64,000 bases of DNA from positions 137,772 to 201,771 of the forward strand of contig JACQZI010000005.1 of NCBI GenBank assembly GCA_016207825.1, given 5' to 3'. Shown here piece by piece: positions 1 to 64,000 of this stretch; position 1 is the stretch's first letter; each line of letters starts with the position of its first letter. Both the position numbers and the translations under genes were made by a program. The notes beneath the pieces are model-generated. The model did not search any database. It was not told the origin of the DNA and was given only the letters and a program-made list of their open reading frames with translations. The stretch comes from Planctomycetota bacterium (GTDB taxonomy: Bacteria > Planctomycetota > MHYJ01 > JACQXL01 > JACQZI01).

Positions 1-719
1 ATTTCAGAAGCCATCCTCAATCCGCCGATTGCCGAAGGCGCCACCACGGAATCCGCCCCCACTTTCTTAAGCTTATTGATGGCTTTATCCTCCACACCCA
101 AAGCTACCACCCGTACTTTGCTGTTATATTGCTTGGTCATAACCGTGACATAAAGATTATCCTTATCCGAAGGCAGCACCGTGACAACCCCCAGGGCCCG
201 TTCTACTCCGGCCGCCAAGAGCGATTCGTCATCCGTGGCATCACCTTTAATGTAAAGAAGATTCGGGATAGCCGCCGCCAGCTTTTCCAGCGCCTCCTGG
301 TCAACATCAATCACCACAAATGGATGGAGTGTCTTTGCCAGTTCCTGGATAACATGCCTCCCGTTCTCCCCTGCCCCGCAGATAATGTAATGGTCTGATA
401 ACTTGCTGATGTCTTTATTCATTTTACGTCTCCTTAATGAACCTGTTAATTCTATTTCCAAAATTGACGCTGCCAAGAGCGATGTGATAACGGCAATCGT
501 CACGAGCGAAAGAACGATGAATACGATGGTAAAAACCCTGCCACCCGGGCTGTGGGAAAGGTCTATTATTTCTCCGTATCCGACCGTGCCGGCGGTGATT
601 ACCGTCATGTATAAAGAATCCAGAAAGTTTCCGCTAATATACCAATAACCAATCGTCCCGACAGCCAGGACAACCAGTAATAAGCTTATACCGAGAATAA
701 TTCTGTTACGTATATTCAT
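1..719 (-). CDS. K+ channel with cytoplasmic RCK/TrkA-N domain (C-terminus cut by window edge)
   Basis: Reading the minus strand from the ATG at 719 gives an open frame of 239 codons running off the left edge. Residues about 6-27 and 62-85 are hydrophobic helices, and between them lies a K+ selectivity filter (TAGTVGYGE, about residues 43-51). After the second helix comes HYIICGAGENG, the glycine-rich start of a TrkA-N/RCK nucleotide-binding domain, followed by the acidic VVIDVD strand end. This is the standard plan of a two-TM ligand-gated K+ channel (Kch/MthK type) in which NAD(H) or a similar ligand on the RCK domain gates the pore. The part seen ends in the latter half of the RCK fold, so any TrkA-C domain is outside the window. 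No clear Shine-Dalgarno or promoter was found. Confidence 0.88.
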   Translation of the reverse strand, partial: MNIRNRIILGISLLLVVLAVGTIGYWYISGNFLDSLYMTVITAGTVGYGEIIDLSHSPGGRVFTIVFIVLSLVTIAVITSLLAASILEIELTGSLRRRKMNKDISKLSDHYIICGAGENGRHVIQELAKTLHPFVVIDVDQEALEKLAAAIPNLLYIKGDATDDESLLAAGVERALGVVTVLPSDKDNLYVTVMTKQYNSKVRVVALGVEDKAINKLKKVGADSVVAPSAIGGLRMASE

Positions 720-799
720 TGTTTATTGCCTATTTTGCAGGACGCTAGCATGGCAAATTATGCAATAAAACCGCCTCAAAGTAAAGGAAAAAAGTCTTG

Positions 800-2092
800 T
801 CAGGTCAACTCACCGCGCAGGCTTAAGGCGGTGGATGAGGTTATTTTAATCTTAACCAGTTGTCCCGTTAAATCATCAGTAGAATTGAATATCACGATAT
901 GATTCTGCATTGTGCGCCCAGTCTGGGTCATTACATTGGTTTTGCTCCTGCCTTCAGCCAGTATTTCCACCTCTTTTCCGACCAAAAGCCTGTTTTTCTC
1001 CTCAGATATCTTGCCCTGTATATCCAAAAGTATCTTGTTCCTTTCCTGTTTTACCTTATAAGGCACATCATCGGCCATTTTATCCGCCGCGGTTCCGGGT
1101 CGGGAAGAATACTTAAAGACAAAGCTGTTAAGGAATCCCACTTCCCTGATAAGGCTTGCCGTATCCTCAAAATCCGCTTCGGTCTCTCCCGGAAAACCGA
1201 CGATAAAATCGCTGGCGATTTCTATTCCTGGCACGATTCCCCTCGCCTTTTCCGCGAGCTTTAGGTAATCGCCCCTTGTATACTTCCGGTTCATCGCCTT
1301 AAGTATTTTATCCGAGCCGGATTGCGCCGGCATATGTAGATGCGGGCAGACCTTGGGCAAATCCTTTATCGCCTTAAAAATATCTTCGGTCGTATAAGCC
1401 GGGTGCGAAGTGACAAAGCGGATTCGTTTAATTCTAACCATCTCATGGACCGCCTTAAGGAGATGCGAAAGCTTACTACCACGGTCGGCATAGGAGCTGA
1501 TGCACTGTCCAAGCAGGATAATCTCCTTGGCGCCTTTCTCGGAAAGCATTTTCGCTTCATTGACTATTTCCCCCAACGGGCGGCTGGTCTCTTTTCCACG
1601 GACATAAGGCACCACGCAATAACTGCAGAAATTATTGCATCCCTTCATCGCCAGGACGTATGCCGAAAGGCTGCCAAGCGTACGGATTGGGCTTTTGCCG
1701 GCTGATTCGCCGTCCCCGGTTTTAATAATCCTGCTCCTGGTTTGGATTATTTCATCTATCGTATCGGAAATAGCCTCTTCCTGATTCGGCCCGCAGACGA
1801 TATCGAGAAACGGTATTTTATCCAAGGCGTTTGCCTTTTCCTTTTCCGCCATGCAACCGACCAATCCGATAATGAGGCGCGGATTCTTATCCTTAAGCGG
1901 CTTAAGCATGCGCAGATTATCATACACCTTGTCTTCCGCGTGCTTCCTGACACTGCAGGTATTGAAAAGAATGACGTCGGCGTCTTTCTCGGTATCGGTT
2001 TGCTTATGCCCTTTGGACAGGAATTGCTCCAGCATAAGCTCCGAATCCAGCTTATTCATCTGGCAGCCAAAAGTCCTTATATAGATGTTCAT
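800..2092 (-). CDS. miaB: tRNA-2-methylthio-N6-dimethylallyladenosine synthase MiaB
   Basis: This 430-residue radical-SAM methylthiotransferase would add the 2-methylthio group to N6-isopentenyl-A37 of tRNAs reading U-starting codons. The N-terminal UPF0004 domain carries the three cysteines for the auxiliary 4Fe-4S cluster (C10 in TFGCQMN, C46 in NTCSVRKHAE, C80 in GLVGCMAE). The radical-SAM motif CNNFCSYC places C152, C156 and C159 on the SAM-binding cluster. The last 65 residues look like a TRAM RNA-binding domain. NTCSVRKHAE and the overall length fit MiaB better than MtaB or RimO. It lies 64 nt downstream of the exchanger gene on the same strand and could be co-transcribed. A short inverted repeat of the GGATTAAACGGATT type fills the gap. 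Confidence 0.95.
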   Translation of the reverse strand: MNIYIRTFGCQMNKLDSELMLEQFLSKGHKQTDTEKDADVILFNTCSVRKHAEDKVYDNLRMLKPLKDKNPRLIIGLVGCMAEKEKANALDKIPFLDIVCGPNQEEAISDTIDEIIQTRSRIIKTGDGESAGKSPIRTLGSLSAYVLAMKGCNNFCSYCVVPYVRGKETSRPLGEIVNEAKMLSEKGAKEIILLGQCISSYADRGSKLSHLLKAVHEMVRIKRIRFVTSHPAYTTEDIFKAIKDLPKVCPHLHMPAQSGSDKILKAMNRKYTRGDYLKLAEKARGIVPGIEIASDFIVGFPGETEADFEDTASLIREVGFLNSFVFKYSSRPGTAADKMADDVPYKVKQERNKILLDIQGKISEEKNRLLVGKEVEILAEGRSKTNVMTQTGRTMQNHIVIFNSTDDLTGQLVKIKITSSTALSLRGELT

Positions 2093-2156
2093 GCATTAAA
2101 ACAACAGGATTAAACGGATTTTACGGATTATCAGTGTAATCTGTTAAATCCCGTTG

Positions 2157-3392
2157 TTATTTTCTTTTCGGACGGATGAGTGAAAGAATCGCGTTGCGCC
2201 GGTTATGGGAAAGCATTATCATCAGTATTGACAGCGCGATGTAAAATCCCCCGTAAAAGAGCCGCGCCTTTATTTCAAGGGCCTTCAAATCCGCTTCCGG
2301 CATATTCGGGAATATCGAAGGGAAAAGCAACGGAATAACCAGCTGGGTGGAAAAGAGTATTAAAAGCGCGAACGCCTCCAGCATGGAAAAACGGAAATTG
2401 GAAAGTATGAATATGGCGAAGAGCGATTGGCCCGCGGTCAGGAATATCTCTTCAATCTGCTGTTTATCCAGCTCCATACCCCAGATTGAGCCGCCGGCTA
2501 AAGTATAGGCTATCGGCAGAGAGGCAATAAGAAGCGTCCACTGGTTGACCTTGGAAGAAATAAGCGTCCCGAGCGATGCCCCGGCCATGGCGCGTGTGGC
2601 GAATATTATCGCCACGATAAACTCGGGCGATTCCGAAGCCAGCGGCGCCAGCCACTGGACCAGGATAAACTCATCCACCCCCCAGGTCTTTCCGCTGGCG
2701 ATAAGCCCTTCGGCAAACGGTTCGGCGGAAATATAAATCGTGAATCCGGAAATGGCAAAGAACGCCAGCGTCACTATACATCTATACAGCCTTGAGCCCT
2801 TGCTGAAAAGCTCGACCGGCCCTTCCAGCTCAGGCTCGACATGGTGCGCCTTGCTTGCCGCGATGATGTAAAATATAAAGATTGCCAGGAGCACGACCGA
2901 ATCGATTAACTGGATGCTCCCTTTTATCGGGATGAAAAAGGAATAGAAAGTCGCCGCCAGAAGCGCGAAGAGTTCTATCCGGTGTCCCGGCTCAAGATCG
3001 ATATGCTTTTTCTTAGTGGCAAACCAGTAGGCAAAGAGCACCACCGGCCAGCCCAAGCCTATTAAGAGCCTGTTCGCCCCGGTCATATTGGCGGTGGCGT
3101 AATGGATGTATTTCGGGTCGGTTCCGGCTGACCAGGCAAAATATAAATCCACCGCGTATTCAGGGAGCACCGCGATAAGCGCCAGGAACGCCAAGGCCAA
3201 GGTTTGTGGTATTTCCATCTGGGCAAGCTCCGCCGCCCAGGAAAGCATAAACGCCGCGCCGAAGATTGCCAAGCCCGGAACCAGCGCCTCCCAACCGGGA
3301 CCCAAGTGAATCCCGAGCGCCTTTAAAACGGTCTGCTGTCCGATTAATCCCAAGGACACAACCAGCCACAAAATATGCTTAAAGCGTTCCAT
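2157..3392 (-). CDS. Ca2+/cation antiporter-family membrane protein (Na+/Ca2+ exchanger)
   Basis: A 411-residue integral membrane protein with about ten hydrophobic segments. It has the duplicated alpha-repeat pattern of the CaCA superfamily: the first repeat is around ALIAVLPEYAVDLYF (about residues 90-110) and the second around LAPLASESPEFIVAIIFA followed by GTLISSKVNQWTLL (about residues 245-280). The paired acidic PE(Y/F) motifs are the expected cation ligands. It is expected to move Ca2+ against Na+ or H+ across the inner membrane; the counter-ion cannot be told from the sequence. The gene starts 10 nt after a good -10 box and has no Shine-Dalgarno sequence, so its mRNA is probably leaderless or nearly so. 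miaB follows on the same strand. Confidence 0.88.
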   Translation of the reverse strand: MERFKHILWLVVSLGLIGQQTVLKALGIHLGPGWEALVPGLAIFGAAFMLSWAAELAQMEIPQTLALAFLALIAVLPEYAVDLYFAWSAGTDPKYIHYATANMTGANRLLIGLGWPVVLFAYWFATKKKHIDLEPGHRIELFALLAATFYSFFIPIKGSIQLIDSVVLLAIFIFYIIAASKAHHVEPELEGPVELFSKGSRLYRCIVTLAFFAISGFTIYISAEPFAEGLIASGKTWGVDEFILVQWLAPLASESPEFIVAIIFATRAMAGASLGTLISSKVNQWTLLIASLPIAYTLAGGSIWGMELDKQQIEEIFLTAGQSLFAIFILSNFRFSMLEAFALLILFSTQLVIPLLFPSIFPNMPEADLKALEIKARLFYGGFYIALSILMIMLSHNRRNAILSLIRPKRK

Positions 3393-3402
3393 AAAGCCTA
3401 AC

Positions 3403-3431
3403 TTTATATCAATTCGCTTTTATTTAGTCAA
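3403..3431 (-). promoter_or_regulatory. sigma70-type promoter, near-leaderless, for exchanger gene
   Basis: On the minus strand, TTGACT (3431-3426), a 17-nt spacer and TATAAA (3408-3403). Only 10 nt separate the -10 box from the ATG at 3392, so the predicted transcript has a leader of about 3 nt. Confidence 0.7.
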
Positions 3432-3451
3432 GTAATCCAGAACCACCATTT

Positions 3452-3480
3452 TCACCGCTAAGGCGCAAAGTACGCAGAAA
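3452..3480. repeat. Dispersed GGCGCAAAG-type repeat
   Basis: Contains CACCGCTAAGGCGCAAAG followed by TACGCAGAAA. It is one copy of a short imperfect sequence family found in many intergenic gaps of this window (see the finding on dispersed repeats). It has no coding capacity. Confidence 0.6.
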
Positions 3481-3519
3481 GCATCACGGCTTAAAACCAA
3501 TTGAAATAACAAAAAGACC

Positions 3520-3547
3520 TTGCAAATCGTTTTAGCTATTGTATAAT
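3520..3547 (+). promoter_or_regulatory. sigma70-type promoter for lipoprotein gene at 3598
   Basis: TTGCAA (3520-3525), a 16-nt spacer and a perfect TATAAT (3542-3547). The ATG at 3598 follows after a leader of about 45 nt with an AAGGAG Shine-Dalgarno near 3583, so this gene uses conventional initiation. Confidence 0.65.
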
Positions 3548-3597
3548 ATGCGCTTTAAGCCATTCAAATAACAAGTTTATTAAAAGGAGCGTATGGA

Positions 3598-4806
3598 ATG
3601 AAAAAGGCTTTTATCTCATGTTTATTCTTACTTCTATTAATTGGTTGCCTGGATATGGATGAACAGGTTGCCTATTTCTTTTATGACAAGCCAAAGGATG
3701 AACTGCATTTGCTTCTTTGTTACAAAGGAATTTATAGCGACAATGATATTTCCGACTCGGGAACACAGATGTCCGGCTTCTTCAAACCTGACTGGGAAAT
3801 CGCCTTTGGCGGCTGGTTAGGGCATGTAACAAAAAAAGGAATCCAGGACAATATAGACGATGAAAATTCACCGGAAGTCGTCAAAAAGTTTGCCGCGTTC
3901 TTGCTTAAGAATATAACGGTTACCACCGGAAAGTGTTTCCTGGATGAAGATAAACGACTGAGTTGTTACCAAACCATCACCGTAACAAACGCCTCAAAAA
4001 TCATCGGATTGTTTAACGAAATAACATCTCAAATTATCATAGAACAAACTTATGACGCTAAAAAGCTTTTTAGCGCGTTGGACAAAAAGAGTATTGATTT
4101 GTTTACTGCCGCCGCAAAGGAAAAGCATCAGTGGTTACAATTAGAGGGGCAATCCATCAGGTTTTCATTCCCGATTAGCGACGAGACTTTTATGAAAGCA
4201 AAAGCCGAACTGCTTGAGAAATTAAAGAGTTGCCCGGCAAAAGATTATAAGACAATCACTGCTCTCTTTGCGCTAAATGATATTTCTTTTACCAGGGACG
4301 GCAACTTTATAACTCTTATCCTGGGCAATAAGGACGTCAATAAAGCCATTCCATTATTGCTAAAGCCTAAACAGGGAGATTACAAGGATAACATGGTCGA
4401 ATTTGCCAGAAAAGAATTCGGGATAAACCAGGAAACCACCGAAGAATCAATCGCTGACCAATTCATATCCGGCCTGGTTGACTCTGAAACGGTAAAGAAA
4501 ATAGAAGAGTTCATCCGGAAATTAGGGTACGATGATTTTGAGACCAGAGAAAATGCCACTTTAATGTTAATCAAAATGGACAGTTTGGCATTATCATGGA
4601 TAAGAAAAGCATCAAAAAGCGAAGACCCTGAAGTGCGCCTGAGAGCCAAGAAGATATTAGAAGCAATCGCAATTTCCCCGGAAGAAAAAGAGGAAATAGA
4701 AGATAATATTATGACTATCGAATTACCTCCCCCAGAAGAAGATATTGATACGGACCTTCCAAAAGATGTAATAGAAGATGACGACCAACCGGAAGGCGAT
4801 GATTAA
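3598..4806 (+). CDS. Secreted lipoprotein with HEAT-like C-terminal segment, function unknown
   Basis: A 402-residue protein starting with a lipoprotein signal (MKKAFISCLFLLLLIGC, lipobox LIGC, acylated Cys17). It should be anchored in the inner or outer membrane facing the periplasm. The bulk (about residues 20-300) matches no family I recognise. Residues about 300-360 contain two helices resembling a HEAT-type repeat (FETRENATLMLIKM and VRLRAKKILEAI). The tail is strongly acidic (PPPEEDIDTDLP, IEDDDQPEGDD). The gene stands alone between two minus-strand genes, with its own promoter at 3520-3547 and a good ribosome-binding site. I cannot assign a function. Confidence 0.8.
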   Translation: MKKAFISCLFLLLLIGCLDMDEQVAYFFYDKPKDELHLLLCYKGIYSDNDISDSGTQMSGFFKPDWEIAFGGWLGHVTKKGIQDNIDDENSPEVVKKFAAFLLKNITVTTGKCFLDEDKRLSCYQTITVTNASKIIGLFNEITSQIIIEQTYDAKKLFSALDKKSIDLFTAAAKEKHQWLQLEGQSIRFSFPISDETFMKAKAELLEKLKSCPAKDYKTITALFALNDISFTRDGNFITLILGNKDVNKAIPLLLKPKQGDYKDNMVEFARKEFGINQETTEESIADQFISGLVDSETVKKIEEFIRKLGYDDFETRENATLMLIKMDSLALSWIRKASKSEDPEVRLRAKKILEAIAISPEEKEEIEDNIMTIELPPPEEDIDTDLPKDVIEDDDQPEGDD

Positions 4807-4833
4807 CAGAAAATTGATTGCTCTGTCATATCC

Positions 4834-5994
4834 CTAATGCTCTATCACTATCTTCACTATCTCGCACCTGGAAAAGAGCCGCATCGGCGGTCCCCAAAAA
4901 CCTGTTCCGGAAGTGGTGTATAGGTGAGAGGAATTTACAGTATAGAATCCACATGGATACTTGAAGTTTAACTGCACCAGGATATCCACCGGAGGAATCT
5001 GTCCGGCGTGGGTATGTCCCGAAAGCTGGAGATTCACTCCGTTCTTAATCGCTTCATCGAATATATCCGGCTGGTGTGATAGCAGAATAACGAGCTTGCC
5101 TTTGCCTATCACATTCGGTGTCTTAAGCGCGGATGCCAAATCGCAACCGCTTTCTCCGAAACTCTTTCCGGTATTGTCATCCACCCCGACCAGTTGGATG
5201 AAATCATTCAGCTTTACATTATTATTCCGTAAGACGGTGATTCCGGACTCCTTGGCGGCATTCATAAAGGTATCAATCCCGGCATAGAAATCGTGGTTGC
5301 CTGTAACGGCAAAGACGCCGTATTTCGCGCGTAAACGCCTTAATACGGAGCAGAAATCGGTTCCCCCGCCCGAAGGCGAGGCTCGCCCTAATGGCGGCTT
5401 ACATATATCTGAGTCTACCAGGTCGCCGGTAATCACGATTAAATCCGGATTCTGGCGGTTGGTCTCCTCCACTATCCCTTCCAGCCACGCCTTCGAGCGC
5501 AGTTTATGAAGATGCAAATCCGAAAGTTGGACGATGGTAAACGACGGCACGGATTTAGGTAATCTCAATTCGTCTACCTTTATATGTATAGTCTTCAGTC
5601 TTGGGAAACGGGCGACGTTATAGATGGAATAACTGCCGGTAAGAACCAAGAGAATCAGCGCAGAGATGGTCAGCCAATATCTTTGGAGAGGTGAATGCAG
5701 GAAAAGCCTGCCGATATCCGCGAGCACCAGAAACGTAAACGCCATGACGACCAACCCGACCCAGATGCTTCCCGCGCCAAGAACCGCTTTGGCAAGAAAG
5801 AAATCCGTCCGACGGCTCAAGACTTCTCCTAAGATAAATAACAGGGTAAAGGCAAGCATGGAAATCTGAAGCGCCCGGCGGAAGTTACCCGAAAACGTTA
5901 ACCCGTTTGCCACGCGGGAGTAGGCGAAATAATTCATCCCGAAGAAGATACTTAAGACGATAAGAAGGAACATAACAAAATATACTCTGGACAT
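4834..5994 (-). CDS. Membrane-anchored metallophosphoesterase (YkuE-like)
   Basis: From the ATG at 5994 this is 386 residues. The N-terminal third has four hydrophobic helices. Then comes a calcineurin-type metallophosphoesterase domain with the ordered motifs QLSDLHLH, VITGDLVDS, VTGNHDFYAG, LLSHQPD and LSGHTHAGQ, supplying the Asp, His and Asn ligands of a two-metal centre. Membrane-bound homologues act on phospholipid or lipid-A-type phosphoesters, but the substrate here is unknown. The longer frame begins at a TTG at 6024. I prefer 5994 because a promoter (6009-6037) overlaps that upstream stretch. Between the GD and GNHD motifs lies LGRASPSGGG, encoded by a palindrome (5366-5397) that looks like an in-frame insertion. 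Confidence 0.88.
   Translation of the reverse strand: MSRVYFVMFLLIVLSIFFGMNYFAYSRVANGLTFSGNFRRALQISMLAFTLLFILGEVLSRRTDFFLAKAVLGAGSIWVGLVVMAFTFLVLADIGRLFLHSPLQRYWLTISALILLVLTGSYSIYNVARFPRLKTIHIKVDELRLPKSVPSFTIVQLSDLHLHKLRSKAWLEGIVEETNRQNPDLIVITGDLVDSDICKPPLGRASPSGGGTDFCSVLRRLRAKYGVFAVTGNHDFYAGIDTFMNAAKESGITVLRNNNVKLNDFIQLVGVDDNTGKSFGESGCDLASALKTPNVIGKGKLVILLSHQPDIFDEAIKNGVNLQLSGHTHAGQIPPVDILVQLNFKYPCGFYTVNSSHLYTTSGTGFWGPPMRLFSRCEIVKIVIEH
5366..5397. repeat. Palindromic element inside the metallophosphoesterase gene
   Basis: Outer arms CCGCC/GGCGG and inner arms GGCGAG/CTCGCC form an imperfect palindrome. It translates in frame as GRASPSGG, between conserved phosphoesterase motifs. A related copy with the core GGCGAGCCTCGCC lies in the intergenic region at 54031-54054. 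Confidence 0.7.
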
Positions 5995-6008
5995 ATTTAA
6001 CAGGAATG

Positions 6009-6037
6009 ATTTTAGAAAAAGCAACCAAGCCGGTCAA
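6009..6037 (-). promoter_or_regulatory. sigma70-type promoter for metallophosphoesterase gene
   Basis: Minus strand: TTGACC (6037-6032), a 17-nt spacer and TAAAAT (6014-6009). The ATG at 5994 is 14 nt beyond the -10 box. This gives a leader of about 8 nt with no Shine-Dalgarno. Confidence 0.65.
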
Positions 6038-6121
6038 ACAAATAACAACCACGCAGGCAAAACAGTATTTATAAGGAGACCGGGAAGGCAGGAGTGTTTT
6101 CCGGAAAATGGCATTGGCTCC

Positions 6122-6398
6122 CCTATACTGTAACGCCCCATACCCTAATAGTATATCCCTGTCATCCTAATACCATTCCCTATATACCCTAATACCATAT
6201 CCTATAGTCCCCAATACCATATCCTATAGCCCCTGATAGCATATCCTATAGCCCCTAATGATATACCCTATAGTCTCTAACAACATACCCTATAGTCCCT
6301 AATGGCATATCCTATAGTCCCTAATGGCATACGCTATATATCCTAATACTATTCCCTATAGTTCCTAATACCATACGCTATATATGCTAGCCAGTCAC
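6122..6398. repeat. 22-bp tandem array 1 (about 12 units)
   Basis: The region 6025-6667 has no gene apart from this array. Successive units of exactly 22 bp carry the core CCTATAGTCCCTAATACC followed by ATAT or ATAC. Units are degenerate, and one partial 13-bp unit lies at 6144-6156. It lies upstream of the metallophosphoesterase promoter and downstream of the small gene at 6668. To its right a G-rich run (6427-6453, GGGGTAGGGGGTATAGGGGG) resembles the G/C-run found next to the other three arrays. There are no unique spacers, so it is not CRISPR. Confidence 0.9.
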
Positions 6399-6667
6399 TT
6401 ATAAATTGCGGGTAAAGCAATATTTTGGGGTAGGGGGTATAGGGGGCCAGGGGAATTCTAACGTTAAATTAAGATACTGATTTTTAAATATTGCCGCCTA
6501 GGCACTAAGGCACAAAGGACGGCAGAGGGGGCTATTTGTTTTAAGGGTTCGGCATGGCGTCACCTGAACGCAGAAAAGTTATTGGCGAGGCATTTTGGAA
6601 AAATCATGTCCCGTAATCCGCTTAAACAGGTTGATAGGAGGCAAGGTGTGCGTCACCGGATAATCTC

Positions 6668-6922
6668 TTATTCCGTCTCTTCCTCCTGGGACAATTCATA
6701 TAACGATCCTGACGCAATAAGTTTCCCCTGCTTAACAAGTTCATCCCAGACTTCCTGAGGGAATTGATCCGGAGGTCTGATGGCGACGATACCAGAAACT
6801 TTTCCGCCACTAAAGGCACCTCCCCCCAGACTACTTTCATCGTCTAAGCGCATTATTTTCAAACGTTTCCGAAACGCTTTCAGGGCTCTTTTAAGTACGA
6901 CCTTATCAATGGGATCCGTCAT
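6668..6922 (-). CDS. Small conserved-looking hypothetical protein (84 aa)
   Basis: The frame continues upstream to an ATG at 6928. GGAGG (6934-6930) is only one base before that ATG but 7 nt before the ATG at 6922, so I take 6922. The protein is basic at the N-terminus (LKRALKAFRKRLKIMRLDDES), with a glycine-rich turn (SLGGGAFSGG) and a C-terminal part containing RPPDQFPQEVWDELVKQGK and an acidic end. It has no signal or membrane segment. The strong ribosome-binding site and ordered hydrophobic pattern argue for a real gene. It resembles small orphan proteins often seen as one half of two-gene accessory units, but no partner is adjacent. Function unknown. Confidence 0.6.
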   Translation of the reverse strand: MTDPIDKVVLKRALKAFRKRLKIMRLDDESSLGGGAFSGGKVSGIVAIRPPDQFPQEVWDELVKQGKLIASGSLYELSQEEETE

Positions 6923-6976
6923 TTTCATCCTCCACGTAATTCCGGGGACACCTACTAATTCCTGATAATCAGTATG

Positions 6977-7063
6977 CTGTCCCCTACAATAATATAATAG
7001 ATATGGGCGTCCTCACAGAGGGCTGTCCCCTACAACAATATACCAGATTTGGGCGTCCTCACC
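6977..7063. repeat. Direct duplication of about 41 bp (period 46 bp)
   Basis: Copies at 6977-7017 and 7023-7063 share CTGTCCCCTACAA and GGGCGTCCTCAC with a few differences between them. After the second copy an inverted repeat, CACCGTGAAACGGTG, follows (7061-7075). The duplication lies between the small gene at 6668 and the AT-rich orphan gene at 7107. Confidence 0.7.
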
Positions 7064-7106
7064 GTGAAACGGTGAGGGCTGCCCCCCGAATTCCCATGGA
7101 TGTGTT

Positions 7107-8126
7107 TTAAAGTCTCCATGGATATTGCGCTATCATTTGTTTTTTTCTAGTTACAATGGTTTCTTCCGCCCATTTAATAGCATTTTCTATAACATTATTA
7201 AGACTATCAGTTGTATATTCAAATTCTTTCATAATCGTACTCGTATTTGAAATTCCCGCAGTCATAAAAGTGCTTTTTTGCCCTTGCTCTCTAAGGATAA
7301 CTGTAATCCAATCATTATTTTTACAATCATCAAGTTCTCTAAGATGTCCAGACGGAGATGAATCTTCCACTATCACAAATCGGCTAACCGAACCTATCGT
7401 AATAGCTTTTTGCCTGATATCTTGATACAAACTATCTGGAATATCTTTAACAAGAATCGGAGTGTATCTTTTGCTTAACGCTGCTGCTATTTCTCTTAAC
7501 CGTTGTTCTCGTGAATAATCTCCAATAATAAGAATGGTTTCAGCCTTGCGTTGTTTTACAAAATCATCAATGCTTACTTGGTACTTCTTGGTTTGTGAAA
7601 TATCAGTAAGAGCAATAAGAATTTCGTCCTTAGCGCGTGTTATTGCTAATTCTGTAGTCCAAAAGTCTTTCTTCCTGTTGCCAAAAATCTCGCCTAATGC
7701 TATATATCGCTTCCAGTTAAGGGCTTCACAAGTAGTGTTAAATATTCGTATCCTTGCGTTTAAAGATTCTAAACTAAAAGGATATATATTTTTAAACTGC
7801 CCAGAATCAAGAATAATGGTCCCACTACCATAAGCAACTATCCCTCGACTTTTTATATTTCTAATTTGCTTTGTAGTTTTAAGAAATAAATCTTCTATTC
7901 GTGAGCTTCCTCTAACAATTTGGATATCGTTCTTGCCTGGCACGTACTCATACCCAATGCCAAAGTTTGTAGAGAGATATCCAATAATATGGGATGGTTG
8001 AATAGCGAATGACCATAATTTTGTAACATACTCTTTAGGTAAAAATTTGTTTACGGTTTCTTCTAAAGTCTTATGGTATGTCTCTAGATATTGTTTGAAT
8101 TCTATTTCGCTTACATTTTGACTCAT
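7107..8126 (-). CDS. Orphan 339-aa soluble protein, possible two-domain effector-like protein
   Basis: A soluble protein without a signal or membrane helices. Codons are more AT-rich than in the neighbours, consistent with recent acquisition. The N-terminal half (to about residue 165) has no motif I know. The C-terminal half reads like an alpha/beta fold: a strand ETILIIGDY, the charged segment KRYTPILVKDIPDSLY, then SRFVIVEDSSPSGHLREL with a DSSPSGH turn, followed by WITVILREQGQKSTFM. That layout recalls TIR- or nucleotide-hydrolase-like Rossmann domains in orphan prokaryotic proteins, but I cannot name a family with confidence. The gene is isolated, flanked on one side by a tandem duplication and array 1. 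Confidence 0.7.
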   Translation of the reverse strand: MSQNVSEIEFKQYLETYHKTLEETVNKFLPKEYVTKLWSFAIQPSHIIGYLSTNFGIGYEYVPGKNDIQIVRGSSRIEDLFLKTTKQIRNIKSRGIVAYGSGTIILDSGQFKNIYPFSLESLNARIRIFNTTCEALNWKRYIALGEIFGNRKKDFWTTELAITRAKDEILIALTDISQTKKYQVSIDDFVKQRKAETILIIGDYSREQRLREIAAALSKRYTPILVKDIPDSLYQDIRQKAITIGSVSRFVIVEDSSPSGHLRELDDCKNNDWITVILREQGQKSTFMTAGISNTSTIMKEFEYTTDSLNNVIENAIKWAEETIVTRKKQMIAQYPWRL

Positions 8127-8212
8127 AAAATCAATTTTAATTTTTGACCTCGCAGAACACCTACCAATTCTTGCTAGTATTTTCTCTGTGTTCTCTGTGG
8201 TTATATCACTGC

Positions 8213-10300
8213 TTACTGCTTCGGCTTAGCCAATAATTCATTAAACTCCGCCCTGAGCGGGGCGTAATCATCAGCCAGCTTCTTAATCAGCTCTTTATAA
8301 CGCGGGTCGTCTTTCACCACCTTAAAGTGGTCGGAGATAAACCAGGCGTAACTGGGGCCGCCTGATGCGATTGCCTTTTCGAGCCATTCAATAGACTTTT
8401 CCTTTTCTCCCTGCAGGGCGTAAAGCGCCGCCATCTCCTGCATGATGCCCCATGATTCCCTCGCGGAAAAGCGCGCCATTTCCCCTTGCGCTTCCTTGTA
8501 TTTTCCTTGTCCGGTATAAATCCATGCCCTGACCTCGCTCGCGCTTAACGCCTGCGGGTCGAGCGCCGCCAGTTTGCCCAATACCTTTTCGGCGGAGGCG
8601 ATATCACCCAGCCAGACATAATTCATGGCAATCTGGGTAAGCTCATCCACTCCGTGCGCCCGGCCTTCAGCCAGCTTATTCGCGTTCAATCCCTCACTTA
8701 TCCTGCCGGCGAAGAAGAGGTTAATCGCCCGGCGCATATAAAAATTATAGGTCGGGTCAATCCTGCCGATAAGTTCCAGGACTTCCAGCGCCGTCTCGAA
8801 TTCGCCCATATAAAAGGCATAGCGCGCCATATAAATCAAAGACGGGACATATCTTCTATCAAGCTTAAAGCATTGGATATATTCACGCGTCGCCTCCAGC
8901 CGCTTTCCTTTGGCTTCCAGCGTATAGGCAAGGGCGTGATGGGCTTCTATCAGGTTTTTATCCAGTTCCAGCGATTGCCGCGCGGTTTTCTCCGCTTTTT
9001 CCAGCCACGCGGTATCATTGGAAAAATTCCACCAGAAGTGCAGGGCATACGCATAAGCTAGCGAGGCGTGGGCGCGGGCGAATTTGGGGTCAAGCGTCAC
9101 AGCCGTTTCCAGGCAGCTTATCGCGGAATTGTTGCTTTCCTTGGTCACCTCGCCGGAAAGATAGGCAACGCCTTTCAGGTAATTGTCATAAGCGGGGATA
9201 TTTTCCGTCCCGTATTTGAAGATATCCTTGTTGTCCATAATCTGCAGGCGAAGGGCGTTTGCCACCTGGCGCGAGACCTGGTCAAGGAGATTTAAGGTAT
9301 CGGTATCCTTTCCCTGGTATGCCTGCACCACCGGGCGCTCCCTGCCATAGGCATCGATGATTTCCACATTCACCCGCAACTGCCCTTCGGAACGGATAAA
9401 GCTCCCGCTGATTATTTTGGAAACCTGAAGCTCCTCTTTTAAGGCTTCCGCTTTCCATTCCTTGCCTTTATACGGAAGCGTGGCGTTAAGCGGGCGGATG
9501 ACGAGCGATTCAATCTTCAGGAGCTGGACATTCAGCTCGGAGGTAATGGCAATCGATAAATAATCGGATTCCTTGTCGTTATTCAGGTTGCGGAAGGGCA
9601 TGACGGCAATGGCGTCATAGGGCTTGGTGAAAAGGAATACTTTTAATAAGACCGCGGCGATGATAAAGACAAGTATCAGAGGGATAACGACCGCCTGTTT
9701 CTTAAAGAGTTTTACGGTGCGCCTTGTAATCCTGCCTAAAAACGATAGCGGGCGGACTTCCGGCGACTGCGTCAATTCAAAGAGCTCCATCAGCTCGACA
9801 TTGCCTTTAAGCTCGCGCTCGCCGATGGATTTGAAATCAAAGCGCTTGTCTATTTTAATCAGGTCACGCAGGGTGCGTGAGATGGTGATAATATCCGGAC
9901 CGGCATTGGATTTTATCCGCTCGGCCATATTTACCGCGTCACCGAAGATATCATTGCCGCTTTCGGAAACCAGCCCGTAATGTATCCCGATACGAATGTG
10001 CAGGTCTTTATCTTCAGTTTGCGTTTGGCGGACTTGGGCAAGTTTCGCCTGCATGCTAAAGGCGGCTTTCAGGGCGTCGGTCGGGCGTTCAAAGACCGCC
10101 ATAATGCTGTCTCCGATGGTTTTTACGACGCGGCCGTTGGCATGCTCGACTATCGGGAAAAGGTATTGGTTGTGCCGCTTTATCATTTCAAGGCCGGCCG
10201 TGTTGCCCTGCGAAGAGAAATATTTAGATGAACCGACGATGTCGGTAAAAAGGATGGTGCGCGCCCTGATGAACGCTGATGAGTGGCTGTCAATACCCAT
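8213..10300 (-). CDS. Class III adenylate/guanylate cyclase with TM helix, TolB-like domain and TPR repeats
   Basis: A 695-residue sensor/regulator. Residues 12-175 form a class III cyclase domain: RARTILFTDIVGSS carries metal ligand D20, GDSIMAVFE carries D64, and GDAVNMAERI is the conserved helix. Residues about 202-224 are a single membrane helix. Residues about 228-330 resemble the TolB-like/FlgO-type domain often following cyclases (IAVMPFRNLNN, SKIISGSFIRSEGQL). From about 350 to the end are TPR helices (LDPKFARAHASLAYAYA, LEAHHALAY, LDPQALSASE). The cyclase is N-terminal and cytoplasmic, so the TolB/TPR part should lie outside the inner membrane. The true cyclic nucleotide is unknown. 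The mRNA is predicted near-leaderless (promoter 10311-10339). Confidence 0.9.
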   Translation of the reverse strand: MGIDSHSSAFIRARTILFTDIVGSSKYFSSQGNTAGLEMIKRHNQYLFPIVEHANGRVVKTIGDSIMAVFERPTDALKAAFSMQAKLAQVRQTQTEDKDLHIRIGIHYGLVSESGNDIFGDAVNMAERIKSNAGPDIITISRTLRDLIKIDKRFDFKSIGERELKGNVELMELFELTQSPEVRPLSFLGRITRRTVKLFKKQAVVIPLILVFIIAAVLLKVFLFTKPYDAIAVMPFRNLNNDKESDYLSIAITSELNVQLLKIESLVIRPLNATLPYKGKEWKAEALKEELQVSKIISGSFIRSEGQLRVNVEIIDAYGRERPVVQAYQGKDTDTLNLLDQVSRQVANALRLQIMDNKDIFKYGTENIPAYDNYLKGVAYLSGEVTKESNNSAISCLETAVTLDPKFARAHASLAYAYALHFWWNFSNDTAWLEKAEKTARQSLELDKNLIEAHHALAYTLEAKGKRLEATREYIQCFKLDRRYVPSLIYMARYAFYMGEFETALEVLELIGRIDPTYNFYMRRAINLFFAGRISEGLNANKLAEGRAHGVDELTQIAMNYVWLGDIASAEKVLGKLAALDPQALSASEVRAWIYTGQGKYKEAQGEMARFSARESWGIMQEMAALYALQGEKEKSIEWLEKAIASGGPSYAWFISDHFKVVKDDPRYKELIKKLADDYAPLRAEFNELLAKPKQ

Positions 10301-10310
10301 ATATTAAAAA

Positions 10311-10339
10311 GTTATACAAAGCCTCAGCGTAAGGGTCAA
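10311..10339 (-). promoter_or_regulatory. sigma70-type promoter, near-leaderless, for cyclase gene
   Basis: Minus strand: TTGACC (10339-10334), a 17-nt spacer and TATAAC (10316-10311). The ATG at 10300 begins 10 nt downstream of the -10 box, with no Shine-Dalgarno. Confidence 0.7.
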
Positions 10340-10426
10340 ATAAAATCTATCGCCACAAAGACACCAAGGAACAAAGAGCGATTTTATGACCGGAAGTGAA
10401 GGCAACACTCACTTTCAGCCCGGCAA

Positions 10427-11602
10427 TTATTTAGTGATAACCGCCTTAAGCGGTTTGGTGGCGCGCCTTAAGAACAATACGGCAAAACAGGTATCAATCG
10501 GGTTAGACATCCAACTGCCGTTTTCCCCCTGTTCTTTAAGGAGATATTCCGCGCCTGTTGCATACCATTCGTTATTACCGAATAATTCTGTGTTAGCCAG
10601 TATGCCGGCTCGCTCAAGCGCATAAAGGTAATAATAATGGTGCTTTTTAGTATCCAGATATTTGGCGTGCTCAGTAACCGTGAAGTTTTTAGCCAGCCAG
10701 TCAACGGCTTTCGGGATGCATTTGTCTTTATCCTTGCTTTCCTTAAGGTAAAAATCATAGATACAAAGGCAACCTAATCCTCCCGCCGTCATGGCGCCGT
10801 AAGCGGATTGGCCGGCTGAACCATCGGCCGCATAATGCCAGCCGCCGTCAGTCGTCTGGGAAGAGCGCCACCATTGCAGGGCTTTTTTAAGGATATCGTC
10901 CGGTATGATAATGCCGGATTGCATGCAGGCCCTTAAACCCAATGCCGCATACTGTGAATTGGAATTATCGCCGGCCGGAGGCCCTTTGCGTTTTTGTTTG
11001 ATGGCAACTTTCTTTACACTATCGGCATAATCGCCGTCTTTGCCTTTCTTTTTAGGCGCCGGCTTTTTTTTCGAATCATCCGGCGTGCCGGTAACTTGCG
11101 CTTTCGAGTCTTTTTCGGGCGGCTTCTCCAAAACCGTTTTTTCCCCATAGCTCCATTGCCCGTTAGCACATTGGTTATCAATAAGGAATTGGGCGCAGTT
11201 CTTGATTTCATCCTGGTATTTCACCATATCAATTGCCTCTAATGTCATGGCCCGTAACGCGACATGATAGGTGAAATCGAGCTCGTTTGACAGGACTTTT
11301 TCCAGGAGCTTGTCGATATCCGCCTCTTCGGCGCCAGCATGCACGATAGTATAAAGAATCAATTCTTCGGGACGGAATTTGCGCGTCACTTTTTTGTAAT
11401 CAGTAAGATCAAAAGTAATATTGGTGTTTTTAACCAGGAAAGCCACGCCTTTCCTGATGGCACCATCGACTTTTTGCTGGTCAATCTTTGGGCGTGCCTG
11501 CTCGTCTTTCTTTCCGGGAGGCTTACCCTGAGCGAATATGAAACCGGCTAATCCAAACAATGCAATAATGAAAAAAGCAAATGCTGTTTTGTTTTTTATC
11601 AT
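10427..11602 (-). CDS. Secreted prenyltransferase/squalene-cyclase-like alpha-toroid protein
   Basis: I use the ATG at 11602 (391 residues), which has an AGGAG site 8 nt upstream and begins a good signal peptide (MIKNKTAFAFFIIALFGLAGFIFAQ). The frame could extend to 11629. The mature part has repeated alpha/alpha segments with QW-like turns: NGQWSYG, TTDGGWHYAADGSAGQSAYG, GENGSWMSNPIDTCFAVLFL. A Lys/Pro-rich insertion lies between repeats (KKKPAPKKKGKDGDYA). No DxDD protonation motif of terpene cyclases is seen, so it is unlikely to be an active cyclase. Such secreted toroid proteins are common in Planctomycetes, with unknown substrates. It follows the NapH-like gene on the same strand. Confidence 0.8.
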   Translation of the reverse strand: MIKNKTAFAFFIIALFGLAGFIFAQGKPPGKKDEQARPKIDQQKVDGAIRKGVAFLVKNTNITFDLTDYKKVTRKFRPEELILYTIVHAGAEEADIDKLLEKVLSNELDFTYHVALRAMTLEAIDMVKYQDEIKNCAQFLIDNQCANGQWSYGEKTVLEKPPEKDSKAQVTGTPDDSKKKPAPKKKGKDGDYADSVKKVAIKQKRKGPPAGDNSNSQYAALGLRACMQSGIIIPDDILKKALQWWRSSQTTDGGWHYAADGSAGQSAYGAMTAGGLGCLCIYDFYLKESKDKDKCIPKAVDWLAKNFTVTEHAKYLDTKKHHYYYLYALERAGILANTELFGNNEWYATGAEYLLKEQGENGSWMSNPIDTCFAVLFLRRATKPLKAVITK

Positions 11603-11695
11603 ACCGATATCTCCTATGTAATATAACAATTGGCACTTAGGAATTATTCCTTCGCGCCAAAATAAGTTCAGTATATCATTGCCGCTAAGGGCTTA

Positions 11696-12997
11696 TCACA
11701 CCGGGATAGAAAGCCAGAGAATAAGCGCCGCATAGATTAAGGAGGAAAATACGCTTAAGCCAGCGGACACATTGCGCCCGCGGCGCATCAAAAGATAAAT
11801 GCCGTAGGCAACCCCGATAACCATCAGGGCTATCTGGCAATACCAGACTCCCGGCTGCATCTTCCAGCCGCTCATTATGGAGGAAATCCAATCCGTATTG
11901 CCGAAGAGATTCCAGTTCCAGCCGAACGGGTCATTCAGCGTGTAAAGCATTTCCTTTATATGGATGGAAAACTGCTTGATAATCAGTCCCAGATGGGTGA
12001 AAATCAGGACCGGAATGAATGCATGTATGCGGGAAGAAAAGCCGAATAACGATACGCTGAATGATTTCATAATCGTAACGGCCAGGATAGCCATCACGAA
12101 AAGAGCGGAGATATGATATTGGTTAAAAGAGAAACGGGTTACCATGTATTCATTAACCCGTATCCCCAGCGCACTCGTATAAAAGGCGTGGAATAAAGTG
12201 AAAAGCAATAAGAGTATCACCAGAAAATTATAGGAGTGATTATCTGTATGAGCGCTTTTCAGGTCAGAAGCAGGCGCTCTTGCATTGATGGTGATATTAT
12301 CATAAGGGCAGGCCTTCGGGCACTCCAGGCACAGCGTGCAGTGCATATTGGTATCCATGGTCGAAGGGAATTCGAAGACCGGACAGCCCACGCCTTTCTC
12401 ATTACCGTTCAGGCAATCCTTATTGGGGCATTTAGCGCAAACATCCTGGTTGATACTGCGCAGTTCAAACGGCGCGAAGAGCGCGTACAATCCGCTCATT
12501 ATTCCAACCGGGCAGGCATAACGGCAGAAAGATTTGCGGTTAAATAGGAAGACGAATATAATCGCCAGCGCAACCATGGCCAGCCCAATATAAGCGGTCA
12601 TGCGCGGGTTCAGGGAAATCCCGATGCTGTATTCAAGGAAAACCATGACGCATAATAAGGTAACCGGCAGCCATAGTTTCCGCAGGAATGGCGGGATATC
12701 CGGCTTACTGCTTTCCAATCGCTTTTTGCCGCTTATCGCACCGAACCATCCGGCGATGGTATTCCACGGGCACACCGTACACCAGACCTTGCCGAAGATG
12801 ATGGCGAAGATGCTTATTAAGGTGAGCCAGATAATGCCGGTGGCGACGGAGGCGATATTGCGGTATGTCCCGCCGAAAAGGCCGGCGTAGACAATCAGTC
12901 CGAACAAGAGGACGAACACGAGGCGGAGAATAAACAGCCACCACCTGGTTTTAGCCAGGTTTTTTATAATGCCCACAGTAAATAAATTATATTTCAT
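11696..12997 (-). CDS. NapH/MauN-like membrane ferredoxin, 4Fe-4S
   Basis: A 433-residue polytopic membrane protein with cysteine clusters. WCTVCPW and CRYACPVG are the NapH-type CxxCP motifs in loops between helices. A ferredoxin-like segment follows, with CAKCPNKDCLNG, GCPVF, and CTLCLECPKACPYDNI for further 4Fe-4S clusters. The C-terminal third has four to five more helices. Members of this group pass electrons from quinol to periplasmic oxidoreductases or maturation systems. Its start overlaps the stop of the giant upstream gene (TAATG at 12999-12995), indicating translational coupling. Because the neighbours are cell-surface proteins, its electron acceptor is not evident. Confidence 0.85.
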   Translation of the reverse strand: MKYNLFTVGIIKNLAKTRWWLFILRLVFVLLFGLIVYAGLFGGTYRNIASVATGIIWLTLISIFAIIFGKVWCTVCPWNTIAGWFGAISGKKRLESSKPDIPPFLRKLWLPVTLLCVMVFLEYSIGISLNPRMTAYIGLAMVALAIIFVFLFNRKSFCRYACPVGIMSGLYALFAPFELRSINQDVCAKCPNKDCLNGNEKGVGCPVFEFPSTMDTNMHCTLCLECPKACPYDNITINARAPASDLKSAHTDNHSYNFLVILLLLFTLFHAFYTSALGIRVNEYMVTRFSFNQYHISALFVMAILAVTIMKSFSVSLFGFSSRIHAFIPVLIFTHLGLIIKQFSIHIKEMLYTLNDPFGWNWNLFGNTDWISSIMSGWKMQPGVWYCQIALMVIGVAYGIYLLMRRGRNVSAGLSVFSSLIYAALILWLSIPV

Positions 12998-15900
12998 TAC
13001 TTGCTAAATGCCACAACAAACCTAACAAACGCCCCCTTAAGCGAGTAGTCGTTATTAATGGTCAGGTCATCGGAGAAATCGGTAAAGTTATAGCCGCCGC
13101 CGATATAAAAGCTGTCGGCAAGCTTATAAAGGACTTCGGCAAGGAATCCGCTTTTCGTGTCATCCGCCAGATATTGCCTCAAGGTGCGGTATTCCAAGCC
13201 GGCCGTCCACTTATCAAATATCTTATAATTGAAGCGCGTCAGGTGCAAGGTGGTCTTGCTATCCATCCACGGATAATTGACAACCTTTTCCTCGCCCTCT
13301 TTCAACGCGTATTTTTCGATTACCTCAAGTTTCTTGGTGACGTCATACGCCAATTCAATCGAATAAATATTAAGGCGCTGGCGGGTGATTCTTATCGCGT
13401 TAAGCAAATCGGCCTGGCTTGCCGGGTAATCGTCGGTCAGGCGCGTGTATTTGGCAAGGATGTTCAGCCTGTCCCAGTTTACCGGACGGTAGCCGACGCC
13501 AAGCCCGTATTCGCGGTATAAAGCCTCGGTCGTTTCGGTTGCCTGGTTTAAGGTCTGCGCCCAGTTGAAACGCCCGTCAATATAAAGATTGCGCTCCATG
13601 TTCCACTTGAACGAATTAGATGTAAGATACTGGTTCCTGTCTCCGACCATGGTATTCTCATCGAATCTTACTTCCAGCCGCGTGGTTATAACTAACGGCT
13701 TGGAATAATAGCCAATCGCCGTGGAAGCGCTGTAACGCTCGGTTTCGCTGGTATCATAATTCTGCAACCGGCTCTTTTCGAAATTGCCGTTCCAGCGCCA
13801 GTAGACATTTATTTGCTTATCCACCCCGACGCGCTGGGAATTAGCCTCGCTTATCTCGGACTTTTTATATTCCTGCTGGGTGTACACCCGTGTGGATTCA
13901 TCCGGCTTATAGGCAGTGCCCGTGGTGAATAGGGATTCCCTGCCTTCGGTTCTGGTCAATCCCTGGCGGTAATTCGTATAAAGGCTCCATAGCTCGTTAA
14001 GTTTCGTTTCCACCCCAACGAGTTGCGCATTTCCGTCCGTCCCGCTGGTCGCTTCCACTCTGGCGGTAGAAACGATATCCATGGTGTCCGGGTCAACGAT
14101 GCTTGCCGCCGCGCCTAAAGTCGTCTGGTAATTCGAGTCTCCGTTCAGGGTTGCCTGCTGGCCGAGATACGTCCTGAAAACCCCGCCGTAGAACTTGCGC
14201 TCCACCCTCGCGGCAACTATATCCGTATCGCGGTTGGTTTCCCCTTGGATGGCGTTAAGCGGAATATGCGCTTCTTGGTGGCGGTATTCGCCGTTAAACG
14301 CCCATTGGTTATTGGGCGTGTAGTTGCCGTGTAAAGAAGCGGTTTCCGTCCGCTTGGCTCCGACCTGGAATCTGGTGGCAAGGTTTTCCGTATCAAGCTC
14401 CAATAATTCCTGCGCGTCGTATCTGGCGATGAGATTGAGTTTTCCTTCCAGCATGGAATTGGAAACCGACAAGCCGTATTTCTCCGTCCCTTGCTGGTTA
14501 ACGGTATCTGAGCTTATGAAATCAGGCTGGAGGCGCTTGTAATACGCGCTTATCGGCAGGCGGTCAATCTCGTTAATCGTTGTCTTGATGCTGTAAGCCG
14601 CTCCTTTCGGTTGCACGGCGTTCGGGATGTTACTGAAACTTAATCCGCCGTCCGTTGACAGCGAATTGGGAATCGCGAAGGAAACCGATTCCGCGTATTC
14701 GATATCCAGCTTGTTCTTGGTGAATAGGGTCAAGGACGTATTCGCGCCCCTTAATTCATAATTCTCATCGAGCGTCTCTTCCCTGATATAAGTCCCTCCT
14801 AATTTCACCTGGAACTGTTCGCCGGGTATCGGGATTTGCCGGCTGGCTGAACCGCCATAACTGCCCCTAGTCCAGTGGCTCCGGTCCGGCTCGTATTCAT
14901 AGTCTATTATAATGTAAGCCGGATTCCCGTTTAAGAGCCCTGTTGAGATAAGGCCGTTGGAAGATTCAACCGAGGCAACCGGTTTGGTCAGGACTATCCG
15001 GCCGTTGGAATAATCTATCTCGTAATCATCGCCCTGCGACAATGGCGTATTGGATAAAGTCAGGTTGGTGATTTTATCGCGCACTTCAATGCGGATTTGT
15101 TCCGAGCCCCGGACGACATTCCGGTTTTCCAGGTAATAAAATGTCCCGCCGGTCGCCTTGAATTCGTTATGGCCGCTTAACTGTTTAGCCTGCGCGCCGA
15201 ACAGCGTTGCATTGGTCATCGTCTTTTGGTCATTGTTCGTTTTATTAACATATACCTTTGCCCCATAAAGAGTCCGATTATAATTAAGCAACTCCGTTTT
15301 ATTCAATCCCGTCTGGTAATTCCCGACCACCAGGTTACTGCCGCTGGGCAGGTGCTCTGCCAGAAGATAAACCGGCCCTTGCGTATTGGTCGCATCCCAA
15401 GATACTTTGGACGTATCGCCGTAAGTGAGATAATATTTATCCGGGTCGATATAACGGGACAAACTACGTTCATTCTCACGGTTTGCGATTCTATCTGTAT
15501 CAACGGATGAAGTAATGCGGTACTTCCCGTTAATGGTCGTCTTTAAATAACCGGCAACCCGGCCCTGGCCGTAAGCGCCGTCATTATACATATCATTATG
15601 CTTTACCGGATTAATATTGCCGCTCGTATTATTGTAGCCGGCAACGCCTTCTCCTAAGATGACCAAGTCTAAGGAGTCCGTAGAGTTTGTAGAATTCTTG
15701 GAGTTGACAGGGAAGTTCACTTTGCACAATAACCCTTCCGTAACTCTCACTACTTTTGAACTATTAAACCCTTGAACTTTTAAACTTAAGAGGTGCGTTC
15801 CCGGCATCACCCCCGGCACGTGGTATTTCCCGTCCTTATCCGTGGTGATGATTGTCCCGTCTTCCATTATAATTTTCGCCTTGGCTATACCCTTTTCGCC

Positions 15901-18294
15901 TTCATCCTGGACGCCGTTGTTGTTGGCATCCTCAAAGACCTTTCCGATAATCGTCCCCAAATCGAATATCGGGTCGGGAATGACCGTGACCGATTCGCGC
16001 GCGGTATTGGAACGCCCCTCGGTGACCGGCGGGACATTGTAATAATATACCGCATACGCCTTGTTTTCATACTTGCCGAAAGTGACTCCGCTTCCCACGA
16101 CTAATTGATAAGTTAAAATCTTACTCTCGCCGACAATAAAATCACCCGCGTCAAAGGCAAGCGTTGCCGCACCGGTCGGGTCGGCCTGCTTAACCCCGTT
16201 CAGCAACGTCGAACCCCGGACATATTTAAAGCCAAAAGGAATCCGGTCGTAAACGGTCGTCGTCCTCGTGGCATCGGTCGGGTCAGGGCCTTTGTTGGTA
16301 ATATTGATTTGATACGTTACGATATCGCCGATTGTTACTTGCTGCTTATTAGCTTTCTTGGTAAGGGAAATATCCGCCGGGTCGGGCGGCGCTTGTCCGA
16401 TGGCGTAAAGCTTGTCGTCATTGGCGCCGACATAAACTACCGGGCTTATTGCAGAGCTGTTTGCCAGCGCCGGAGTGGAACGGATTGGCTGTCCCGTATT
16501 ATAATCCCAGTTGGCGATCCCTGTCGGCGAGATAGAATATAATTTACCGTCATCCGAACCGATATAAACCGCGCCGGTTGAATCAATGGTCGGCGATGAA
16601 CGGATATTATTTCCGGTAACAAAAGGGAATCCGGCAACGATTGCACCGGTAGGATCCAGGCAATAAAGCTTGTCGTCATCCGACCCGAAATAGATATTGC
16701 CTCCGGCATCGACGGCTGGTGATGAATAAACCGCCCCGTTGGTCTGGTAGCGCCACTTCAATGTCCCGTCCGCATTTAACGCGTACAAATAATTATCCAA
16801 AGAGCCGATGTAAACCGTTCCGTCCGCCGCTATCGCCGGAGATGAAACGATGCCGCTACCGGTCGGGTAAGACCACTTGATGGTGCTATCCGGATTCACG
16901 GCGTAAACCCTGCCGTCTGCCGAGCCGACATAAATCGTCCCGTCCGCCGCTATCGCCGGCGATGTCTCCAGCCACGGCCCACACTGGCGCGACCATTTGA
17001 AACTACCGTCGTAATTAATCGCGTAAAGATTGCCGTTAATCGAGCCGACGTAAACCGTCCCGTCCGCGCCGATTGCCGGAGAAGATTTCAGCCAGCTTCC
17101 CGTATCATAAGTCCATTTCTGCGTCCCGCCCGGATTGATTGCGTGGAGCATGCCGGATGCCGCGCCGATAAAAATGGTGCCGTCCGCGGCAATCGCCGGG
17201 GATGAATGAACCAGCCCGCCGATTACATACGGACCCGCCCAGACAGTGGAACTCGATGGCGTGATTTTGTAAAGGTTGCCGTCGTAAGAGGCAATGTAAA
17301 TATTATTGGCGGCGTCTATTGCCGGTGACGATTCCACATCTCCGCCTGTAGAAAATGCCCATTTGAACGTATTGGTTATCGGCCCCTGATACGGGCTTAA
17401 GCCGGTGTGCCTAAGGTCGTGGTGGAACATCGGGCTGGGGGAATTCAAGAGCGCCGAGCCATCCGCAATCACGTTGACGTCCGCCGTGGCTGATGCCGTA
17501 AAGCCCTGGTTATCCGCCAACTCCATCTTTACCGTGTATGTCCCGACTCCCGGATACGTATAGGAAGAGGTTTTTATTTTGCTGTATGCCGTATCCCAGA
17601 CGCCATCGTTGGTGTAATCCCAGCGCACCATCAAAGCCGAGGCGGTTTCGTGGAGGTCATAAGATGCCGAGCCGTCAAGGTAAAACGCCGTGGAAACCGT
17701 GCCGGTAACCGGGATGGCCGTAAGGATGGCGACTGGGGGTAATTCGGGCACCTCGCTTTCTTTCTGGTTAAAGTTGATGATACTGCCGACCACCACGGCC
17801 AATCCGCCAAAATGCCATAGACCAAGTTCCGTCTTCTCCCCGATTTGCGATGCCACCTTCGTAACCATCTGGATATCCGAAACAAACTCGGCCGAAGATC
17901 CCGCGAGCTTCGTCCCAATCTTTAAAAGGCCTTCGGGCGTTTTCTGGTAATAGACTATCTCGTATTTCTCCGGCGGCGAGAATTCTATGAGGTTCGTGTA
18001 TTTCTCGTAAGTGATTTCCTTTCCGTCCAGCAGAATCTTTTCCGGAATCCATGCCTGGTTAACCCGCGACGGGGTCTTGCTGATGGAAACGTCATCCTTT
18101 GCCCAGGCATACATGATATAATAGTAATATGCCTCAGCCGGAGCCATGGTCTTGGTAAAGCGGTCGAGCACCACGGAATCTACCTGGTTTAAAACCTCCT
18201 GCCAGCGGTAAACAACCTCGATAGTTTCGGCAGACAAGGAAAGATTCACTGCGGCTATTATTATAAAAATATAAATAAAAACAGCTTTCCTCAT
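12997..18294 (-). CDS. Giant surface protein: PKD, PQQ-like propeller, DUF11, SdrD-like domain and C-terminal beta-barrel
   Basis: A 1765-residue protein with a signal peptide (to about residue 22). Domains in order: a linker; a PKD domain (about 190-280, FYLDGSASYD); the FHHDLRHTGLSPYQGP entry motif and a PQQ-like beta-propeller of about eight repeats (about 288-638, each like SSPAIAADGTVYVGS and LYAIN); a DUF11 conserved-repeat domain (about 645-765); an SdrD/Cna-B-like domain (about 780-855, GKVFEDANNNGVQDEGE, a Ca-binding-type loop); then about 880 residues of alternating beta strands. The C-terminus, GAFVRFVVAFSK, resembles a beta-signal. I infer an outer-membrane barrel carrying an exposed or periplasmic propeller. 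It sits between a lipoprotein gene (23-nt gap) and the NapH-like gene (1-nt overlap), probably one operon. Confidence 0.85.
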   Translation of the reverse strand: MRKAVFIYIFIIIAAVNLSLSAETIEVVYRWQEVLNQVDSVVLDRFTKTMAPAEAYYYYIMYAWAKDDVSISKTPSRVNQAWIPEKILLDGKEITYEKYTNLIEFSPPEKYEIVYYQKTPEGLLKIGTKLAGSSAEFVSDIQMVTKVASQIGEKTELGLWHFGGLAVVVGSIINFNQKESEVPELPPVAILTAIPVTGTVSTAFYLDGSASYDLHETASALMVRWDYTNDGVWDTAYSKIKTSSYTYPGVGTYTVKMELADNQGFTASATADVNVIADGSALLNSPSPMFHHDLRHTGLSPYQGPITNTFKWAFSTGGDVESSPAIDAANNIYIASYDGNLYKITPSSSTVWAGPYVIGGLVHSSPAIAADGTIFIGAASGMLHAINPGGTQKWTYDTGSWLKSSPAIGADGTVYVGSINGNLYAINYDGSFKWSRQCGPWLETSPAIAADGTIYVGSADGRVYAVNPDSTIKWSYPTGSGIVSSPAIAADGTVYIGSLDNYLYALNADGTLKWRYQTNGAVYSSPAVDAGGNIYFGSDDDKLYCLDPTGAIVAGFPFVTGNNIRSSPTIDSTGAVYIGSDDGKLYSISPTGIANWDYNTGQPIRSTPALANSSAISPVVYVGANDDKLYAIGQAPPDPADISLTKKANKQQVTIGDIVTYQINITNKGPDPTDATRTTTVYDRIPFGFKYVRGSTLLNGVKQADPTGAATLAFDAGDFIVGESKILTYQLVVGSGVTFGKYENKAYAVYYYNVPPVTEGRSNTARESVTVIPDPIFDLGTIIGKVFEDANNNGVQDEGEKGIAKAKIIMEDGTIITTDKDGKYHVPGVMPGTHLLSLKVQGFNSSKVVRVTEGLLCKVNFPVNSKNSTNSTDSLDLVILGEGVAGYNNTSGNINPVKHNDMYNDGAYGQGRVAGYLKTTINGKYRITSSVDTDRIANRENERSLSRYIDPDKYYLTYGDTSKVSWDATNTQGPVYLLAEHLPSGSNLVVGNYQTGLNKTELLNYNRTLYGAKVYVNKTNNDQKTMTNATLFGAQAKQLSGHNEFKATGGTFYYLENRNVVRGSEQIRIEVRDKITNLTLSNTPLSQGDDYEIDYSNGRIVLTKPVASVESSNGLISTGLLNGNPAYIIIDYEYEPDRSHWTRGSYGGSASRQIPIPGEQFQVKLGGTYIREETLDENYELRGANTSLTLFTKNKLDIEYAESVSFAIPNSLSTDGGLSFSNIPNAVQPKGAAYSIKTTINEIDRLPISAYYKRLQPDFISSDTVNQQGTEKYGLSVSNSMLEGKLNLIARYDAQELLELDTENLATRFQVGAKRTETASLHGNYTPNNQWAFNGEYRHQEAHIPLNAIQGETNRDTDIVAARVERKFYGGVFRTYLGQQATLNGDSNYQTTLGAAASIVDPDTMDIVSTARVEATSGTDGNAQLVGVETKLNELWSLYTNYRQGLTRTEGRESLFTTGTAYKPDESTRVYTQQEYKKSEISEANSQRVGVDKQINVYWRWNGNFEKSRLQNYDTSETERYSASTAIGYYSKPLVITTRLEVRFDENTMVGDRNQYLTSNSFKWNMERNLYIDGRFNWAQTLNQATETTEALYREYGLGVGYRPVNWDRLNILAKYTRLTDDYPASQADLLNAIRITRQRLNIYSIELAYDVTKKLEVIEKYALKEGEEKVVNYPWMDSKTTLHLTRFNYKIFDKWTAGLEYRTLRQYLADDTKSGFLAEVLYKLADSFYIGGGYNFTDFSDDLTINNDYSLKGAFVRFVVAFSK

Positions 18295-18317
18295 TCTTCC
18301 TCGCTATTCACTCCTCA

Positions 18318-19085
18318 CTACTCGTTACTCTCCAAGAAATCCAATCTCCTCGTCTTTTCCGTAATCACTGTCTGCGCCCCGGTAGTCTGGTAAGCCAGAA
18401 GGATAATCTGGGTGCGGTATTCTCCCTCATACAACAACGCCTTGACCAAGCCGGAGAAAGGGAGGGGCGGGGCATACCAGATAGCGCCTTCATAGCCATC
18501 TTCATCCGGTATCAGGTTTACCTTATCGCACTTAAGCCAGGTTTCTTTATTGTTTACGTTTATCTGCACCTCATCGGTTTCCTTTTTACCCGAATGTTCC
18601 GGCTGGGTAAAAGGAATCGGCGGGATGCTCCGGGTCATTTCATAGAAGAGCCCTTCCGCGCTCAGGCGCGTCCGCACTTCCCAGCGCTTCAGCTCTATTT
18701 CCACCGCCTGCATGTTATTGAATTTCATGATTAGCTTGAAGGGCTGGGGATTGCCTTTTTCATCCACCATGAATTTGAAGACACGTTGCTGGTCGGTGCC
18801 GTCGTTTATGACGTATTCCACCCAGAAATACTCGGCATCTTTCCAGAGCGCCTTGCTGGTGATGCTGATTTTGACGATGCCTTCGGAAAGCTGGCTGGGA
18901 TTGGCTTCCGGGCTGTATTTGACATAGCGCCGGAGGCGGTAGGTGACGGATTCGCCGATGGAGAAGGAGGAAGGCAAGGCAAGCCGTGAAGCGGCGGGGA
19001 CAAATTCCGTAACAACCAGCTTCTCCACCCCCTTACAGCCGAACGCTGACAAAACAAACAATAGGCAAAGGCATAATTTCTTCAT
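18318..19085 (-). CDS. Lipoprotein, first gene of the surface cluster
   Basis: A 255-residue lipoprotein (MKKLCLCLLFVLSAFGC, Cys17 lipidated). The mature part is beta-rich, with pairs such as GESVTYRLRRYVKY, GIVKISITSKALW and EYFWVEYVIND, reminiscent of DUF3108-like periplasmic proteins, though I cannot claim membership. It is 23 nt upstream of the giant barrel gene and so may serve in its assembly or anchoring. The transcript from the promoter at 19095-19123 has at most 2-3 leader bases, so this gene heads the operon and is probably translated from a leaderless mRNA. Confidence 0.8.
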   Translation of the reverse strand: MKKLCLCLLFVLSAFGCKGVEKLVVTEFVPAASRLALPSSFSIGESVTYRLRRYVKYSPEANPSQLSEGIVKISITSKALWKDAEYFWVEYVINDGTDQQRVFKFMVDEKGNPQPFKLIMKFNNMQAVEIELKRWEVRTRLSAEGLFYEMTRSIPPIPFTQPEHSGKKETDEVQINVNNKETWLKCDKVNLIPDEDGYEGAIWYAPPLPFSGLVKALLYEGEYRTQIILLAYQTTGAQTVITEKTRRLDFLESNE

Positions 19086-19094
19086 GGCAAGTCA

Positions 19095-19123
19095 ATTATA
19101 AATTTAGATTGTAACGGGGTCAA
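19095..19123 (-). promoter_or_regulatory. Near-leaderless promoter of the surface operon
   Basis: Minus strand: TTGACC (19123-19118), a 17-nt spacer and a perfect TATAAT (19100-19095). The ATG at 19085 lies 9 nt beyond the -10 box. It is divergent from the promoter at 19158-19186, with 34 bp between the two -35 boxes. Confidence 0.78.
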
Positions 19124-19157
19124 GGTAAAAAATTTTCATATATTTTTATTTTTTGGC

Positions 19158-19186
19158 TTGACAAAGTCATAATTATGGTTTATACT
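19158..19186 (+). promoter_or_regulatory. sigma70-type promoter for EndoQ gene
   Basis: Consensus TTGACA (19158-19163), a 17-nt spacer and TATACT (19181-19186). The start codon at 19277 follows after about 85 nt of leader that includes AAGGAAG. Confidence 0.75.
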
Positions 19187-19276
19187 TTTAGCGTTAGTTT
19201 TAAATAGTGTGCTTCTAAGAAACCGTCAGGCATAGCGTGAGCTTTGCTTGAATATAAAATAAGGAAGAAGTTCCCA

Positions 19277-20560
19277 ATGAAGTTCATTGCGGACTTTCAC
19301 ATACATTCCAAATACAGCCGGGCGACCAGCCCGGAGATGAATGTCGAAATACTCTCCCGCTGGGCAAAAATCAAGGGCATCAAACTTTTAGGCACGGGCG
19401 ATTTTACCCACCCCAATTACTTCGCGGAACTACGCTTGCGCCTGACAGACGCAGGGAACGGATTCTTCACCCTAAAGAAAGGCGAAAAATCCACCCACTT
19501 CATCCTGAGCGCGGAAATCAGCAATATCTTCACCCAAAACGGCAAAGGCCGGAGAATCCATACGCTCATCCTGGCCCCCAGCTTCGACGCGGTCAGCAAG
19601 ATAAACGCCAAGTTGAAGCGCATGGGCAACGTTTCCTCGGACGGACGCCCCATCTTCGGGCAGCCGGTCAAGGAGATGGCCAAGATGATCATGGATACCG
19701 CTCCGGAATGTTTCCTCGTGCCAGCGCATGCCTGGACGCCCTGGTTTTCCCTCTACGGGGCGAATTCCGGGTTCGATTCCATCGAAGAATGCTTCGGCGA
19801 AGAGGCCAAATACATCCACTGCATCGAAACCGGGCTCTCTTCCGACCCGGCGATGAACTGGCGGCTCTCCAAACTGGATAAGGTTGCCTTGATTTCCAAT
19901 TCCGACGCGCACTCACCCCGTAAAATCGGACGGGAGGCGAACGTCTTTGACGCGGAGTTTTCCTATAAATCCATCATCGATACCCTCAAGGCCAGGGACC
20001 CCAAGCGATTCCTTTACACGATAGAATTTTTCCCGGAGGAAGGCAAATACCATTTCGACGGGCACCGCGACTGCAACGTGGCGCTTTCGCCCGCGGAAAG
20101 CAAGAAGAACAATAACCTCTGCCCCAAATGCAGGAAGCCGCTCACCATCGGCGTCATGCACCGGGTAGAGGCGCTGGCCGACCGGCCGGAGGGATTTGTC
20201 CCACCCAACAGCATCCCCTATAAAAACCTGGTTCCGCTGGAGGAAATCATCGCGGATGCGCTCGATGTCTCCACCGGAACGACCACGGAAGAAGCCGCCT
20301 ACGACAAGCTGATTGAAAAATGCGGTAGCGAATTCAAGATACTCCTGGATATGCAACTGGATGAAATCTCCCACTTCGCGGACGATAAAGTCGTAAAAGG
20401 CATCAAACTGGTCCGGGAAGGGAAGCTCCATATCGAACCGGGCCACGACGGCGTTTACGGGAAAATCAGGATTTTCGAACACACCCCGCCGAAAGACGCA
20501 CCGGCAAGCCAGCTTTCCTCTTTCAGGTTTGCCCCGCCCAGCCAGATGAAGCTTTTCTAA
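19277..20560 (+). CDS. EndoQ-type PHP-domain DNA endonuclease (damaged-base repair)
   Basis: A 427-residue protein from the ATG at 19277, preceded by AAGGAAG; the TTG at 19244 is less likely. The PHP metal site is intact: DFHIHSKYS, GTGDFTHP, SAEIS, PAHAWTPWFSLYG and SNSDAHSP. A central zinc-finger-like segment DCNVALSP and NLCPKCRKPLTIGVMHR, followed by LADRP, matches the archaeal/Bacillus EndoQ family. EndoQ cuts 5' of deaminated bases (uracil, hypoxanthine) and abasic sites. It was described from Thermococcales and is patchy in bacteria. Here it is a single gene with its own promoter, not next to uvrD or other repair genes. Confidence 0.87.
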   Translation: MKFIADFHIHSKYSRATSPEMNVEILSRWAKIKGIKLLGTGDFTHPNYFAELRLRLTDAGNGFFTLKKGEKSTHFILSAEISNIFTQNGKGRRIHTLILAPSFDAVSKINAKLKRMGNVSSDGRPIFGQPVKEMAKMIMDTAPECFLVPAHAWTPWFSLYGANSGFDSIEECFGEEAKYIHCIETGLSSDPAMNWRLSKLDKVALISNSDAHSPRKIGREANVFDAEFSYKSIIDTLKARDPKRFLYTIEFFPEEGKYHFDGHRDCNVALSPAESKKNNNLCPKCRKPLTIGVMHRVEALADRPEGFVPPNSIPYKNLVPLEEIIADALDVSTGTTTEEAAYDKLIEKCGSEFKILLDMQLDEISHFADDKVVKGIKLVREGKLHIEPGHDGVYGKIRIFEHTPPKDAPASQLSSFRFAPPSQMKLF

Positions 20561-20659
20561 ATTTCCCCGGTGCCCTTATGGAACAAATCCGGCTTTATTC
20601 GTGCCATTCGTGTTTATAAATCAGCGCATAAAAAAAATGAATAATTTTCAAAATTAGAG

Positions 20660-20688
20660 TTGACATTTCAGGTTTTTGCGGTTATACT
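20660..20688 (+). promoter_or_regulatory. sigma70-type promoter for pseudopilin gene
   Basis: TTGACA (20660-20665), a 17-nt spacer and TATACT (20683-20688), with a GGAGGA ribosome site 9 nt before the ATG at 20710. Confidence 0.75.
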
Positions 20689-20709
20689 ATTGCCGGAGGA
20701 ATTTAAAAT

Positions 20710-21243
20710 ATGCAAAATAAAAGATTACATCATGGGAAAAACACGGGCTTCACGCTGATAGAACTCCTGGTCGTCATCGCCATCATTACGGTATTAGCCA
20801 CGTATCTCATGGTAAACTTCCTGGGGTTTAACTGTTCGGCCAGGCAGGCGGCATCCAAGGCGGCCATCAGCGCCATGTCCGAATCCTTAGAATTATTCTA
20901 CGCGGACTACGGCGGCTATCCCAAACAGGCCGCGTCAAACTTTTCGTCATCGGTCCTGGTCGAGGCTTTGAAAGGCGACCTGACCGCCGACCCGCCCAAA
21001 AAGCAATACTATCCCTTCAAAAGGGGGGAAACCGGACAGGGCGGCGAATGGGTCAACAAACTGGGATTCCCCTATTATTACCGCAATAATAACGCAGAAA
21101 ATTATTCCAGCAAAAAACCACCCCCGCCCGACGTGCGGAATATAAGCACCTTTGATATCTGGAGCCAGGATTGCAAGACCCCTGAAGGCATGACTGACCC
21201 CATGCAAATAGCCGGTAAGACGATTATTTGCAATTGGGAATAA
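20710..21243 (+). CDS. Type II secretion / type IV pilus-like pseudopilin
   Basis: A 177-residue prepilin-like protein. The short basic leader ends in TGFTLIELLVVIAIITVLATY: cleavage by prepilin peptidase after Gly, methylated Phe+1, Glu+5 and a hydrophobic helix. The following region (AISAMSESLELFYADYGGYP) is the alpha-1C/GspG-like segment typical of Planctomycete pseudopilins. The globular end contains a proline-rich stretch (SKKPPPPDV) and TFDIWSQDC. No other secretion genes are near, so it is one of the scattered pseudopilins common in this group. The 23 bp to the winged-helix gene allow co-transcription. Confidence 0.88.
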   Translation: MQNKRLHHGKNTGFTLIELLVVIAIITVLATYLMVNFLGFNCSARQAASKAAISAMSESLELFYADYGGYPKQAASNFSSSVLVEALKGDLTADPPKKQYYPFKRGETGQGGEWVNKLGFPYYYRNNNAENYSSKKPPPPDVRNISTFDIWSQDCKTPEGMTDPMQIAGKTIICNWE

Positions 21244-21295
21244 CGGTTAATAATCAAGAGGAATTTTGAAATTAGTTATAGAAGGAGGGGATATT

Positions 21296-21532
21296 ATGCT
21301 GCCACAAATAGGCGAGACTGCCGGACAGGTCTGGTATGCACTGGGCAAAAACGGGAAGACACCTGCAAGCAAACTGGGGAAAATGCTCAATCTTTCCCCC
21401 GAACATGTGCACCTGGCAATAGGCTGGCTGGCACGGGAAAACAAAATTCATCTTTCCTTTGACGGCAAAACAGCCAATGCCGAACTGACGGACAGCGAAA
21501 AGAAGGCCTACGCGCACCACTGCAAGAAATAA
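21296..21532 (+). CDS. Winged-helix DUF2582-like small protein
   Basis: A 78-residue protein from the ATG at 21296, chosen because AGGAGGGG ends 7 nt before it; the longer frame from 21266 lacks such a site. The sequence GETAGQVWYALGKNG, then KLGKMLNLSPEHVHLAIGWLARENKIHL, is a compact winged-helix fold as in the DUF2582 family. These may bind DNA, but their targets are unknown. The gene follows the pseudopilin on the same strand and converges on the ABC exporter gene with a 2-nt gap. Confidence 0.75.
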   Translation: MLPQIGETAGQVWYALGKNGKTPASKLGKMLNLSPEHVHLAIGWLARENKIHLSFDGKTANAELTDSEKKAYAHHCKK

Positions 21533-21534
21533 GC

Positions 21535-23337
21535 TTAAGCCTTGAACTGGAGCTTGTAGAGCTTGTAGTAGATGCCTTTTCTTTCCAATAGTTCCCGGTG
21601 GGTTCCCATTTCTTTCAACTCGCCGTGATGTATCACCAAGATTCTATCCACGTTTTTGATGGTGGAAAGGCGGTGGGCAATGATGATGGACGTTCGGCCT
21701 TTTATCACCTTCTTTATGGCGTCCTGGATATAGCTTTCCGTTTCTACGTCGATGGAGGAAGTGGCTTCATCCAGAATCAATATCCTGGGATCGAAGACCA
21801 GTGCCCTAGTAAATGAAAGGAGCTGGCGCTGGCCCGTGGAAAAAGTGACGCCGCGCTCCGCAACCGAGCCCTCGTATTGGTTGGGCAATTGTTCGATAAA
21901 CGTATCCGCATGGACATACTTCGCGATTTCCCGGCATTTCTCCAGGCTGATATTTTTCTCACCCAAACAGATATTGTCAAGGACCGTGCCGGAAAAGAGG
22001 AATACATCCTGGAGGACTATTCCCATCTGTTTCCGCAATTCGGACTGGCGCAGGTTACGGATATCCACTCCGTCGATAAGTATCCGCCCTTTGCCGACGT
22101 CATAGAACCGGGAAAGCAGGTTGATGATGGTGGATTTGCCGCTACCGGTTATCCCGACGATGGCGATGCTTTCACCGGGCTTGACCGAGAATGATATATT
22201 CTTCAGGACATAAAGAGGCGGGGCTTCCTTATTCTCATCCGAAGGATAGGCAAACCAGACGTCTTCAAACTTTATTTCGCCCTTTATTGCGGGCAAAGGA
22301 ATCGGCTTTTCCGCATCGACGATATCTTCGGGCGTATCCATAATCTTAAACACCCTTTCAGCCGAAGCCATGGCGGACTGGAAAAGGGTGTATTTATCCG
22401 CCAAATCCTGTATCGGGTCGAAAAAGTGCATGGTATAGGTCAGGAAGGTAACCAGGACGCCTAATTCGATGACTTTATCAAAAACCGCGCTGCCCCCGTA
22501 ATACAACACCAGCCCGATAGAAACAGCCCTCATGATAGTTACCGAAGAAATAAACGAACCGTCATATTTAATCGAACGGTAGCATGCATCAAAATGCTCC
22601 TTGTTGATATCGTTAAACAGTTCCTGGTTTTTATCCTCCCGGTTGAATAATTTGGTGATGCGGATTCCCGCGACATTTTCCGCGATATAGGCGTTAATCC
22701 GGGCAAGTTTTATCCTGATATCACGGTAGGCATTGCGTATCCGCACTTTAAAGAAAAAGGTCAGCGGAATCAGGAATAACGCAATTGAAAGTGCGATTAA
22801 GGTCAAATAGATATCCATCCACCACATCACGATAATAAGGCCGATAAGCATTACGACATCCTGGAAAACCGTAATCAGCCCGACCGAAAATAATTCGCTC
22901 AATGTCCCAATATCGTTGGTGACGCGGGTGACGAGGCGGCCGACCGGGTTTTTATCGAAGAACCGGAGCGACATTTTCTGCAGGTGGGAAAAGAGCCGCG
23001 CCCTCAAATCAAACATTATTTTCTGCCCCAGGTAGGCCAAAACATAGGTGGAAACATAATCGGTAAGCCAGCTTAAAAGCATCACCGCCAGGTAAAGTGC
23101 GGACAGGCTGTATAATTCCTGGAAATTCCTGGGCTTAATCCCTAAATCTATTATCAAGCCTATCAGCCTCGGCCCGGCAAGGAAACACGCGGTTGAAACC
23201 AGCACCAAAAAGAGCCCCAGTGCAAAGACGGCGTAATATGGGCGGGCATAACCAAACAGCCTCCTCATGAGCGTATGGTCATACACCTTGCCGAGGATTT
23301 CATCATCCGCGTGATAACTTTTTCCGTGGCCTCTCAT
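21535..23337 (-). CDS. ABC exporter half-transporter B (MsbA/MdlB-like, catalytically competent Walker B)
   Basis: A 600-residue protein: six-helix TMD (about 30-320) and an NBD (about 355-590). Walker A is GITGSGKST and the Walker B end is LILDEATSS with the catalytic Glu present. The switch His is in IIAHRLST. The ABC signature is altered to FSTGQRQ, not LSGGQ. Its start overlaps the stop of the upstream half-transporter by 4 nt (ATGA), a strong sign that the two form a heterodimer. The substrate is unknown; this class exports lipids, drugs or peptides. Confidence 0.9.
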   Translation of the reverse strand: MRGHGKSYHADDEILGKVYDHTLMRRLFGYARPYYAVFALGLFLVLVSTACFLAGPRLIGLIIDLGIKPRNFQELYSLSALYLAVMLLSWLTDYVSTYVLAYLGQKIMFDLRARLFSHLQKMSLRFFDKNPVGRLVTRVTNDIGTLSELFSVGLITVFQDVVMLIGLIIVMWWMDIYLTLIALSIALFLIPLTFFFKVRIRNAYRDIRIKLARINAYIAENVAGIRITKLFNREDKNQELFNDINKEHFDACYRSIKYDGSFISSVTIMRAVSIGLVLYYGGSAVFDKVIELGVLVTFLTYTMHFFDPIQDLADKYTLFQSAMASAERVFKIMDTPEDIVDAEKPIPLPAIKGEIKFEDVWFAYPSDENKEAPPLYVLKNISFSVKPGESIAIVGITGSGKSTIINLLSRFYDVGKGRILIDGVDIRNLRQSELRKQMGIVLQDVFLFSGTVLDNICLGEKNISLEKCREIAKYVHADTFIEQLPNQYEGSVAERGVTFSTGQRQLLSFTRALVFDPRILILDEATSSIDVETESYIQDAIKKVIKGRTSIIIAHRLSTIKNVDRILVIHHGELKEMGTHRELLERKGIYYKLYKLQFKA

Positions 23338-25097
23338 TCAATCCTCTCCAAATCGCTGATTAATTCCTGCTGCCTGTAGAAACCGGAATACCTGCCTTTT
23401 TTGGCCAATAATTCCTGGTGGGAACCGGTTTCGACGATGCGGCCTTTTTCCATGAAGATTATTATATCCGCAATCTTCACGACCGGCAGGCGGTGCGAAA
23501 TGATTACGGTCGTAATGCCGGGCAATACGGTCTTGAACCGGCTCAAAATCGTTTCCTCGGTTTCCACGTCCACGCTGGAAAAACAATCATCCAGGACGAG
23601 TATTTTGGGCTTCTTAGCGAGTGCTCGCGCAATGGTGATGCGCTGTTTCTGCCCGCCGGAAAGGTTTACCCCCCGTTCTCCCAGGAGCGTCTCGTATTTT
23701 TCCGGGAAGCTTTCGATATCCTGGTTAATCATGGATAACTCCGAAGACTTCCTGATATTCGGCATCTCCGAATCGATCGTTTGAGACAGGCCGAACCCGA
23801 TATTTTCTTTTATGCTTTCGGAAAAGAGAAATACGTCCTGCGGGGTGAATCCGATTCGCCTGCGGAGTTCCCCCAAATCATATTGCCTGATATCAACCCC
23901 GTCAATCAAGACGCTTCCTTCGGTCGGGTCAAAGAGCCGCGGGATGAGGTTTATCAAGGATGTCTTGCCGCAGCCGACCGGTCCCATAATCGCCACGGTC
24001 TTGCCCGCCGGTATTTTGAGGCTTACTCCGGCTAAAGCCGGTTCTTTCTGCACACTTTCCAGCCCAAGCCCCTGGTAGGCCAATCCGACGTTTTTAAACT
24101 CGATTGCACCCTCTATTTCTTTGGCGACCGGTTGCGCGGGCGAAACGATTTCCGCTTTCGCATTAAAGATTTCCCTCAAGCGCTGCATGGAAGCGGCCGA
24201 ACGCTGGAATATGGAAATCGTCCAGCCCAGCGCCATCATCGGCCAGAGCAGCCTGCCCATATATAAAGTGAAAGCGACAAAAGTGCCCGGGGAAATGACC
24301 CCGTTAATCACTTCCTTGCCGCCGAAATAGAGAACCACCAAAATGCCCGCAGCAGCGCAAAAATGGAGCGTGGGTGAAAAAACCGCCTCCACTTTGGCAA
24401 GCGAAAGATTTTGATTCACATATTTGTCGTTTATCTCTTTAAAACCGGCTTTTTGGTTTTCCTCCTGGGCGAATGACTTCACGACGCGGATGCCGGCGAA
24501 GTTTTCCTGCGCGTATGTGCTTATTTCCGCCGAGGTCTCCTGTATATCCTTGAAACGATGGTGGATAAGATTCCCCATACGGTTGACGAAAAACGGCAGG
24601 AACGGCAATAGGAACATGCTCAAAATGGTGAGCTTCAGGCTCAGGAAAATCATTATCACCGGAACGGTGAATATATAAACGATGATATCCGCCCCGATAA
24701 AAAGCCCACGGGCATAAAACTGGCGCACGGCCTCGATATCGCTGGTCGCACGGGACATGATATCCCCGGTATAAGTCCGGTTAAAATAATTGCTGGAAAG
24801 GGTTTGCAGGTGGGAAAATAATTCCTCCCGGATATCGCGCGCCACCTTGAAGGAAGTCCCGAAGAAGAAAATACGGTACCAGTATCTGCCCCTTCCCTGG
24901 ATGATGCCCAATCCGACGTAGATTATCGCATACCATATAATAATTGCCAGCGCATTCGGCTTGGATAAATCGTCAATCGCGTATTTGATGACCAGCGGGA
25001 AAGCGACATCCACCAGGTCGACGATTCCCAGCAGGATTATCGCCATGAAAAACTGCCACCGGTAACGCTTGAAGTATATCCAAAAAGCCTTAAACAT
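23334..25097 (-). CDS. ABC exporter half-transporter A (degenerate Walker B)
   Basis: A 587-residue protein with a six-helix TMD and an NBD. Walker A is GPVGCGKTS, the signature is a canonical LSGGQKQR, and the H-loop is ISHRLPV. The Walker B reads LVLDDCFSS, with Asp where the catalytic Glu belongs. Taken with partner B (normal Glu, altered signature), one composite ATP site is canonical and one degenerate, as in TM287/288 and BmrCD heterodimers. It overlaps gene B by 4 nt. MeaB lies 58 bp upstream on the same strand, so this pair may be the tail of the acyl-CoA dehydrogenase transcript or have its own weak promoter. Confidence 0.9.
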   Translation of the reverse strand: MFKAFWIYFKRYRWQFFMAIILLGIVDLVDVAFPLVIKYAIDDLSKPNALAIIIWYAIIYVGLGIIQGRGRYWYRIFFFGTSFKVARDIREELFSHLQTLSSNYFNRTYTGDIMSRATSDIEAVRQFYARGLFIGADIIVYIFTVPVIMIFLSLKLTILSMFLLPFLPFFVNRMGNLIHHRFKDIQETSAEISTYAQENFAGIRVVKSFAQEENQKAGFKEINDKYVNQNLSLAKVEAVFSPTLHFCAAAGILVVLYFGGKEVINGVISPGTFVAFTLYMGRLLWPMMALGWTISIFQRSAASMQRLREIFNAKAEIVSPAQPVAKEIEGAIEFKNVGLAYQGLGLESVQKEPALAGVSLKIPAGKTVAIMGPVGCGKTSLINLIPRLFDPTEGSVLIDGVDIRQYDLGELRRRIGFTPQDVFLFSESIKENIGFGLSQTIDSEMPNIRKSSELSMINQDIESFPEKYETLLGERGVNLSGGQKQRITIARALAKKPKILVLDDCFSSVDVETEETILSRFKTVLPGITTVIISHRLPVVKIADIIIFMEKGRIVETGSHQELLAKKGRYSGFYRQQELISDLERIE

Positions 25098-25155
25098 AAA
25101 TTGTTTTTATATAAAATCGAGGGTTCCGATCCGCTTAGGGTAAAAACAGCGGGCC

Positions 25156-26178
25156 TTAACTTCGCTTTTTCGGAATGCCTGATATTTGTTTCATTATCAC
25201 ATCAACCGATTTATAAACATTCGTCTTGCCGCTTAAAATCTCATCAACAGATTTATCGATAAGCGTCCTTATTTTTTTATCATTGCCGATAAAGTCCTCG
25301 AACTCCTTGAAAACGAGCGACTTTAGTTTCTCTTTGACGATAAGTTTGCGCTTCAGGGATAACTCCCCGCTTTCTTTCAAGTGATGCCAGCGCTCTTCTA
25401 GAAAACCCAGGACCTCCGTGATGCCGACTGAATTGATTGCCTCGGTCTTGAATATGGGAATAGCGGTTTTGCATCCATCCGAGAGCGAAGTCTTATTCCG
25501 GCAATTCAAGGATATTTCGCCCCCCGAAGTTTCACTTGGGGGACTCCATTTCATTTCGCACGTGTTCCTAATGGCATCTATCAGGTTATCCGCACCGGGC
25601 CGGTCGGATTTATTCATCACGATTACATCGGCTATCTCCATGATACCCGCCTTCATCGCCTGGATGGCGTCGCCTGATTCGGGCGAAAGGACGAGGATGG
25701 TCGTATCTACATTCTTGAATATCTCTATCTCGGACTGGCCCACCCCGACCGTTTCTATGATGACGTATGATTTGCCGGAAGCATCGATGATATCCGCCGC
25801 GTCGGAGGTGCTCCGGCTGATGCCGCCTATCCAGCCGCGGGTAGCCATGCTCCTGATAAAAACGCCGGCATCAATCCCGATTTTCTGCATCCTGATACGG
25901 TCGCCCAGGATTGCCCCGCCGCTGAAGATACTCGAAGGGTCAATGGCGATAATGCCGACCGTTTTATTGCGCTTCCGCAAATTTATGGCCAGCTCGTCGA
26001 CCAGGGTGCTTTTCCCCACGCCGGGCGGCCCAGTAATCCCTATCCGGTGTGCTTTACCCAGGTGCGGGTAAAGTGCTGATAAAAGCTTGGTGGATTTATC
26101 GGCGTCGTTTTCAACCAGCGAAATAGCCTTGGCCAAGCTCGGCTTATCTCCGGCTAAAATCTTTTTCTTATCAATCAT
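25156..26178 (-). CDS. meaB: MeaB/ArgK-type G-protein chaperone of a B12-dependent acyl-CoA mutase
   Basis: A 340-residue P-loop GTPase that protects and reloads adenosylcobalamin in methylmalonyl- or isobutyryl-CoA mutases. Motifs: Walker A GPPGVGKS (50-57), AIDPSS (78-83), ETVGVGQSE (142-150) and NKSD (189-192). Between WSPP (211-214) and PIFKTEA about 25 residues are inserted (SETSGGEISLNCRNK and onward). The DNA there begins with a hairpin (25521-25542), so I read it as an in-frame repeat insertion. It starts 1 nt after the acyl-CoA dehydrogenase stop. The mutase it would serve is 30 kb away at 56.7-58.8 kb. Confidence 0.93.
   Translation of the reverse strand: MIDKKKILAGDKPSLAKAISLVENDADKSTKLLSALYPHLGKAHRIGITGPPGVGKSTLVDELAINLRKRNKTVGIIAIDPSSIFSGGAILGDRIRMQKIGIDAGVFIRSMATRGWIGGISRSTSDAADIIDASGKSYVIIETVGVGQSEIEIFKNVDTTILVLSPESGDAIQAMKAGIMEIADVIVMNKSDRPGADNLIDAIRNTCEMKWSPPSETSGGEISLNCRNKTSLSDGCKTAIPIFKTEAINSVGITEVLGFLEERWHHLKESGELSLKRKLIVKEKLKSLVFKEFEDFIGNDKKIRTLIDKSVDEILSGKTNVYKSVDVIMKQISGIPKKRS
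25521..25542. repeat. Hairpin element inside meaB
   Basis: Arms CCCCC-G-AAGT and ACTTGGGGG with loop TTC: nine pairs with one bulged G. It encodes part of the extra SPPSETSGG segment of MeaB. Confidence 0.6.
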
Positions 26179-26179
26179 T

Positions 26180-27349
26180 TTATTGGCGCGAAGAAACCCA
26201 GTTTTTGCCGAATAATTCCTTGTTTATGACTATTCGCTGGATTTCTGACGTGCCTTCGTAAATTTCCGTTACTTTGGCGTCGCGGAAAAACCTCTCCACC
26301 GCAAACTCCTTGGTATAACCCATCCCGCCGTGTATCTGGACGGTTTCCTTGGCCGCCTTATTGCATACGGTCGAGGCGAATAATTTCGCCATGCAAGCCT
26401 CTTTTATATGGGGCTGTTTTTTATCTTTGAGCAAAGCCGCCTGGTAAGTCGAAAGCCGGGCGGCATTTATTTCTGTGGCCATATCGGCTATCTTCCACTG
26501 TATTGCCTGGAATTCCGCCAGTGCCTTGCCGAATTGTTTCCGCTCCTGCGCGTATTTCATCGCGGCGTCAAGGCATGCCTGGGCAATACCAACAGACTGC
26601 GCGGCAATCCCGATTCGGCCGCTGTTTAAAAGTTCCATCGCGAGATTAAACCCCTTGTTTTCCTCGCCCAGCATGTTTTCCGCCGGCACGGCGCAATCTT
26701 CCAAGACAATCTCGCTCGCTTTGGCGCCTTTTACGCCCATTTTTTCCTCGATTGTGCCAAGCTTAAAACCCTTGAATGACGGCTCAACCAAAAACGCGCT
26801 GATGCCTTTGCCCCTCAAAGATTTATCCGGATTGGTCCGGGCAAAGACAATCGAAACACTGGCAATCGGGGCGCTCGTGATAAAAATCTTGTTGCCATTA
26901 AGGATATATTGATTGCCTTTCTTGTCCGCTTTGGTAATAAGCGAAGCGGCATCGCTTCCGGAAGCCGGCTCGGTCAAGGCGTATGCCCCGATAATTTCCC
27001 CACCGCCAAGCTTGGGCAGGTATTTCTTTTTCTGCTCGGTTGTCCCATATTTTACCAGTGCGTTGCAAACAAGAGAATTATGGACGGACATGGTTACCGA
27101 GGTTGAGGCACAGACGCGGCTGATTTCTTCCAGGACCAAGACAAGTGAAAACGTATCCAGCCCCGCCCCGCCGAATTCATCCGGCACGATAATCCCCCAA
27201 AAGCCCAGTTCCGCCAGCTTCTTGATTACTTCCTGCGGTATCCGCTCCTCGCGGTCTATTTGCTTGGCGTATTTGGAAAGGGTTTCTTGGGCAAATTCGC
27301 GTGCGGTATCCCTGATTAGCTTCTTCTCTTCATTCAATTCGAACAACAT
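26180..27349 (-). CDS. Acyl-CoA dehydrogenase (short/branched chain type)
   Basis: A 389-residue flavoprotein from the ATG at 27349. The upstream frame to 27391 overlaps the promoter (27360-27387) and is rejected. Family signatures are present: YALTEPASGSDAASL, a GRIGIAAQSVGIAQ helix, and near the C-terminus QIHGGMGYTKEF and IYEGTSEIQR, where the Glu of YEGT is the catalytic base of short-chain members. It would oxidise an acyl-CoA to the 2-enoyl-CoA, passing electrons to ETF. With MeaB immediately downstream (1 nt gap), a role beside a B12 acyl-CoA mutase is likely, for example on isobutyryl-, 2-methylbutyryl- or butyryl-CoA. Chain length cannot be settled by eye. Confidence 0.92.
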   Translation of the reverse strand: MLFELNEEKKLIRDTAREFAQETLSKYAKQIDREERIPQEVIKKLAELGFWGIIVPDEFGGAGLDTFSLVLVLEEISRVCASTSVTMSVHNSLVCNALVKYGTTEQKKKYLPKLGGGEIIGAYALTEPASGSDAASLITKADKKGNQYILNGNKIFITSAPIASVSIVFARTNPDKSLRGKGISAFLVEPSFKGFKLGTIEEKMGVKGAKASEIVLEDCAVPAENMLGEENKGFNLAMELLNSGRIGIAAQSVGIAQACLDAAMKYAQERKQFGKALAEFQAIQWKIADMATEINAARLSTYQAALLKDKKQPHIKEACMAKLFASTVCNKAAKETVQIHGGMGYTKEFAVERFFRDAKVTEIYEGTSEIQRIVINKELFGKNWVSSRQ

Positions 27350-27359
27350 AAGGTCGTTT

Positions 27360-27387
27360 ATTATAGGATTAATTAGCCCACTGTCAA
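27360..27387 (-). promoter_or_regulatory. Near-leaderless promoter for acyl-CoA dehydrogenase/meaB
   Basis: Minus strand: TTGACA (27387-27382), a 16-nt spacer and a perfect TATAAT (27365-27360). The ATG at 27349 is 10 nt past the -10 box, with no Shine-Dalgarno. It fixes the start of the dehydrogenase. Confidence 0.78.
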
Positions 27388-27427
27388 ACAAATCAATCCG
27401 CCATCGCTCCGGAACAACGACCGTTTA

Positions 27428-27510
27428 TGTCACTCTGAGCAGAGTAAAGAGCCTAATCCGTGAGAATAGATTCTTCTCCCGTCCCGCCTGGCGGGACCGG
27501 CTCAGAATGA
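27428..27510. repeat. Intergenic GTCATTCTGA-type composite repeat
   Basis: GTCACTCTGAGCAGAGTAAA at the left and CTCAGAATGA at the right form inverted ends. An internal hairpin GTCCCGC-CTG-GCGGGAC lies at 27481-27497. A cousin of the same family (TGTCATTCTGACCCC) is inside the AAA+ ATPase gene at 31110-31141. Confidence 0.65.
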
Positions 27511-27523
27511 TATGATAAAATGT

Positions 27524-27551
27524 TTGACCGATTCGGATACTTCGATATAAT
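27524..27551 (+). promoter_or_regulatory. Promoter with very short leader for the FAD/Fe-S oxidoreductase
   Basis: TTGACC (27524-27529), a 16-nt spacer and TATAAT (27546-27551). The ATG at 27565 is 13 nt downstream. An earlier in-frame ATG at 27520 lies upstream of the -35 box, so it cannot be used from this promoter. Confidence 0.72.
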
Positions 27552-27564
27552 CTATTTAAGACGT

Positions 27565-30135
27565 ATGGTCACCATTAAAATAAACAATGCCGAATTAACC
27601 GTCGCGGAAGGATTAACCATCCTCAAAGCGGCGCTGGCGAATAATATCTATATCCCGCACCTTTGCGCACATCCGGATTTGCCGCCTTCGCAGGATTCAA
27701 GGACTTCCGATAAAATATTCCGCGGCGACCTCAAATCAACTAATGAACCGGTGAACAATTTAACCGAAGTCATCGGCTGCCAGTTATGCCTGGTTAAAAT
27801 AGGCGGGGTGGATAAGCCTCAGCGTTCTTGCGCCACGATAGTTAAAAACGGGATGTCCATAGAAACTGATACACCGGAATTATTGTCCCTTCGGAAGGAC
27901 AATCTCTCTAAAATAATTGCCGAGCACCCGCATTCCTGCCTGACCTGCGCCCAGCATGAAGGCTGTTCCTTGACCCAATGCTCCAGCAACGTCCCTAATA
28001 ACGAGCGGTGCTGTCCCAAATTCGGCAAATGCGAACTGCAAAAGGTCTCCGAGTATATCGGCATCAAGGCAGAAACGCCCCGCTACAAACCCAAGGAGAT
28101 GCCTGTTATCGAAATAGACCCGCTTATCAAGCGCAATTATAACTTATGCATCGGCTGCACCAGATGCGTGCGCACCTGCAAAGACCTGCGCGGGATAGAG
28201 GCATTGGGATTTGTCATAATCGGCGGCAAGGTTGTTGTCGGCTCGCATGAACCGGCGCTTAAGGATTCCGGATGCAAGTTCTGCGGAGCGTGCATAGAAG
28301 TCTGCCCGACCGGCGCGCTTATGGATAAAGATGTAAAATCAACCGAGCGCGAAACGGATTTAATCCCCTGCAAATACACCTGCCCGGCGGGCATTAATGT
28401 CCCTGAATATATCCGCCAAGTAAAACTGGGCAATCAGGATAAAGCATTGGAAGTGATAAAAGAATCGGTTCCGCTTCCCGCGGTTTTGGGGAATGTCTGC
28501 TTCCATCCCTGCGAGGAAGTCTGCCGCCGTAAGGAAGTTAACGAACCGATTGCAATCTGCGCACTCAAACGGTACGCAACAGATAATAGTACCGAAAAAC
28601 CACAATCTAAAAACTCTAATCTAAAAACTAGCCACATTGCAGTGATTGGCTCAGGACCTTCCGGACTGACTGCCGCGTATTATCTTGCCAAAGAAGGTTA
28701 TCCGGTAACCGTATTTGAATCACAGCCCAAGGCCGGCGGGATGATGCGTTACGGCATCCCGGCTTACCGGCTGCCTGATGAAATACTGGACGCGGATTTA
28801 AAACACATCACGTCAAGCGGTGTGGAGATAAAACTGAACCAGACTCTCGGAAAAGATTTCACCGTGGAAAGCCTTAAAAAAGACGGATTTAAAACCATCC
28901 TTATTTCTACCGGCGCCCAGATGGCCAAACAAATCCCGCTTAAAGGATTAAATCTAACATCTGATACCCAACAACTAACATCTGTATTATGGGCGATGGA
29001 TTTCCTGCGCGGTGTCCGCCAGGGGAAAAAATACACAATCCCATCAAAAGTCTTGGTCATCGGCGGCGGGAACGTGGCAATAGATACAGCGCTTACCGCC
29101 AAGAGACTCGGCGCCAAGAGCGTTGAGATGGCATGCCTGGAATCAGCCGATGAAATGCCCGCCCATGACTGGGAAATAGAACAGGCGCGCGAGGAAGGGA
29201 TAACCATAAATAATTCCTGGGGTCCGGAGGAGCTTATCGGAGATTCCAACTGCGTCAAAGGCGTCTGCTTCACCAAGTGCACCGCGGTTTTTTCCGCCGA
29301 AGGCGGATCCGCCTTTGGCGGAGACTCTGCTAAACGCTTCAATCCCCAGTTTGACAAGTCCGTTACCCATAAAATAGAGGCGGATATGGTCATTCTTGCC
29401 ATCGGCCAGAAACCGGATAAGGAATTGCTCCAAAAGATGGGATTGGATGTGGCAAATTCCGGCGCAATCAAGGTGGATGAAAATTCACTGGAAACAAATC
29501 AGCCCGGCATCTTTGCCTGCGGTGAAGCCGCGCATAATCCGAGCTCGGTCATCCAATCTATCGCCGAAGGAAAGAAGGTTGCCGTCTCGATTGACAAGCA
29601 TCTCGGCGGCGACGGCAAACTTGTAACTTCTAGCATGAAACTTCTAACTCCTAATCCCCTCTTCGGCCGCGATGAATCCTTCTCCTCCTGGCAGCGCGTC
29701 AAGATGCCCACGAGACCGATAGCGGAAAGGGTAAATGATTTCGGGCAGATAGAAAAGGGGTTCAGTAAAGACAATGCGATAAAAGAAGCCGCGCGGTGCT
29801 TGCAATGCGATATGCGGTTCTGCATCACGCCGGTTACCTTCCCGCCCAAGAAAGAGTCGCACCTAAAGTTTGACGCCCAATCACTTGACGCAGTCCCGGA
29901 AAAGGAAGGCGTATATCAGTTGCTGGATGACGCCAAGAACGTGCTGATTATAAAAGGGGTAGCAAACCTGAAAGAGGGACTGAAGGAACAGCTCTCAAAT
30001 AGCAAGGCAAAGCATTTCACCTTTGAGCTTGAACCGTATTATACCAAGCGCGAAAGTGAATTGATACAGCATTATATCTCCCAGCACGGCAAGATGCCCG
30101 AAGGCTCAAGCAGTGAACTGGATGATTTGTTTTAG
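27565..30135 (+). CDS. Iron-sulfur / FAD NAD(P)H oxidoreductase (NuoG-like Fe-S + GltD-like) with GIY-YIG-like C-terminal domain
   Basis: An 856-residue soluble fusion. In order: a 2Fe-2S ferredoxin with CAHPD and, after an unusually long spacer, CQLC; a NuoG-type Cys-rich region (HSCLTC, GCSLTQC, CCPKFGKCEL); a two-cluster ferredoxin (CIGCTRCVRTC and CKFCGACIEVCPTG); a GltD-type N-terminal Fe-S domain (CKYTCPAGINVPEYI, CFHPCEEVC); an FAD Rossmann fold (VIGSGPSGLTAAYYLA); and an NADPH fold (VIGGGNVAIDTAL) ending AIGQKPD. It is likely an NADPH:ferredoxin-type electron-transfer protein or the diaphorase part of a larger complex. The last 80 residues (GVYQLLDDAKNVLIIKG, RESELIQHY) resemble a catalytically degenerate GIY-YIG fold. 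A palindrome at 29293-29322 adds SAEGGSAFGG in frame. Confidence 0.88.
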   Translation: MVTIKINNAELTVAEGLTILKAALANNIYIPHLCAHPDLPPSQDSRTSDKIFRGDLKSTNEPVNNLTEVIGCQLCLVKIGGVDKPQRSCATIVKNGMSIETDTPELLSLRKDNLSKIIAEHPHSCLTCAQHEGCSLTQCSSNVPNNERCCPKFGKCELQKVSEYIGIKAETPRYKPKEMPVIEIDPLIKRNYNLCIGCTRCVRTCKDLRGIEALGFVIIGGKVVVGSHEPALKDSGCKFCGACIEVCPTGALMDKDVKSTERETDLIPCKYTCPAGINVPEYIRQVKLGNQDKALEVIKESVPLPAVLGNVCFHPCEEVCRRKEVNEPIAICALKRYATDNSTEKPQSKNSNLKTSHIAVIGSGPSGLTAAYYLAKEGYPVTVFESQPKAGGMMRYGIPAYRLPDEILDADLKHITSSGVEIKLNQTLGKDFTVESLKKDGFKTILISTGAQMAKQIPLKGLNLTSDTQQLTSVLWAMDFLRGVRQGKKYTIPSKVLVIGGGNVAIDTALTAKRLGAKSVEMACLESADEMPAHDWEIEQAREEGITINNSWGPEELIGDSNCVKGVCFTKCTAVFSAEGGSAFGGDSAKRFNPQFDKSVTHKIEADMVILAIGQKPDKELLQKMGLDVANSGAIKVDENSLETNQPGIFACGEAAHNPSSVIQSIAEGKKVAVSIDKHLGGDGKLVTSSMKLLTPNPLFGRDESFSSWQRVKMPTRPIAERVNDFGQIEKGFSKDNAIKEAARCLQCDMRFCITPVTFPPKKESHLKFDAQSLDAVPEKEGVYQLLDDAKNVLIIKGVANLKEGLKEQLSNSKAKHFTFELEPYYTKRESELIQHYISQHGKMPEGSSSELDDLF
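29293..29322. repeat. 30-bp near-perfect palindrome inside the oxidoreductase gene
   Basis: Half-site TCCGCCGAAGGCGGA meets its complement TCCGCCTTTGGCGGA, with a single mismatch. It is in frame and encodes SAEGGSAFGG between CTAVF and RFNPQF, a stretch that in GltD-type proteins is normally short. Confidence 0.8.
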
Positions 30136-30157
30136 GCAATAAACAACGGGATTAAAC

Positions 30158-30192
30158 GCCTGCCCGTCCAGAGCAAAGCGTAGGCGGGGATT
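30158..30192. repeat. Short intergenic inverted repeat (GCCTGCCCG ... GTAGGCGGG)
   Basis: CGCCTGCCCG and CGTAGGCGGG pair imperfectly around GTCCAGAGCAAAG. It lies between two converging genes (30135 and 30231) and might end transcription, but no U-tract follows. Confidence 0.45.
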
Positions 30193-30230
30193 ATCCATCC
30201 AAGAGTAAACAAGCCGCTGATTACGATGAT

Positions 30231-31574
30231 TTATTCTCCCAACACCTGCGGCAGGAGCCAGGCATAGGCAAGCGGCAGGTAGATAACCTGTGTCGGTGTT
30301 ATTTCATCCCAGCCGGCATAGTCGCGGGTAAAAACAATTATCTTCTTTGCCTTTATCCGCCTGCCGAAATTCACCAACGCCCACCTGCCGGATTTCTCCA
30401 GAGGGAAATCATATAACGCGCCGACCAGGTGCCTGACCAATCCGTGCTTCAGGCAGAAGCCGGTAACATCGCTCGTCTCGCTCGCCCAATATTTTATATC
30501 TTTTATCCACGGAATAAACCGCAATTCGTTATAGACTAAATTATCAATAAGCGCTTTCCGGTCTGTGCGGGTATCAATTGGCTGGAATGAATCTGCCAGC
30601 ATATTCCTTAACCCATTGTCATTGAAATATAAAATCGGCGCACCTTTATCAGGATAAGGGAAAACCTTATTAACGCAATAATCGGATTCAAGCGCATCTA
30701 TAAAAGCCGAAACCTTGCGCCATTCTGCCTTGATTTCCTGTGCTAACTTATTAACGTTTAAGACCGTACCGTGTATGCGGGTTAACTCGTCCAGAATCTT
30801 CCTTTGTTGGGTTTGCTCTAACCGTTCTTGCTTGGACTTGGGCTGGTGGGAAAACTGAGCCTGGTAAATCTTCCGCAAAATAGCCGGACGCTTGGAAAGG
30901 GTATATTCCTTAACCGTTTCGGCGTATCCGCCGTAACGCAGGTATCCATCCAAAACAGGAAGCGCTAAGGTGTAAAAACTGCTTTTGGGCAAATCCTTTA
31001 TTTTCTCCGGCAGTTTGTATTTAGGCAGGTAAATATTATTCGGGTTAAGCATCCGGTTCCAGTATTCCGTGTAAGAGACCATACCGAGTTCAAATCTTTG
31101 AATATTGTCATTCTGACCCCGATTACTGTCGGGGGAAGAATCTCTAACCGAACTCGCCATAATTAGTTTACTATTATCCATTAACTTTTCCAGCTCCTGA
31201 ACCATGGCGGAATCAAGGTGCTGGACTTCATCAAGGAAAATCCAGAGCCGTGTTTTCTTATCCGGGCTGAATCCGTTAATGAATCCGGCGACATCATCCG
31301 CTCCGGTGAATCCTTCGCGCGTCAGGACATCGTCCAGATTAAAATAGAATATGGCGGAAGGCGGAATCGACTTTTCCTTGATAAGGTGTCTGATAGTCAA
31401 TTGAAGAAGAGTGGTTTTTCCCGCACCGCGCGGGCCGGAAAGGAGTATCGGCTTATCGCCTTTAAGCGCGTCCAATAATTTGGGCAATAATGAACGGTCA
31501 AAAGACCAGCTTATGAGTTTGGATTCATCCTGGCGCCAAGGGTTTTGCTGTAGGAAATTCTCCGCATTAAACAT
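30231..31574 (-). CDS. AAA+ ATPase of the DUF4143 type
   Basis: A 447-residue protein from the ATG at 31574, which has AAGGAG 6 nt upstream; the longer frame to 31598 lacks this. Walker A is LLSGPRGAGKTTLLQL and Walker B is LWIFLDEVQHL. The N-terminal half is the AAA domain. The C-terminal part, LRNMLADSFQPIDTRTDRK, KDIKYWASETSDVTGF and AYAWLLPQVL, fits DUF4143 with its restriction-endonuclease-like core. These orphan ATPases are frequent in anaerobes and archaea; their role is unknown. Sensor-1 sequence (LIMASS) is followed by VRDSSPDSNRGQ, which is encoded by a GTCATTCTGA-type repeat (31110-31141), so the usual tail of this motif has been displaced. Confidence 0.85.
   Translation of the reverse strand: MFNAENFLQQNPWRQDESKLISWSFDRSLLPKLLDALKGDKPILLSGPRGAGKTTLLQLTIRHLIKEKSIPPSAIFYFNLDDVLTREGFTGADDVAGFINGFSPDKKTRLWIFLDEVQHLDSAMVQELEKLMDNSKLIMASSVRDSSPDSNRGQNDNIQRFELGMVSYTEYWNRMLNPNNIYLPKYKLPEKIKDLPKSSFYTLALPVLDGYLRYGGYAETVKEYTLSKRPAILRKIYQAQFSHQPKSKQERLEQTQQRKILDELTRIHGTVLNVNKLAQEIKAEWRKVSAFIDALESDYCVNKVFPYPDKGAPILYFNDNGLRNMLADSFQPIDTRTDRKALIDNLVYNELRFIPWIKDIKYWASETSDVTGFCLKHGLVRHLVGALYDFPLEKSGRWALVNFGRRIKAKKIIVFTRDYAGWDEITPTQVIYLPLAYAWLLPQVLGE
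31110..31141. repeat. GTCATTCTGA-type palindrome inside the AAA+ ATPase gene
   Basis: Outer arms ATTCT/AGAAT and inner arms CCCCGA/TCGGGG around TTACTG. It is in frame, encoding SSPDSNRGQN. It belongs to the same family as the intergenic element at 27428-27510. Confidence 0.7.
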
Positions 31575-31592
31575 AAAAACTCCTTTCCTTTT

Positions 31593-31652
31593 TGCCACAA
31601 AGACACCAAGCCACTAAGAAAAATTAGACCTTTCTTTGCGCCTTTGCGGTGA
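31593..31652. repeat. Dispersed CAAAGACACCAAG repeat with facing partner
   Basis: GCCACAAAGACACCAAG and CCTTTGCGGTGAA face each other across about 25 bp. It is upstream of the ATPase ribosome site. Another copy of this repeat family (CTCTGTGCCCTCTGTGG) is at 31810-31827. Confidence 0.55.
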
Positions 31653-32003
31653 ACCTTGTCAACTCAAATCTTCCACTTTGTCAAGTCTTTTCTTCCATTT
31701 TGTCAACCCAAATCTTCCGTTTATTCTATAAAACTCAATATAATCAACAACCATCTTCAATATAGTGAGTTTCTTATGTGCATTATATTAAAAATGTATC
31801 TTTTCATACCCCTCTGTGCCCTCTGTGGTCGTATTTTACCCCAAAAAAGTCGGTTATTTCGGCACGTTTTGCAGATAAAACCTACTTTTATTACAAGAAT
31901 CTATTCAATTTTACCCATCAAATGGGCTGATTACGTGTTATATTGAGTATTATACCATAAGAAGTCGGTTATTTCAACAATTTCTGCCTATGGGGGTGGG
32001 GGT

Positions 32004-32310
32004 ACCCTACCCCTACTCCACCCTAACCATACCTCTACTCCATAGTGACCATTACTATACTCCGGTGTAATCATACCCCTACTCCCCTGTAATGGCTATA
32101 ATACTCTGGTCTAACCATACCTCTACTCTATGGTGACCATACAGATACTCCCCTCTAACCATACTCCTATCCCCTTGGTGCGTAGCCTCCCCTTGGGGAT
32201 AGCCATATCTATACTCTATAGTAGCCATACCTCTACTCCATGGTGACCATACCTCTACCTAGGTATAATCACACCCCTACTCCATGATAGGAATAGATAT
32301 ACTTACAGAG
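32004..32310. repeat. 22-bp tandem array 2 (about 14 units)
   Basis: The 31575-32376 gap holds no gene. From 32004 nearly every unit is 22 bp, with the core CCATACCTCTACTCC and variable ends (one double unit at 32158-32200 is one base short). Immediately to the left is GGGGGTGGGGGTACCC (31992-32007), the G/C-run seen beside each array. The array start, CCACCCTAACCATACC, closely resembles the start of array 4 (CCACCTAACCATACCC), implying a common origin. Between 31653 and 31990 I see only AT-rich sequence with TTCGGCACG-type fragments. Confidence 0.9.
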
Positions 32311-32376
32311 TGGATTACTAACCATCATAGGTAACACTTTGGCTCTGTTCGGAATAGCATTACCAATAACTTCCCA

Positions 32377-33225
32377 TTATTTTGCCGGTCGGTGGGAGAT
32401 GATCTCCTTGCAGGCCGTAATAAATTTATCTACCCGCTCCTTTTGCTTTTCATCCTTTAGGTCTTTTTTGAACTTCTCGCAGTAATTCAGCCAGTTATCC
32501 TTGCCCAAGGTTTTCTCCAATATTTCCAGGGCATTTTCATTCCAGATTTTCTCTACTCTTTCTTTATTAAGAGTTGCGGCATCTATCCCTCGCTCCTCCA
32601 GTGTTTTTTTTAGGTATCGGTCGTCTTTATCCGGATAATAATCGATATTTATAGTATTTTTGTCTTCCCCAGTTGCAAGATAATCTAATATTTTTCGTGC
32701 CGATGAATCTCCGGGAATCTTAGATAGGACATATTTAGCCGGATATTTCTCTGAAAGCGAATCGGACCAATCATCCAAAAGAGGGTAGATTTCCCTATCG
32801 TTTTCAAATAGTATGCGTTTTTCCCCGTCCTGATTAAGGGCAAGATAATTAACAAGGATAGAGGAACAAGAATTATCTCGACTTTCAAAGGCATTTAACA
32901 GATAAATCGCTCGTGATGTAGCTTTTACCCAATTGGGCAGTCTTTTATCTCTGGGTGTTTTTACCTGCTCTTCCAAAAAATCCTTGCATTTTTCGACAAT
33001 CGAGAATTTAAGATCCGACAAACCAACATCATTCATAAGAAATGCCAGCATATCTGTTTCTTTGATTTCATCCCTGAGAGACTTTATGTCATTACCAAAC
33101 TTTTCTTTTTCCTTCATCCATTTGGGGTCTTCTTGCGATTGCCCATCGGCCTTGATAACCGTATAAACTGCGAACGAGGCTGCCAGAATGCCTAACAATG
33201 CCATTGTTTTAAAAATCTTTTGCAT
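32377..33225 (-). CDS. Exported alpha-helical protein of unknown function (282 aa)
   Basis: It has a signal peptide (MQKIFKTMALLGILAASFAVYTVIKA). The mature part is charged and helical (KWMKEKEKFGNDIKSLRDEI, LEKTLGKDNWLNYCEKFKKD). Two cysteines (CSSI, NYCEKF) could pair in the periplasm. It lies 20 nt downstream of the giant surface protein gene and is probably its operon partner. I recognise no family; a role in anchoring or assembling the giant protein is only inferred from position. Confidence 0.72.
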   Translation of the reverse strand: MQKIFKTMALLGILAASFAVYTVIKADGQSQEDPKWMKEKEKFGNDIKSLRDEIKETDMLAFLMNDVGLSDLKFSIVEKCKDFLEEQVKTPRDKRLPNWVKATSRAIYLLNAFESRDNSCSSILVNYLALNQDGEKRILFENDREIYPLLDDWSDSLSEKYPAKYVLSKIPGDSSARKILDYLATGEDKNTINIDYYPDKDDRYLKKTLEERGIDAATLNKERVEKIWNENALEILEKTLGKDNWLNYCEKFKKDLKDEKQKERVDKFITACKEIISHRPAK

Positions 33226-33245
33226 AACTCGTTATCCTTTCTTCT

Positions 33246-36200
33246 CTATGGTTTATATAGCTTTGCATCTGTCGCTCTTGAAATCTCATCATCAATAATT
33301 TCTAATTCCACTAAAATGCTATCCGCGTCTTTAGTGTCTTCTTTAAAAAGCACTTTAATAGGGTTAGGATCGTTTTTGAATTCCAATTGATCAATAACCT
33401 CATCGTTTTTAAGCGCGGTTAGCGTCCACTTATAGGTATTGATTTTTCCGTCTTTATCAAAACTCCCACTTCCATCAATATCAATAACCAATTGTTCTTC
33501 TGTATTTCTAGAGATTTTCTCCAGCCGAATAATAGGCATTGGTCTCTCGTTAACAACTGCCACTACATCAACTTCATCAAACCACTTAGGAGCTTTAGTC
33601 GCATTTTCTGCCTTAACGCGAGCTAAAGCAAACGAACTGTTGTGTAAATGCAGAAGGGAAAGTCCAGCATAGGTGTACAACTGATTTTCTCCAACAGCAT
33701 CATTGCCATCACCAAAAGACCACTTAAAAGATGTGTTTACGTCTTGTTGGTTAGGATTAGCCGTAAACTGAATTTTAGTTTTAAGCTTGGGGTCAGGCCG
33801 TTCAGCCTTCGGTGAAACATAAAAAGATAGAGCATTGACTGTATCAATAGTGAGATTGGTTGTTCCTGTGGCAATAGTATTATCCAAATTATTTGCGCCA
33901 CCGCCAGCTATCTTTTCCATTTCCCAGCGTTTTGGTTTACTATCTCCCGGATCAACCACTTTTGCTCCGGCACGAATGTAATAACCAAAATTATCGGAAC
34001 AAACCAGGTTGATTTGTGTTCCTAAAGTAACCCAGCCATTAAAATTCATCCGTATAGCTATTTTTGTGTCTATGTCTAGCTCTGTGGCATCTGAGTCAAC
34101 GTCAGGAGTGAAACCAGGACCATCAAGAAAATAAATTTTTCCTTGCAGTGGAACTATTGTAGACCACATACTCTTTGGATTGTCCTTGGAATTACATCGC
34201 GCATTGCTGAATGAAACAGAATTATCCGGCTTTATTATATACATTGCTGACCTTAAAACCTCTTGATTAATAATCAGAGGTAGATTATAATCGTTTGGTT
34301 TAACGGTACCAAATATCTCAAATCCAAATTGAACAGAGTTTGTGCGAGTTATGACACCCAAATATGGTTTGCCAAATCCTTTTGGATGTTGATAGAATGG
34401 CTTGCAAGTATTATCGTTGGAAACTTCAACTTTGTCAAGCCCTTGGGGGATAGGAGTAAATGCAAGATCTACCCAAACGACAGTGGCTGTTTGCTTCCCG
34501 ATTTGTTCGCCATCCGCATTGTTTTTATTAATAACAATGGCGGTGTCACTCATCAATTGGCTTTCTTGCTCGCCGGAAAGGTCGAAATCAACCCAATTAT
34601 TATGTTCCTGATTATCCGGCGGTAATACTAACGTAATACTATCGGCAACCGAGTTAGCAGCATTTGAAAAACTTAATTTACCGCTGCCATCGTTCTCAGG
34701 GGGGGCATTTTTATCAGGAAGATTATAAAGGTAAACAGTTAATTCCGCATTGGATTTGTTTCTTATACGGCAGGGAACTTTAGGCATATAAGTCGTTGTC
34801 TTTGATTTACGAGGGACAATATAATCGGTTAATCCAGGGGCTTTTTCCTTATTAATCTGCATTTCTACCAGAGATGTGTCCTGAGTATTCCCGGCATTCG
34901 TCTCGTAAAACTTCCCTCCTCCAAATAATGATGTTGTTATTCCTCCGCTCACAACCACGGTTTGGCCATTGCGCGTGCTTACCGGATACAGCGTGCCTTT
35001 CAACGAACTCGCAATATTAACATGATTAGGAAAGTTAACGCTGGCCATCAGCAAGTTACAAGTAAGCTCTATATGGCCATTGGTCAGGTTGAGTGTTCCG
35101 ACCGATGGATTCTCTGTATCATTGATAATCGCAATTGCGCCAGTATTTGCCCCATTAACCGTTATTGCCGCTCCCTGATATGCCGATTGGGTAACAGTCA
35201 TTTCAACGATATCCGGGTTAGCCGTTGGGGCAAGATTGACGGTCAAATTACCGCTTAACGCACTGCTTGCCATCGCTCCATTGGAATCTATGAAATCAAT
35301 CACGCTGTCATCATAAAATTCGCTTAAACTTAAATTAAGCGTTGATGAACCGGTATGCAAAGAAACATAGTCTTTGATTTCATTAAGTGAATATTCAAAA
35401 TATGTCCGCGCCTTGTTAGTCATCTCCGTATCAGTCAATCCCGCTAAAGTAGTCCCAATGGTATTGAGTGGAGTTAATGCGGATGAATAATCATTCAAGC
35501 CCAGATAGTATTTTGACAGGTTAAGTCCATCCAAGAATGACTGGTAAAGCCCGGTCTGTAAAATGCCTTCGTGGATAATATTCAAACTTTCAATAGTTTC
35601 GTCTATGGTCGGGATTTGGGCAAAAGTAACCGCCGCGGACATATCAGAATAAGCGCTGTTTCCGGCCGGGTTGCAAGCGCGGACGCGGTAATAACAAGGT
35701 TTTCCCGGCTGAAGATGGCTATCTGAAAAACTTACCGAACCCATGGTTCCTTCTCCCGGGCCAACAGACGCAATCTGGACAAAGGTATCGTGAGAGGAAA
35801 ACTTACGTTCTATCGAGAACCAAAATTCATTATCAGAATTATCCTGCCAGGTAAGGGTAATTTCCGATGAAGAAGACCCTTCAGCGCTTAAATTAGTCGG
35901 AGCATTATGGGGCGCTTCCATAACCACACCGTTTTGGCTGATAGTCCCAAACGCTCCGTCATGTGCGCCATTACCCCCTCCGGTTCCGCCATTAATCCTA
36001 ATTATTCCGTTAAATGCAAAGTCGGTATAATATAATTTTACCCTACCGCCACTTCCACCGCCACCACCGCCGCATCCTTCGCTCGGAATACCGCCGTTGC
36101 CGCCTTTGGCAAATACAAAACCGGTTAAGTTTATAGTTTGGGCATTAAAAAGAATCCCGCCGCCCGAACCACCACCGCCGCCGCCGCTATTAGCGCCATT

Positions 36201-38786
36201 TTCCCCATCATTGCCGGACGCGTCTATTATCCCTGAAATGTCCAGAGTTTGCCCGGCGGAAAAGAGTGCCCTTCCGCCCATGCCGCCGTAAGGGTCAATA
36301 AATTCATCAATAGTAACGTTGCCGCCTTTAGATCCCACGGCAATATCATTCCCGGTGCCGGTGCCTCTTGTTCCGCCGCCTATGCCGGGAGAAGTGCCGC
36401 CGCCTGCGCCGCCTGTTCCGCCGTATCCGCCACCGCCTGCGCCGCTGGTCTGATTATTGGCATCCGCGCCTTGTGTTCCCGTGGAATCTGTTCCGCCATA
36501 AGAATAATCACGCAGGTTAACCCTTCCGCTTATAGTTAAAGCCTCGCTGGCTGATAATTCCAGCAAATCACGCGAGATAGAGCTAAGGGTTCCGGTAATT
36601 ACGATATTAGTGGCGTTAATTTTCATGCCGCTGCCGGTCTGGATTAAAACGCTATCTTCTTCATTAATGGAGAAAGTGCCGATATTATAGTGCTCCCCGC
36701 CGATGGTATCGCCGTTAGCCAAAGTCCAATCCTGGCCTTTGTGGTCGCCGCCTGTCAGCATATCCCAGGTTTCCTTAATAAGGAGCGAGTATTCTTTCTG
36801 CGCTATCGGATTAAGGGTGCTATCCGTGCCGGCGACTTGAATCGTGAAATTATACGTTCCGGTTACGGTAGGCGAACCACTCAAAAGCCCGGTCTCAGAA
36901 TTTAGGGTTATGCCATCCGGAAGAGTGCCATTGATAACAAACCAAGCATAAGGCAACGGCGCACCCGCGGCATTTAAAGCAACGCTATAAGCTACATCCT
37001 TCCTGCCATACGGAATAGTTTGGGTAGTGATATTGAAATTATAATTAACCGTAAAGGAAAATTCCTTTGTGATAATAGAGCCGTTATAATCACGTGCCCT
37101 AAGGGTAAAGGTGCTGGTGCCGGTGACGGTGGGTGAACCGGTCAAAAGCCCCTGGCTCGGCAACCAACCGGAATAATGATTATTGCCCTGGTCATACCAA
37201 TCTTCAACCGAGCCGCTGGTAGTTTGCAAGCTTGCCCAGTCCGGAAGATTTCCGGCGGAAATATCCCAGCGATAACCGGAGCCGCCCGGATAATCACCTT
37301 CCTGTCCGTCAACTATCATGGAATCATATCTTATTCCGCCTGCCGCATTAATAACCGTGTTGTATGCAATCCCGACTTTCGCCTGCGGCAAAGGGTTATT
37401 GGTGGTGATAGAACAAGGCGGCGCAATAAGGATAGTAAGGGTTTTTGTTACAACTTGGCTATCCGATGAAATCACCTGAAAAGTAATATTGGTAGAACCG
37501 TTTGCCGTTGGCGTGCCGCTGATTATTCCCGTATTTAAAGCTAATCCGTCCTGCAATGAGCCGGTTATGATAGACCACGTATACGGAACCACTCCGCCGG
37601 AAGAAGCAAGAACCGTGCTGTAAGCAACTCCCTCTGTTCCCTGAGGCAGGGAATTTGTGCTAATGGAAAGCTGAGCGGCAATAACCGTTACGCTGAAATC
37701 CTTGGTAGAAATCGTGCCGTCATAAGCTGTGGCTTTTAAGGTGAAGTTATAGGTGCCTGGCTGTGTGGGTGTGCCGATTATTTTTGCCTGACCGGCTACT
37801 AATCCATCATGCGAAACATTTCCCTGGTCATGCCAATCTGACGATGAACCATTGGTTGAATCAAGAGTCATTCCTGGGGGGAGGGTACCGGCTGTCTTTT
37901 CCCAAAGATAACCGGCTCCACTAATATGCCAATATTCTTCCGAATCGGGACCGGTAGCATCATAAAGAATCCCACCTGTTGCATTTACTTGAGTATTATA
38001 CGCGGTATTAAGCGTGGCATCGGGCAAGGGTGAACCAGTGCTAATTAAACAAGTAGCCAGTATATTTAATGTAAGAGTTTTTGTAATAACCTGGTTATCA
38101 GATGAAGTTACCTGAAAAGTAATACTTGGGGAACCGCTGGCGGTTGGCGTACCGCTGATTATTCCTGTGCTTCCGTTTAACGATAATCCCGCCTGAAGCG
38201 AACCGCTCGTGATTGACCAAGTGCGCGGAGCGGCACCGCCGGTGGCTTGTAGTGTTGCGCTATAGGCAACAGTCTGCGTTCCCTGAGGCAGAGAGTTTGT
38301 AGTAATAGAAAGTTGTCCGGAAATTACCGTGATAGTAAACTCTTTGGTTACATTTACACCGCCGAAACAAATTGATTTTAAGGTGAAATTATAAACGCCG
38401 GTCTGCGTAGGAGTGCCGATTATTTTAGCCTGGCCGGGAAGCCATCCGCTAAAATAGTTATATCCCTGATCATACCATTCGTCAACCCAGCCGCCGTTTG
38501 TTTGCAGGCTCATTCCTGTAGGTAAAGCGCCGGCAGAGATTTCCCAGCGATAACCGGAGCCGCCGGGCCAATCGCCGTATTCTCCGTCAACCACCATGGC
38601 ATTATAAAGAGTGCCTCCCGCGGCATTGGCCTGTGTATTGTATGCGGTATTAAGCGTCGCATCGGGCAAAGGAGAATTAGTTGTTATTGTAATAGGATCA
38701 GCAAATGCAAGGTTTGCGGTGGCTATACATATTAATAGGGTAATGCCGATGGTTTTCCATGCGCCATGCTTTTTACGCTTATCCAT
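33246..38786 (-). CDS. 1846-aa secreted adhesin-like protein with He_PIG, Gly-rich, FN3 and PKD domains
   Basis: The signal peptide ends near residue 29 (IATANLAFA). Residues about 30-690 are eight putative Ig-type (He_PIG) repeats of two alternating kinds, one with LPDATLNTAYNT and WYDQGN, the other with LPQGT, YSATL and GIISGTPT. Residues about 755-905 are very rich in Gly/Ser/Asn (GAGGGGYGGTGGAGGG), with LDISG-type strands suggesting a beta-solenoid. An FN3 domain follows (about 960-1050, LSAEGSSSSEITLTWQDNSD). The rest is beta-rich; PKD-like segments are at about 1665-1710 (FKWSFGDGND) and 1745-1840 (IDGSGSFDKDGK). No C-terminal sorting motif or barrel is visible. It is a long cell-surface or matrix protein with a perfect-consensus promoter. 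Confidence 0.86.
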   Translation of the reverse strand: MDKRKKHGAWKTIGITLLICIATANLAFADPITITTNSPLPDATLNTAYNTQANAAGGTLYNAMVVDGEYGDWPGGSGYRWEISAGALPTGMSLQTNGGWVDEWYDQGYNYFSGWLPGQAKIIGTPTQTGVYNFTLKSICFGGVNVTKEFTITVISGQLSITTNSLPQGTQTVAYSATLQATGGAAPRTWSITSGSLQAGLSLNGSTGIISGTPTASGSPSITFQVTSSDNQVITKTLTLNILATCLISTGSPLPDATLNTAYNTQVNATGGILYDATGPDSEEYWHISGAGYLWEKTAGTLPPGMTLDSTNGSSSDWHDQGNVSHDGLVAGQAKIIGTPTQPGTYNFTLKATAYDGTISTKDFSVTVIAAQLSISTNSLPQGTEGVAYSTVLASSGGVVPYTWSIITGSLQDGLALNTGIISGTPTANGSTNITFQVISSDSQVVTKTLTILIAPPCSITTNNPLPQAKVGIAYNTVINAAGGIRYDSMIVDGQEGDYPGGSGYRWDISAGNLPDWASLQTTSGSVEDWYDQGNNHYSGWLPSQGLLTGSPTVTGTSTFTLRARDYNGSIITKEFSFTVNYNFNITTQTIPYGRKDVAYSVALNAAGAPLPYAWFVINGTLPDGITLNSETGLLSGSPTVTGTYNFTIQVAGTDSTLNPIAQKEYSLLIKETWDMLTGGDHKGQDWTLANGDTIGGEHYNIGTFSINEEDSVLIQTGSGMKINATNIVITGTLSSISRDLLELSASEALTISGRVNLRDYSYGGTDSTGTQGADANNQTSGAGGGGYGGTGGAGGGTSPGIGGGTRGTGTGNDIAVGSKGGNVTIDEFIDPYGGMGGRALFSAGQTLDISGIIDASGNDGENGANSGGGGGGSGGGILFNAQTINLTGFVFAKGGNGGIPSEGCGGGGGGSGGRVKLYYTDFAFNGIIRINGGTGGGNGAHDGAFGTISQNGVVMEAPHNAPTNLSAEGSSSSEITLTWQDNSDNEFWFSIERKFSSHDTFVQIASVGPGEGTMGSVSFSDSHLQPGKPCYYRVRACNPAGNSAYSDMSAAVTFAQIPTIDETIESLNIIHEGILQTGLYQSFLDGLNLSKYYLGLNDYSSALTPLNTIGTTLAGLTDTEMTNKARTYFEYSLNEIKDYVSLHTGSSTLNLSLSEFYDDSVIDFIDSNGAMASSALSGNLTVNLAPTANPDIVEMTVTQSAYQGAAITVNGANTGAIAIINDTENPSVGTLNLTNGHIELTCNLLMASVNFPNHVNIASSLKGTLYPVSTRNGQTVVVSGGITTSLFGGGKFYETNAGNTQDTSLVEMQINKEKAPGLTDYIVPRKSKTTTYMPKVPCRIRNKSNAELTVYLYNLPDKNAPPENDGSGKLSFSNAANSVADSITLVLPPDNQEHNNWVDFDLSGEQESQLMSDTAIVINKNNADGEQIGKQTATVVWVDLAFTPIPQGLDKVEVSNDNTCKPFYQHPKGFGKPYLGVITRTNSVQFGFEIFGTVKPNDYNLPLIINQEVLRSAMYIIKPDNSVSFSNARCNSKDNPKSMWSTIVPLQGKIYFLDGPGFTPDVDSDATELDIDTKIAIRMNFNGWVTLGTQINLVCSDNFGYYIRAGAKVVDPGDSKPKRWEMEKIAGGGANNLDNTIATGTTNLTIDTVNALSFYVSPKAERPDPKLKTKIQFTANPNQQDVNTSFKWSFGDGNDAVGENQLYTYAGLSLLHLHNSSFALARVKAENATKAPKWFDEVDVVAVVNERPMPIIRLEKISRNTEEQLVIDIDGSGSFDKDGKINTYKWTLTALKNDEVIDQLEFKNDPNPIKVLFKEDTKDADSILVELEIIDDEISRATDAKLYKP

Positions 38787-38829
38787 ACAAATTCTCCTTA
38801 TATATTTAGATTAATTATTTGTTAAAAGA

Positions 38830-38858
38830 ATTATAGAAACTCGATATATTACTGTCAA
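38830..38858 (-). promoter_or_regulatory. Perfect-consensus sigma70 promoter for the giant adhesin-like gene
   Basis: Minus strand: TTGACA (38858-38853), a 17-nt spacer and TATAAT (38835-38830). The leader is about 37 nt with AAGGAG just before the ATG at 38786. It is the strongest promoter in the window by sequence, so high expression is expected. Confidence 0.85.
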
Positions 38859-39026
38859 GTATAATCTGGCAAATAGACTCCGATTTTTACTTTTTGCCAA
38901 CGGGAATATACACTATTTGGGGCAATTTGAAGTCTGATTCATTTAGTTTCTTAGTGTCTTTGTGGCTATTTTCATACTCCCAAAACGCCATATAGACGAT
39001 AATTACCTTATCACTATTTACTGATT

Positions 39027-40892
39027 ATGGAAAATACGGAATTCAATAAGAAGATACGCAATATCGCCATCATCGCGCACGTTGACCACGGCAAGACGAC
39101 GCTGGTTGATTTTATGCTCCGCCAGAGCGGCGTCTTCCGCCAGAATCAGGATGTCACCGAACGCGTCATGGATAACCTTGACCTGGAAAAAGAGCGCGGG
39201 ATTACCATCGCCGCCAAGAACTGCTCCATCTGGTGGGAAGATGTCCGGATTAACATCCTCGATACGCCCGGCCACGCCGATTTCGGAGGCGAAGTCGAGC
39301 GGAGCCTCAGCATGGTCGATGGCGTTCTCCTTCTGGTTGATGCCGCCGAAGGCCCGCTTCCCCAGACGAGATTCGTCCTAAAGAAAGCCCTTGAAGCCGG
39401 ACTCAAAATAGTCGTCGTCATAAATAAAATAGACCGTAAAGACGCCCGCCCCGTCGAGGTTCTGGACGAGATATACAATCTCTTTATTGACCTGGACGCC
39501 AACGAACACGACCTTGATTTCCCGGTTTTATACGCCATAGGTCGCGAAGGCATCGCCCAGAAAACGCTTGCCGTGCCGGGGACAAGCCTGGCGATACTTT
39601 TTGATACCATTCTTAAAACCATTCCCCCGCCTTCGTATGACCCGGCTGAGCCTTTCCAGATGCTCGTTTCCGACCTGGATTATTCCGATTACGTCGGACA
39701 GCTTGCCATCGGCAGGGTCTTCAACGGCTCGGCTCGCTGTAACGACGCCCTGGTCTGCATCAAGGAAGAAGGCGCGCCAATGCCCCTGCGCGTGACGAAA
39801 CTGCAGGTATATAAAGGAATTTCAATCGAGCCGGTTGATGAAGTCAATCCGGGCGATATCATAATTTTAGCAGGAGTGGAAAATGTCAATATCGGCGATA
39901 CCATCTGCACGCTGGAAAAACCCAAGGCGCTGCCGCGCATCAAGGTGGATGAGCCGACTGTTTCGATGATGTTTACCATGAACACCTCGCCTTTCGCCGG
40001 GAAAGAAGGCACTTTTGTCCAATCGCGCAAGATTCTCGACCGCCTGCGCAAGGAAACACTTCTTAATGTCGGCATACAGCTGGAATCCAATGAAACGGAT
40101 ACGTTTATCGTCAAAGGCCGCGGGGAATTCCAGATGGAGATACTCCTGGAAACCATCCGGCGCGAAGGCTTCGAGGTCAGCGTCGGCCGGCCGCAGGTAA
40201 TATTTAAAAAGAAAGACAGCGTTACACTGGAACCTGTCGAGCATTTATTCATAGATTGCGACGAGGCGCATGTCGGCGTCATCACGGAAAAGATTTCCAA
40301 CCGCAAGGGACAGATGGAAAATATGGTCAACCACGGCACGGGCCGGGTGCGGCTGGAATTCACCATCCCAACCAGATGCCTTATCGGCTACCGCAATGAG
40401 TTCCTGACTGATACGCGCGGAACAGGCATTATGAGTTCATATTTAAAAGGATATGATGAATACCGGGGCGATTACCAATCGCGCCTGACCGGCTCGATTG
40501 TGGCGGACAGGACAGGAGTTGCGGCTTCCTATGCCCTGCAGAACCTCGAACTGCGCGGCAATCTTTTCATCAAGCCCGGCGACAAGGTCTACGAAGGAAT
40601 GGTCGTGGGCGAATACCCGCGCGACTTCGATATCAACGTGAACGCCGCCAAGGGGAAAAAGCTGACTAATATGAGGAGTTCAACGAGCGACGATATCATC
40701 GTCCTTAAACCGGTCCTGCCTATGACGCTGGGACGCGCCATCACTTTTATTAAAGACGACGAGCTGGTCGAAGTCACGCCGAAATCCGTCCGCCTGAGGA
40801 AGAAGATACTTTCCGTCCAGGAACGCCGGGGCTCGCATCGCTTAAAACTACAGCAGGAACGGGCGACTGAAGAAGAAGACCAAGAAGATTAA
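39027..40892 (+). CDS. typA: Ribosome-associated GTPase BipA/TypA
   Basis: A 621-residue translational GTPase. G motifs: G1 [10 protein letters not shown]2 region ERGITI, G3 [15 protein letters not shown]4 NKIDR. Domains III and V of EF-G type follow, then the TypA-specific C-terminal region ([36 protein letters not shown]). It acts on ribosome assembly and stress or low-temperature growth. A weak promoter (TAGACG-16-TATTTA, 38993-39020) ends only 6 nt before the ATG, and no Shine-Dalgarno is visible, so it may be leaderless too. A dispersed-repeat inverted pair follows the stop. Confidence 0.95.
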
Positions 40893-40900
40893 CAGATATT

Positions 40901-40977
40901 CACCGCCGAGGCGCAAAGTTCGCAGAGAAGATTCTTAATAAAATTATTATTTGCTTAGCGTCTTTGCGGTAAAACGC
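40901..40977. repeat. Inverted pair of dispersed repeats between typA and cyclophilin
   Basis: CACCGCCGAGGCGCAAAG and GCTTAGCGTCTTTGCGGT pair imperfectly, giving a long hairpin that may act as a terminator-like structure for typA. Confidence 0.6.
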
Positions 40978-41001
40978 TTTGAAACCCTATAAATATTTGT
41001 A

Positions 41002-41031
41002 TTGACACGTCAAATAATCGGATGATAGAAT
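41002..41031 (+). promoter_or_regulatory. sigma70-type promoter for cyclophilin gene
   Basis: TTGACA (41002-41007), an 18-nt spacer and TAGAAT (41026-41031). AAGGAG lies 6 nt before the ATG at 41052. Confidence 0.65.
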
Positions 41032-41051
41032 AATATTAAAAAGGAGCCTTT

Positions 41052-41630
41052 ATGATTAAACGAATTGTTTTATCTGCCCTGATTTTAAGCCTGATTGCTC
41101 TGGTTTCCGCCTGTTCATCGACTGATAACAAGGCGACGGATTTGCCAAAGGAGAAGGAAACCATTGCCATCATAAAGACAACTATGGGCGAGATGACCTT
41201 CAAGTTCTTCACCAAAGACGCGCCGTTATCTTGCGCTAATTTCATCAAGCTCGCAAAGAGCGGATTCTACAATAACCGCGAGTTCTACCGAGTGGTCAAG
41301 GGACACGTCATCCAGGCCGGGGTCGGCGAAGGCGAAGGGGTTGATTACACCGTTAAGGCGGAATTCAATAAGAACCCTCATATCACCGGCGCGGTCGGAA
41401 TGGCGCGCGCCGAAGACCCGGACAGTGCTTCAACCGAATTCTACATCTGCCACACCCCGCGTCCGCACCTGGACGGCAGATACACGGTCTTCGGGCAGCT
41501 GACAGACGGATTCGATGTCCTGGATAAAATAGGCAATACCGAGGTCGAGGAGAAAATGATTGAAGGCGTTGCCTTTAATAAGCCAAAAGTGCCGGTTAAG
41601 ATTCTTTCTATCACCATTGAAGAAAGATAA
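41052..41630 (+). CDS. Cyclophilin-type peptidyl-prolyl isomerase, lipoprotein
   Basis: A 192-residue protein with a lipoprotein signal (MIKRIVLSALILSLIALVSAC). The cyclophilin domain includes TTMGEMTFKFF, DAPLSCANFIKLAKSGFYNN, FYRVVKGHVIQAG, GAVGMARAEDPDSASTEFYIC and YTVFGQLTDG. The active-site Arg after FY, and the Phe in STEFYI, are retained. It should assist folding of exported proteins in the periplasm. It stands alone under its own promoter and faces the spermidine-synthase-like gene tail to tail. Confidence 0.92.
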   Translation: MIKRIVLSALILSLIALVSACSSTDNKATDLPKEKETIAIIKTTMGEMTFKFFTKDAPLSCANFIKLAKSGFYNNREFYRVVKGHVIQAGVGEGEGVDYTVKAEFNKNPHITGAVGMARAEDPDSASTEFYICHTPRPHLDGRYTVFGQLTDGFDVLDKIGNTEVEEKMIEGVAFNKPKVPVKILSITIEER

Positions 41631-41644
41631 ATATCTGCCACCAA

Positions 41645-41688
41645 GTCACTAAGAATTAAATCTTTTTGTGCCTTTGAGTCTTAGTGAC
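41645..41688. repeat. Dispersed repeat forming the 3' end of the spermidine-synthase-like gene
   Basis: GTCACTAAG (41645-41653) and CTTAGTGAC (41680-41688) are perfect inverted arms around AATTAAATCTTTTTGTGCC. Read on the minus strand, the element supplies the last codons (TKTQRHKKI) and stop of the gene ending at 41656. A near-identical copy is at 52036-52069. Confidence 0.75.
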
Positions 41689-44022
41689 TATTAATAGGAT
41701 TGTTCCTGACAGGTTTAAGAACGCGATAAAGACGCAGGTCTGGAATATCCCGAAAAGCGGGATGAATACGACACCGGTAACTAACGCCCCCAAAAACGCG
41801 CCGAAGTGGTCCGCGCTGTCTATCAAGCCCGATGCCTTACCGATTCTCGGCTCGGATTCGAGATACAGGCGACTGGCAACCGGATAAGCCAATCCGGTGA
41901 TAATCCCGCATAGCATAATCAAAAGGATAAACGGGTATTCTCCCATTCCGGCATCTTCAATAAGCTTTATCGCCGGAGTTAAGAGCAAGGCGAATATTAC
42001 CAGCGCCAGATTAATAAACGCTAAAACCCTTTTCCATCTTAACGCTTTGGTTATAATAAAACGGTTGGAGATAATTCCGCCCAGCGCCAGCCCGAGCATA
42101 AACAAGGCGATTATCAGGCCTATTTTCTGGTAGATATATCCGTAGATATTCTGGAAGGCGAAGAGGAGCATAAGTTCAGCGGATAATCCGGCCAATCCGA
42201 TGGCAAAGATTGAATATAAACTATTAAACCTTTGGTGATGAGCTGCCCTTTTGGGAGTTATAAACACATAGGCCAATCGCAATAAGAATAATATTCCGAT
42301 GATTGCCAATACCCACCAGAATTTCAGGCTTTGCAATATCTTAAAAAATACGCCAGGCTCAGTCCCGTAACCGCTCATAATCGTATCCCAGAGGATAAGG
42401 TTAAAGAAATAACTGATAGGCTGTAAATCGGTATTGACATAGCTTTCTCTTTTTTCTTTAAATACTTGTTCCATAAAGGCAAGCTGTGAAGACTGGATAT
42501 AAAGCTCGTATTGGGCGGGCGAGATGAATCTCTCCGTAGCGATATTGCGCTCTTTAAAACGTTTGTCGAGCGCCACGATATCAAATGTAATAACATTATC
42601 GGAATCCGTGGCAAAGAAGCATGCCCGGTCGCCCGGCGTTACCAGGATATTCTTAAACTCCGATTTCAAGGTGTCATAAAGCGAGCCAACATAAACCAGA
42701 ACCGTCGGACTGAAGTAATTGACAGCCGAAGATATACTCGTCACCACCACCCCGCCCGGCGCAAGAATCCGTTTTGCCTCGTGGAAAAAGTCCGTGGTGT
42801 AGAATCTATTTATCATGGCGGTTGAAGGGTCTGGTAAATTGAGAATTACCATATCAAATTTATCCTGAGCTTGTCTAAGGACATGTTTTACAAAATACCG
42901 CCCGTCTGAATAATGGATGAACAATCGAGAATTATCTTTCGCGTTAATGAGGGGGCTATCCCTCTGGCGCAGATATTTTCCGACCAGCTCAGTCATCTTC
43001 GGGTCGAGCTGGACATAATGCAACTCCCGGATTGAAGGGTGTTTTAAGATTGGGGAAAGCATGCCCTCGATTCCGCCTCCGATTAAGAGGACTCTTTTCG
43101 GTTCCGGATGCTGGGTGAGCAGGAAATGCGCCAGCGGCTCGTGGATATAATCATCAGGAAAGCTTGAAACCAACTGCCCGTTGCCGTAGAGCTGGTACTG
43201 CTCCCCCAATTTCCCGATGACGAGGTTTTCGTATTTGGAGTCCACGCTTTCCAGCAGTTCTTCTCCCGGGCGGAAGAATTCCCATCTCTTCTTGACCGAA
43301 TACTGATGCAGTGAATTTGCATATGTAAATATTCCCAACAGATTTGCCAGAAAGAATAAAATAGCCAGCCCGGCCAGAATCTTCCGTGAAACTCCACTTA
43401 ATATAATAGTGCTTGCCAGAAGCAGGCTGTTTGATATCATGATAATGGTGAAAGAATTGAAATGCTCAACGAGGAGGAAGGTAAAAACAACCCCGCCCAG
43501 TAAACTGCCCAATGCTTCGTAGATATACACCCACCCGATTTGGATAGCAAAATCCCCCCCCTCACCCACCCCGCTCCCGCCAGTGGAGAGGGAAAAAGAA
43601 GTTGTATACACCTTGCACAACAAAGGAAATATAATGCCGATAAAGATACTGAAAGGAACGACCAGGAAAAAGCTTAAGTAAACCATCGGGATAAGCGGAA
43701 TGGGCTGTCCGGATTGGATGGTAATAATGCCTCTGGCAATCCTGATAAAATATACCATAAGCGGCAGGACGGAGGTCATGGCGATAATGACAATAACCAG
43801 GACCGGATAAAGATTCTTAAGCCTGTCGATAAAGAAGGCGGTTAAGCCGGCTCCCAAGGTGATGCCGATGAGCCAAACACCGAAGATGATGCCAAGAGCG
43901 ACTTCATTCCCCTGGAACACGACCAGCAATTCGCGCGCCATAACCGCCTGGGCGATGAGCGCGGAAAAGCCTATCAGGATAAAACCGATAACCAAATTAA
44001 TGCGGTTTTTTTCGATGGGCAT
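41656..44022 (-). CDS. Membrane-embedded spermidine-synthase-like protein
   Basis: A 788-residue protein from the ATG at 44022. The -10 box at 44030-44035 lies within the longer frame (to 44058), so that start is rejected. About eight N-terminal helices are followed by a methyltransferase-fold spermidine-synthase-like domain (VLLIGGGIEGMLSPI, HYVQLDPKMTEL, DGRYFV, VILNLPDPST), then about six more helices. Homologues in Planctomycetes and other bacteria are annotated as fused-MFS spermidine synthases, but polyamine synthesis by them is unproven. The repeats at 42863-42881 and 43552-43592 add LRQAQD and STGGSGVGEGGD in frame. The C-terminal nine residues come from a dispersed repeat. Confidence 0.8.
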   Translation of the reverse strand: MPIEKNRINLVIGFILIGFSALIAQAVMARELLVVFQGNEVALGIIFGVWLIGITLGAGLTAFFIDRLKNLYPVLVIVIIAMTSVLPLMVYFIRIARGIITIQSGQPIPLIPMVYLSFFLVVPFSIFIGIIFPLLCKVYTTSFSLSTGGSGVGEGGDFAIQIGWVYIYEALGSLLGGVVFTFLLVEHFNSFTIIMISNSLLLASTIILSGVSRKILAGLAILFFLANLLGIFTYANSLHQYSVKKRWEFFRPGEELLESVDSKYENLVIGKLGEQYQLYGNGQLVSSFPDDYIHEPLAHFLLTQHPEPKRVLLIGGGIEGMLSPILKHPSIRELHYVQLDPKMTELVGKYLRQRDSPLINAKDNSRLFIHYSDGRYFVKHVLRQAQDKFDMVILNLPDPSTAMINRFYTTDFFHEAKRILAPGGVVVTSISSAVNYFSPTVLVYVGSLYDTLKSEFKNILVTPGDRACFFATDSDNVITFDIVALDKRFKERNIATERFISPAQYELYIQSSQLAFMEQVFKEKRESYVNTDLQPISYFFNLILWDTIMSGYGTEPGVFFKILQSLKFWWVLAIIGILFLLRLAYVFITPKRAAHHQRFNSLYSIFAIGLAGLSAELMLLFAFQNIYGYIYQKIGLIIALFMLGLALGGIISNRFIITKALRWKRVLAFINLALVIFALLLTPAIKLIEDAGMGEYPFILLIMLCGIITGLAYPVASRLYLESEPRIGKASGLIDSADHFGAFLGALVTGVVFIPLFGIFQTCVFIAFLNLSGTILLIVTKTQRHKKI
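42863..42881. repeat. TCCTGAGCTTGTCTAAGGA repeat inside the spermidine-synthase-like gene
   Basis: A 19-bp imperfect palindrome. In frame it gives LRQAQD between VKHV and KFDMVILNL, two parts of a motif that is normally contiguous. Confidence 0.7.
43552..43592. repeat. CTCTCCACTGGCGGGAG-type repeat inside the same gene
   Basis: On the minus strand it reads CCCTCTCCACTGGCGGGAGC and then a G-rich run. It translates as LSTGGSGVGEGGD in a loop between membrane helices. Sequences of this kind are widespread as intergenic repeats in many bacteria. Confidence 0.65.
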
Positions 44023-44029
44023 TAAATCA

Positions 44030-44058
44030 ATCATAAGTACTCTTAGACAAGAGGTCAA
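44030..44058 (-). promoter_or_regulatory. Leaderless promoter of the spermidine-synthase-like gene
   Basis: Minus strand: TTGACC (44058-44053), a 17-nt spacer and TATGAT (44035-44030). The ATG at 44022 lies only 7 nt beyond the -10 box, so transcription should begin at or next to the start codon. Confidence 0.68.
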
Positions 44059-44114
44059 GAGTTTGTTATATTTAAATATTGAACCGCCCTATTTTTGACG
44101 ATTAGACTATAGTT

Positions 44115-44639
44115 ATGGCGAAAGATAAAGAGAAAGAAAAGGGGAAAGATAAGGCCAAAGGCTCCAAACCCGGCGGCGGCTCATCCGGCTGGTTCCTAAA
44201 AACAGTCACATTTATACTCTTTGTAATCGGCATTGCCATGCTGGCCGGCTCGATTTTCACGCCCTGGGCAAAGGCGCGAGTGGTTCTGGGCCTGACCACT
44301 AAATTTATCTACGCCTATAAAGAACAATCCTTGCATATTATACTCCTGGTCCCGCCGTTTGTCATCGGAGGCGTAATCATCGCGGCGATATTCGGCTTAT
44401 CCAAAACCTGGAGATTGCTTGCCGGATTAATTATTTTCCTGCTTTCCGGAGGCGTCTGCGCCCTTGGGGTTTTCCTTAAAGATAGGATAGAGAAGAATGA
44501 CGTCAGTTTCTTAGGAATAACGCCTTTGCAGCTTGCCAATGTCCAGCCATATGTAGGGGTGTTTTTCCTGATAATCGGCGGCGGTGTCCTTGCCCTGATC
44601 GGATTGAAATACATGATTACTTCCGGCGGTGGAAAATAA
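44115..44639 (+). CDS. Small four-helix membrane protein, function unknown (174 aa)
   Basis: A Lys/Gly-rich cytoplasmic start (KDKEKEKGKDKAKGSKPGGG), then four hydrophobic helices (FILFVIGIAMLAGSIF, IILLVPPFVIGGVIIAAIF, LLAGLIIFLLSGGVCALGVF, VGVFFLIIGGGVLALIGL). No catalytic motif is visible. The gene converges with the zinc-ribbon gene: the two stop codons are adjacent. No promoter of good quality or Shine-Dalgarno is visible. Function unknown. Confidence 0.72.
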   Translation: MAKDKEKEKGKDKAKGSKPGGGSSGWFLKTVTFILFVIGIAMLAGSIFTPWAKARVVLGLTTKFIYAYKEQSLHIILLVPPFVIGGVIIAAIFGLSKTWRLLAGLIIFLLSGGVCALGVFLKDRIEKNDVSFLGITPLQLANVQPYVGVFFLIIGGGVLALIGLKYMITSGGGK

Positions 44640-45329
44640 TCATTCACCCCATGCTTTGCCCATGCAAAAAAGCCCGGTTGTCCAGAAGATTGTCTTGAAT
44701 ATGCCTACAAATACGAATGCGAACGCAGCTAGCGCCATCGGTTCACCTTCCAGAGAAGAATTTAAAAGTATCAGCTTATCCGTGCCGGTCAGGTAACTGA
44801 CAAAACCGCCGTAGATCATAAACTCCGCGGCAAACCTCATGCCGACAAACGGCATCTGCAGTATATTAAATGTAAACCAGGTAACGATATCGGCCAATAT
44901 AACGCCGTTCAGCATGGCAAGCCAGGAAGGGTCTGAAGCAAAGTATAATGAGCCGCCGAAATAAGCGGTTACACGGGCGATGACGATTGCGATAAATCCT
45001 TTATTAAATGTAGAGGCAACGGATTTAACACCCTCGACAAATGGGTTACCTTCCCGGGATATAATCCTGAGGAAATTCTCTTTTTGAAGCGCGGTTGGCT
45101 TTTGTCCTGAATCACCTGCTGAAATACCGACATTTTCTGGTATATCTCGAGGTCTCTCGGCAGTATCAACGGTTCTAGGCGGGTGGCGGAGCCACTCATT
45201 CTGCCTTTCAACAATCAGTTTAAGACATGAAGCGCAGATGGTAATATTCCTAACCCGTTTTAATTGCAGAGGAGAAAAAGATTGCAGACAAATACTACAA
45301 AGCTGTTTGGTAAAGCAGGCTTTAGGCAT
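44640..45329 (-). CDS. Zinc-ribbon membrane protein, function unknown (229 aa)
   Basis: The N-terminal zinc-ribbon-like segment has CSICLQSF and ICASCLKL, two CxxC pairs 20 residues apart. A polar linker follows, then four likely helices (GFIAIVIARVTAYFGGSLYF, MLNGVILADIVTWFTF, LAAFAFVFVGIFKTIFW). Nothing in the membrane part matches a family I know. It stands between the YqaA-like gene (same strand, upstream) and the converging small membrane protein gene. Possibly co-transcribed with the YqaA gene, but the 27-nt gap runs the other way around (YqaA ends at 45357), so each may have its own start. Confidence 0.7.
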   Translation of the reverse strand: MPKACFTKQLCSICLQSFSPLQLKRVRNITICASCLKLIVERQNEWLRHPPRTVDTAERPRDIPENVGISAGDSGQKPTALQKENFLRIISREGNPFVEGVKSVASTFNKGFIAIVIARVTAYFGGSLYFASDPSWLAMLNGVILADIVTWFTFNILQMPFVGMRFAAEFMIYGGFVSYLTGTDKLILLNSSLEGEPMALAAFAFVFVGIFKTIFWTTGLFCMGKAWGE

Positions 45330-45356
45330 GGGTATATTTTAACAAAAGCCTCCGGT

Positions 45357-45947
45357 TCAGCAAAGATATTTTATCATGATAAAACCAAGAATAGCCAGAA
45401 TGACAAACGCGATGGTCAACAAGTTGAAATATTTATCGATAAAGATTTTGGCTTTGGGTCCGATAAAATAAAGAATAGCGGCAACCAGGAAAAACCGTGC
45501 CGAACGGCTGATGGCGGAAGCAACGACGAACACGGTGAAATCCACCCTGAATACGCCTGCCGCAATGGTGAAAACCTTATAAGGGATCGGGGTGAACCCG
45601 GCGACCATAACCGCCCAGAAGGCGTTTTCATCGTAGAGCTTACCGACTTTCTGGAATGAATCGTTTAACTGATATAAATCAATAATGGGCCTACCGATGA
45701 TTTCATACAACTGCCAGCCGATAAGATAACCGAGACATCCTCCGGCAACCGAACCGATTGAGCAAATCAAGGCATACCGGAACGCCTTGAGCGGAATGGC
45801 GATAACCAACGCAACCAAAAGGACATCCGGCGGCACCGGGAAGAAGGATGATTCGGCAACGGCCAGCAGGAACAATGCCCATACGCCGTAAGGAGTCTGT
45901 GCCCAGGATAAGACCCAATCATAAAGCCGTTTTATGGGATTTTTCAT
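45357..45947 (-). CDS. DedA/YqaA-family (VTT domain) membrane protein
   Basis: A 196-residue protein from the ATG at 45947; the TTG at 45953 is less likely. It has the re-entrant DedA/VTT signature with AESSFFPVPPDVLLVALVIA near the start, GSVAGGCLGYLIGW, and FTPIPYKVFTIAAGVFRVDFTVF, which matches YqaA-type members. DedA proteins are implicated in lipid flipping and membrane homeostasis. Promoter 45960-45988 puts the -10 box 12 nt from the ATG. The zinc-ribbon gene follows after 27 nt on the same strand. Confidence 0.88.
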   Translation of the reverse strand: MKNPIKRLYDWVLSWAQTPYGVWALFLLAVAESSFFPVPPDVLLVALVIAIPLKAFRYALICSIGSVAGGCLGYLIGWQLYEIIGRPIIDLYQLNDSFQKVGKLYDENAFWAVMVAGFTPIPYKVFTIAAGVFRVDFTVFVVASAISRSARFFLVAAILYFIGPKAKIFIDKYFNLLTIAFVILAILGFIMIKYLC

Positions 45948-45959
45948 ATCCAAGAAAGT

Positions 45960-46009
45960 ATTCTATAACGAGCCGATTTTAATTGCAATTTATTTGCTGC
46001 CTGTATAAT
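45960..46009. promoter_or_regulatory. Divergent promoters sharing one TTGCAA hexamer
   Basis: TTGCAA at 45983-45988 is its own reverse complement. Leftward it pairs with TAGAAT (45965-45960) across 17 nt to serve the YqaA gene. Rightward it could pair with TATAAT (46004-46009) across 15 nt to serve the ABC operon, whose ATG at 46043 has GGGGG 7 nt upstream. The rightward spacing is short, so that half is less certain. Confidence 0.5.
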
Positions 46010-46042
46010 ATAGATAAAATATTTTATAAGGGGGCAAATAAT

Positions 46043-46906
46043 ATGGACGGTAAAGTAATTCTTGAAGCGCATAATCTTACTAAGATTTATCGGTCTTTTT
46101 TCAGCCGTTATGAAGTAAAAGCACTGGACAACCTCAATCTGGAGGTTTCCCAGGGCGAGGTCTTCGGGCTTTTAGGACCGAACGGTTCCGGTAAGACCAC
46201 GACCATGAAGATATTTATGGGACTCATCAACCCGACTTCCGGAAACGCCCTGCTTTTAGGCAAGCCCCCTCATGACGTGAGCGTCAAGGAGCGCATCGGA
46301 TTCCTGCCGGAAGAGAGTTATTTGCATAAGTTCCTCAACGCGGATGAAACGCTCGATTTCTACGGAAGGCTTTTCCGGATGCCACGCGCCATGCGCCAAA
46401 AGAAAGCCGATGAATTGCTGGATTTATTGGGCCTGGCATGGGCTCGGAAGAGACTGGTTCGCGAATATTCCAAAGGGATGATGCGCAGGCTCGCCTTTGC
46501 CCAGGCGATTATCAACGACCCGGACGTCATCTTCCTGGATGAGCCGACATCGGGGCTTGACCCTTTGATGTCGCGCCATATCAAGGATATCATCCTTGAC
46601 CTAAAGAAACAGGGAAAGACTATTTTCCTTTCCAGCCACTTATTGGCCGACGTGGAAAACGTCTGCGACCGGGTGATAATTCTCCATAACGGCGTCACCC
46701 AGAAAATCGGCGCGGTTAAGGATCTCTTGACCATAAACGAGCTTTCCGAAATCACCGTGAAAGGATTATCGCCGGAATTGGAGGCAAAGCTAAAGGCATT
46801 CATCCAGAAAGAAGGTGCGGAACTGGTTGATATCCAAACGCCGACCGAATCACTGGAAGACCTGTTCCTAAAAACCATAAAAGACCGGCCGGCAAAACCG
46901 GAATAA
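46043..46906 (+). CDS. ABC-2 type exporter, ATP-binding protein
   Basis: 287 residues from the ATG at 46043, which has a GGGGG ribosome site; the upstream frame to 45983 runs through the promoter. Walker A GLLGPNGSGKTTTMK, signature YSKGMMRR, Walker B VIFLDEPTSGLD, and a switch His in LSSHLLADVE. The C-terminal extension (ITVKGLSPELEAKLKAFIQ, SLEDLFLKTI) is typical of CcmA/NatA-like ATPases. It drives the permease encoded 5 nt downstream. First gene of a likely four-gene transcript ending in hppA. Confidence 0.92.
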   Translation: MDGKVILEAHNLTKIYRSFFSRYEVKALDNLNLEVSQGEVFGLLGPNGSGKTTTMKIFMGLINPTSGNALLLGKPPHDVSVKERIGFLPEESYLHKFLNADETLDFYGRLFRMPRAMRQKKADELLDLLGLAWARKRLVREYSKGMMRRLAFAQAIINDPDVIFLDEPTSGLDPLMSRHIKDIILDLKKQGKTIFLSSHLLADVENVCDRVIILHNGVTQKIGAVKDLLTINELSEITVKGLSPELEAKLKAFIQKEGAELVDIQTPTESLEDLFLKTIKDRPAKPE

Positions 46907-46911
46907 CAAAG

Positions 46912-48240
46912 ATGAGCAAGATTTTAGCCATTATCATCTTGACCTTTAAGGAAGTCATAAGGAAAAAGATATTCCTGATTATCGGACTTTTTACCATACT
47001 CCTTATTGCTTCTTCGGCATTATTCCCGGCTATCGGAGAAGGCGGCAAAGTTAAGCTGGTTGAGATATGGCTGGTCAGGGGAATTTCTTTCTTCGGCATG
47101 ATAATGGCAATTTTCCTGGCAGGAGCTTCTATCCCGGCAGAGATAGAAGCGAAGCTCGTTTATTTCGTAGTCTCCAAACCGGTCAGCAAGGAAACATATT
47201 TAATCGGTAAATTCCTCGGATTCTGCCTGGTCATCGCCTGCTTTATAGCGGTTATCGGTATTATTGGTATCATATATTTGCATACGGTTGATTTTATAAC
47301 GGCCAAAAACCAAACCGGCATTTCTTACCCCAAGGAATCTATCAAGGCGGATAGTTTTTATTTCGTCCAGCCACCTAACCAGCCTGGAGCGGGAATGATG
47401 GGAGTAAAGGAAACTAACCAGCCGGTTACAGTTACCTTAAAAGGCGATGGCGACAACGAAGCGACCTGGTATTTCGAAAACCTTGACAAAGACACCCTGA
47501 AAGACCCGGTTGAAATAAAGCTGACCGCTCAAATCAGGGAAAGCCAGTACCAGATATCATCGGATATGGCGCTGGTCATACGCAACATAACGGAAGAGAA
47601 AGAAACAACCCAGCGTTTCACGCTGTTTTACGAGCGGCCGATTGTCCTCCAATTCGATCGCTCTTACATAGACGCACTGGGAAAAGTCAATATCACCGCC
47701 AAACGAATAAACCCGGCAAGCGAATTGACGGTCACTCCGGAAAGCCTGGCCATCCTTTCCGCGCCGAGCAGTTTCGAATGGAATTTCTTTAAAACGAGCC
47801 TGCTTATTTATCTTAGAATCATCCTGATAATGGGAATACTTATCGGGGTATCCACCTTTCTTTCGGGCGGGGTAACCATATTCTTAGGAATATTTCTTTA
47901 TTTTACCGGGAGCGCCATGGGCTTTTTCCGCGAATCGCTAACCGCGATGGAAAAGATGATGAAAATAATCGCCGAGCAAAATCTCCAGGCCGCGGCAGGG
48001 CGACATGTGCCTTACGAGGATGTCATGCCTTTATGGCTTATGAAACTTTCTAAATCGGTAAGTTACTTCGTCTTTGAAATCCTGCCTGATTTAGGCAAAT
48101 ATGACGGAACTAATTTATTGCTCACCGCCCAGCCGGTTACCAAAGACCTAATCGGCGGCTCTTTTTCTTATATGCTTATATATGTCTCCGTCGTTTTCAT
48201 TATCGGATGGATAGGTTTTAGAAGCAGGGATTTGCAATGA
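46912..48240 (+). CDS. ABC-2 type exporter, permease with large extracytoplasmic domain
   Basis: A 442-residue permease. The N-terminal helix pair (VIRKKIFLIIGLFTILLIA, GMIMAIFLAGASIPAEIEAKL) includes the VVSKPVSKETYLIGKFLG motif typical of ABC-2 permeases. Residues about 125-290 form a beta-rich extracytoplasmic domain (ESIKADSFYFVQPP, ITEEKETTQRFTLFY). Four more helices follow. The stop overlaps the next start by 4 nt (ATGA). The cargo is unknown; the gene set (ATPase, permease with large outer domain, TPR protein) resembles systems associated with envelope export in PVC bacteria. Confidence 0.85.
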   Translation: MSKILAIIILTFKEVIRKKIFLIIGLFTILLIASSALFPAIGEGGKVKLVEIWLVRGISFFGMIMAIFLAGASIPAEIEAKLVYFVVSKPVSKETYLIGKFLGFCLVIACFIAVIGIIGIIYLHTVDFITAKNQTGISYPKESIKADSFYFVQPPNQPGAGMMGVKETNQPVTVTLKGDGDNEATWYFENLDKDTLKDPVEIKLTAQIRESQYQISSDMALVIRNITEEKETTQRFTLFYERPIVLQFDRSYIDALGKVNITAKRINPASELTVTPESLAILSAPSSFEWNFFKTSLLIYLRIILIMGILIGVSTFLSGGVTIFLGIFLYFTGSAMGFFRESLTAMEKMMKIIAEQNLQAAAGRHVPYEDVMPLWLMKLSKSVSYFVFEILPDLGKYDGTNLLLTAQPVTKDLIGGSFSYMLIYVSVVFIIGWIGFRSRDLQ

Positions 48241-49568
48241 TTGTATCATCAAAACAGAAATACAACCTGATTGCCATAGTGGCATTGCTTATCCTGATAT
48301 TTTTCCTCCGGTTGAAGATTGACCGCCTGCCCGAAAAAGAGGAAATAACCCAGAGTAGCCCCATGGAAACGCTTCCTTCGGTAGAATATATCAGCGCCTA
48401 TACCGGCAGTATCGTTCTGGGAGGTTTTAAACCGCTGGTCATAGATTACCTCTGGATTACCGCGGATAAGCTGAACCAGCACCACCAGTATGACGAACTA
48501 AAATCAATCCTGAACCTGACTGCCCGTTTACAGCCCAAAGTAGTGGATGTCTGGACATTTAACGCCCATGCCATGGCGTATAATATCTCCTTGAGGTTAA
48601 AATCAGAAGCACACCAGTGGGAATGGGTCAATGCGGGATTAGAACACCTTTATGACGGCCTGCGCTGGAATCCGGATAATAAGGATATTATGAGTTCTAT
48701 CGGTATGATATATTATCACCGTTTTCCCCAAGACCGTATTATAATGGAAAAACTTGAGAAGCTTACCGGTAAAAGCTGTTATATCATCGCTTCAGAATGG
48801 TTCCAAAAGATTGTCGAAACGCTTACCGCCAGAGGCGATTCCAAATACGAGATTGAAAAATGGGCGATGATGGATGCGGCCTGCCGTTTTAACAACATCT
48901 TCGAACGGCTGCGGAAAGTTGAATTCAATTTAGCGATAAAAGAAACCGGTGAACTATCCGGTCTCTACGCGGAAATCTTCCGGAAATACGGAATTGACGG
49001 GGAAATGCTGGCGGAAAAAGCCAAAGGCTGTGATTTATTGAAAGCGGCCTTTATCCTGGAAAAAGAGCTGTGGAAATACAACCCCGAAACAACGCCGGAC
49101 GAATTCTTCTCACGCCTACCGGACGTTTTAAGGGAATACGATAAGGTGCTGGCAAACGCGAAATACACGGATAATGTGCCGATAAGGGCGCGGATGGAAC
49201 AGCTCTTTTCTCCTTATTTAGCGGAGATTTTTAAGGGCATTTATGCCGGACGATTCGATGCGGCAAAAGAATGGCTTAAAAAGATGATTGCCCTGGAAGA
49301 AGAAGTCATTCCAGACGACCCCGCGCATAGCTCGGCATTCTTCTTTAACGCCTTCAAGGAACGTCTTGTGAAACTGGAAGAAATCATCCGCGCGGAAGAA
49401 GCGCTCGCTGCAACCCCGCACAATAACGAAAAAGCATATATTCCTTTACTTAGAAAAACAATTGAGCTATATGTAATCTACTTTTCTCAGTATAATTACA
49501 TGTTTAATCTTGCTATTGAGTTTGAAAGAATGAACAGATTGCAATCTGTTTGGCAGAAAGGAGAGTGA
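48237..49568 (+). CDS. TPR-like membrane-anchored protein of the ABC operon
   Basis: A 443-residue protein with one N-terminal signal anchor (YNLIAIVALLILIFFLRL), then helical repeats (VLGGFKPLVIDYLWITADKL, LKSILNLTARLQPKVVDVWTFNAHAMAYN, GLEHLYDGLRWNPDNKDIM). Most of it should face the periplasm. The 4-nt overlap with the permease gene and the 1-nt gap to hppA indicate coupled translation. It is probably an accessory or scaffolding factor for the exporter; no enzymatic motif is visible. Confidence 0.78.
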   Translation: MIVSSKQKYNLIAIVALLILIFFLRLKIDRLPEKEEITQSSPMETLPSVEYISAYTGSIVLGGFKPLVIDYLWITADKLNQHHQYDELKSILNLTARLQPKVVDVWTFNAHAMAYNISLRLKSEAHQWEWVNAGLEHLYDGLRWNPDNKDIMSSIGMIYYHRFPQDRIIMEKLEKLTGKSCYIIASEWFQKIVETLTARGDSKYEIEKWAMMDAACRFNNIFERLRKVEFNLAIKETGELSGLYAEIFRKYGIDGEMLAEKAKGCDLLKAAFILEKELWKYNPETTPDEFFSRLPDVLREYDKVLANAKYTDNVPIRARMEQLFSPYLAEIFKGIYAGRFDAAKEWLKKMIALEEEVIPDDPAHSSAFFFNAFKERLVKLEEIIRAEEALAATPHNNEKAYIPLLRKTIELYVIYFSQYNYMFNLAIEFERMNRLQSVWQKGE

Positions 49569-49569
49569 T

Positions 49570-51945
49570 ATGGCAAGAAAGTTACTGGTGGCGGGTTGCA
49601 CTGCGGCGGGATTGTTCGCGACCGGGACGCCTTTATGGGCCGAGGAAGCGGCTGTCCAGTCGACGCGCTCCATCCCCACGATCTGGTGGGTCGCCCCGTT
49701 TGGTTCATTGGTTGCCCTGGGATTCGCCTTGATGTTTTATTTCTGGATGAAAAAGCAGAATCCGGGCGAGCCGGAAATGGTAAAGATTGCCGGCTATGTA
49801 AAAAAAGGCGCCATGGCTTACCTTAAACAGCAATACAAAGTGGTAGCTATCGTCTTTGTAATAATCTCAATCCTGTTAAGCATTATGGCATTCGGACTGG
49901 GCGTCCAGTCTGTCTGGGTGCCTTTCGCGTTCCTGACAGGCGGATTTTTCTCAGGATTATGCGGCTACCTCGGAATGCTCAGCGCGACCGAAGCCAGCTC
50001 CCGCACCGCCTTTGCCGCCAAGGACAGCCTTAATAAAGGCTTGAAAGTCGCTTTCCGAAGCGGCGCGGTCATGGGATTGATTGTGGTCGGGTTCGGACTG
50101 GTCGACATTTGCCTATGGTTCCTGCTCCTCTACAAAGGAGTCCCCGCGCTTCACCAAATTTATCCCAACTTCATTTTCTTCCAGCCGATGGAGTTGAAAG
50201 AAATAACCGTGGTCATGCTTTGCTTCGGAATGGGAGCTTCAACGCAGGCGTTATTCGCCCGTGTCGGCGGCGGTATTTTCACCAAAGCGGCTGATGTCGG
50301 TGCGGACCTGGTCGGCAAAGTGGAAGCCGGCATCCCGGAAGACGACCCCAGAAACCCGGCGGTCATCGCGGATAACGTCGGCGATAACGTCGGCGACGTC
50401 GCCGGAATGGGCGCGGACCTTTATGAATCTTACTGCGGCTCGATTCTTGCCTCAGCCGCCCTGGGCGCGGCAACCGCATTGAGCTTAAACGCCGACCCGC
50501 TACCCTGGGTAATACTGCCCATGATTATCGCCGGAATCGGCAATTTCCTTTCAATCATCGGCATTTACGCCGTCAGCACCAAGGAAAAGGCGACCCAAAA
50601 GGATTTGATGGCCTCGCTCTTCAGGGGAATTAACCTTTCGTCGCTCCTTATCGTGATATTCTCGGCTTTTGCCGTGTTCTATATTTTAAAAGATGTCGCC
50701 GGACTAGGAAACCCTGTCTTCATGGGAGTCTCAAGCGGCGCTATCGGAATCTGGCTGGCTATCGTGGTCGGGCTGGTCGTCGGCATAATCATCGGGAAAT
50801 CAACCGAGTATTATACCTCCAGCGACTATAAACCCACCCAGCTGGTCGCCGAGCAGACCCAAACCGGACCGGCAACCACCATCATCTCCGGAATGGCGCT
50901 CGGTATGCTTTCAACCGCCATCCCGGTTATCTCCATCGGCATCGGCATGATGCTGAGCTACGGACTCTCCGGCGGATTCACCGACCCCATCCGCGGGCTT
51001 TACGGAATCGGGCTTGCCTCGGTCGGCATGCTTTCCACTCTCGGCATCACCCTGGCAACCGATGCCTACGGGCCGATTGCCGATAACGCGGGTGGAAACG
51101 CGCAGATGACCAATCAGCCTGCGTTTGTGCGTGAAAGAACGGACGCCCTTGATTCATTGGGCAACACTACCGCGGCAACCGGCAAAGGTTTTGCCATCGG
51201 CTCAGCCGCTCTGACCGCGCTGGCCCTGCTTGCCGCTTATATAGAAGAAATAAGAATCGGACTGGAAAGAGCCGGCACCACGGTAATCCAAATCGGCTCC
51301 GGAGCCGTTAACGTGGCGGGAGCAAGCCTGGATAACTTTATGGAGTTTTTCCAGATTACCCTGATGAACCCGAAAGTTCTGGTGGGCGCTTTTATCGGAA
51401 GCATGCTCGCCTTTGCGTTCGCCGCCATGTCCATGAAAGCGGTCGGGCGCGCCGCAGGCAGAATGGTCCAGGAAGTCCGCCGCCAGTTTAAAGAAATTAA
51501 GGGGCTATTGGAAGGCAAAGCCGAAGCGGATTACACCACCTGTGTTTCAATCGCCACCAAGGGCGCGCAGACGGAAATGATTCTGCCTGCTTCAATGGCT
51601 TTAATCGCCCCGGTCGCGGTCGGTCTCTTACTGGGCGTTCCGGGAGTGATGGGAATGCTCGTCGGCGGCCTTTCAACCGGTTTCGTCCTGGCGGTTATGA
51701 TGGCAAACTCGGGCGGCGCCTGGGATAACGCCAAGAAATATATCGAAAGCGGCCAGTACGGCGGCAAAGGCTCTTTCTGCCATAAAGCCGGAGTGGTCGG
51801 CGATACAGTCGGCGACCCGTTCAAGGATACGGCCGGCCCTTCGCTTAACATCCTGATAAAACTGATGTCCATGGTATCAGTCGTCTTTGCGGGCCTTACC
51901 GTGAAATACGCCCCGCAAATTTCACAGTGGTTAGGTATGAACTAA
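49570..51945 (+). CDS. hppA: Membrane-bound K+-dependent pyrophosphatase (H+ or Na+ pump)
   Basis: A 791-residue ion-pumping pyrophosphatase with about 16 helices. Pyrophosphate-binding motifs are intact: EDDPRNPAVIADNVGDNVGD (about 257-276) and DAYGPIADNAGGNAQM, and near the end GDTVGDPFKDTAGPSLN. The K+-dependence site reads GNTTAATGKGFAIGSAAL with A535 and G538, where K+-independent pumps have Lys and Thr, so this is a K+-dependent type. Whether it pumps H+ or Na+ is not decided by eye. The extra N-terminal helix (KLLVAGCTAAGLFATGTPLWAEE) may be a cleaved signal. AAGGAG lies 7 nt before the ATG. A rho-independent terminator follows at 51965. Confidence 0.95.
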   Translation: MARKLLVAGCTAAGLFATGTPLWAEEAAVQSTRSIPTIWWVAPFGSLVALGFALMFYFWMKKQNPGEPEMVKIAGYVKKGAMAYLKQQYKVVAIVFVIISILLSIMAFGLGVQSVWVPFAFLTGGFFSGLCGYLGMLSATEASSRTAFAAKDSLNKGLKVAFRSGAVMGLIVVGFGLVDICLWFLLLYKGVPALHQIYPNFIFFQPMELKEITVVMLCFGMGASTQALFARVGGGIFTKAADVGADLVGKVEAGIPEDDPRNPAVIADNVGDNVGDVAGMGADLYESYCGSILASAALGAATALSLNADPLPWVILPMIIAGIGNFLSIIGIYAVSTKEKATQKDLMASLFRGINLSSLLIVIFSAFAVFYILKDVAGLGNPVFMGVSSGAIGIWLAIVVGLVVGIIIGKSTEYYTSSDYKPTQLVAEQTQTGPATTIISGMALGMLSTAIPVISIGIGMMLSYGLSGGFTDPIRGLYGIGLASVGMLSTLGITLATDAYGPIADNAGGNAQMTNQPAFVRERTDALDSLGNTTAATGKGFAIGSAALTALALLAAYIEEIRIGLERAGTTVIQIGSGAVNVAGASLDNFMEFFQITLMNPKVLVGAFIGSMLAFAFAAMSMKAVGRAAGRMVQEVRRQFKEIKGLLEGKAEADYTTCVSIATKGAQTEMILPASMALIAPVAVGLLLGVPGVMGMLVGGLSTGFVLAVMMANSGGAWDNAKKYIESGQYGGKGSFCHKAGVVGDTVGDPFKDTAGPSLNILIKLMSMVSVVFAGLTVKYAPQISQWLGMN

Positions 51946-51964
51946 GCCACCTGCTAAAAAACAC

Positions 51965-51997
51965 AATCCCCCCGATGAAAGTTGGGGGGATTTTTTT
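51965..51997 (+). terminator. Rho-independent terminator of the ABC/hppA operon
   Basis: Arms AATCCCCCC (51965-51973) and GGGGGGATT (51984-51992) pair perfectly around a 10-nt loop, followed by a run of T. Confidence 0.9.
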
Positions 51998-52076
51998 GCC
52001 TCCAAGGCACCAACCCGCCTGCCGGCCAGGCAGGTACACTAAGAATTAAATCTTTTTGTGCCTTAGTGTCTTAGTC
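51998..52076. repeat. Dispersed repeat, near copy of 41645-41688
   Basis: ACACTAAG and CTTAGTGT arms (52036-52043 and 52062-52069) around AATTAAATCTTTTTGTGCC. A CCTGCCGGCCAGGCAGG palindrome (52018-52034) sits in front. It lies between hppA and the FtsQ-like gene. Confidence 0.7.
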
Positions 52077-52113
52077 CCGACGCTTCGGTCGGGAGGCTTC
52101 GCACTGGCTAACC

Positions 52114-52980
52114 CTATTTATCTTCCAGTGCGATATACGGCTGGTCAAACTGTATCTTGACGTATCTGACGCCCTTTAACTGAGGGCAGGCGCTCAATAC
52201 GGTTTTGATATTGTTTATCTTTTCCGCCACAGAGAGCTCGCCGAACTTATCCGTATCAGGCGGCCGTCCCCATTCTATACGGATTTTATCCTGCGTCACC
52301 AAAACGATTTCGCTTTCCTTGGAATTAATCTTTCCGCCGATATTGGCGACATCTATGGTCTTGGTCTTTAATGTATCCAAGAGGTTATTCTCATCCAGTA
52401 TCGCGGCCACGCTCACCGCCGCGTTCAAGCCCTTATCGCTCCATATCCTGCCGGCGAGGGGCGGATTGGCGGCAACCCCAGCCACTACCGGCAATACCGT
52501 GGGCATCGCAGGCAGTTCACTGTATTCTCCGGGCAACCTGACCATATCCTTATCCACCAGGTAATAAGCCACCTGTTTATTATTCTTCGCGACCGCCAGA
52601 TACGGACGCCTCAGCTCCAGCTTGATTTTTAGGTCATTGGGCAAACGGCGTTCGATTGTCTCCACACGCTTTACCCAGGGATTCGATTCATAATGCTGGC
52701 GCAGGCGGTTGATGATATCCTCGTCAAAGGAGCTCGTTTTCACTTTAAGGATGAGCGAATCGTTCATCGCGTCGCGCAGTTCCTGGTCAATCAGCCAGTC
52801 CGGGTTATTGGCAACCTTGAAGGCGTTGATATCGAGCATGTAGCGCGAATCGCTGTCAAAATGTTCGTAGACCTTGCGGTGGACGAGAAGCAGGAGGAAA
52901 ACGCTCATGCCCAGAACGAAAAGGTGAATCCCCCAGCGGCGGAGGATGTATAAAGGAATAAGTCCCAAAGTTTTCAGCAT
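52114..52980 (-). CDS. FtsQ/DivIB-like protein with POTRA domain
   Basis: A 288-residue single-pass protein: an N-terminal helix (WGIHLFVLGMSVFLLLLV) and an extracytoplasmic part. It shows POTRA-like strands (INRLRQHYESNPWVKRVETIERRLPNDLKIKLELRRPYLAV, of which NPWVKRVETIERRLPN is the diagnostic core), then a beta-rich C-terminal region. The layout is that of FtsQ in divisome assembly, but no murein or fts genes are near, so I leave the symbol blank. No promoter fits; ATG directly abuts a TATAAT-like sequence. Confidence 0.75.
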   Translation of the reverse strand: MLKTLGLIPLYILRRWGIHLFVLGMSVFLLLLVHRKVYEHFDSDSRYMLDINAFKVANNPDWLIDQELRDAMNDSLILKVKTSSFDEDIINRLRQHYESNPWVKRVETIERRLPNDLKIKLELRRPYLAVAKNNKQVAYYLVDKDMVRLPGEYSELPAMPTVLPVVAGVAANPPLAGRIWSDKGLNAAVSVAAILDENNLLDTLKTKTIDVANIGGKINSKESEIVLVTQDKIRIEWGRPPDTDKFGELSVAEKINNIKTVLSACPQLKGVRYVKIQFDQPYIALEDK

Positions 52981-53484
52981 AATTATACATTAATTATCGT
53001 CAAATCCGGCGGAATCCTAAAGAAGTAATTATGCTAAACACCGGAACGCCCCGCTCAGATTTAATAATTATCAATCGGGAGTCCCTGACGGCAGGAAAGG
53101 GAAAGTGACATCCCCGAAGCACCCCATTCTTATGTAATATTAATAGGAAATCCCCGTAGCGTAGCAAAGTGGGCTAGCGAATGGGATAAAGAAGTAATTC
53201 GGGAAACACCCCCATTTTATACTGCTTCGTTGGTAAACTAAAGCATTTTGAGAATGACCAAACAAACAAGTCTAGCCCGTCTTTAGATGGGCGAAGCTAA
53301 ATGACTTTGTTTATCTAACTTTACGACTTAATCAAACTAATAATCTTTTATTGATAACAATTATAGTTCTCTCTGCTAAGAATATCTGTATTATTAGTTT
53401 TGATGCATTGTATCAGCGTCTCCAACGCTGGAAAAGCGTTTTAACCTAAATTCTAATTCCAAGAAATATAAGGAGTTAGAAAGA

Positions 53485-53755
53485 GGGGGGACTACCTCCC
53501 CCCACCCCCCACCTAACCATACCCGGAAATAGCCAAGATCACCCCCCGTCCCTAATCATTATCCTTTATTTACTTAATAGTCACCATATACTCACACAAT
53601 AGTTGCCGTATATTTACCAAAAGGCTGTCTTATATCCTCTTAAAGATTATCCCTATATAATTTGGAGGAAGCATCCCCCGCCCCAAAAGATTACCTCGCT
53701 CATTACAAAAGATTATGCTATATTCCTTTAACGCTTTCCATACGGTCCCGCAAAG
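53485..53755. repeat. 22-bp-period degenerate array 4 with G6/C6 hairpin boundary
   Basis: Left boundary hairpin GGGGGG-ACTACCT-CCCCCC (53485-53503), then CCACCTAACCATACCC as in array 2. From 53536 at least nine consecutive 22-bp windows align by position: a TAT or CCC core near the middle and AAAAG, TTAAAG or AATAG at the end (for example CACCATATACTCACACAATA and GCCGTATATTTACCAAAAG). Copies differ at many positions, so this is an old, decayed array. Confidence 0.65.
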
Positions 53756-54030
53756 GAACTTCACTTCCCACTAACCCAAAAAGAAGTACATGGCAACATA
53801 ATAGAATGCGCTCATCTTGATACAAAGGAGTGTTTTTTATCCTGGAATAGAAACCATCAATAAAATTAGGATTTATTGATTGCCTCTTTTTCAGGCGGAT
53901 GCACCCTGAATTCCTGCTCAAAGTGGTAATCACGATTCAGGTAACCGTGACGAGAGGGGTTTGATGGGACTTTGCCGCCCCGCTAAATGCGGGGTAAACT
54001 CCGGCGCAGCCGCCCCCCCCGATTGCCATC

Positions 54031-54054
54031 GGGGCGAGCCTCGCCAAAGGCGGG
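54031..54054. repeat. Intergenic copy of the GGCGAG-CTCGCC palindrome
   Basis: GGGGCGAGCCTCGCC followed by AAAGGCGGG. It shares the core of the element at 5366-5397, there in frame inside a gene, here between genes. Confidence 0.6.
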
Positions 54055-54107
54055 AGAACACGGAGGGGATTATTTGTTTTGGGTGATTGGCTTTAAATCC
54101 CGAACTC

Positions 54108-54536
54108 CTATTTATTTTCCTGGTCAGGTTTGTTTTTCTCCATTAGTTGCTTTTTTAATTCTTTGCTGGTTTTTGCCATTTCCTCGGTATACTTTGCCAG
54201 TTCTTCGTTGTTTTTTGCCAATTCTTCAATCTTTACTTGTAGATCTTTTATAAGTTTTTTTGTAACTTCAAGCATTTCTGTTCTTTCGTTTATTGTTATT
54301 TCATCCTCCTCAACTGTTTGTGCAAGAAGTTCATTTTTTAGCTTCAAATCACTCAGCTTTTCTTCAAAATGTTTTCTTAAATCGCGATTTTCGATGTTTA
54401 ACGCCCGGATTTCTTGTTTTAATTCGTCATTCTCCTTTTTCAAATCAGGGATAACATTTGGGTCAACGCTCTGGCAGGAAATCATCATAATCATTAGCAT
54501 CAAACAAAGAAAGAGCATATCCTTTTTATTCATCAT
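54108..54536 (-). CDS. Small coiled-coil lipoprotein (142 aa)
   Basis: The signal ends in the lipobox MISC (MNKKDMLFLCLMLMIMMISC). The remainder is a continuous heptad coiled coil (LKKENDELKQEIRALNIENR, LKKLIKDLQVKIEELAKNNE), low in complexity and rich in Glu and Lys. It could tether the outer membrane or stabilise envelope proteins. GGGG lies 7-10 nt upstream of the ATG. Codon use is AT-richer than the neighbours. Confidence 0.68.
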   Translation of the reverse strand: MMNKKDMLFLCLMLMIMMISCQSVDPNVIPDLKKENDELKQEIRALNIENRDLRKHFEEKLSDLKLKNELLAQTVEEDEITINERTEMLEVTKKLIKDLQVKIEELAKNNEELAKYTEEMAKTSKELKKQLMEKNKPDQENK

Positions 54537-54563
54537 GGTCCCCTTCTTTCCTTATTTTAATAT

Positions 54564-54592
54564 TTCTCTGCGGCCTTTGCGCCTTTGCGGTT
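54564..54592. repeat. Dispersed CTTTGCGCCTTTGCGG repeat
   Basis: CTCTGCGGCCTTTGCGCC then TTTGCGG. One more copy of the family, between the lipoprotein gene and the terminator. Confidence 0.55.
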
Positions 54593-54600
54593 AATATAAC

Positions 54601-54632
54601 AAAGTCCCCCTTTCATCAAGGGGGACTTTTCT
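54601..54632 (-). terminator. Terminator of the acyl-CoA mutase operon
   Basis: Arms AAAGTCCCCCTT (54601-54612) and AAGGGGGACTTT (54618-54629) pair over 12 bp around TCATC. It ends the minus-strand operon that finishes at 54711; the T-run is short on that side but the stem is strong. Confidence 0.8.
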
Positions 54633-54710
54633 TTATTAAAATAAGCTTTCTTATTCCGCCGGATCCCGCTCCGTCCCGCTTTGCGGGACTACGGGGATAC
54701 CCGATTAATA

Positions 54711-55292
54711 TTACTCAGAATGGGGTACAAAATAAACATCCGTCGGGCGGAATTTGGCGTTCCTCTTGAACTGCGCCTTGATTTTCATCCCTACCAGCTT
54801 CAAACTCGGCTTGGATGTATCCACGCCGACGAGGCGGCTCAAGAATAATGTATCTACCTTATCCCATTCGACTAGCACAAGGATAAAAGGCGTTTCCTTG
54901 AGGAACTCTTCGCTCCCGAAATGGCAGACTGTAAATGTATGGATGCGCCCCACTTCCGGCAGTTCGAACCATTCGGTCGGCGACCCGCATTCCATGCAAT
55001 GCGCCTTGGGCGTCCCATAAGTGTATTTGCACTTCGGGCACTTGGTGCCCAGAAGCTTGCCGTTTGCCAGTCCGGCAAAGAAGGGAGAATCCTGCCCGTA
55101 GCTGTGGATGTAGTCAATGTGATAAGGCTGCTTGATGATAATGGGCGACATGTGCTTCAGGTCCTTCATCTCCTTGGGGAATGGGACTTTAAAAAGAATC
55201 GTCCCGTCGTCTGTCTCAGGAAGCTTTATTCTTTCTACTGTTGCCTGCCCGACTGTATCTTTCAGGCGGGGCGTAATCGGTTGAATGTTCAT
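54711..55292 (-). CDS. DUF35 zinc-ribbon/OB-fold acyl-CoA-associated protein
   Basis: A 193-residue protein from the ATG at 55292: AAAGGAGG ends 7 nt before it, while ATGs at 55298 and 55343 are badly placed. The zinc ribbon is KCPKCKYTYGTPKAHCMECG, followed by an OB-fold (GRIHTFTVCHFGSEEF, FILVLVEWDKVD, LVGMKIKAQF). DUF35 proteins partner thiolase-like subunits (for example the Ltp2-ChsH2 aldolase and archaeal HMG-CoA pathway complexes). The thiolase-like gene ends 10 bp upstream of the annotated longer frame, on the same strand, matching that arrangement. Confidence 0.9.
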   Translation of the reverse strand: MNIQPITPRLKDTVGQATVERIKLPETDDGTILFKVPFPKEMKDLKHMSPIIIKQPYHIDYIHSYGQDSPFFAGLANGKLLGTKCPKCKYTYGTPKAHCMECGSPTEWFELPEVGRIHTFTVCHFGSEEFLKETPFILVLVEWDKVDTLFLSRLVGVDTSKPSLKLVGMKIKAQFKRNAKFRPTDVYFVPHSE

Positions 55293-55352
55293 TTTCATTC
55301 CTCCTTTATGATACACGAAAACACTGAATTTGTTACAAAGCACGAAATCATT

Positions 55353-56684
55353 TTACGCTTTCTCCAATATAGACACTGTGACATAAGTTCCGGTTCCCGC
55401 GTGGCTGTGGATGGCGCCGCGCTTGGCGTTCTTCACCTGGATGGTATCATCTCCCAGATGTTTCTTCATCGAGCCCTGCAATTGCCAAAGCGCGAAGACC
55501 GCCTGCATCAAGCCGGTCGCGCCGACCGGATGACCGCAGGCAATCAAACCGCCTGAAGGGTTGACCGGAATTTCGCCCTGGCGCGGGAGCTTGCCCAAAC
55601 CGTAATCTATATTCGGGAGGAAAGGCGCGCCGGATTCCACGAACTTGCCGCCTTCTCCGTATTTGCACAGCCCCATATCCTCGTAGGTCTGTATTTCCGA
55701 TGAGGTATAGGCATCATGCAGTTCCACGAAATCTATTTCCTTTAACGGGTCTTTAATCCCGGCATGCTCATAAGCGAGCTTGGAAGCGGTGCGTCCCGCG
55801 CGGAATGAATGTATGCCCGGATATTTAAGGTCTTTGTAATCGGAGGCTTTTTCATGAGCCAGGAGAATCACTTTCTTGTGGGGACGGTCGGACATACGCA
55901 TGGCATCCGTGCCGCGGCCGATGCCGGTGACCTTGACGAGGTTCTTCGGTTCCTTGCCGGTGGCTTTCTTGATTTTCTTTATGCCGTCTTCGCTGGCGAG
56001 AATGCCGCATGCCGCGCCGTCGCTCATCACGCAGATATCAAGTAAGGTCAGCGGCCAGGCGACCATATCCGAATTACGCACATCCTTGACGGTCAGGCGT
56101 TTCCTTTTCTGGGCGTATTTATTATGGAAGGCGTTGATATGGTTCTTGACGGAGACCTTTGCCAGCTGTTCCACGGTCGTGCCGAATTCCTGCATGTGCC
56201 GGACGACCATCATGGCGTAATAGCCGGAATAAAATCCGCCCACCGGATAATCAAAGCTGACATCCGAGGCGAGCGCGATGAATTCATTCCCTTTCCAGGT
56301 ATTGACGTGGGACATGGTTTCGAATCCGTAAGCGACGCAGGTATCCATGACGCCGGATGCGATATTTTTATAGGCCTCCTGGAAACAGACTCCGCCGGTC
56401 GCGCCGCCTGCCTCAACTCGGTGGCTGGGCAGGGGGCAAAGGCCAAGGTAATCCTGAACCATAATGCCTGACATCAACTGGCGCGCGAAGTGGTCGGAAA
56501 AATAAGAGGCAACGCTTCCGTCAAACACTTCCGGCGCTTGTTTGTTTTCAAGCCCGATATCCTTCAGGGCATAGTCATAGGCTTCTTTCACCATGGGTTG
56601 GAATGTCACGTCAGGGCGGGCCTTGGCAAATTTGCTTATGCCGCCTGAAACAAAGTAGACATCCCTTGTCTTTTTAAACGCCAT
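55353..56684 (-). CDS. Thiolase-fold protein lacking the nucleophilic cysteine
   Basis: A 443-residue thiolase-superfamily protein in the SCP2/DitF-like class, with AAAGGAGG 6 nt before the ATG. C-terminal motifs GHPVGATG and IHSHAGTGTYV are present. At the usual nucleophile, the family's xACAS(G/T)G is replaced by VEAGGATGG, with Gly94 where the Cys should be; C100 lies six residues later. The second catalytic Cys site, in the IHSHAGTG segment, is also not a Cys. It is therefore unlikely to run the Claisen cleavage of ordinary thiolases and may instead be an aldolase- or scaffold-type subunit acting with the DUF35 protein next door. It follows the small mutase subunit on the same strand. Confidence 0.88.
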   Translation of the reverse strand: MAFKKTRDVYFVSGGISKFAKARPDVTFQPMVKEAYDYALKDIGLENKQAPEVFDGSVASYFSDHFARQLMSGIMVQDYLGLCPLPSHRVEAGGATGGVCFQEAYKNIASGVMDTCVAYGFETMSHVNTWKGNEFIALASDVSFDYPVGGFYSGYYAMMVVRHMQEFGTTVEQLAKVSVKNHINAFHNKYAQKRKRLTVKDVRNSDMVAWPLTLLDICVMSDGAACGILASEDGIKKIKKATGKEPKNLVKVTGIGRGTDAMRMSDRPHKKVILLAHEKASDYKDLKYPGIHSFRAGRTASKLAYEHAGIKDPLKEIDFVELHDAYTSSEIQTYEDMGLCKYGEGGKFVESGAPFLPNIDYGLGKLPRQGEIPVNPSGGLIACGHPVGATGLMQAVFALWQLQGSMKKHLGDDTIQVKNAKRGAIHSHAGTGTYVTVSILEKA

Positions 56685-56741
56685 AAATTCCTCCTTTACC
56701 CCGAACCCCTGCCTGCGGCAGGCAGGCTTGTGGTGCGGGGT

Positions 56742-57155
56742 TTATTTTTTACTTTTCTTGCGTTTGGTAACTTCAGTTTTTATGTAATCGATTATTTCCG
56801 TGGTCGGCGCGCCCGGGGTAAAGAGGCATCCGATGCCGAGATTTTTCAGCTTGGGCATATCGTCTTCCGGGATTATTCCGCCGCCGGTCAGCAATACGTT
56901 TTTCATACCTTTTGATTTGAGCATTTTCAGGACTGCCGGGAAAATGGTCATATGGGCGCCGGAAAGAATGGATAAACCGACCACATCGACATCCTCTTCC
57001 AGCGCGGCGTTGACAATCATTTCCGGCGTCTGGTGGAGTCCGGTGTAAATCACCTCCATCCCGGCATCGCGCAGGGCGCAGGCAATCACCTTGGCGCCGC
57101 GGTCATGTCCGTCCAGTCCGGGCTTGGCGACGAGAACTCTGATTTTATCTGTCAT
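56742..57155 (-). CDS. B12-binding small subunit of an acyl-CoA mutase
   Basis: A 137-residue cobalamin-binding domain: [18 protein letters not shown] carries DxHxxG with His17, the lower axial ligand of adenosylcobalamin; [11 protein letters not shown] and [11 protein letters not shown] are the other conserved turns. It completes the radical mutase with the large subunit, whose gene ends 20 nt upstream. Separate small subunits of this size are typical of isobutyryl-CoA mutases (IcmB) and of archaeal methylmalonyl-CoA mutases. Confidence 0.93.
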
Positions 57156-57174
57156 AATAACTCCTCGTAAAAAT

Positions 57175-58782
57175 CTACCAGAAAATCGGCGGTTCTTTGT
57201 ATTCGCCGAAGACCTTCTTTAATGTATTGATAATTTCGCCCAGGGTTGTATAGCACTTGGCCGCTTCGAGAATTTTGGGCATCAGGTTATCCGTGCCGCG
57301 CGCGGCAGCTTTAATTGCTTCCAGGCATTTCTTTACTTTCGCGTTATCGCGGCGCCGGCGCAGTTTCTTTAAGCCCTGGTTCTGGTCGTGTTCCACCTTG
57401 GTGGAAATCTTAAGAAGCTCGATATCGGGCGGCGTATCCTCGACGAATTCGTTTATGCCGATGATAATACGCTTTTTCGCTTCGATTTCTTTCTGGTATT
57501 GGTAAGCGGAGCTGGCGATTTCCCGCTGGAAGAAACCCTGCTCGATTGCCGGAATCACCCCGCCGAAGGAATCTATCTTCTTAAAATATTCCTCGGCCGC
57601 CGCTTCCATCTTATTGGTAAGCGCTTCGACATAATACGAGCCGCCCAGGGGGTCGATTGTATTGGTGACGCCCGATTCATAGGCGATAATCTGCTGGGTG
57701 CGCAGGGCAATCCGGACCGCGTGTTCGGTCGGGAGAGCCAGCGTTTCATCCATGGAGTTTGTATGCAGGCTCTGTGTCCCGCCTAAAACGGCCGAGAGTC
57801 CCTGGTAAGCCGTGCGGACGATGTTGTTTTCCGGCTGTTGCGCAGTCAGCGTGCATCCGGCGGTCTGGGTATGGAAACGCATGAGGTAAGAACGCTGGTC
57901 TTTGGCCTTGTATTTATCGCGCATCCGTTTGGACCAGATACGGCGCGCCGCGCGGTATTTGGCGATTTCCTCGAAGAAATCCAGGTGTGAATTAAAGAAG
58001 AACGACAGGCGCGGGGCGAATTTATCCACATCCATCCCGGCGGCGATGCCTGCTTCCACATAGGCGAATCCATCGGCTAATGTAAACGCCAACTCTTGCA
58101 CGGCGGTCGAGCCGGCTTCGCGTATGTGATAACCGCTGATGGAAATCGTATTCCATTTCGGAACGTGGTCCGCGCAGAAAGCAAGTATATCCGTGATAAT
58201 GCGCATCGAAGGCTTGGGCGGGAAAATCCAGGATTTCTGCGCGATGTATTCTTTTAGGATATCATTTTGTATCGTACCCCTGAGCTGCGTTGAAGGCACG
58301 CCCTGCTTTTCTCCTACCGCGATATAAAAAGCCAGCAAGACCGCGGAAGGCCCGTTTATGGTCATCGAGGTGGAAACCTTGTCAAGCGGGATGCCGCTAA
58401 AAAGCGTTTCCATGTTTTCAAGCGAAGCGATTGCCACGCCGCAACGGCCGACTTCGCCTTTTGCCATTGTGTCGTCCGAATCGCGCCCGTAAAGCGTGGG
58501 AAAATCAAAGGCGACCGATAAACCGGTCTGTCCGTGCGCAAGCAGGAATTTATAGCGCTTATTGGTGTCCTTGGCGGTGCCGAACCCGGAAAACTGGCGC
58601 ATGGTCCAGAGCTGGCCGCGGTACATATCCGGATAGACTCCGCGTGTATAAGGGAATTTGCCGGGCGCACCCAAATCGCGCTGGTAATCAAAGCCGGGGA
58701 TATCAGCAGAAGTGTAAACGACTTTTTGGGGCGTAGGCGTTGATTTGGTTTCCGGCTTTGCTATGACAGTTTTATCATTCAT
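57175..58782 (-). CDS. B12-dependent acyl-CoA mutase large subunit, isobutyryl-CoA-mutase-like active site
   Basis: A 535-residue TIM-barrel radical mutase from the ATG at 58782. The promoter at 58793-58821 lies inside the longer frame (to 58821), so that start is rejected. Family motifs: [81 protein letters not shown] and [13 protein letters not shown]. Methylmalonyl-CoA mutase uses Tyr89 and Arg207 around the substrate. The aligned residues here are Phe (in TMRQF) and Gln (in YIAQK), as in isobutyryl-CoA mutase. With a separate B12 subunit the set fits IcmA/IcmB-like, rather than MutA/MutB. The MeaB at 25 kb is its likely chaperone. Confidence 0.92.
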
Positions 58783-58792
58783 CGGATAAATA

Positions 58793-58821
58793 ATGATATC
58801 TAAAACAGAATGGGCTGTCAA
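58793..58821 (-). promoter_or_regulatory. Near-leaderless promoter of the acyl-CoA mutase operon
   Basis: Minus strand: TTGACA (58821-58816), a 17-nt spacer and TATCAT (58798-58793). The ATG at 58782 is 10 nt beyond the -10 box and has no Shine-Dalgarno. It is divergent from the promoter at 58856-58884. Confidence 0.75.
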
Positions 58822-58855
58822 TAAAATATATTTTCTTGTTGGCCGATAAAAAATC

Positions 58856-58884
58856 TTGACTGGGCGATAATAAATTTGTCTAAT
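58856..58884 (+). promoter_or_regulatory. sigma70-type promoter for the Cys-rich peptide and Ppx/GppA gene
   Basis: TTGACT (58856-58861), a 17-nt spacer and TCTAAT (58879-58884). The first start codon downstream is the small peptide gene at 58931, after about 40 nt of leader with GGAAGGGGGTGACT. Confidence 0.72.
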
Positions 58885-58930
58885 ACAACCGTAAATAATT
58901 TAACTAGTTAATCGGAAGGGGGTGACTGAA

Positions 58931-58987
58931 ATGAGTTGCGGTAAAAAAGGCTGCGGATGCGGCTCCAAAAAAGGCAAAAAGAAATAG
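58931..58987 (+). CDS. Cysteine/lysine-rich 18-residue peptide
   Basis: The frame reads MSCGKKGCGCGSKKGKKK and a TAG stop. It has its own promoter and a GGAAGGGGG ribosome site 8 nt before the ATG. Three cysteines (C3, C8, C10) set among Gly and Lys suggest a small metal- or nucleic-acid-binding peptide. The next gene, Ppx/GppA, starts 62 nt later, so it may be the first cistron of that transcript. The leader string GGGGGTGACTGAAATGA is nearly the same as the one before the lipoprotein at 60986. No homologue is known to me; the peptide could also be a leader for regulation. Confidence 0.6.
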   Translation: MSCGKKGCGCGSKKGKKK

Positions 58988-59049
58988 TTAAAACACCCCT
59001 ATGCCCCGTTTCCCCGATGCCTGTCGGGGGACGGGGCTTAATCACGCTT

Positions 59050-59973
59050 ATGCATAAACTCGCGGTCATCGATTTAGGCACCAATTCGGTAAAGCTGCTC
59101 ATAGCTAAAGTTAATCCACCCCCTCATTTCAGGATTGTTCCGCTTTATGAACGGGTTGTCATCACCAGAATCGGCCGGAACTTGAAAACTACGCAACGGC
59201 TTGACAAATCCGGTTCCAATAAAACATTACAATTGATAAAAGGTTTTACGCGCCAATGCCGCAAGAAAAACATCAGCGACATATTTATCCTGGGAACAAA
59301 CGCATTGCGGGAGGCAAAAGATTCCGCTGAATTCATCCATGAGCTCAAAAGGGAAACAGGGCTAAGGATTAAGGTCGTCTCAGGCCGCGAGGAGGCATAT
59401 TTTTCATACCTTGGCGCTGTTGATTCCTTACGCAAAGAGAAAAACCTGGTGATTGATATCGGCGGCGGCAGCACGGAGCTTGTTTATGGAATAGGACCTA
59501 AAGTAAAATGGTGGAAGAGCATACCGATGGGCGCGGTGAAACTGACGGAATTATGCGTTCATTCAGACCCGATATTGAAATCCGATTACGATAAACTATT
59601 GAAGCAAATCAAACGCCGACTTCCGGCCAAAGCAACGCCTAAACCGGTTAATTGTTACGGGGTGGGCGGAACCGTAGTCACCCTGGCGGCTGTGGCCAAA
59701 AAACTAAAGAAACTGACTCCAGGAAAAATAGAAGGCTATCTATTGACCAGAAACAAGGTAACCGAATTGCTGAAATTATTATGCCGGATGAATATTACCC
59801 AGCGCATGGAAATAAACGGGATTGAAAAAGAAAGGGCTGATATCATCCCGGCAGGAACAGCAATCCTTTCGGCAATCATGGATTTGTGGAACATAAAAAC
59901 CATTAAGGTATCATCCCGGGGTTTGCGTTACGGCTTTATCAAAAACAACGCACTCATTAAGCCAAAAGATTAA
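59050..59973 (+). CDS. Ppx/GppA-family phosphatase
   Basis: 307 residues from the ATG at 59050; the frame to 58957 begins inside the peptide gene. Two ASKHA-type subdomains: VIDLGTNSVKLLIAK (phosphate 1), TNALREAKDSAEF, KVVSGREEAYFSYLG, LVIDIGGGSTELVYG (phosphate 2) and GVGGTVVTLAAV. The enzyme hydrolyses polyphosphate or pppGpp. It is short and lacks the C-terminal HD domain of E. coli Ppx, as in many small bacterial forms. A separate promoter starts the next gene right at its end (59976). Confidence 0.9.
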   Translation: MHKLAVIDLGTNSVKLLIAKVNPPPHFRIVPLYERVVITRIGRNLKTTQRLDKSGSNKTLQLIKGFTRQCRKKNISDIFILGTNALREAKDSAEFIHELKRETGLRIKVVSGREEAYFSYLGAVDSLRKEKNLVIDIGGGSTELVYGIGPKVKWWKSIPMGAVKLTELCVHSDPILKSDYDKLLKQIKRRLPAKATPKPVNCYGVGGTVVTLAAVAKKLKKLTPGKIEGYLLTRNKVTELLKLLCRMNITQRMEINGIEKERADIIPAGTAILSAIMDLWNIKTIKVSSRGLRYGFIKNNALIKPKD

Positions 59974-59975
59974 GC

Positions 59976-60004
59976 TTGACAAATTCGATATAATAATGTA
60001 TATT
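59976..60004 (+). promoter_or_regulatory. Near-leaderless promoter of the gene at 60015
   Basis: TTGACA (59976-59981), a 17-nt spacer and TATATT (59999-60004). The ATG at 60015 is 10 nt past the -10 box, with no Shine-Dalgarno. Confidence 0.68.
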
Positions 60005-60014
60005 GGCCCGCAAT

Positions 60015-60908
60015 ATGGGCATAAAGAAAATATTGCTCTGGGTGGGAATTACCGGATCAATAGGATTGCTTTTCGGCATCTGGTTCAATATCCTTTATAC
60101 CGGAGGCCAAAACAATAATACTTCGGAAACTAATCCTAAAAACGATTCGGTTAATGTAAACAACAATTCTAACGAAACAAACTCAGCCGCGACAAATCGT
60201 TACCCTGGCTCTACTAAAGAATCCAGGCAAAACAAGCCCAAAAACAATACCACCCTGGCCGCTAAGGGAAAACCGGCTGTATCTCCTAATCCGGCCGCGG
60301 CCAACATTCAGAACGCGGAAAGAGATTTCTATTCGCCTAAAAACCTGGACCGTTTAATCGGCAATACCCCGTTAAGCACGGCACTGTCAATCGCCCATGG
60401 TTTGCCGGACGAAACCATCCAGGAGATTTTAAATAAAATCCCCGAAGATTACCTGAAAGAAAAACTGGCAACCGCCGAACTGGGATTTTCCAACGAAGAG
60501 TTAAAAGACAATAACCCCCTTGAATTAATCAACTCGCTTCTTAAAGTTTCCGAGACCGGAGCCGTTACAGATACGGCTGAAGTCTTTTTCACCTCCCTCG
60601 TCAACCCAAACGATAACAGCCCGGGTTACGCGACCCCATATTTCTACGAAAACACCAAAAAGATTTTTGCCTGTTTCAAGAACGAAGGAACCATGGCTGA
60701 TTTTAAGGAGGTGGTCTCCTTATGGAAAAACACCTCAACCGGCAAGGTGACCTATTGGGGGAAACAAATGATTAATCCGTGGTCAAAATGGAATTACGTC
60801 TGGCTGGAATATAAATCCAACTGGCCTAAGGGTTCTTACATAGTTTCCTTTTATAAAAACGCCAGCAGTTCAAAATGCCTGGCGCAGGGAAGGTTTGAGG
60901 TAAAATAA
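60015..60908 (+). CDS. Membrane-anchored protein with Asn/Ser-rich linker, function unknown
   Basis: 297 residues from the ATG at 60015; the TTG at 60003 overlaps the -10 box. One N-terminal helix (KKILLWVGITGSIGLLFGIWFNIL) is followed by a low-complexity segment (NNNTSETNPKNDSVNVNNN), then a helical part (LIGNTPLSTALSIAHGLPDET, IPEDYLKEKLATAELGFS) and a beta-rich C-terminal domain (WSKWNYVWLEYKSNWPKG, SYIVSFYKNASSSKCLAQGRF). It is probably periplasmic. No family recognised. Confidence 0.75.
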   Translation: MGIKKILLWVGITGSIGLLFGIWFNILYTGGQNNNTSETNPKNDSVNVNNNSNETNSAATNRYPGSTKESRQNKPKNNTTLAAKGKPAVSPNPAAANIQNAERDFYSPKNLDRLIGNTPLSTALSIAHGLPDETIQEILNKIPEDYLKEKLATAELGFSNEELKDNNPLELINSLLKVSETGAVTDTAEVFFTSLVNPNDNSPGYATPYFYENTKKIFACFKNEGTMADFKEVVSLWKNTSTGKVTYWGKQMINPWSKWNYVWLEYKSNWPKGSYIVSFYKNASSSKCLAQGRFEVK

Positions 60909-60918
60909 TCTTTATTTC

Positions 60919-60946
60919 TTGCAATTTATTTTTTCATAAGTAATAA
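60919..60946 (+). promoter_or_regulatory. Possible promoter for the lipoprotein at 60986
   Basis: TTGCAA (60919-60924), a 16-nt spacer and TAATAA (60941-60946). Weak match; listed because no better one precedes the small gene. Confidence 0.35.
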
Positions 60947-60985
60947 TATTCAATAAGATTCGTAGTAAAAAAGGAGGTGACTAAA

Positions 60986-61144
60986 ATGAGGAAAAAGCTG
61001 ACGCTCTTGGTAGTGTTAAGCCTGATTATAGCCGGTGCTATAGTCGGCTGTTCAGCCAGCAGTTCAGATGACGATGAAACAGCGGCACCGGGAGGCTCAG
61101 GGCTTCCTGCAGGAACAGTTATTATTATAGGAGAAAAAACCTAA
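60986..61144 (+). CDS. 52-residue lipoprotein
   Basis: The frame is MRKKLTLLVVLSLIIAGAIV then GCSASSSDDDETAA and a Gly/Pro-rich tail ending IIIGEKT. The lipobox is IVGC (Cys22). AAGGAGG lies 7 nt before the ATG, with GTGACTAAAATGA as in the peptide leader at 58931. It precedes the large secreted-protein gene by 47 nt and should share its transcript. Confidence 0.72.
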   Translation: MRKKLTLLVVLSLIIAGAIVGCSASSSDDDETAAPGGSGLPAGTVIIIGEKT

Positions 61145-61191
61145 TCATCCCGACATATTTCGGGATGGCTAAAAAGTGGAGGATAAAAAAG

Positions 61192-63135
61192 ATGGTAAAA
61201 ACCAAATACCTGATAATCATGTCAATCCTGGTAAGCGCTGTGCTGGTCGGCATAACGCTTTCCTTCCCGGCAACCGCCGCAACCGTAACACCGGATACTT
61301 ACAAAGTTACGCTGTATAAAACAGAGCTTTCGACCAACGGGACCACGTGGGTAGAAGTATTTAACAGCGTAGCAGGCACACAAATAGACTTCCAGAACGC
61401 GGCGCAGATAGGAAGCGCTTTCGGGCAGGGCTCGATGCCGGAGGGCACCTATAATGCGGCAAGATTCACCATTAAAAACGCGATTGAATATTCCTATGCG
61501 GCATCCGGCGTCGGCGCAACTACTTTCAGCCCATACCCGGGAAACGCAACCGACCAGGTGCCTGTTTATTTCTCCGTCAGCGGCACTTTCACCTGGAGCA
61601 ACGACGGTTCAACGCTCCTCAAGGCTTTCCCGATGCCTGACCCCATCAGGGTCGTGGCTAACGGGACATCTAAGGTAATCATGAACTTTGGCGTAACGAA
61701 TTCCCTGGTAATAGTCGGAGCGACTTTATATCTTGCTCCGCCCACTATGAGCGTAAGCAATATCGTAATCCCGCCCACCCCGCCGGCTAACCCCAATCTC
61801 TTTGCGGGAGGCGAATATTATTTCGTCCGTCAGAACCTTGCCATACCAGCGCTAAATTCGATTACCCCGACCTGGATGGAGCTTCAATCCGGCTGGGGAA
61901 TAATTTCCATGAGCGCACCATCGGCCGCCGGAGTGGGAACTTTTGAGATTCTTCCGGCTAATAACAGCGAACACCGCCGAAGTATTTATCTTTCCGACGC
62001 AATTTCGCACACTAGTATGGGCGGACAGATTGAACTGGTGGGAATCCCCATGTCCGGAACATACTACGCGGATGCCAGCGGTTTCATCAATATGCTGATG
62101 CCCCAAACAAACGGCATTATCCGGGGCGGGCTCAGAAATGATGGAAAGGTATTTATCGCCATTGAAATAGCTTCTCCTTCCAGCCAGACACAAGATACTT
62201 ATGTTGGTTATCACATGATTTATGCCATACTGAAAGAAACTAATACCAACGGCCCTAACCTTATCGGCGACTTTGCGTTTAATGGTTACGGAGCCGGGGT
62301 AATCACGGCTTACAATACCGCCGGCGGCGCGACGAATTATCAGAACTTTAGGTTAGAAACCGATGTCGGCATAGGCTGGCTGCAGGCCACAGCCGGGGCG
62401 GTTACCGATACCGAAACCAATAACCGGATTGAAATTCAACGGCCATTGAGCCCAACGGAACAAACCGTTACGGTACCGACCATTGGATATTACACCGACA
62501 CCAATGCGGCGCCTCTTGCGGTAGATGCAAACTGCCGATTCACGGTCGATAAGACCTGGGGCGCTCTATTAAACGACCGTTCCATCGGCATCTACGCCGG
62601 TGATACGACCAGCCCCTCAGATACATGGTCTGGGTCAGGAGTTGAATTCTGGCAAAATTATCTTAATTTCGGAGTCGCCTTGCCGATTTCTCCCGCAGGA
62701 ACGTTTAACGTTGCCAGCGTATCCGGCACATATACATTTGTATTTAGGCGTGATAAATGGGATAACTCTATGGGAACCGAACTGCCCGATAACGAGGTTA
62801 CGTTGGGCCGAATAACGCTGGATGGCGTGGGCAATGCCACGGGACGAATGACAGTCTGCCGGCGCGGCGCGACAGAAATCCAAACCTTTGATAATATTAC
62901 TTATACGGTAGTTACCACGCAAATCGGGGCGCTTAGTGCCACCGCTGTTGCTGGAGTTGATTACCGTTCCGCGGATGTCATCAGCCTCTACGATAATGAC
63001 AAGCAGGAAGAAATGGTCCGGATGCTGATTGGTGCCGACGGCAAGACGTTGTCGCCTTATGTACCGGCTGAAACCGTACCATTTAATAACACTCCCTCCG
63101 ACAGACGCGGTTTGGGGCTGGCCATCAAGCAGTAA
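61192..63135 (+). CDS. Secreted beta-rich protein (647 aa), DUF4382-like N-terminal domain
   Basis: I take the ATG at 61192, which has GGAGG 9 nt upstream; the frame to 61165 is longer by nine residues. It carries a signal peptide (MVKTKYLIIMSILVSAVLVG, cleavage near ATAA). Residues about 35-210 resemble a DUF4382-type beta-sandwich (TPDTYKVTLYKTELSTNGTT, MPEGTYNAARFTIKNA). The rest is beta-rich with internal similarities (AGGEYYFVRQ, GIISMSAPSAAGVGTFEI, GIGWLQATAGAVTDTE). No enzymatic motif. With the lipoprotein it forms a two-gene unit ending in a terminator at 63161. Confidence 0.75.
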   Translation: MVKTKYLIIMSILVSAVLVGITLSFPATAATVTPDTYKVTLYKTELSTNGTTWVEVFNSVAGTQIDFQNAAQIGSAFGQGSMPEGTYNAARFTIKNAIEYSYAASGVGATTFSPYPGNATDQVPVYFSVSGTFTWSNDGSTLLKAFPMPDPIRVVANGTSKVIMNFGVTNSLVIVGATLYLAPPTMSVSNIVIPPTPPANPNLFAGGEYYFVRQNLAIPALNSITPTWMELQSGWGIISMSAPSAAGVGTFEILPANNSEHRRSIYLSDAISHTSMGGQIELVGIPMSGTYYADASGFINMLMPQTNGIIRGGLRNDGKVFIAIEIASPSSQTQDTYVGYHMIYAILKETNTNGPNLIGDFAFNGYGAGVITAYNTAGGATNYQNFRLETDVGIGWLQATAGAVTDTETNNRIEIQRPLSPTEQTVTVPTIGYYTDTNAAPLAVDANCRFTVDKTWGALLNDRSIGIYAGDTTSPSDTWSGSGVEFWQNYLNFGVALPISPAGTFNVASVSGTYTFVFRRDKWDNSMGTELPDNEVTLGRITLDGVGNATGRMTVCRRGATEIQTFDNITYTVVTTQIGALSATAVAGVDYRSADVISLYDNDKQEEMVRMLIGADGKTLSPYVPAETVPFNNTPSDRRGLGLAIKQ

Positions 63136-63160
63136 TAAGCAAAAGGGTTATATAACACCA

Positions 63161-63199
63161 AAGGGCTTCCTGACGTAAAAATCGGGAAGCCTTTTTTAT
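63161..63199 (+). terminator. Rho-independent terminator after the secreted protein gene
   Basis: Arms GGCTTCC (63164-63170) and GGAAGCC (63185-63191), 14-nt loop, then TTTTTTATT. Confidence 0.85.
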
Positions 63200-63294
63200 T
63201 GCGCTTGATGCTTATGCTAATTCGGTTGAAAATTATAAAATCAAGCATGGCACCCATGCCCGTCCAGTCAGGCGGGCCATGCCTTGCTGAGGGA

Positions 63295-63536
63295 TACCCC
63301 ATACTTTGTTGGGTGGTACCCCATACCTTTGTGAAGGGGAGCCCATACCTTGGTAAGCGGTACCCCATAGTTTTGTAAAGGGCGCCCCATATCTTGGTGA
63401 CTGGTACCCTATACCCTGACAAGTGGCTCCCCATACTCTGATAAGAGGTGCCCTATACCTTGGTGAAGACTACCCCGTAGTTTTGCGATGGGTACCCCAC
63501 GGCCTTACGAGGAGGGGAGCACGGCTTTATAAAGAA
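63295..63536. repeat. 22-bp tandem array 3 (about 11 units)
   Basis: No gene lies between 63136 and 63600. Units are exactly 22 bp with the core TACCCCATACCTT and TGG near the middle (for example TACCCCATACCTTTGTGAAG). The first few units before 63295 are eroded (from about 63248). To the right, GGGGGG (63548-63553) and CCCCCC (63562-63567) form a hairpin round TGTGACTA, again next to a 22-bp array. Because 22 is not a multiple of 3, the array has open frames in several phases; I do not call them genes. Confidence 0.9.
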
Positions 63537-63600
63537 TCCCCCACGGCGGGGGGTGTGACTACCCCCCTACGTTTGATTTTACCAAATTTTATAATTCCTT

Positions 63601-64000
63601 ATGAGTCAAGATGATACGAACATAAATGAGGCCGGAAAAGTTCAACTCAAAATCCCTATTCCAGCCATAAATGAGGAGGGTTTAAAAGGTGTGAAAAGAT
63701 GGGCAAAAAAGGCATATCGCAAGGCGCGGATACAGGTAAACTGGAAGAAGGCGCAGAAGATAAAGGAGATGATGCCGATAGAGACGGCGGCGTATGCCGA
63801 GCGGAAGGTATTCGGCAACTGGCGATTGGTGGCGCCATACCGTGATACCGTAGGGGCGATTCATGAATCGCCCCTACAGACAGCCATCCGGGCATTGCGG
63901 CCGTATATCGTGCAGACCAGATGGGGTGAATTCCGGCGTGAATTTGTTAAGGAGATAAAGCTCTGTTTTAATGCGATTTGCGATGCGGATTACGACCCGA
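63601..64000 (+). CDS. Hypothetical basic protein, runs off the right edge
   Basis: The frame from the ATG at 63601 is open for 133 codons to the window end. The N-terminal half is polar and basic (GVKRWAKKAYRKARIQVNWKK, IKEMMPIETAAYAERKVFGN). A perfect palindrome (63850-63877) gives GAIHESPL in frame. A second part begins TAIRALRPYIVQTRWGEFRRE, then KEIKLCFNAICDADYDP. No motif is recognised, and without the 3' end no family can be set. No Shine-Dalgarno is visible before it. Confidence 0.55.
   Translation, partial: MSQDDTNINEAGKVQLKIPIPAINEEGLKGVKRWAKKAYRKARIQVNWKKAQKIKEMMPIETAAYAERKVFGNWRLVAPYRDTVGAIHESPLQTAIRALRPYIVQTRWGEFRREFVKEIKLCFNAICDADYDP
63850..63877. repeat. Perfect 28-bp palindrome in the last CDS
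   Basis: Half-site GTAGGGGCGATTCA followed by its exact complement TGAATCGCCCCTAC. It encodes GAIHESPL in frame. Peptides of this form are known from palindromic repeat insertions in other genomes. Confidence 0.85.

Follow-up and report, generated by a model that had tools for sequence, protein, structure and literature searches.

Promoters a few nucleotides before start codons suggest leaderless or near-leaderless mRNAs alongside Shine-Dalgarno initiation in a planctomycete genome

Background

Leaderless genes occur widely among bacteria (PMC3160421, PMC9581028), and their mRNAs are translated by 70S or otherwise Shine-Dalgarno (SD)-independent initiation (review PMC9031893). In Deinococcus-Thermus nearly a third of genes have a -10 motif some 6-7 bp ahead of the open reading frame, and a -35 or other sequence has only a weak influence on transcription (PMC12340547). 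A survey of 953 bacterial genomes described 'TA-led' leaderless genes (Zheng et al. 2011, PMC3160421), and Planctomycetes do not appear in its list of bacterial groups with such genes. In the part of PMC9581028 that summarizes GeneMarkS-2, leaderless transcription is predicted for 21.6% of bacterial species and for up to 40% of transcripts, and no Planctomycetes are named there. An upstream non-SD nucleotide bias in the single planctomycete examined elsewhere was ascribed to leaderless mRNA and/or S1, the mechanism being left open (PMC5397173). Our literature search turned up no study of leaderless mRNA in transcription-start maps of planctomycetes.

The window analysed here is a stretch of 64,000 nt of DNA from an uncultured planctomycete. 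Its source genome encodes a TypA that shares 95% identity with the protein of 'Candidatus Brocadiia bacterium DeMMO3_52' (Planctomycetota), and the next relative likewise belongs to the planctomycetes.

Results

Starts in the window

A preliminary description of the window had proposed that two initiation modes run side by side, with ten starts preceded by a promoter and no SD site and eight others by strong SD sites. Direct reading agreed with this at all ten positions, each having a sigma70-type -35/-10 pair directly upstream and none an SD site of useful length (Table 1). The -35 elements are of the TTGAC/TTGCA type, the spacers measure 16-17 nt and the -10 boxes end 7-14 nt before the start codon. 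For 45947, a reading of the -10 as TATAGA was dropped, since TAGAAT with a 17-nt spacer fits better. The -10 boxes had also been thought to settle several start-codon choices and, from the open reading frames, longer frames do cross the promoter at seven of the ten starts (5994, 27349, 27565, 44022, 45947, 58782 and 60015). The start at 19085 is supported independently because its protein opens with a lipoprotein-type signal peptide, as judged by eye.

Table 1. The window and the starts read within it; positions are those of the window, except in the first row.
Feature	Position	Strand	Details
Window	G000:C5:137772-201771		source genome 2.89 Mb, 97.6% complete
Na/Ca exchanger-family protein	3390..3431	-	-35 TTGACT (3426-3431), 17 nt, -10 TATAAA (3403-3408), 10 nt, ATG 3392; no SD
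Metallophosphatase	5992..6037	-	-35 TTGACC (6032-6037), 17 nt, -10 TAAAAT (6009-6014), 14 nt, ATG 5994; no SD
Adenylate/guanylate cyclase with TPRs	10298..10339	-	-35 TTGACC (10334-10339), 17 nt, -10 TATAAC (10311-10316), 10 nt, ATG 10300
Protein beginning MKKLCLCLLFVLSAFGC	19083..19123	-	-35 TTGACC (19118-19123), 17 nt, -10 TATAAT (19095-19100), 9 nt, ATG 19085
Acyl-CoA dehydrogenase	27347..27387	-	-35 TTGACA (27382-27387), 16 nt, -10 TATAAT (27360-27365), 10 nt, ATG 27349
NuoG-like 2Fe-2S + NAD(P)-oxidoreductase fusion	27524..27567	+	-35 TTGACC (27524-27529), 16 nt, -10 TATAAT (27546-27551), 13 nt, ATG 27565
SD-led contrast, peptidyl-prolyl isomerase-like by sequence	41002..41054	+	GGAG before ATG 41052
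Spermine synthase-like membrane protein	44020..44058	-	-35 TTGACC (44053-44058), 17 nt, -10 TATGAT (44030-44035), 7 nt, ATG 44022
DedA/VTT-domain protein	45945..45988	-	-35 TTGCAA (45983-45988), 17 nt, -10 TAGAAT (45960-45965), 12 nt, ATG 45947
SD-led contrast, thiolase-like by sequence	56682..56704	-	AAAGGAGG before ATG 56684
Methylmalonyl-CoA mutase	58780..58821	-	-35 TTGACA (58816-58821), 17 nt, -10 TATCAT (58793-58798), 10 nt, ATG 58782
Protein with N-terminal hydrophobic anchor (by eye)	59976..60017	+	-35 TTGACA (59976-59981), 17 nt, -10 TATATT (59999-60004), 10 nt, ATG 60015

The eight contrast starts (6922, 21296, 31574, 41052, 55292, 56684, 58931 and 60986) do carry SD sites, of the GGAG/GGAGG type or GGGGGTGA. 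The 16S 3' tail of this genome has an intact anti-SD, GGATCACCTCCTTTCT, and a full-length S1 is present, so both initiation modes can coexist.

Several other features of the window were recorded. Short-distance promoters stand back to back, within about 220 nt, between the divergent genes for the acyl-CoA dehydrogenase and the NuoG-like 2Fe-2S/NAD(P) oxidoreductase fusion (27347-27567). At 58931-58987 (+), a Cys/Lys/Gly-rich open frame of 18 residues, MSCGKKGCGCGSKKGKKK, follows a strong SD site, and the sister genome has a counterpart of 21 residues, MSCGKKGCGCGCGSKKGKKKK, which adjoins the same gene and whose SD is similar; this is possibly a metal-binding micropeptide. Two very large secreted-type proteins with repeat-like domains, of 1765 and 1846 aa, are encoded at 12997-18294 (-) and 33246-38786 (-). 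In the latter gene a weak -10, TATAAG, overlaps a GGAG site 10 nt before the ATG, a possible intermediate between the leaderless and SD modes. A search of the window for an RNA family or tRNA found none.

The distance peak

For a gene-based census we called 888 genes with a simple codon-usage script in 1.25 Mb of the 2.89-Mb genome, with 40 genes called in the window. Promoters were scored with a sigma70 matrix, those of at least 8 bits being taken as strong, and d denotes the number of nucleotides between the -10 box and the start codon. In this sample 104 of the 888 genes (11.7%) had a strong promoter with an ATG at d 6-11, against 2-4% of genes in the other 6-nt bins from d 12 to 65 and 1.5% at d 0-5. 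The counts by distance were 18, 27, 22, 27, 15 and 8 from d 6 through d 11, then 6, 6, 8 and 3. The range of 7-14 nt originally proposed is therefore only partly upheld: the peak covers d 6-11, with 7-9 commonest, but d 12-14 lies near background, and the starts at 5994, 27565 and 45947 are less secure for that reason. The metallophosphatase gene (5994), outside the genome-wide peak, would have a short predicted leader of about 8 nt.

An equal frequency of such boxes in shuffled upstream sequence had been named in advance as evidence against the proposal, and the dinucleotide shuffles of upstream DNA gave 7.9 +/- 2.2 genes at d 6-11 (maximum 13) against the 104 observed. Within the window, 12 of the 40 genes had a promoter of at least 8 bits at d 6-14, compared with 0.6 +/- 0.7 in 200 dinucleotide shuffles (maximum 3). 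The rate for internal in-frame ATGs was 4 per 1000, against 72, and the same method applied to E. coli K-12 found one gene in 198 (0.5%). The whole-genome scan that had been suggested, for TTGACN-N16/17-TATNAT-N7-14-ATG, returned 54 matches. Reversing the pattern gave 3, and requiring the ATG at d 37-44 gave 27.

The excess over background amounts to about 9% of genes at thresholds of 6-8 bits. This figure (at least one gene in eleven) is a lower bound, because the scan misses weaker promoters and those of other sigma factors. The density of the window is not representative, since 8 of its 40 genes (20%) fall at d 6-11 versus 11.7% in the genome sample.

Proposed initiation and leader length

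From the make-up and placing of these promoters, we consider it very likely that the housekeeping sigma factor gives rise to leaderless or near-leaderless mRNAs (0 to about 5 nt) alongside SD initiation. The housekeeping sigma factor would use ordinary bipartite promoters whose -10 lies 6-11 nt before the start codon, mostly at the heads of transcription units. Transcription normally begins some 7 nt downstream of the -10, and RNA polymerase can shift its start site by a few nucleotides. We infer that at d 6-11 the mRNA would have its 5' end at the A of the AUG or no more than about 5 nt ahead of it, which leaves no room for an SD site. The ribosome and initiator tRNA would then recognize the 5'-terminal AUG through a 70S-type or other SD-independent route, and the other genes of the genome would have conventional SD leaders. 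A second, upstream promoter could add leadered transcripts.

As a variant of this explanation, and not exclusive of it, the selected state could be a short real leader (about 3-8 nt), the ribosome using a few 5' nucleotides. The spread of the peak, wider than the 6-7 bp of Deinococcus radiodurans (PMC12340547), and the value d = 10 in five of the ten window genes speak for this. However, d 6-7 is also frequent and, with a flexible choice of start by the polymerase, a start at the A of the AUG fits most genes, so that we regard selection for such leaders as possible but rather unlikely. A pyrimidine at -1, which would point to a start at the A of the AUG, was equally frequent in short-distance and SD genes (74% versus 76%), and because this bias is common to SD genes the sequence does not separate leaders of 0 from those of 1-5 nt.

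SD absence and position in the transcription unit

Among the 119 short-distance starts (all start codons included), an SD was found at the start in 4, compared with about 50% of the other genes, counting sites up to 60 nt from the start. As a raw tally within the short-distance set, the start codons were ATG in 104, GTG in 11 and TTG in 4. The upstream neighbour was divergent in 46% of the short-distance genes versus 18% of the others, and a same-strand neighbour lay closer than 40 nt in 9% versus 29%. Short-distance starts thus favour genes heading a transcription unit.

If the starts had been misassigned, these would be ordinary promoters with normal leaders, and translation would begin at an SD-led codon downstream. 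Choosing starts by coding score did put some of them downstream, such as 5859 for 5994. Against this, an SD-like site was present within 60 nt on either side in just 19 of the 119 short-distance genes, versus 50% of the rest, protein domains open right at several of the claimed starts, and orthologs align from residue 1. Misassignment would also not yield a sharp peak in the distance to the ATG, and we consider it improbable.

The -35 element and conservation in relatives

A correctly spaced -35 accompanied 34% of the -10-like boxes at d 6-10 versus about 12% elsewhere, and these boxes exceeded background only as far as they had a -35. As the excess is confined to boxes with a -35, the promoters are bipartite and not of a -10-only kind.

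In the sister species, six of the eight testable promoters lie at the same distance from the ATG. All 36 of 36 positions of the -35 and all 36 of 36 of the -10 are identical in the six conserved pairs, versus 74% of spacer and 78% of upstream-flank positions; the pairs are few, and one of the six was realigned by hand (the script chose a GTG, and the next codon was assumed to be the ATG). One pair has kept the -35, the -10 and the distance although nearly the whole spacer has changed. The distance is unchanged in the sister species for the acyl-CoA dehydrogenase (27349) and stays at 7 for the spermine synthase-like membrane protein (44022). For the DedA/VTT-domain protein (45947), d = 12 is kept in a relative (L002) while those 12 nt differ in their letters. 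The promoter position is therefore under evolutionary constraint at the genus level. Together with the positional peak, the exclusion of SD sites and the bias to unit heads, this supports the view that two initiation modes operate side by side.

The boxes could instead be AT-rich ribosome-binding enhancers of the S1 type. This ambiguity has been raised for Planctomycetes and others (PMC5397173), and S1 is present in the genome. An S1 site, however, would not require a TTGAC 16-18 nt upstream or show both hexamers perfectly conserved around a diverged spacer, and the excess boxes do have the correctly spaced -35, which makes such enhancers very improbable. That AT-rich upstream sequence resembles promoters by chance has a negligible probability: intergenic DNA is about 59% AT and weak promoter-like sites are common, but such sites were far fewer in shuffles, at internal ATGs, at other distances and with the reversed pattern, and the shuffle test refutes it.

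Orthologs of methylmalonyl-CoA mutase (58782) have d 10 within the genus, and in two further genera of the order they have d = 8 without an SD. For 27565, the distances in three genomes of the order, in orthologs with 47-55% identity, are 7, 8 and 9, although the sister species has 18. In GC-richer, more distantly related members of the class, SD-like sites tend to be present instead. A systematic comparison at the order level, covering 139 reciprocal best hits (genomes G038 and G113; partial genomes, median identity 46%), found no significant per-gene conservation of leaderless status (1 of 18 pairs).

Distribution across the phylum

In the four genomes of the same order, pattern matches at d 7-14 and d 37-44 numbered 123 and 67 (binomial p about 6e-5), and in eight genomes of another family of the phylum (f46) they numbered 132 and 111, which is not significant. 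By the gene-based method, G038, of the same order, had 6.3% of genes at d 6-11 versus about 1-2% elsewhere, and G113, of family f46, a weak 2.9% versus about 1.2%. Pattern ratios, read by eye, gave no short-distance excess in many other members of the phylum. Genome G161, from the same class but outside the order, had 12 short-distance matches versus 2 long-distance, which suggests that it may also use the short-distance arrangement.

Perhaps near-leaderless genes came into heavy use as a lineage-specific feature of this order, with full -35/-10 promoters 6-11 nt before the AUG and selected leaders of 1-5 nt, unlike the -10-only, 6-7 nt type of Deinococcus, and with most of the phylum lacking it. 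We put this forward tentatively, as the less likely course of events.

Discussion

This is a known phenomenon in a well-supported instance, which in the literature covered had at most been hinted at for this lineage. The density of such genes had been called notable, which is fair for Planctomycetota and not for bacteria as a whole. A planctomycete order joins the bacteria with a large predicted set of leaderless genes, and full bipartite promoters can sit at this short distance. The arrangement also gives a usable rule by which start codons can be corrected in genomes of this order, and the contrast within the phylum, where this order is enriched and many others are not, opens a route to studying the gain and loss of an initiation mode.

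Of the known systems, the GeneMarkS-2 leaderless genomes, as summarized in part of PMC9581028, share with this planctomycete a mixture of SD and leaderless genes. Deinococcus-Thermus has in common with it a -10 a few nucleotides before the start, the lack of an SD, SD-led genes alongside and promoter-based corrections of starts. It differs in that the planctomycete peak spans 6-11 nt, the excess boxes have a -35 and the genes concerned make up at least 9% of the total; the -10 excess independent of a -35 that marks the Deinococcus type was not observed. The likeness to the TA-led genes extends to a TATAAT-like signal whose first T lies about 12 bp before the start, to coexisting SD genes and to an initiation mode that changes between related genomes (PMC3160421). 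The marks of that type were found here as a -10 excess at a fixed distance, SD absence with an intact anti-SD, enrichment at the heads of transcription units and conservation in close relatives. In contrast to the planctomycete of PMC5397173, leaderless transcription is indicated here by a bipartite promoter set at a fixed distance.

Follow-up and report, generated by a model that had tools for sequence, protein, structure and literature searches.

A probable two-subunit isobutyryl-CoA mutase, named methylmalonyl-CoA mutase by family models, in a planctomycete genome

Arg207 of methylmalonyl-CoA mutase (MCM) binds the carboxylate of the substrate. Two specificity sites, tyrosine and arginine in MCM, have been described as marking the mutase subfamilies (summarized in PMC7238569, citing Jost et al. 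2015). Cases in which the fused isobutyryl-CoA mutase was misannotated as methylmalonyl-CoA mutase are on record (mentioned in PMC7764203, citing Cracan 2010), and isomerization of isobutyrate to butyrate in a syntroph has been linked to a cluster in which the two genes of an isobutyryl-CoA mutase are accompanied by MeaB and an adenosyltransferase (PMC5017805). Crystal structures of the fused enzyme, IcmF, exist with isobutyryl-, n-butyryl-, isovaleryl-, and pivalyl-CoA, according to their PDB titles. By title and abstract, a literature search on isobutyryl-CoA mutase in Planctomycetota returned nothing on this enzyme. The kind of enzyme is already known; the planctomycete protein described here, whose function is predicted from its sequence, is almost certainly a further member that current family models misname.

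The mutase locus and its annotation

The host is a planctomycete with a 2.9-Mb genome (G000; 97.6% complete), and the window, meaning the whole stretch of 64,000 nucleotides that was analyzed, is the end of one of its contigs (C5). The features relevant here, with the evidence for each in parentheses, are as follows.

57175-58782, minus strand: large (catalytic) subunit of an adenosylcobalamin-dependent mutase, predicted isobutyryl-CoA mutase type (residues, models, alignment, tree)
56742-57155, minus strand: small subunit for cobalamin binding, in which the sequence DGHDRG (DxHxxG pattern) contains the histidine ligand of the cobalt (models, search)
55353-56684, minus strand: SCP-x/archaeal-type thiolase in the mutase operon, probably an acetoacetyl-CoA thiolase subunit (models, 6esq)
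54711-55343, minus strand: DUF35/ChsH2-type protein with zinc ribbon and OB fold, thiolase partner (models, DUF35 chain of 6esq)
25156-26178, minus strand: MeaB-type GTPase chaperone for adenosylcobalamin loading (models, orthology)
26180-27391, minus strand: short-chain acyl-CoA dehydrogenase (models, orthology)

The mutase reading frame encodes 535 amino acids from an ATG start; the nearest named relative, the "Candidatus Brocadiia" MAG DeMMO3_52 (L033), which belongs to the same genus, has an ortholog of 94% identity with the same length and an identical start. Large subunit, small subunit, thiolase, and DUF35 protein form a minus-strand run of four genes whose order is conserved in L033; the small subunit begins 19 bases 3' of the large subunit, and the true start of the DUF35 protein is probably an internal ATG. 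The meaB gene is the only MeaB match over the cut-off in the genome, and the acyl-CoA dehydrogenase gene lies 1 base upstream from it. An Rfam scan of the window gave no match, and so no known cobalamin riboswitch. Farther along, 60003-60908 and 61165-63135 encode proteins of 301 and 656 amino acids without a Pfam match, in a position that is also conserved in L033. As an earlier note on this DNA had anticipated, NCBIfam and Pfam label the 57175-58782 protein methylmalonyl-CoA mutase and nothing else; none of the matching NCBIfam models is specific for the two-subunit isobutyryl-CoA mutase.

Active-site residues and phylogeny

Residue positions were read from an alignment with solved mutases and are given in MCM numbering (89, 207, and 244) and, for position 117, in the numbering of 2-hydroxyisobutyryl-CoA mutase (HCM). 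The isobutyryl-CoA mutase reference, here and in the tree, was the fused IcmF (4xc6) and not Streptomyces IcmA; a plasmid search with an approximate IcmA query gave no match above 60%. Phe64, Gln182, and His219 of the planctomycete protein occupy the columns of MCM Tyr89, Arg207, and His244, with spacings of 118 and 37 residues, just as the earlier note had counted them up to the histidine of the SGYH motif. Its statement that isobutyryl-CoA mutase has phenylalanine and glutamine at the first two positions is borne out by F618 and Q762 of IcmF (4xc6 chain). The column of HCM Asp117, a third site on which the earlier note is silent, holds Ala91; MCM and IcmF likewise have alanine there.

Because the Phe/Gln pair is near-invariant in 40 close Gln-type relatives (glutamine at 207 in 40/40; phenylalanine at 89 in 38, with one valine and one gap), it is not a matter of chance or an assembly artifact. 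All 23 Tyr/Arg-type mutases carry the tyrosine, and all 23 the arginine; columns 89 and 207 separate the Gln type (n = 40) from the Arg type (n = 23) most sharply of the whole alignment. Residue 98 is tyrosine in this genus and in IcmF, versus methionine in 38/38 other Phe/Gln relatives. An AlphaFold model of the mutase, built from a 17-row alignment, reached a mean pLDDT of 72, with residues 36-65, Phe64 among them, below 50; Foldseek with this model ranked HCM and MCM at the top. Two observations concern the wider distribution of these residues. A class relative (L022, genome G010) keeps Gln207 and has valine for phenylalanine at 89, possibly with another substrate range, and Phe/Gln mutases annotated as methylmalonyl-CoA mutase family are encoded on plasmids of Halostagnicola larsenii (L065) and Deinococcus (L060).

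The mutase tree (69 rows, 505 columns) was built after removal of the N terminus and all three diagnostic columns. A branch with SH-aLRT support of 94 separated all 44 Gln207 rows, comprising the Phe, Val, and Ile/Asp types, from the Tyr/Arg mutases, and the query lay deep within the Phe/Ala/Gln set beside its order and class relatives. The firm placement within the methylmalonyl-CoA mutases that would have spoken against the earlier note's proposal is thus not what this tree gives. IcmF and the Xanthobacter Leu/Leu/Asn protein sit on long branches, where the placement of both is unsure.

Gene neighborhoods, proposed function, and alternative substrates

Neighboring genes of the relatives were identified with NCBIfam. 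The order seen in Planctomycetota runs from thiolase (acetyl-CoA acetyltransferase; THL) through 3-hydroxybutyryl-CoA dehydrogenase (HBDH), acyl-CoA dehydrogenase (ACAD), MeaB, and mutase to the B12 subunit. Among the relatives it is kept in full at L077, L080, and L085 and without the B12 subunit at L034 and L070; variant orders occur at L035, L036, L041, L074, L084, and L086. Latescibacteria and Krumholzibacteria show MeaB, mutase, B12 subunit, THL, HBDH. This conserved set is the one required to take isobutyryl-CoA through butyryl-CoA to two acetyl-CoA. A beta-oxidation gene is near the mutase at 14/30 Phe/Gln loci versus 1/16 Tyr/Arg loci (Fisher p 0.007), and an epimerase at 0/29 versus 6/16 (Fisher p 0.001), the loci in both comparisons being related and not independent. 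Both arrangements are present on one contig at L036, where the Phe/Gln mutase is accompanied by thiolase and dehydrogenase and the Tyr/Arg mutase by epimerase and carboxylase. At L043 and L053 a carboxylase lies 3-5 kb downstream from the mutase (1-3 kb past the B12 subunit), separated by unrelated genes, and we treat it as uninformative.

In G000 the orthologs of this cluster are dispersed: two of the three sites lie within the window, and the orthologs of the thiolase and 3-hydroxybutyryl-CoA dehydrogenase are on contig C7. Identities to the single cluster of the same-order genome G004 are 71% for ACAD, 52% for MeaB, 69% for HBDH, and 74% for thiolase, and the genome also encodes crotonases and one ETF pair. 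Since the mutase operon here carries the thiolase/DUF35 pair and not the usual ACAD and HBDH genes, local context alone gives weaker support. The closest solved relative of the thiolase is 6esq, the archaeal acetoacetyl-CoA thiolase complex, and that of the DUF35 protein is the DUF35 chain of the same complex, a likeness that fits acetoacetyl-CoA cleavage, the final step of the proposed route; the thiolase matches the benzoylsuccinyl-CoA thiolase BbsB less well. The pair resembles an archaeal complex and lies in a bacterial catabolic operon. Five 2-oxoacid:ferredoxin oxidoreductases are encoded in G000, and family models single out none of them for 2-oxoisovalerate. Elsewhere in the genome (L110, 3152-8257; contig C10, about 48-53 kb), a thiolase, a fused 3-hydroxyacyl-CoA dehydrogenase/crotonase (680 amino acids), and a HadB/benzoyl-CoA-reductase-like dehydratase subunit adjoin one another.

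Residues, phylogeny, gene order, and gene presence are directly established for the mutase; from them we infer substrate and direction, and 57175-58782 very probably encodes a two-subunit isobutyryl-CoA mutase acting together with butyryl-CoA beta-oxidation. The icmA product (57175-58782) and the 56742-57155 protein would form an adenosylcobalamin-dependent isobutyryl-CoA mutase (EC 5.4.99.13), with cofactor loading aided by MeaB. By analogy with the family, homolysis would yield an adenosyl radical that takes a hydrogen from the substrate methyl group, and the CoA-carbonyl group would shift to the adjacent carbon, converting isobutyryl-CoA reversibly to butyryl-CoA. Gln182 and Phe64, in place of the arginine and tyrosine by which MCM holds the second carboxylate of its substrate, would accommodate the neutral C4 acyl chain. 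From there, the acyl-CoA dehydrogenase at 26180-27391, together with a crotonase, 3-hydroxybutyryl-CoA dehydrogenase, and one or more thiolases, could take butyryl-CoA to two acetyl-CoA. The earlier note had favored isobutyryl-/butyryl-CoA or a related neutral acyl-CoA as substrate; the IcmF residues, the tree, the operons of relatives, and the existence of a Tyr/Arg paralog all agree with that prediction.

Two residues do not determine the substrate among the neutral acyl-CoAs. The enzyme might act on isovaleryl- or pivalyl-CoA or interconvert C5 acyl-CoAs, for example 2-methylbutyryl- and valeryl-CoA; the thiolase/DUF35 pair would then cleave a 3-ketoacyl-CoA that is branched or longer. The isovaleryl- and pivalyl-CoA structures of IcmF, which has the same two residues, are compatible with such a role, as are the SCP-x type of the operon thiolase, which is not the usual acetoacetyl-CoA type, and the genus-specific Tyr98. 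We nevertheless consider it unlikely: the clusters of relatives carry 3-hydroxybutyryl-CoA dehydrogenase and acetyl-CoA acetyltransferase, and the best solved relatives of the thiolase and DUF35 protein belong, as noted, to an acetoacetyl-CoA thiolase complex. Moreover, the Xanthobacter mutase Xaut_5043, which we take to be the pivalyl-CoA mutase, has Leu/Leu/Asn at the three sites. That the protein is, as the NCBIfam and Pfam names would have it, a methylmalonyl-CoA mutase whose residues are simply unusual is very improbable, given that Arg207 is found in 0/40 of the Gln-type group, that the tree splits the two groups, and that G000 already has a Tyr/Arg mutase (L068; contig C10, 159968-161515) near a methylmalonyl-CoA epimerase. 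It thus appears that within one cell each specificity has a protein of its own. Activity on 2-hydroxyisobutyryl-CoA is scarcely credible because Asp117 is missing: although HCM (4r3u) comes closest among solved proteins in both sequence and structure (558 bits, about 50% identity) and shares Gln207, its Ile90 and Asp117 are replaced by phenylalanine and alanine, the HCM rows of the tree group apart from the query in a clade with support of 100, and the acyl-CoA ligase and adenosyltransferase of HCM operons are absent here.

The isobutyryl-CoA mutase proposed here may not have its cobalamin subunit to itself. A TIGR00640 search and a small-subunit query found a single MCM/ICM-type B12 small subunit in G000, at 56742-57155, and neither of the two large subunits (535 and 538 amino acids) has a B12 domain. 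G002-G005 and G007 each have one B12 small subunit above the cut-off and two large-subunit matches (three in G002, one a fragment). Either one small cobalamin-binding subunit serves both the Phe/Gln and the Tyr/Arg large subunits of the same cell, or a second was overlooked in the draft genomes; the single-subunit pattern in several same-order genomes favors sharing, to which we incline slightly. If the subunit is shared, valine/isobutyrate metabolism would be coupled to propionate metabolism through the supply of B12 and through competition of the two large subunits, and the system would offer a simple, testable example of radical B12 enzymes that use a common subunit.

Implications and comparison with described systems

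Misnaming of this branch would attribute a propionate step to Planctomycetota, Zixibacteria, Calditrichota, and Latescibacteria and would conceal a possible branched-chain (valine/isobutyrate) route into butyryl-CoA beta-oxidation, which would convert branched four-carbon acids to straight ones for the ordinary enzymes of fatty-acid breakdown. A two-residue check combined with gene order can separate isobutyryl-CoA from methylmalonyl-CoA mutases.

With MCM (human 2xij, Propionibacterium 1req, and the contig C10 paralog in G000), the planctomycete protein shares the fold, most conserved residues of the catalytic domain, and the SGYH histidine, but MCM has Tyr89/Arg207 where the query has Phe/Gln, and its context is epimerase and propionyl-CoA carboxylase. 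HCM (Aquincola 4r3u, Methylibium PM1, and Xaut_5021) has in common with it the two-subunit build, Gln207, and about 50% identity, and differs in having Ile90 and Asp117, versus phenylalanine and alanine, and another operon. Cupriavidus IcmF (4xc6) has the same Phe/Ala/Gln/His set (Phe618/Ala/Gln762/His800, chain numbering) and Tyr98 as well, whereas its B12 domain, GTPase, and mutase are fused in one chain and identity to the query is only about 37%. By their descriptions, Streptomyces IcmA/IcmB and Slip_0757-0760 of Syntrophothermus lipocalidus likewise consist of two subunits with MeaB nearby or in the genome, and the predicted interconversion of isobutyryl- and butyryl-CoA is common to them and the present locus. 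Unlike those systems, the one described here belongs to a planctomycete, has its genes in three places, and carries a thiolase/DUF35 pair in the mutase operon.
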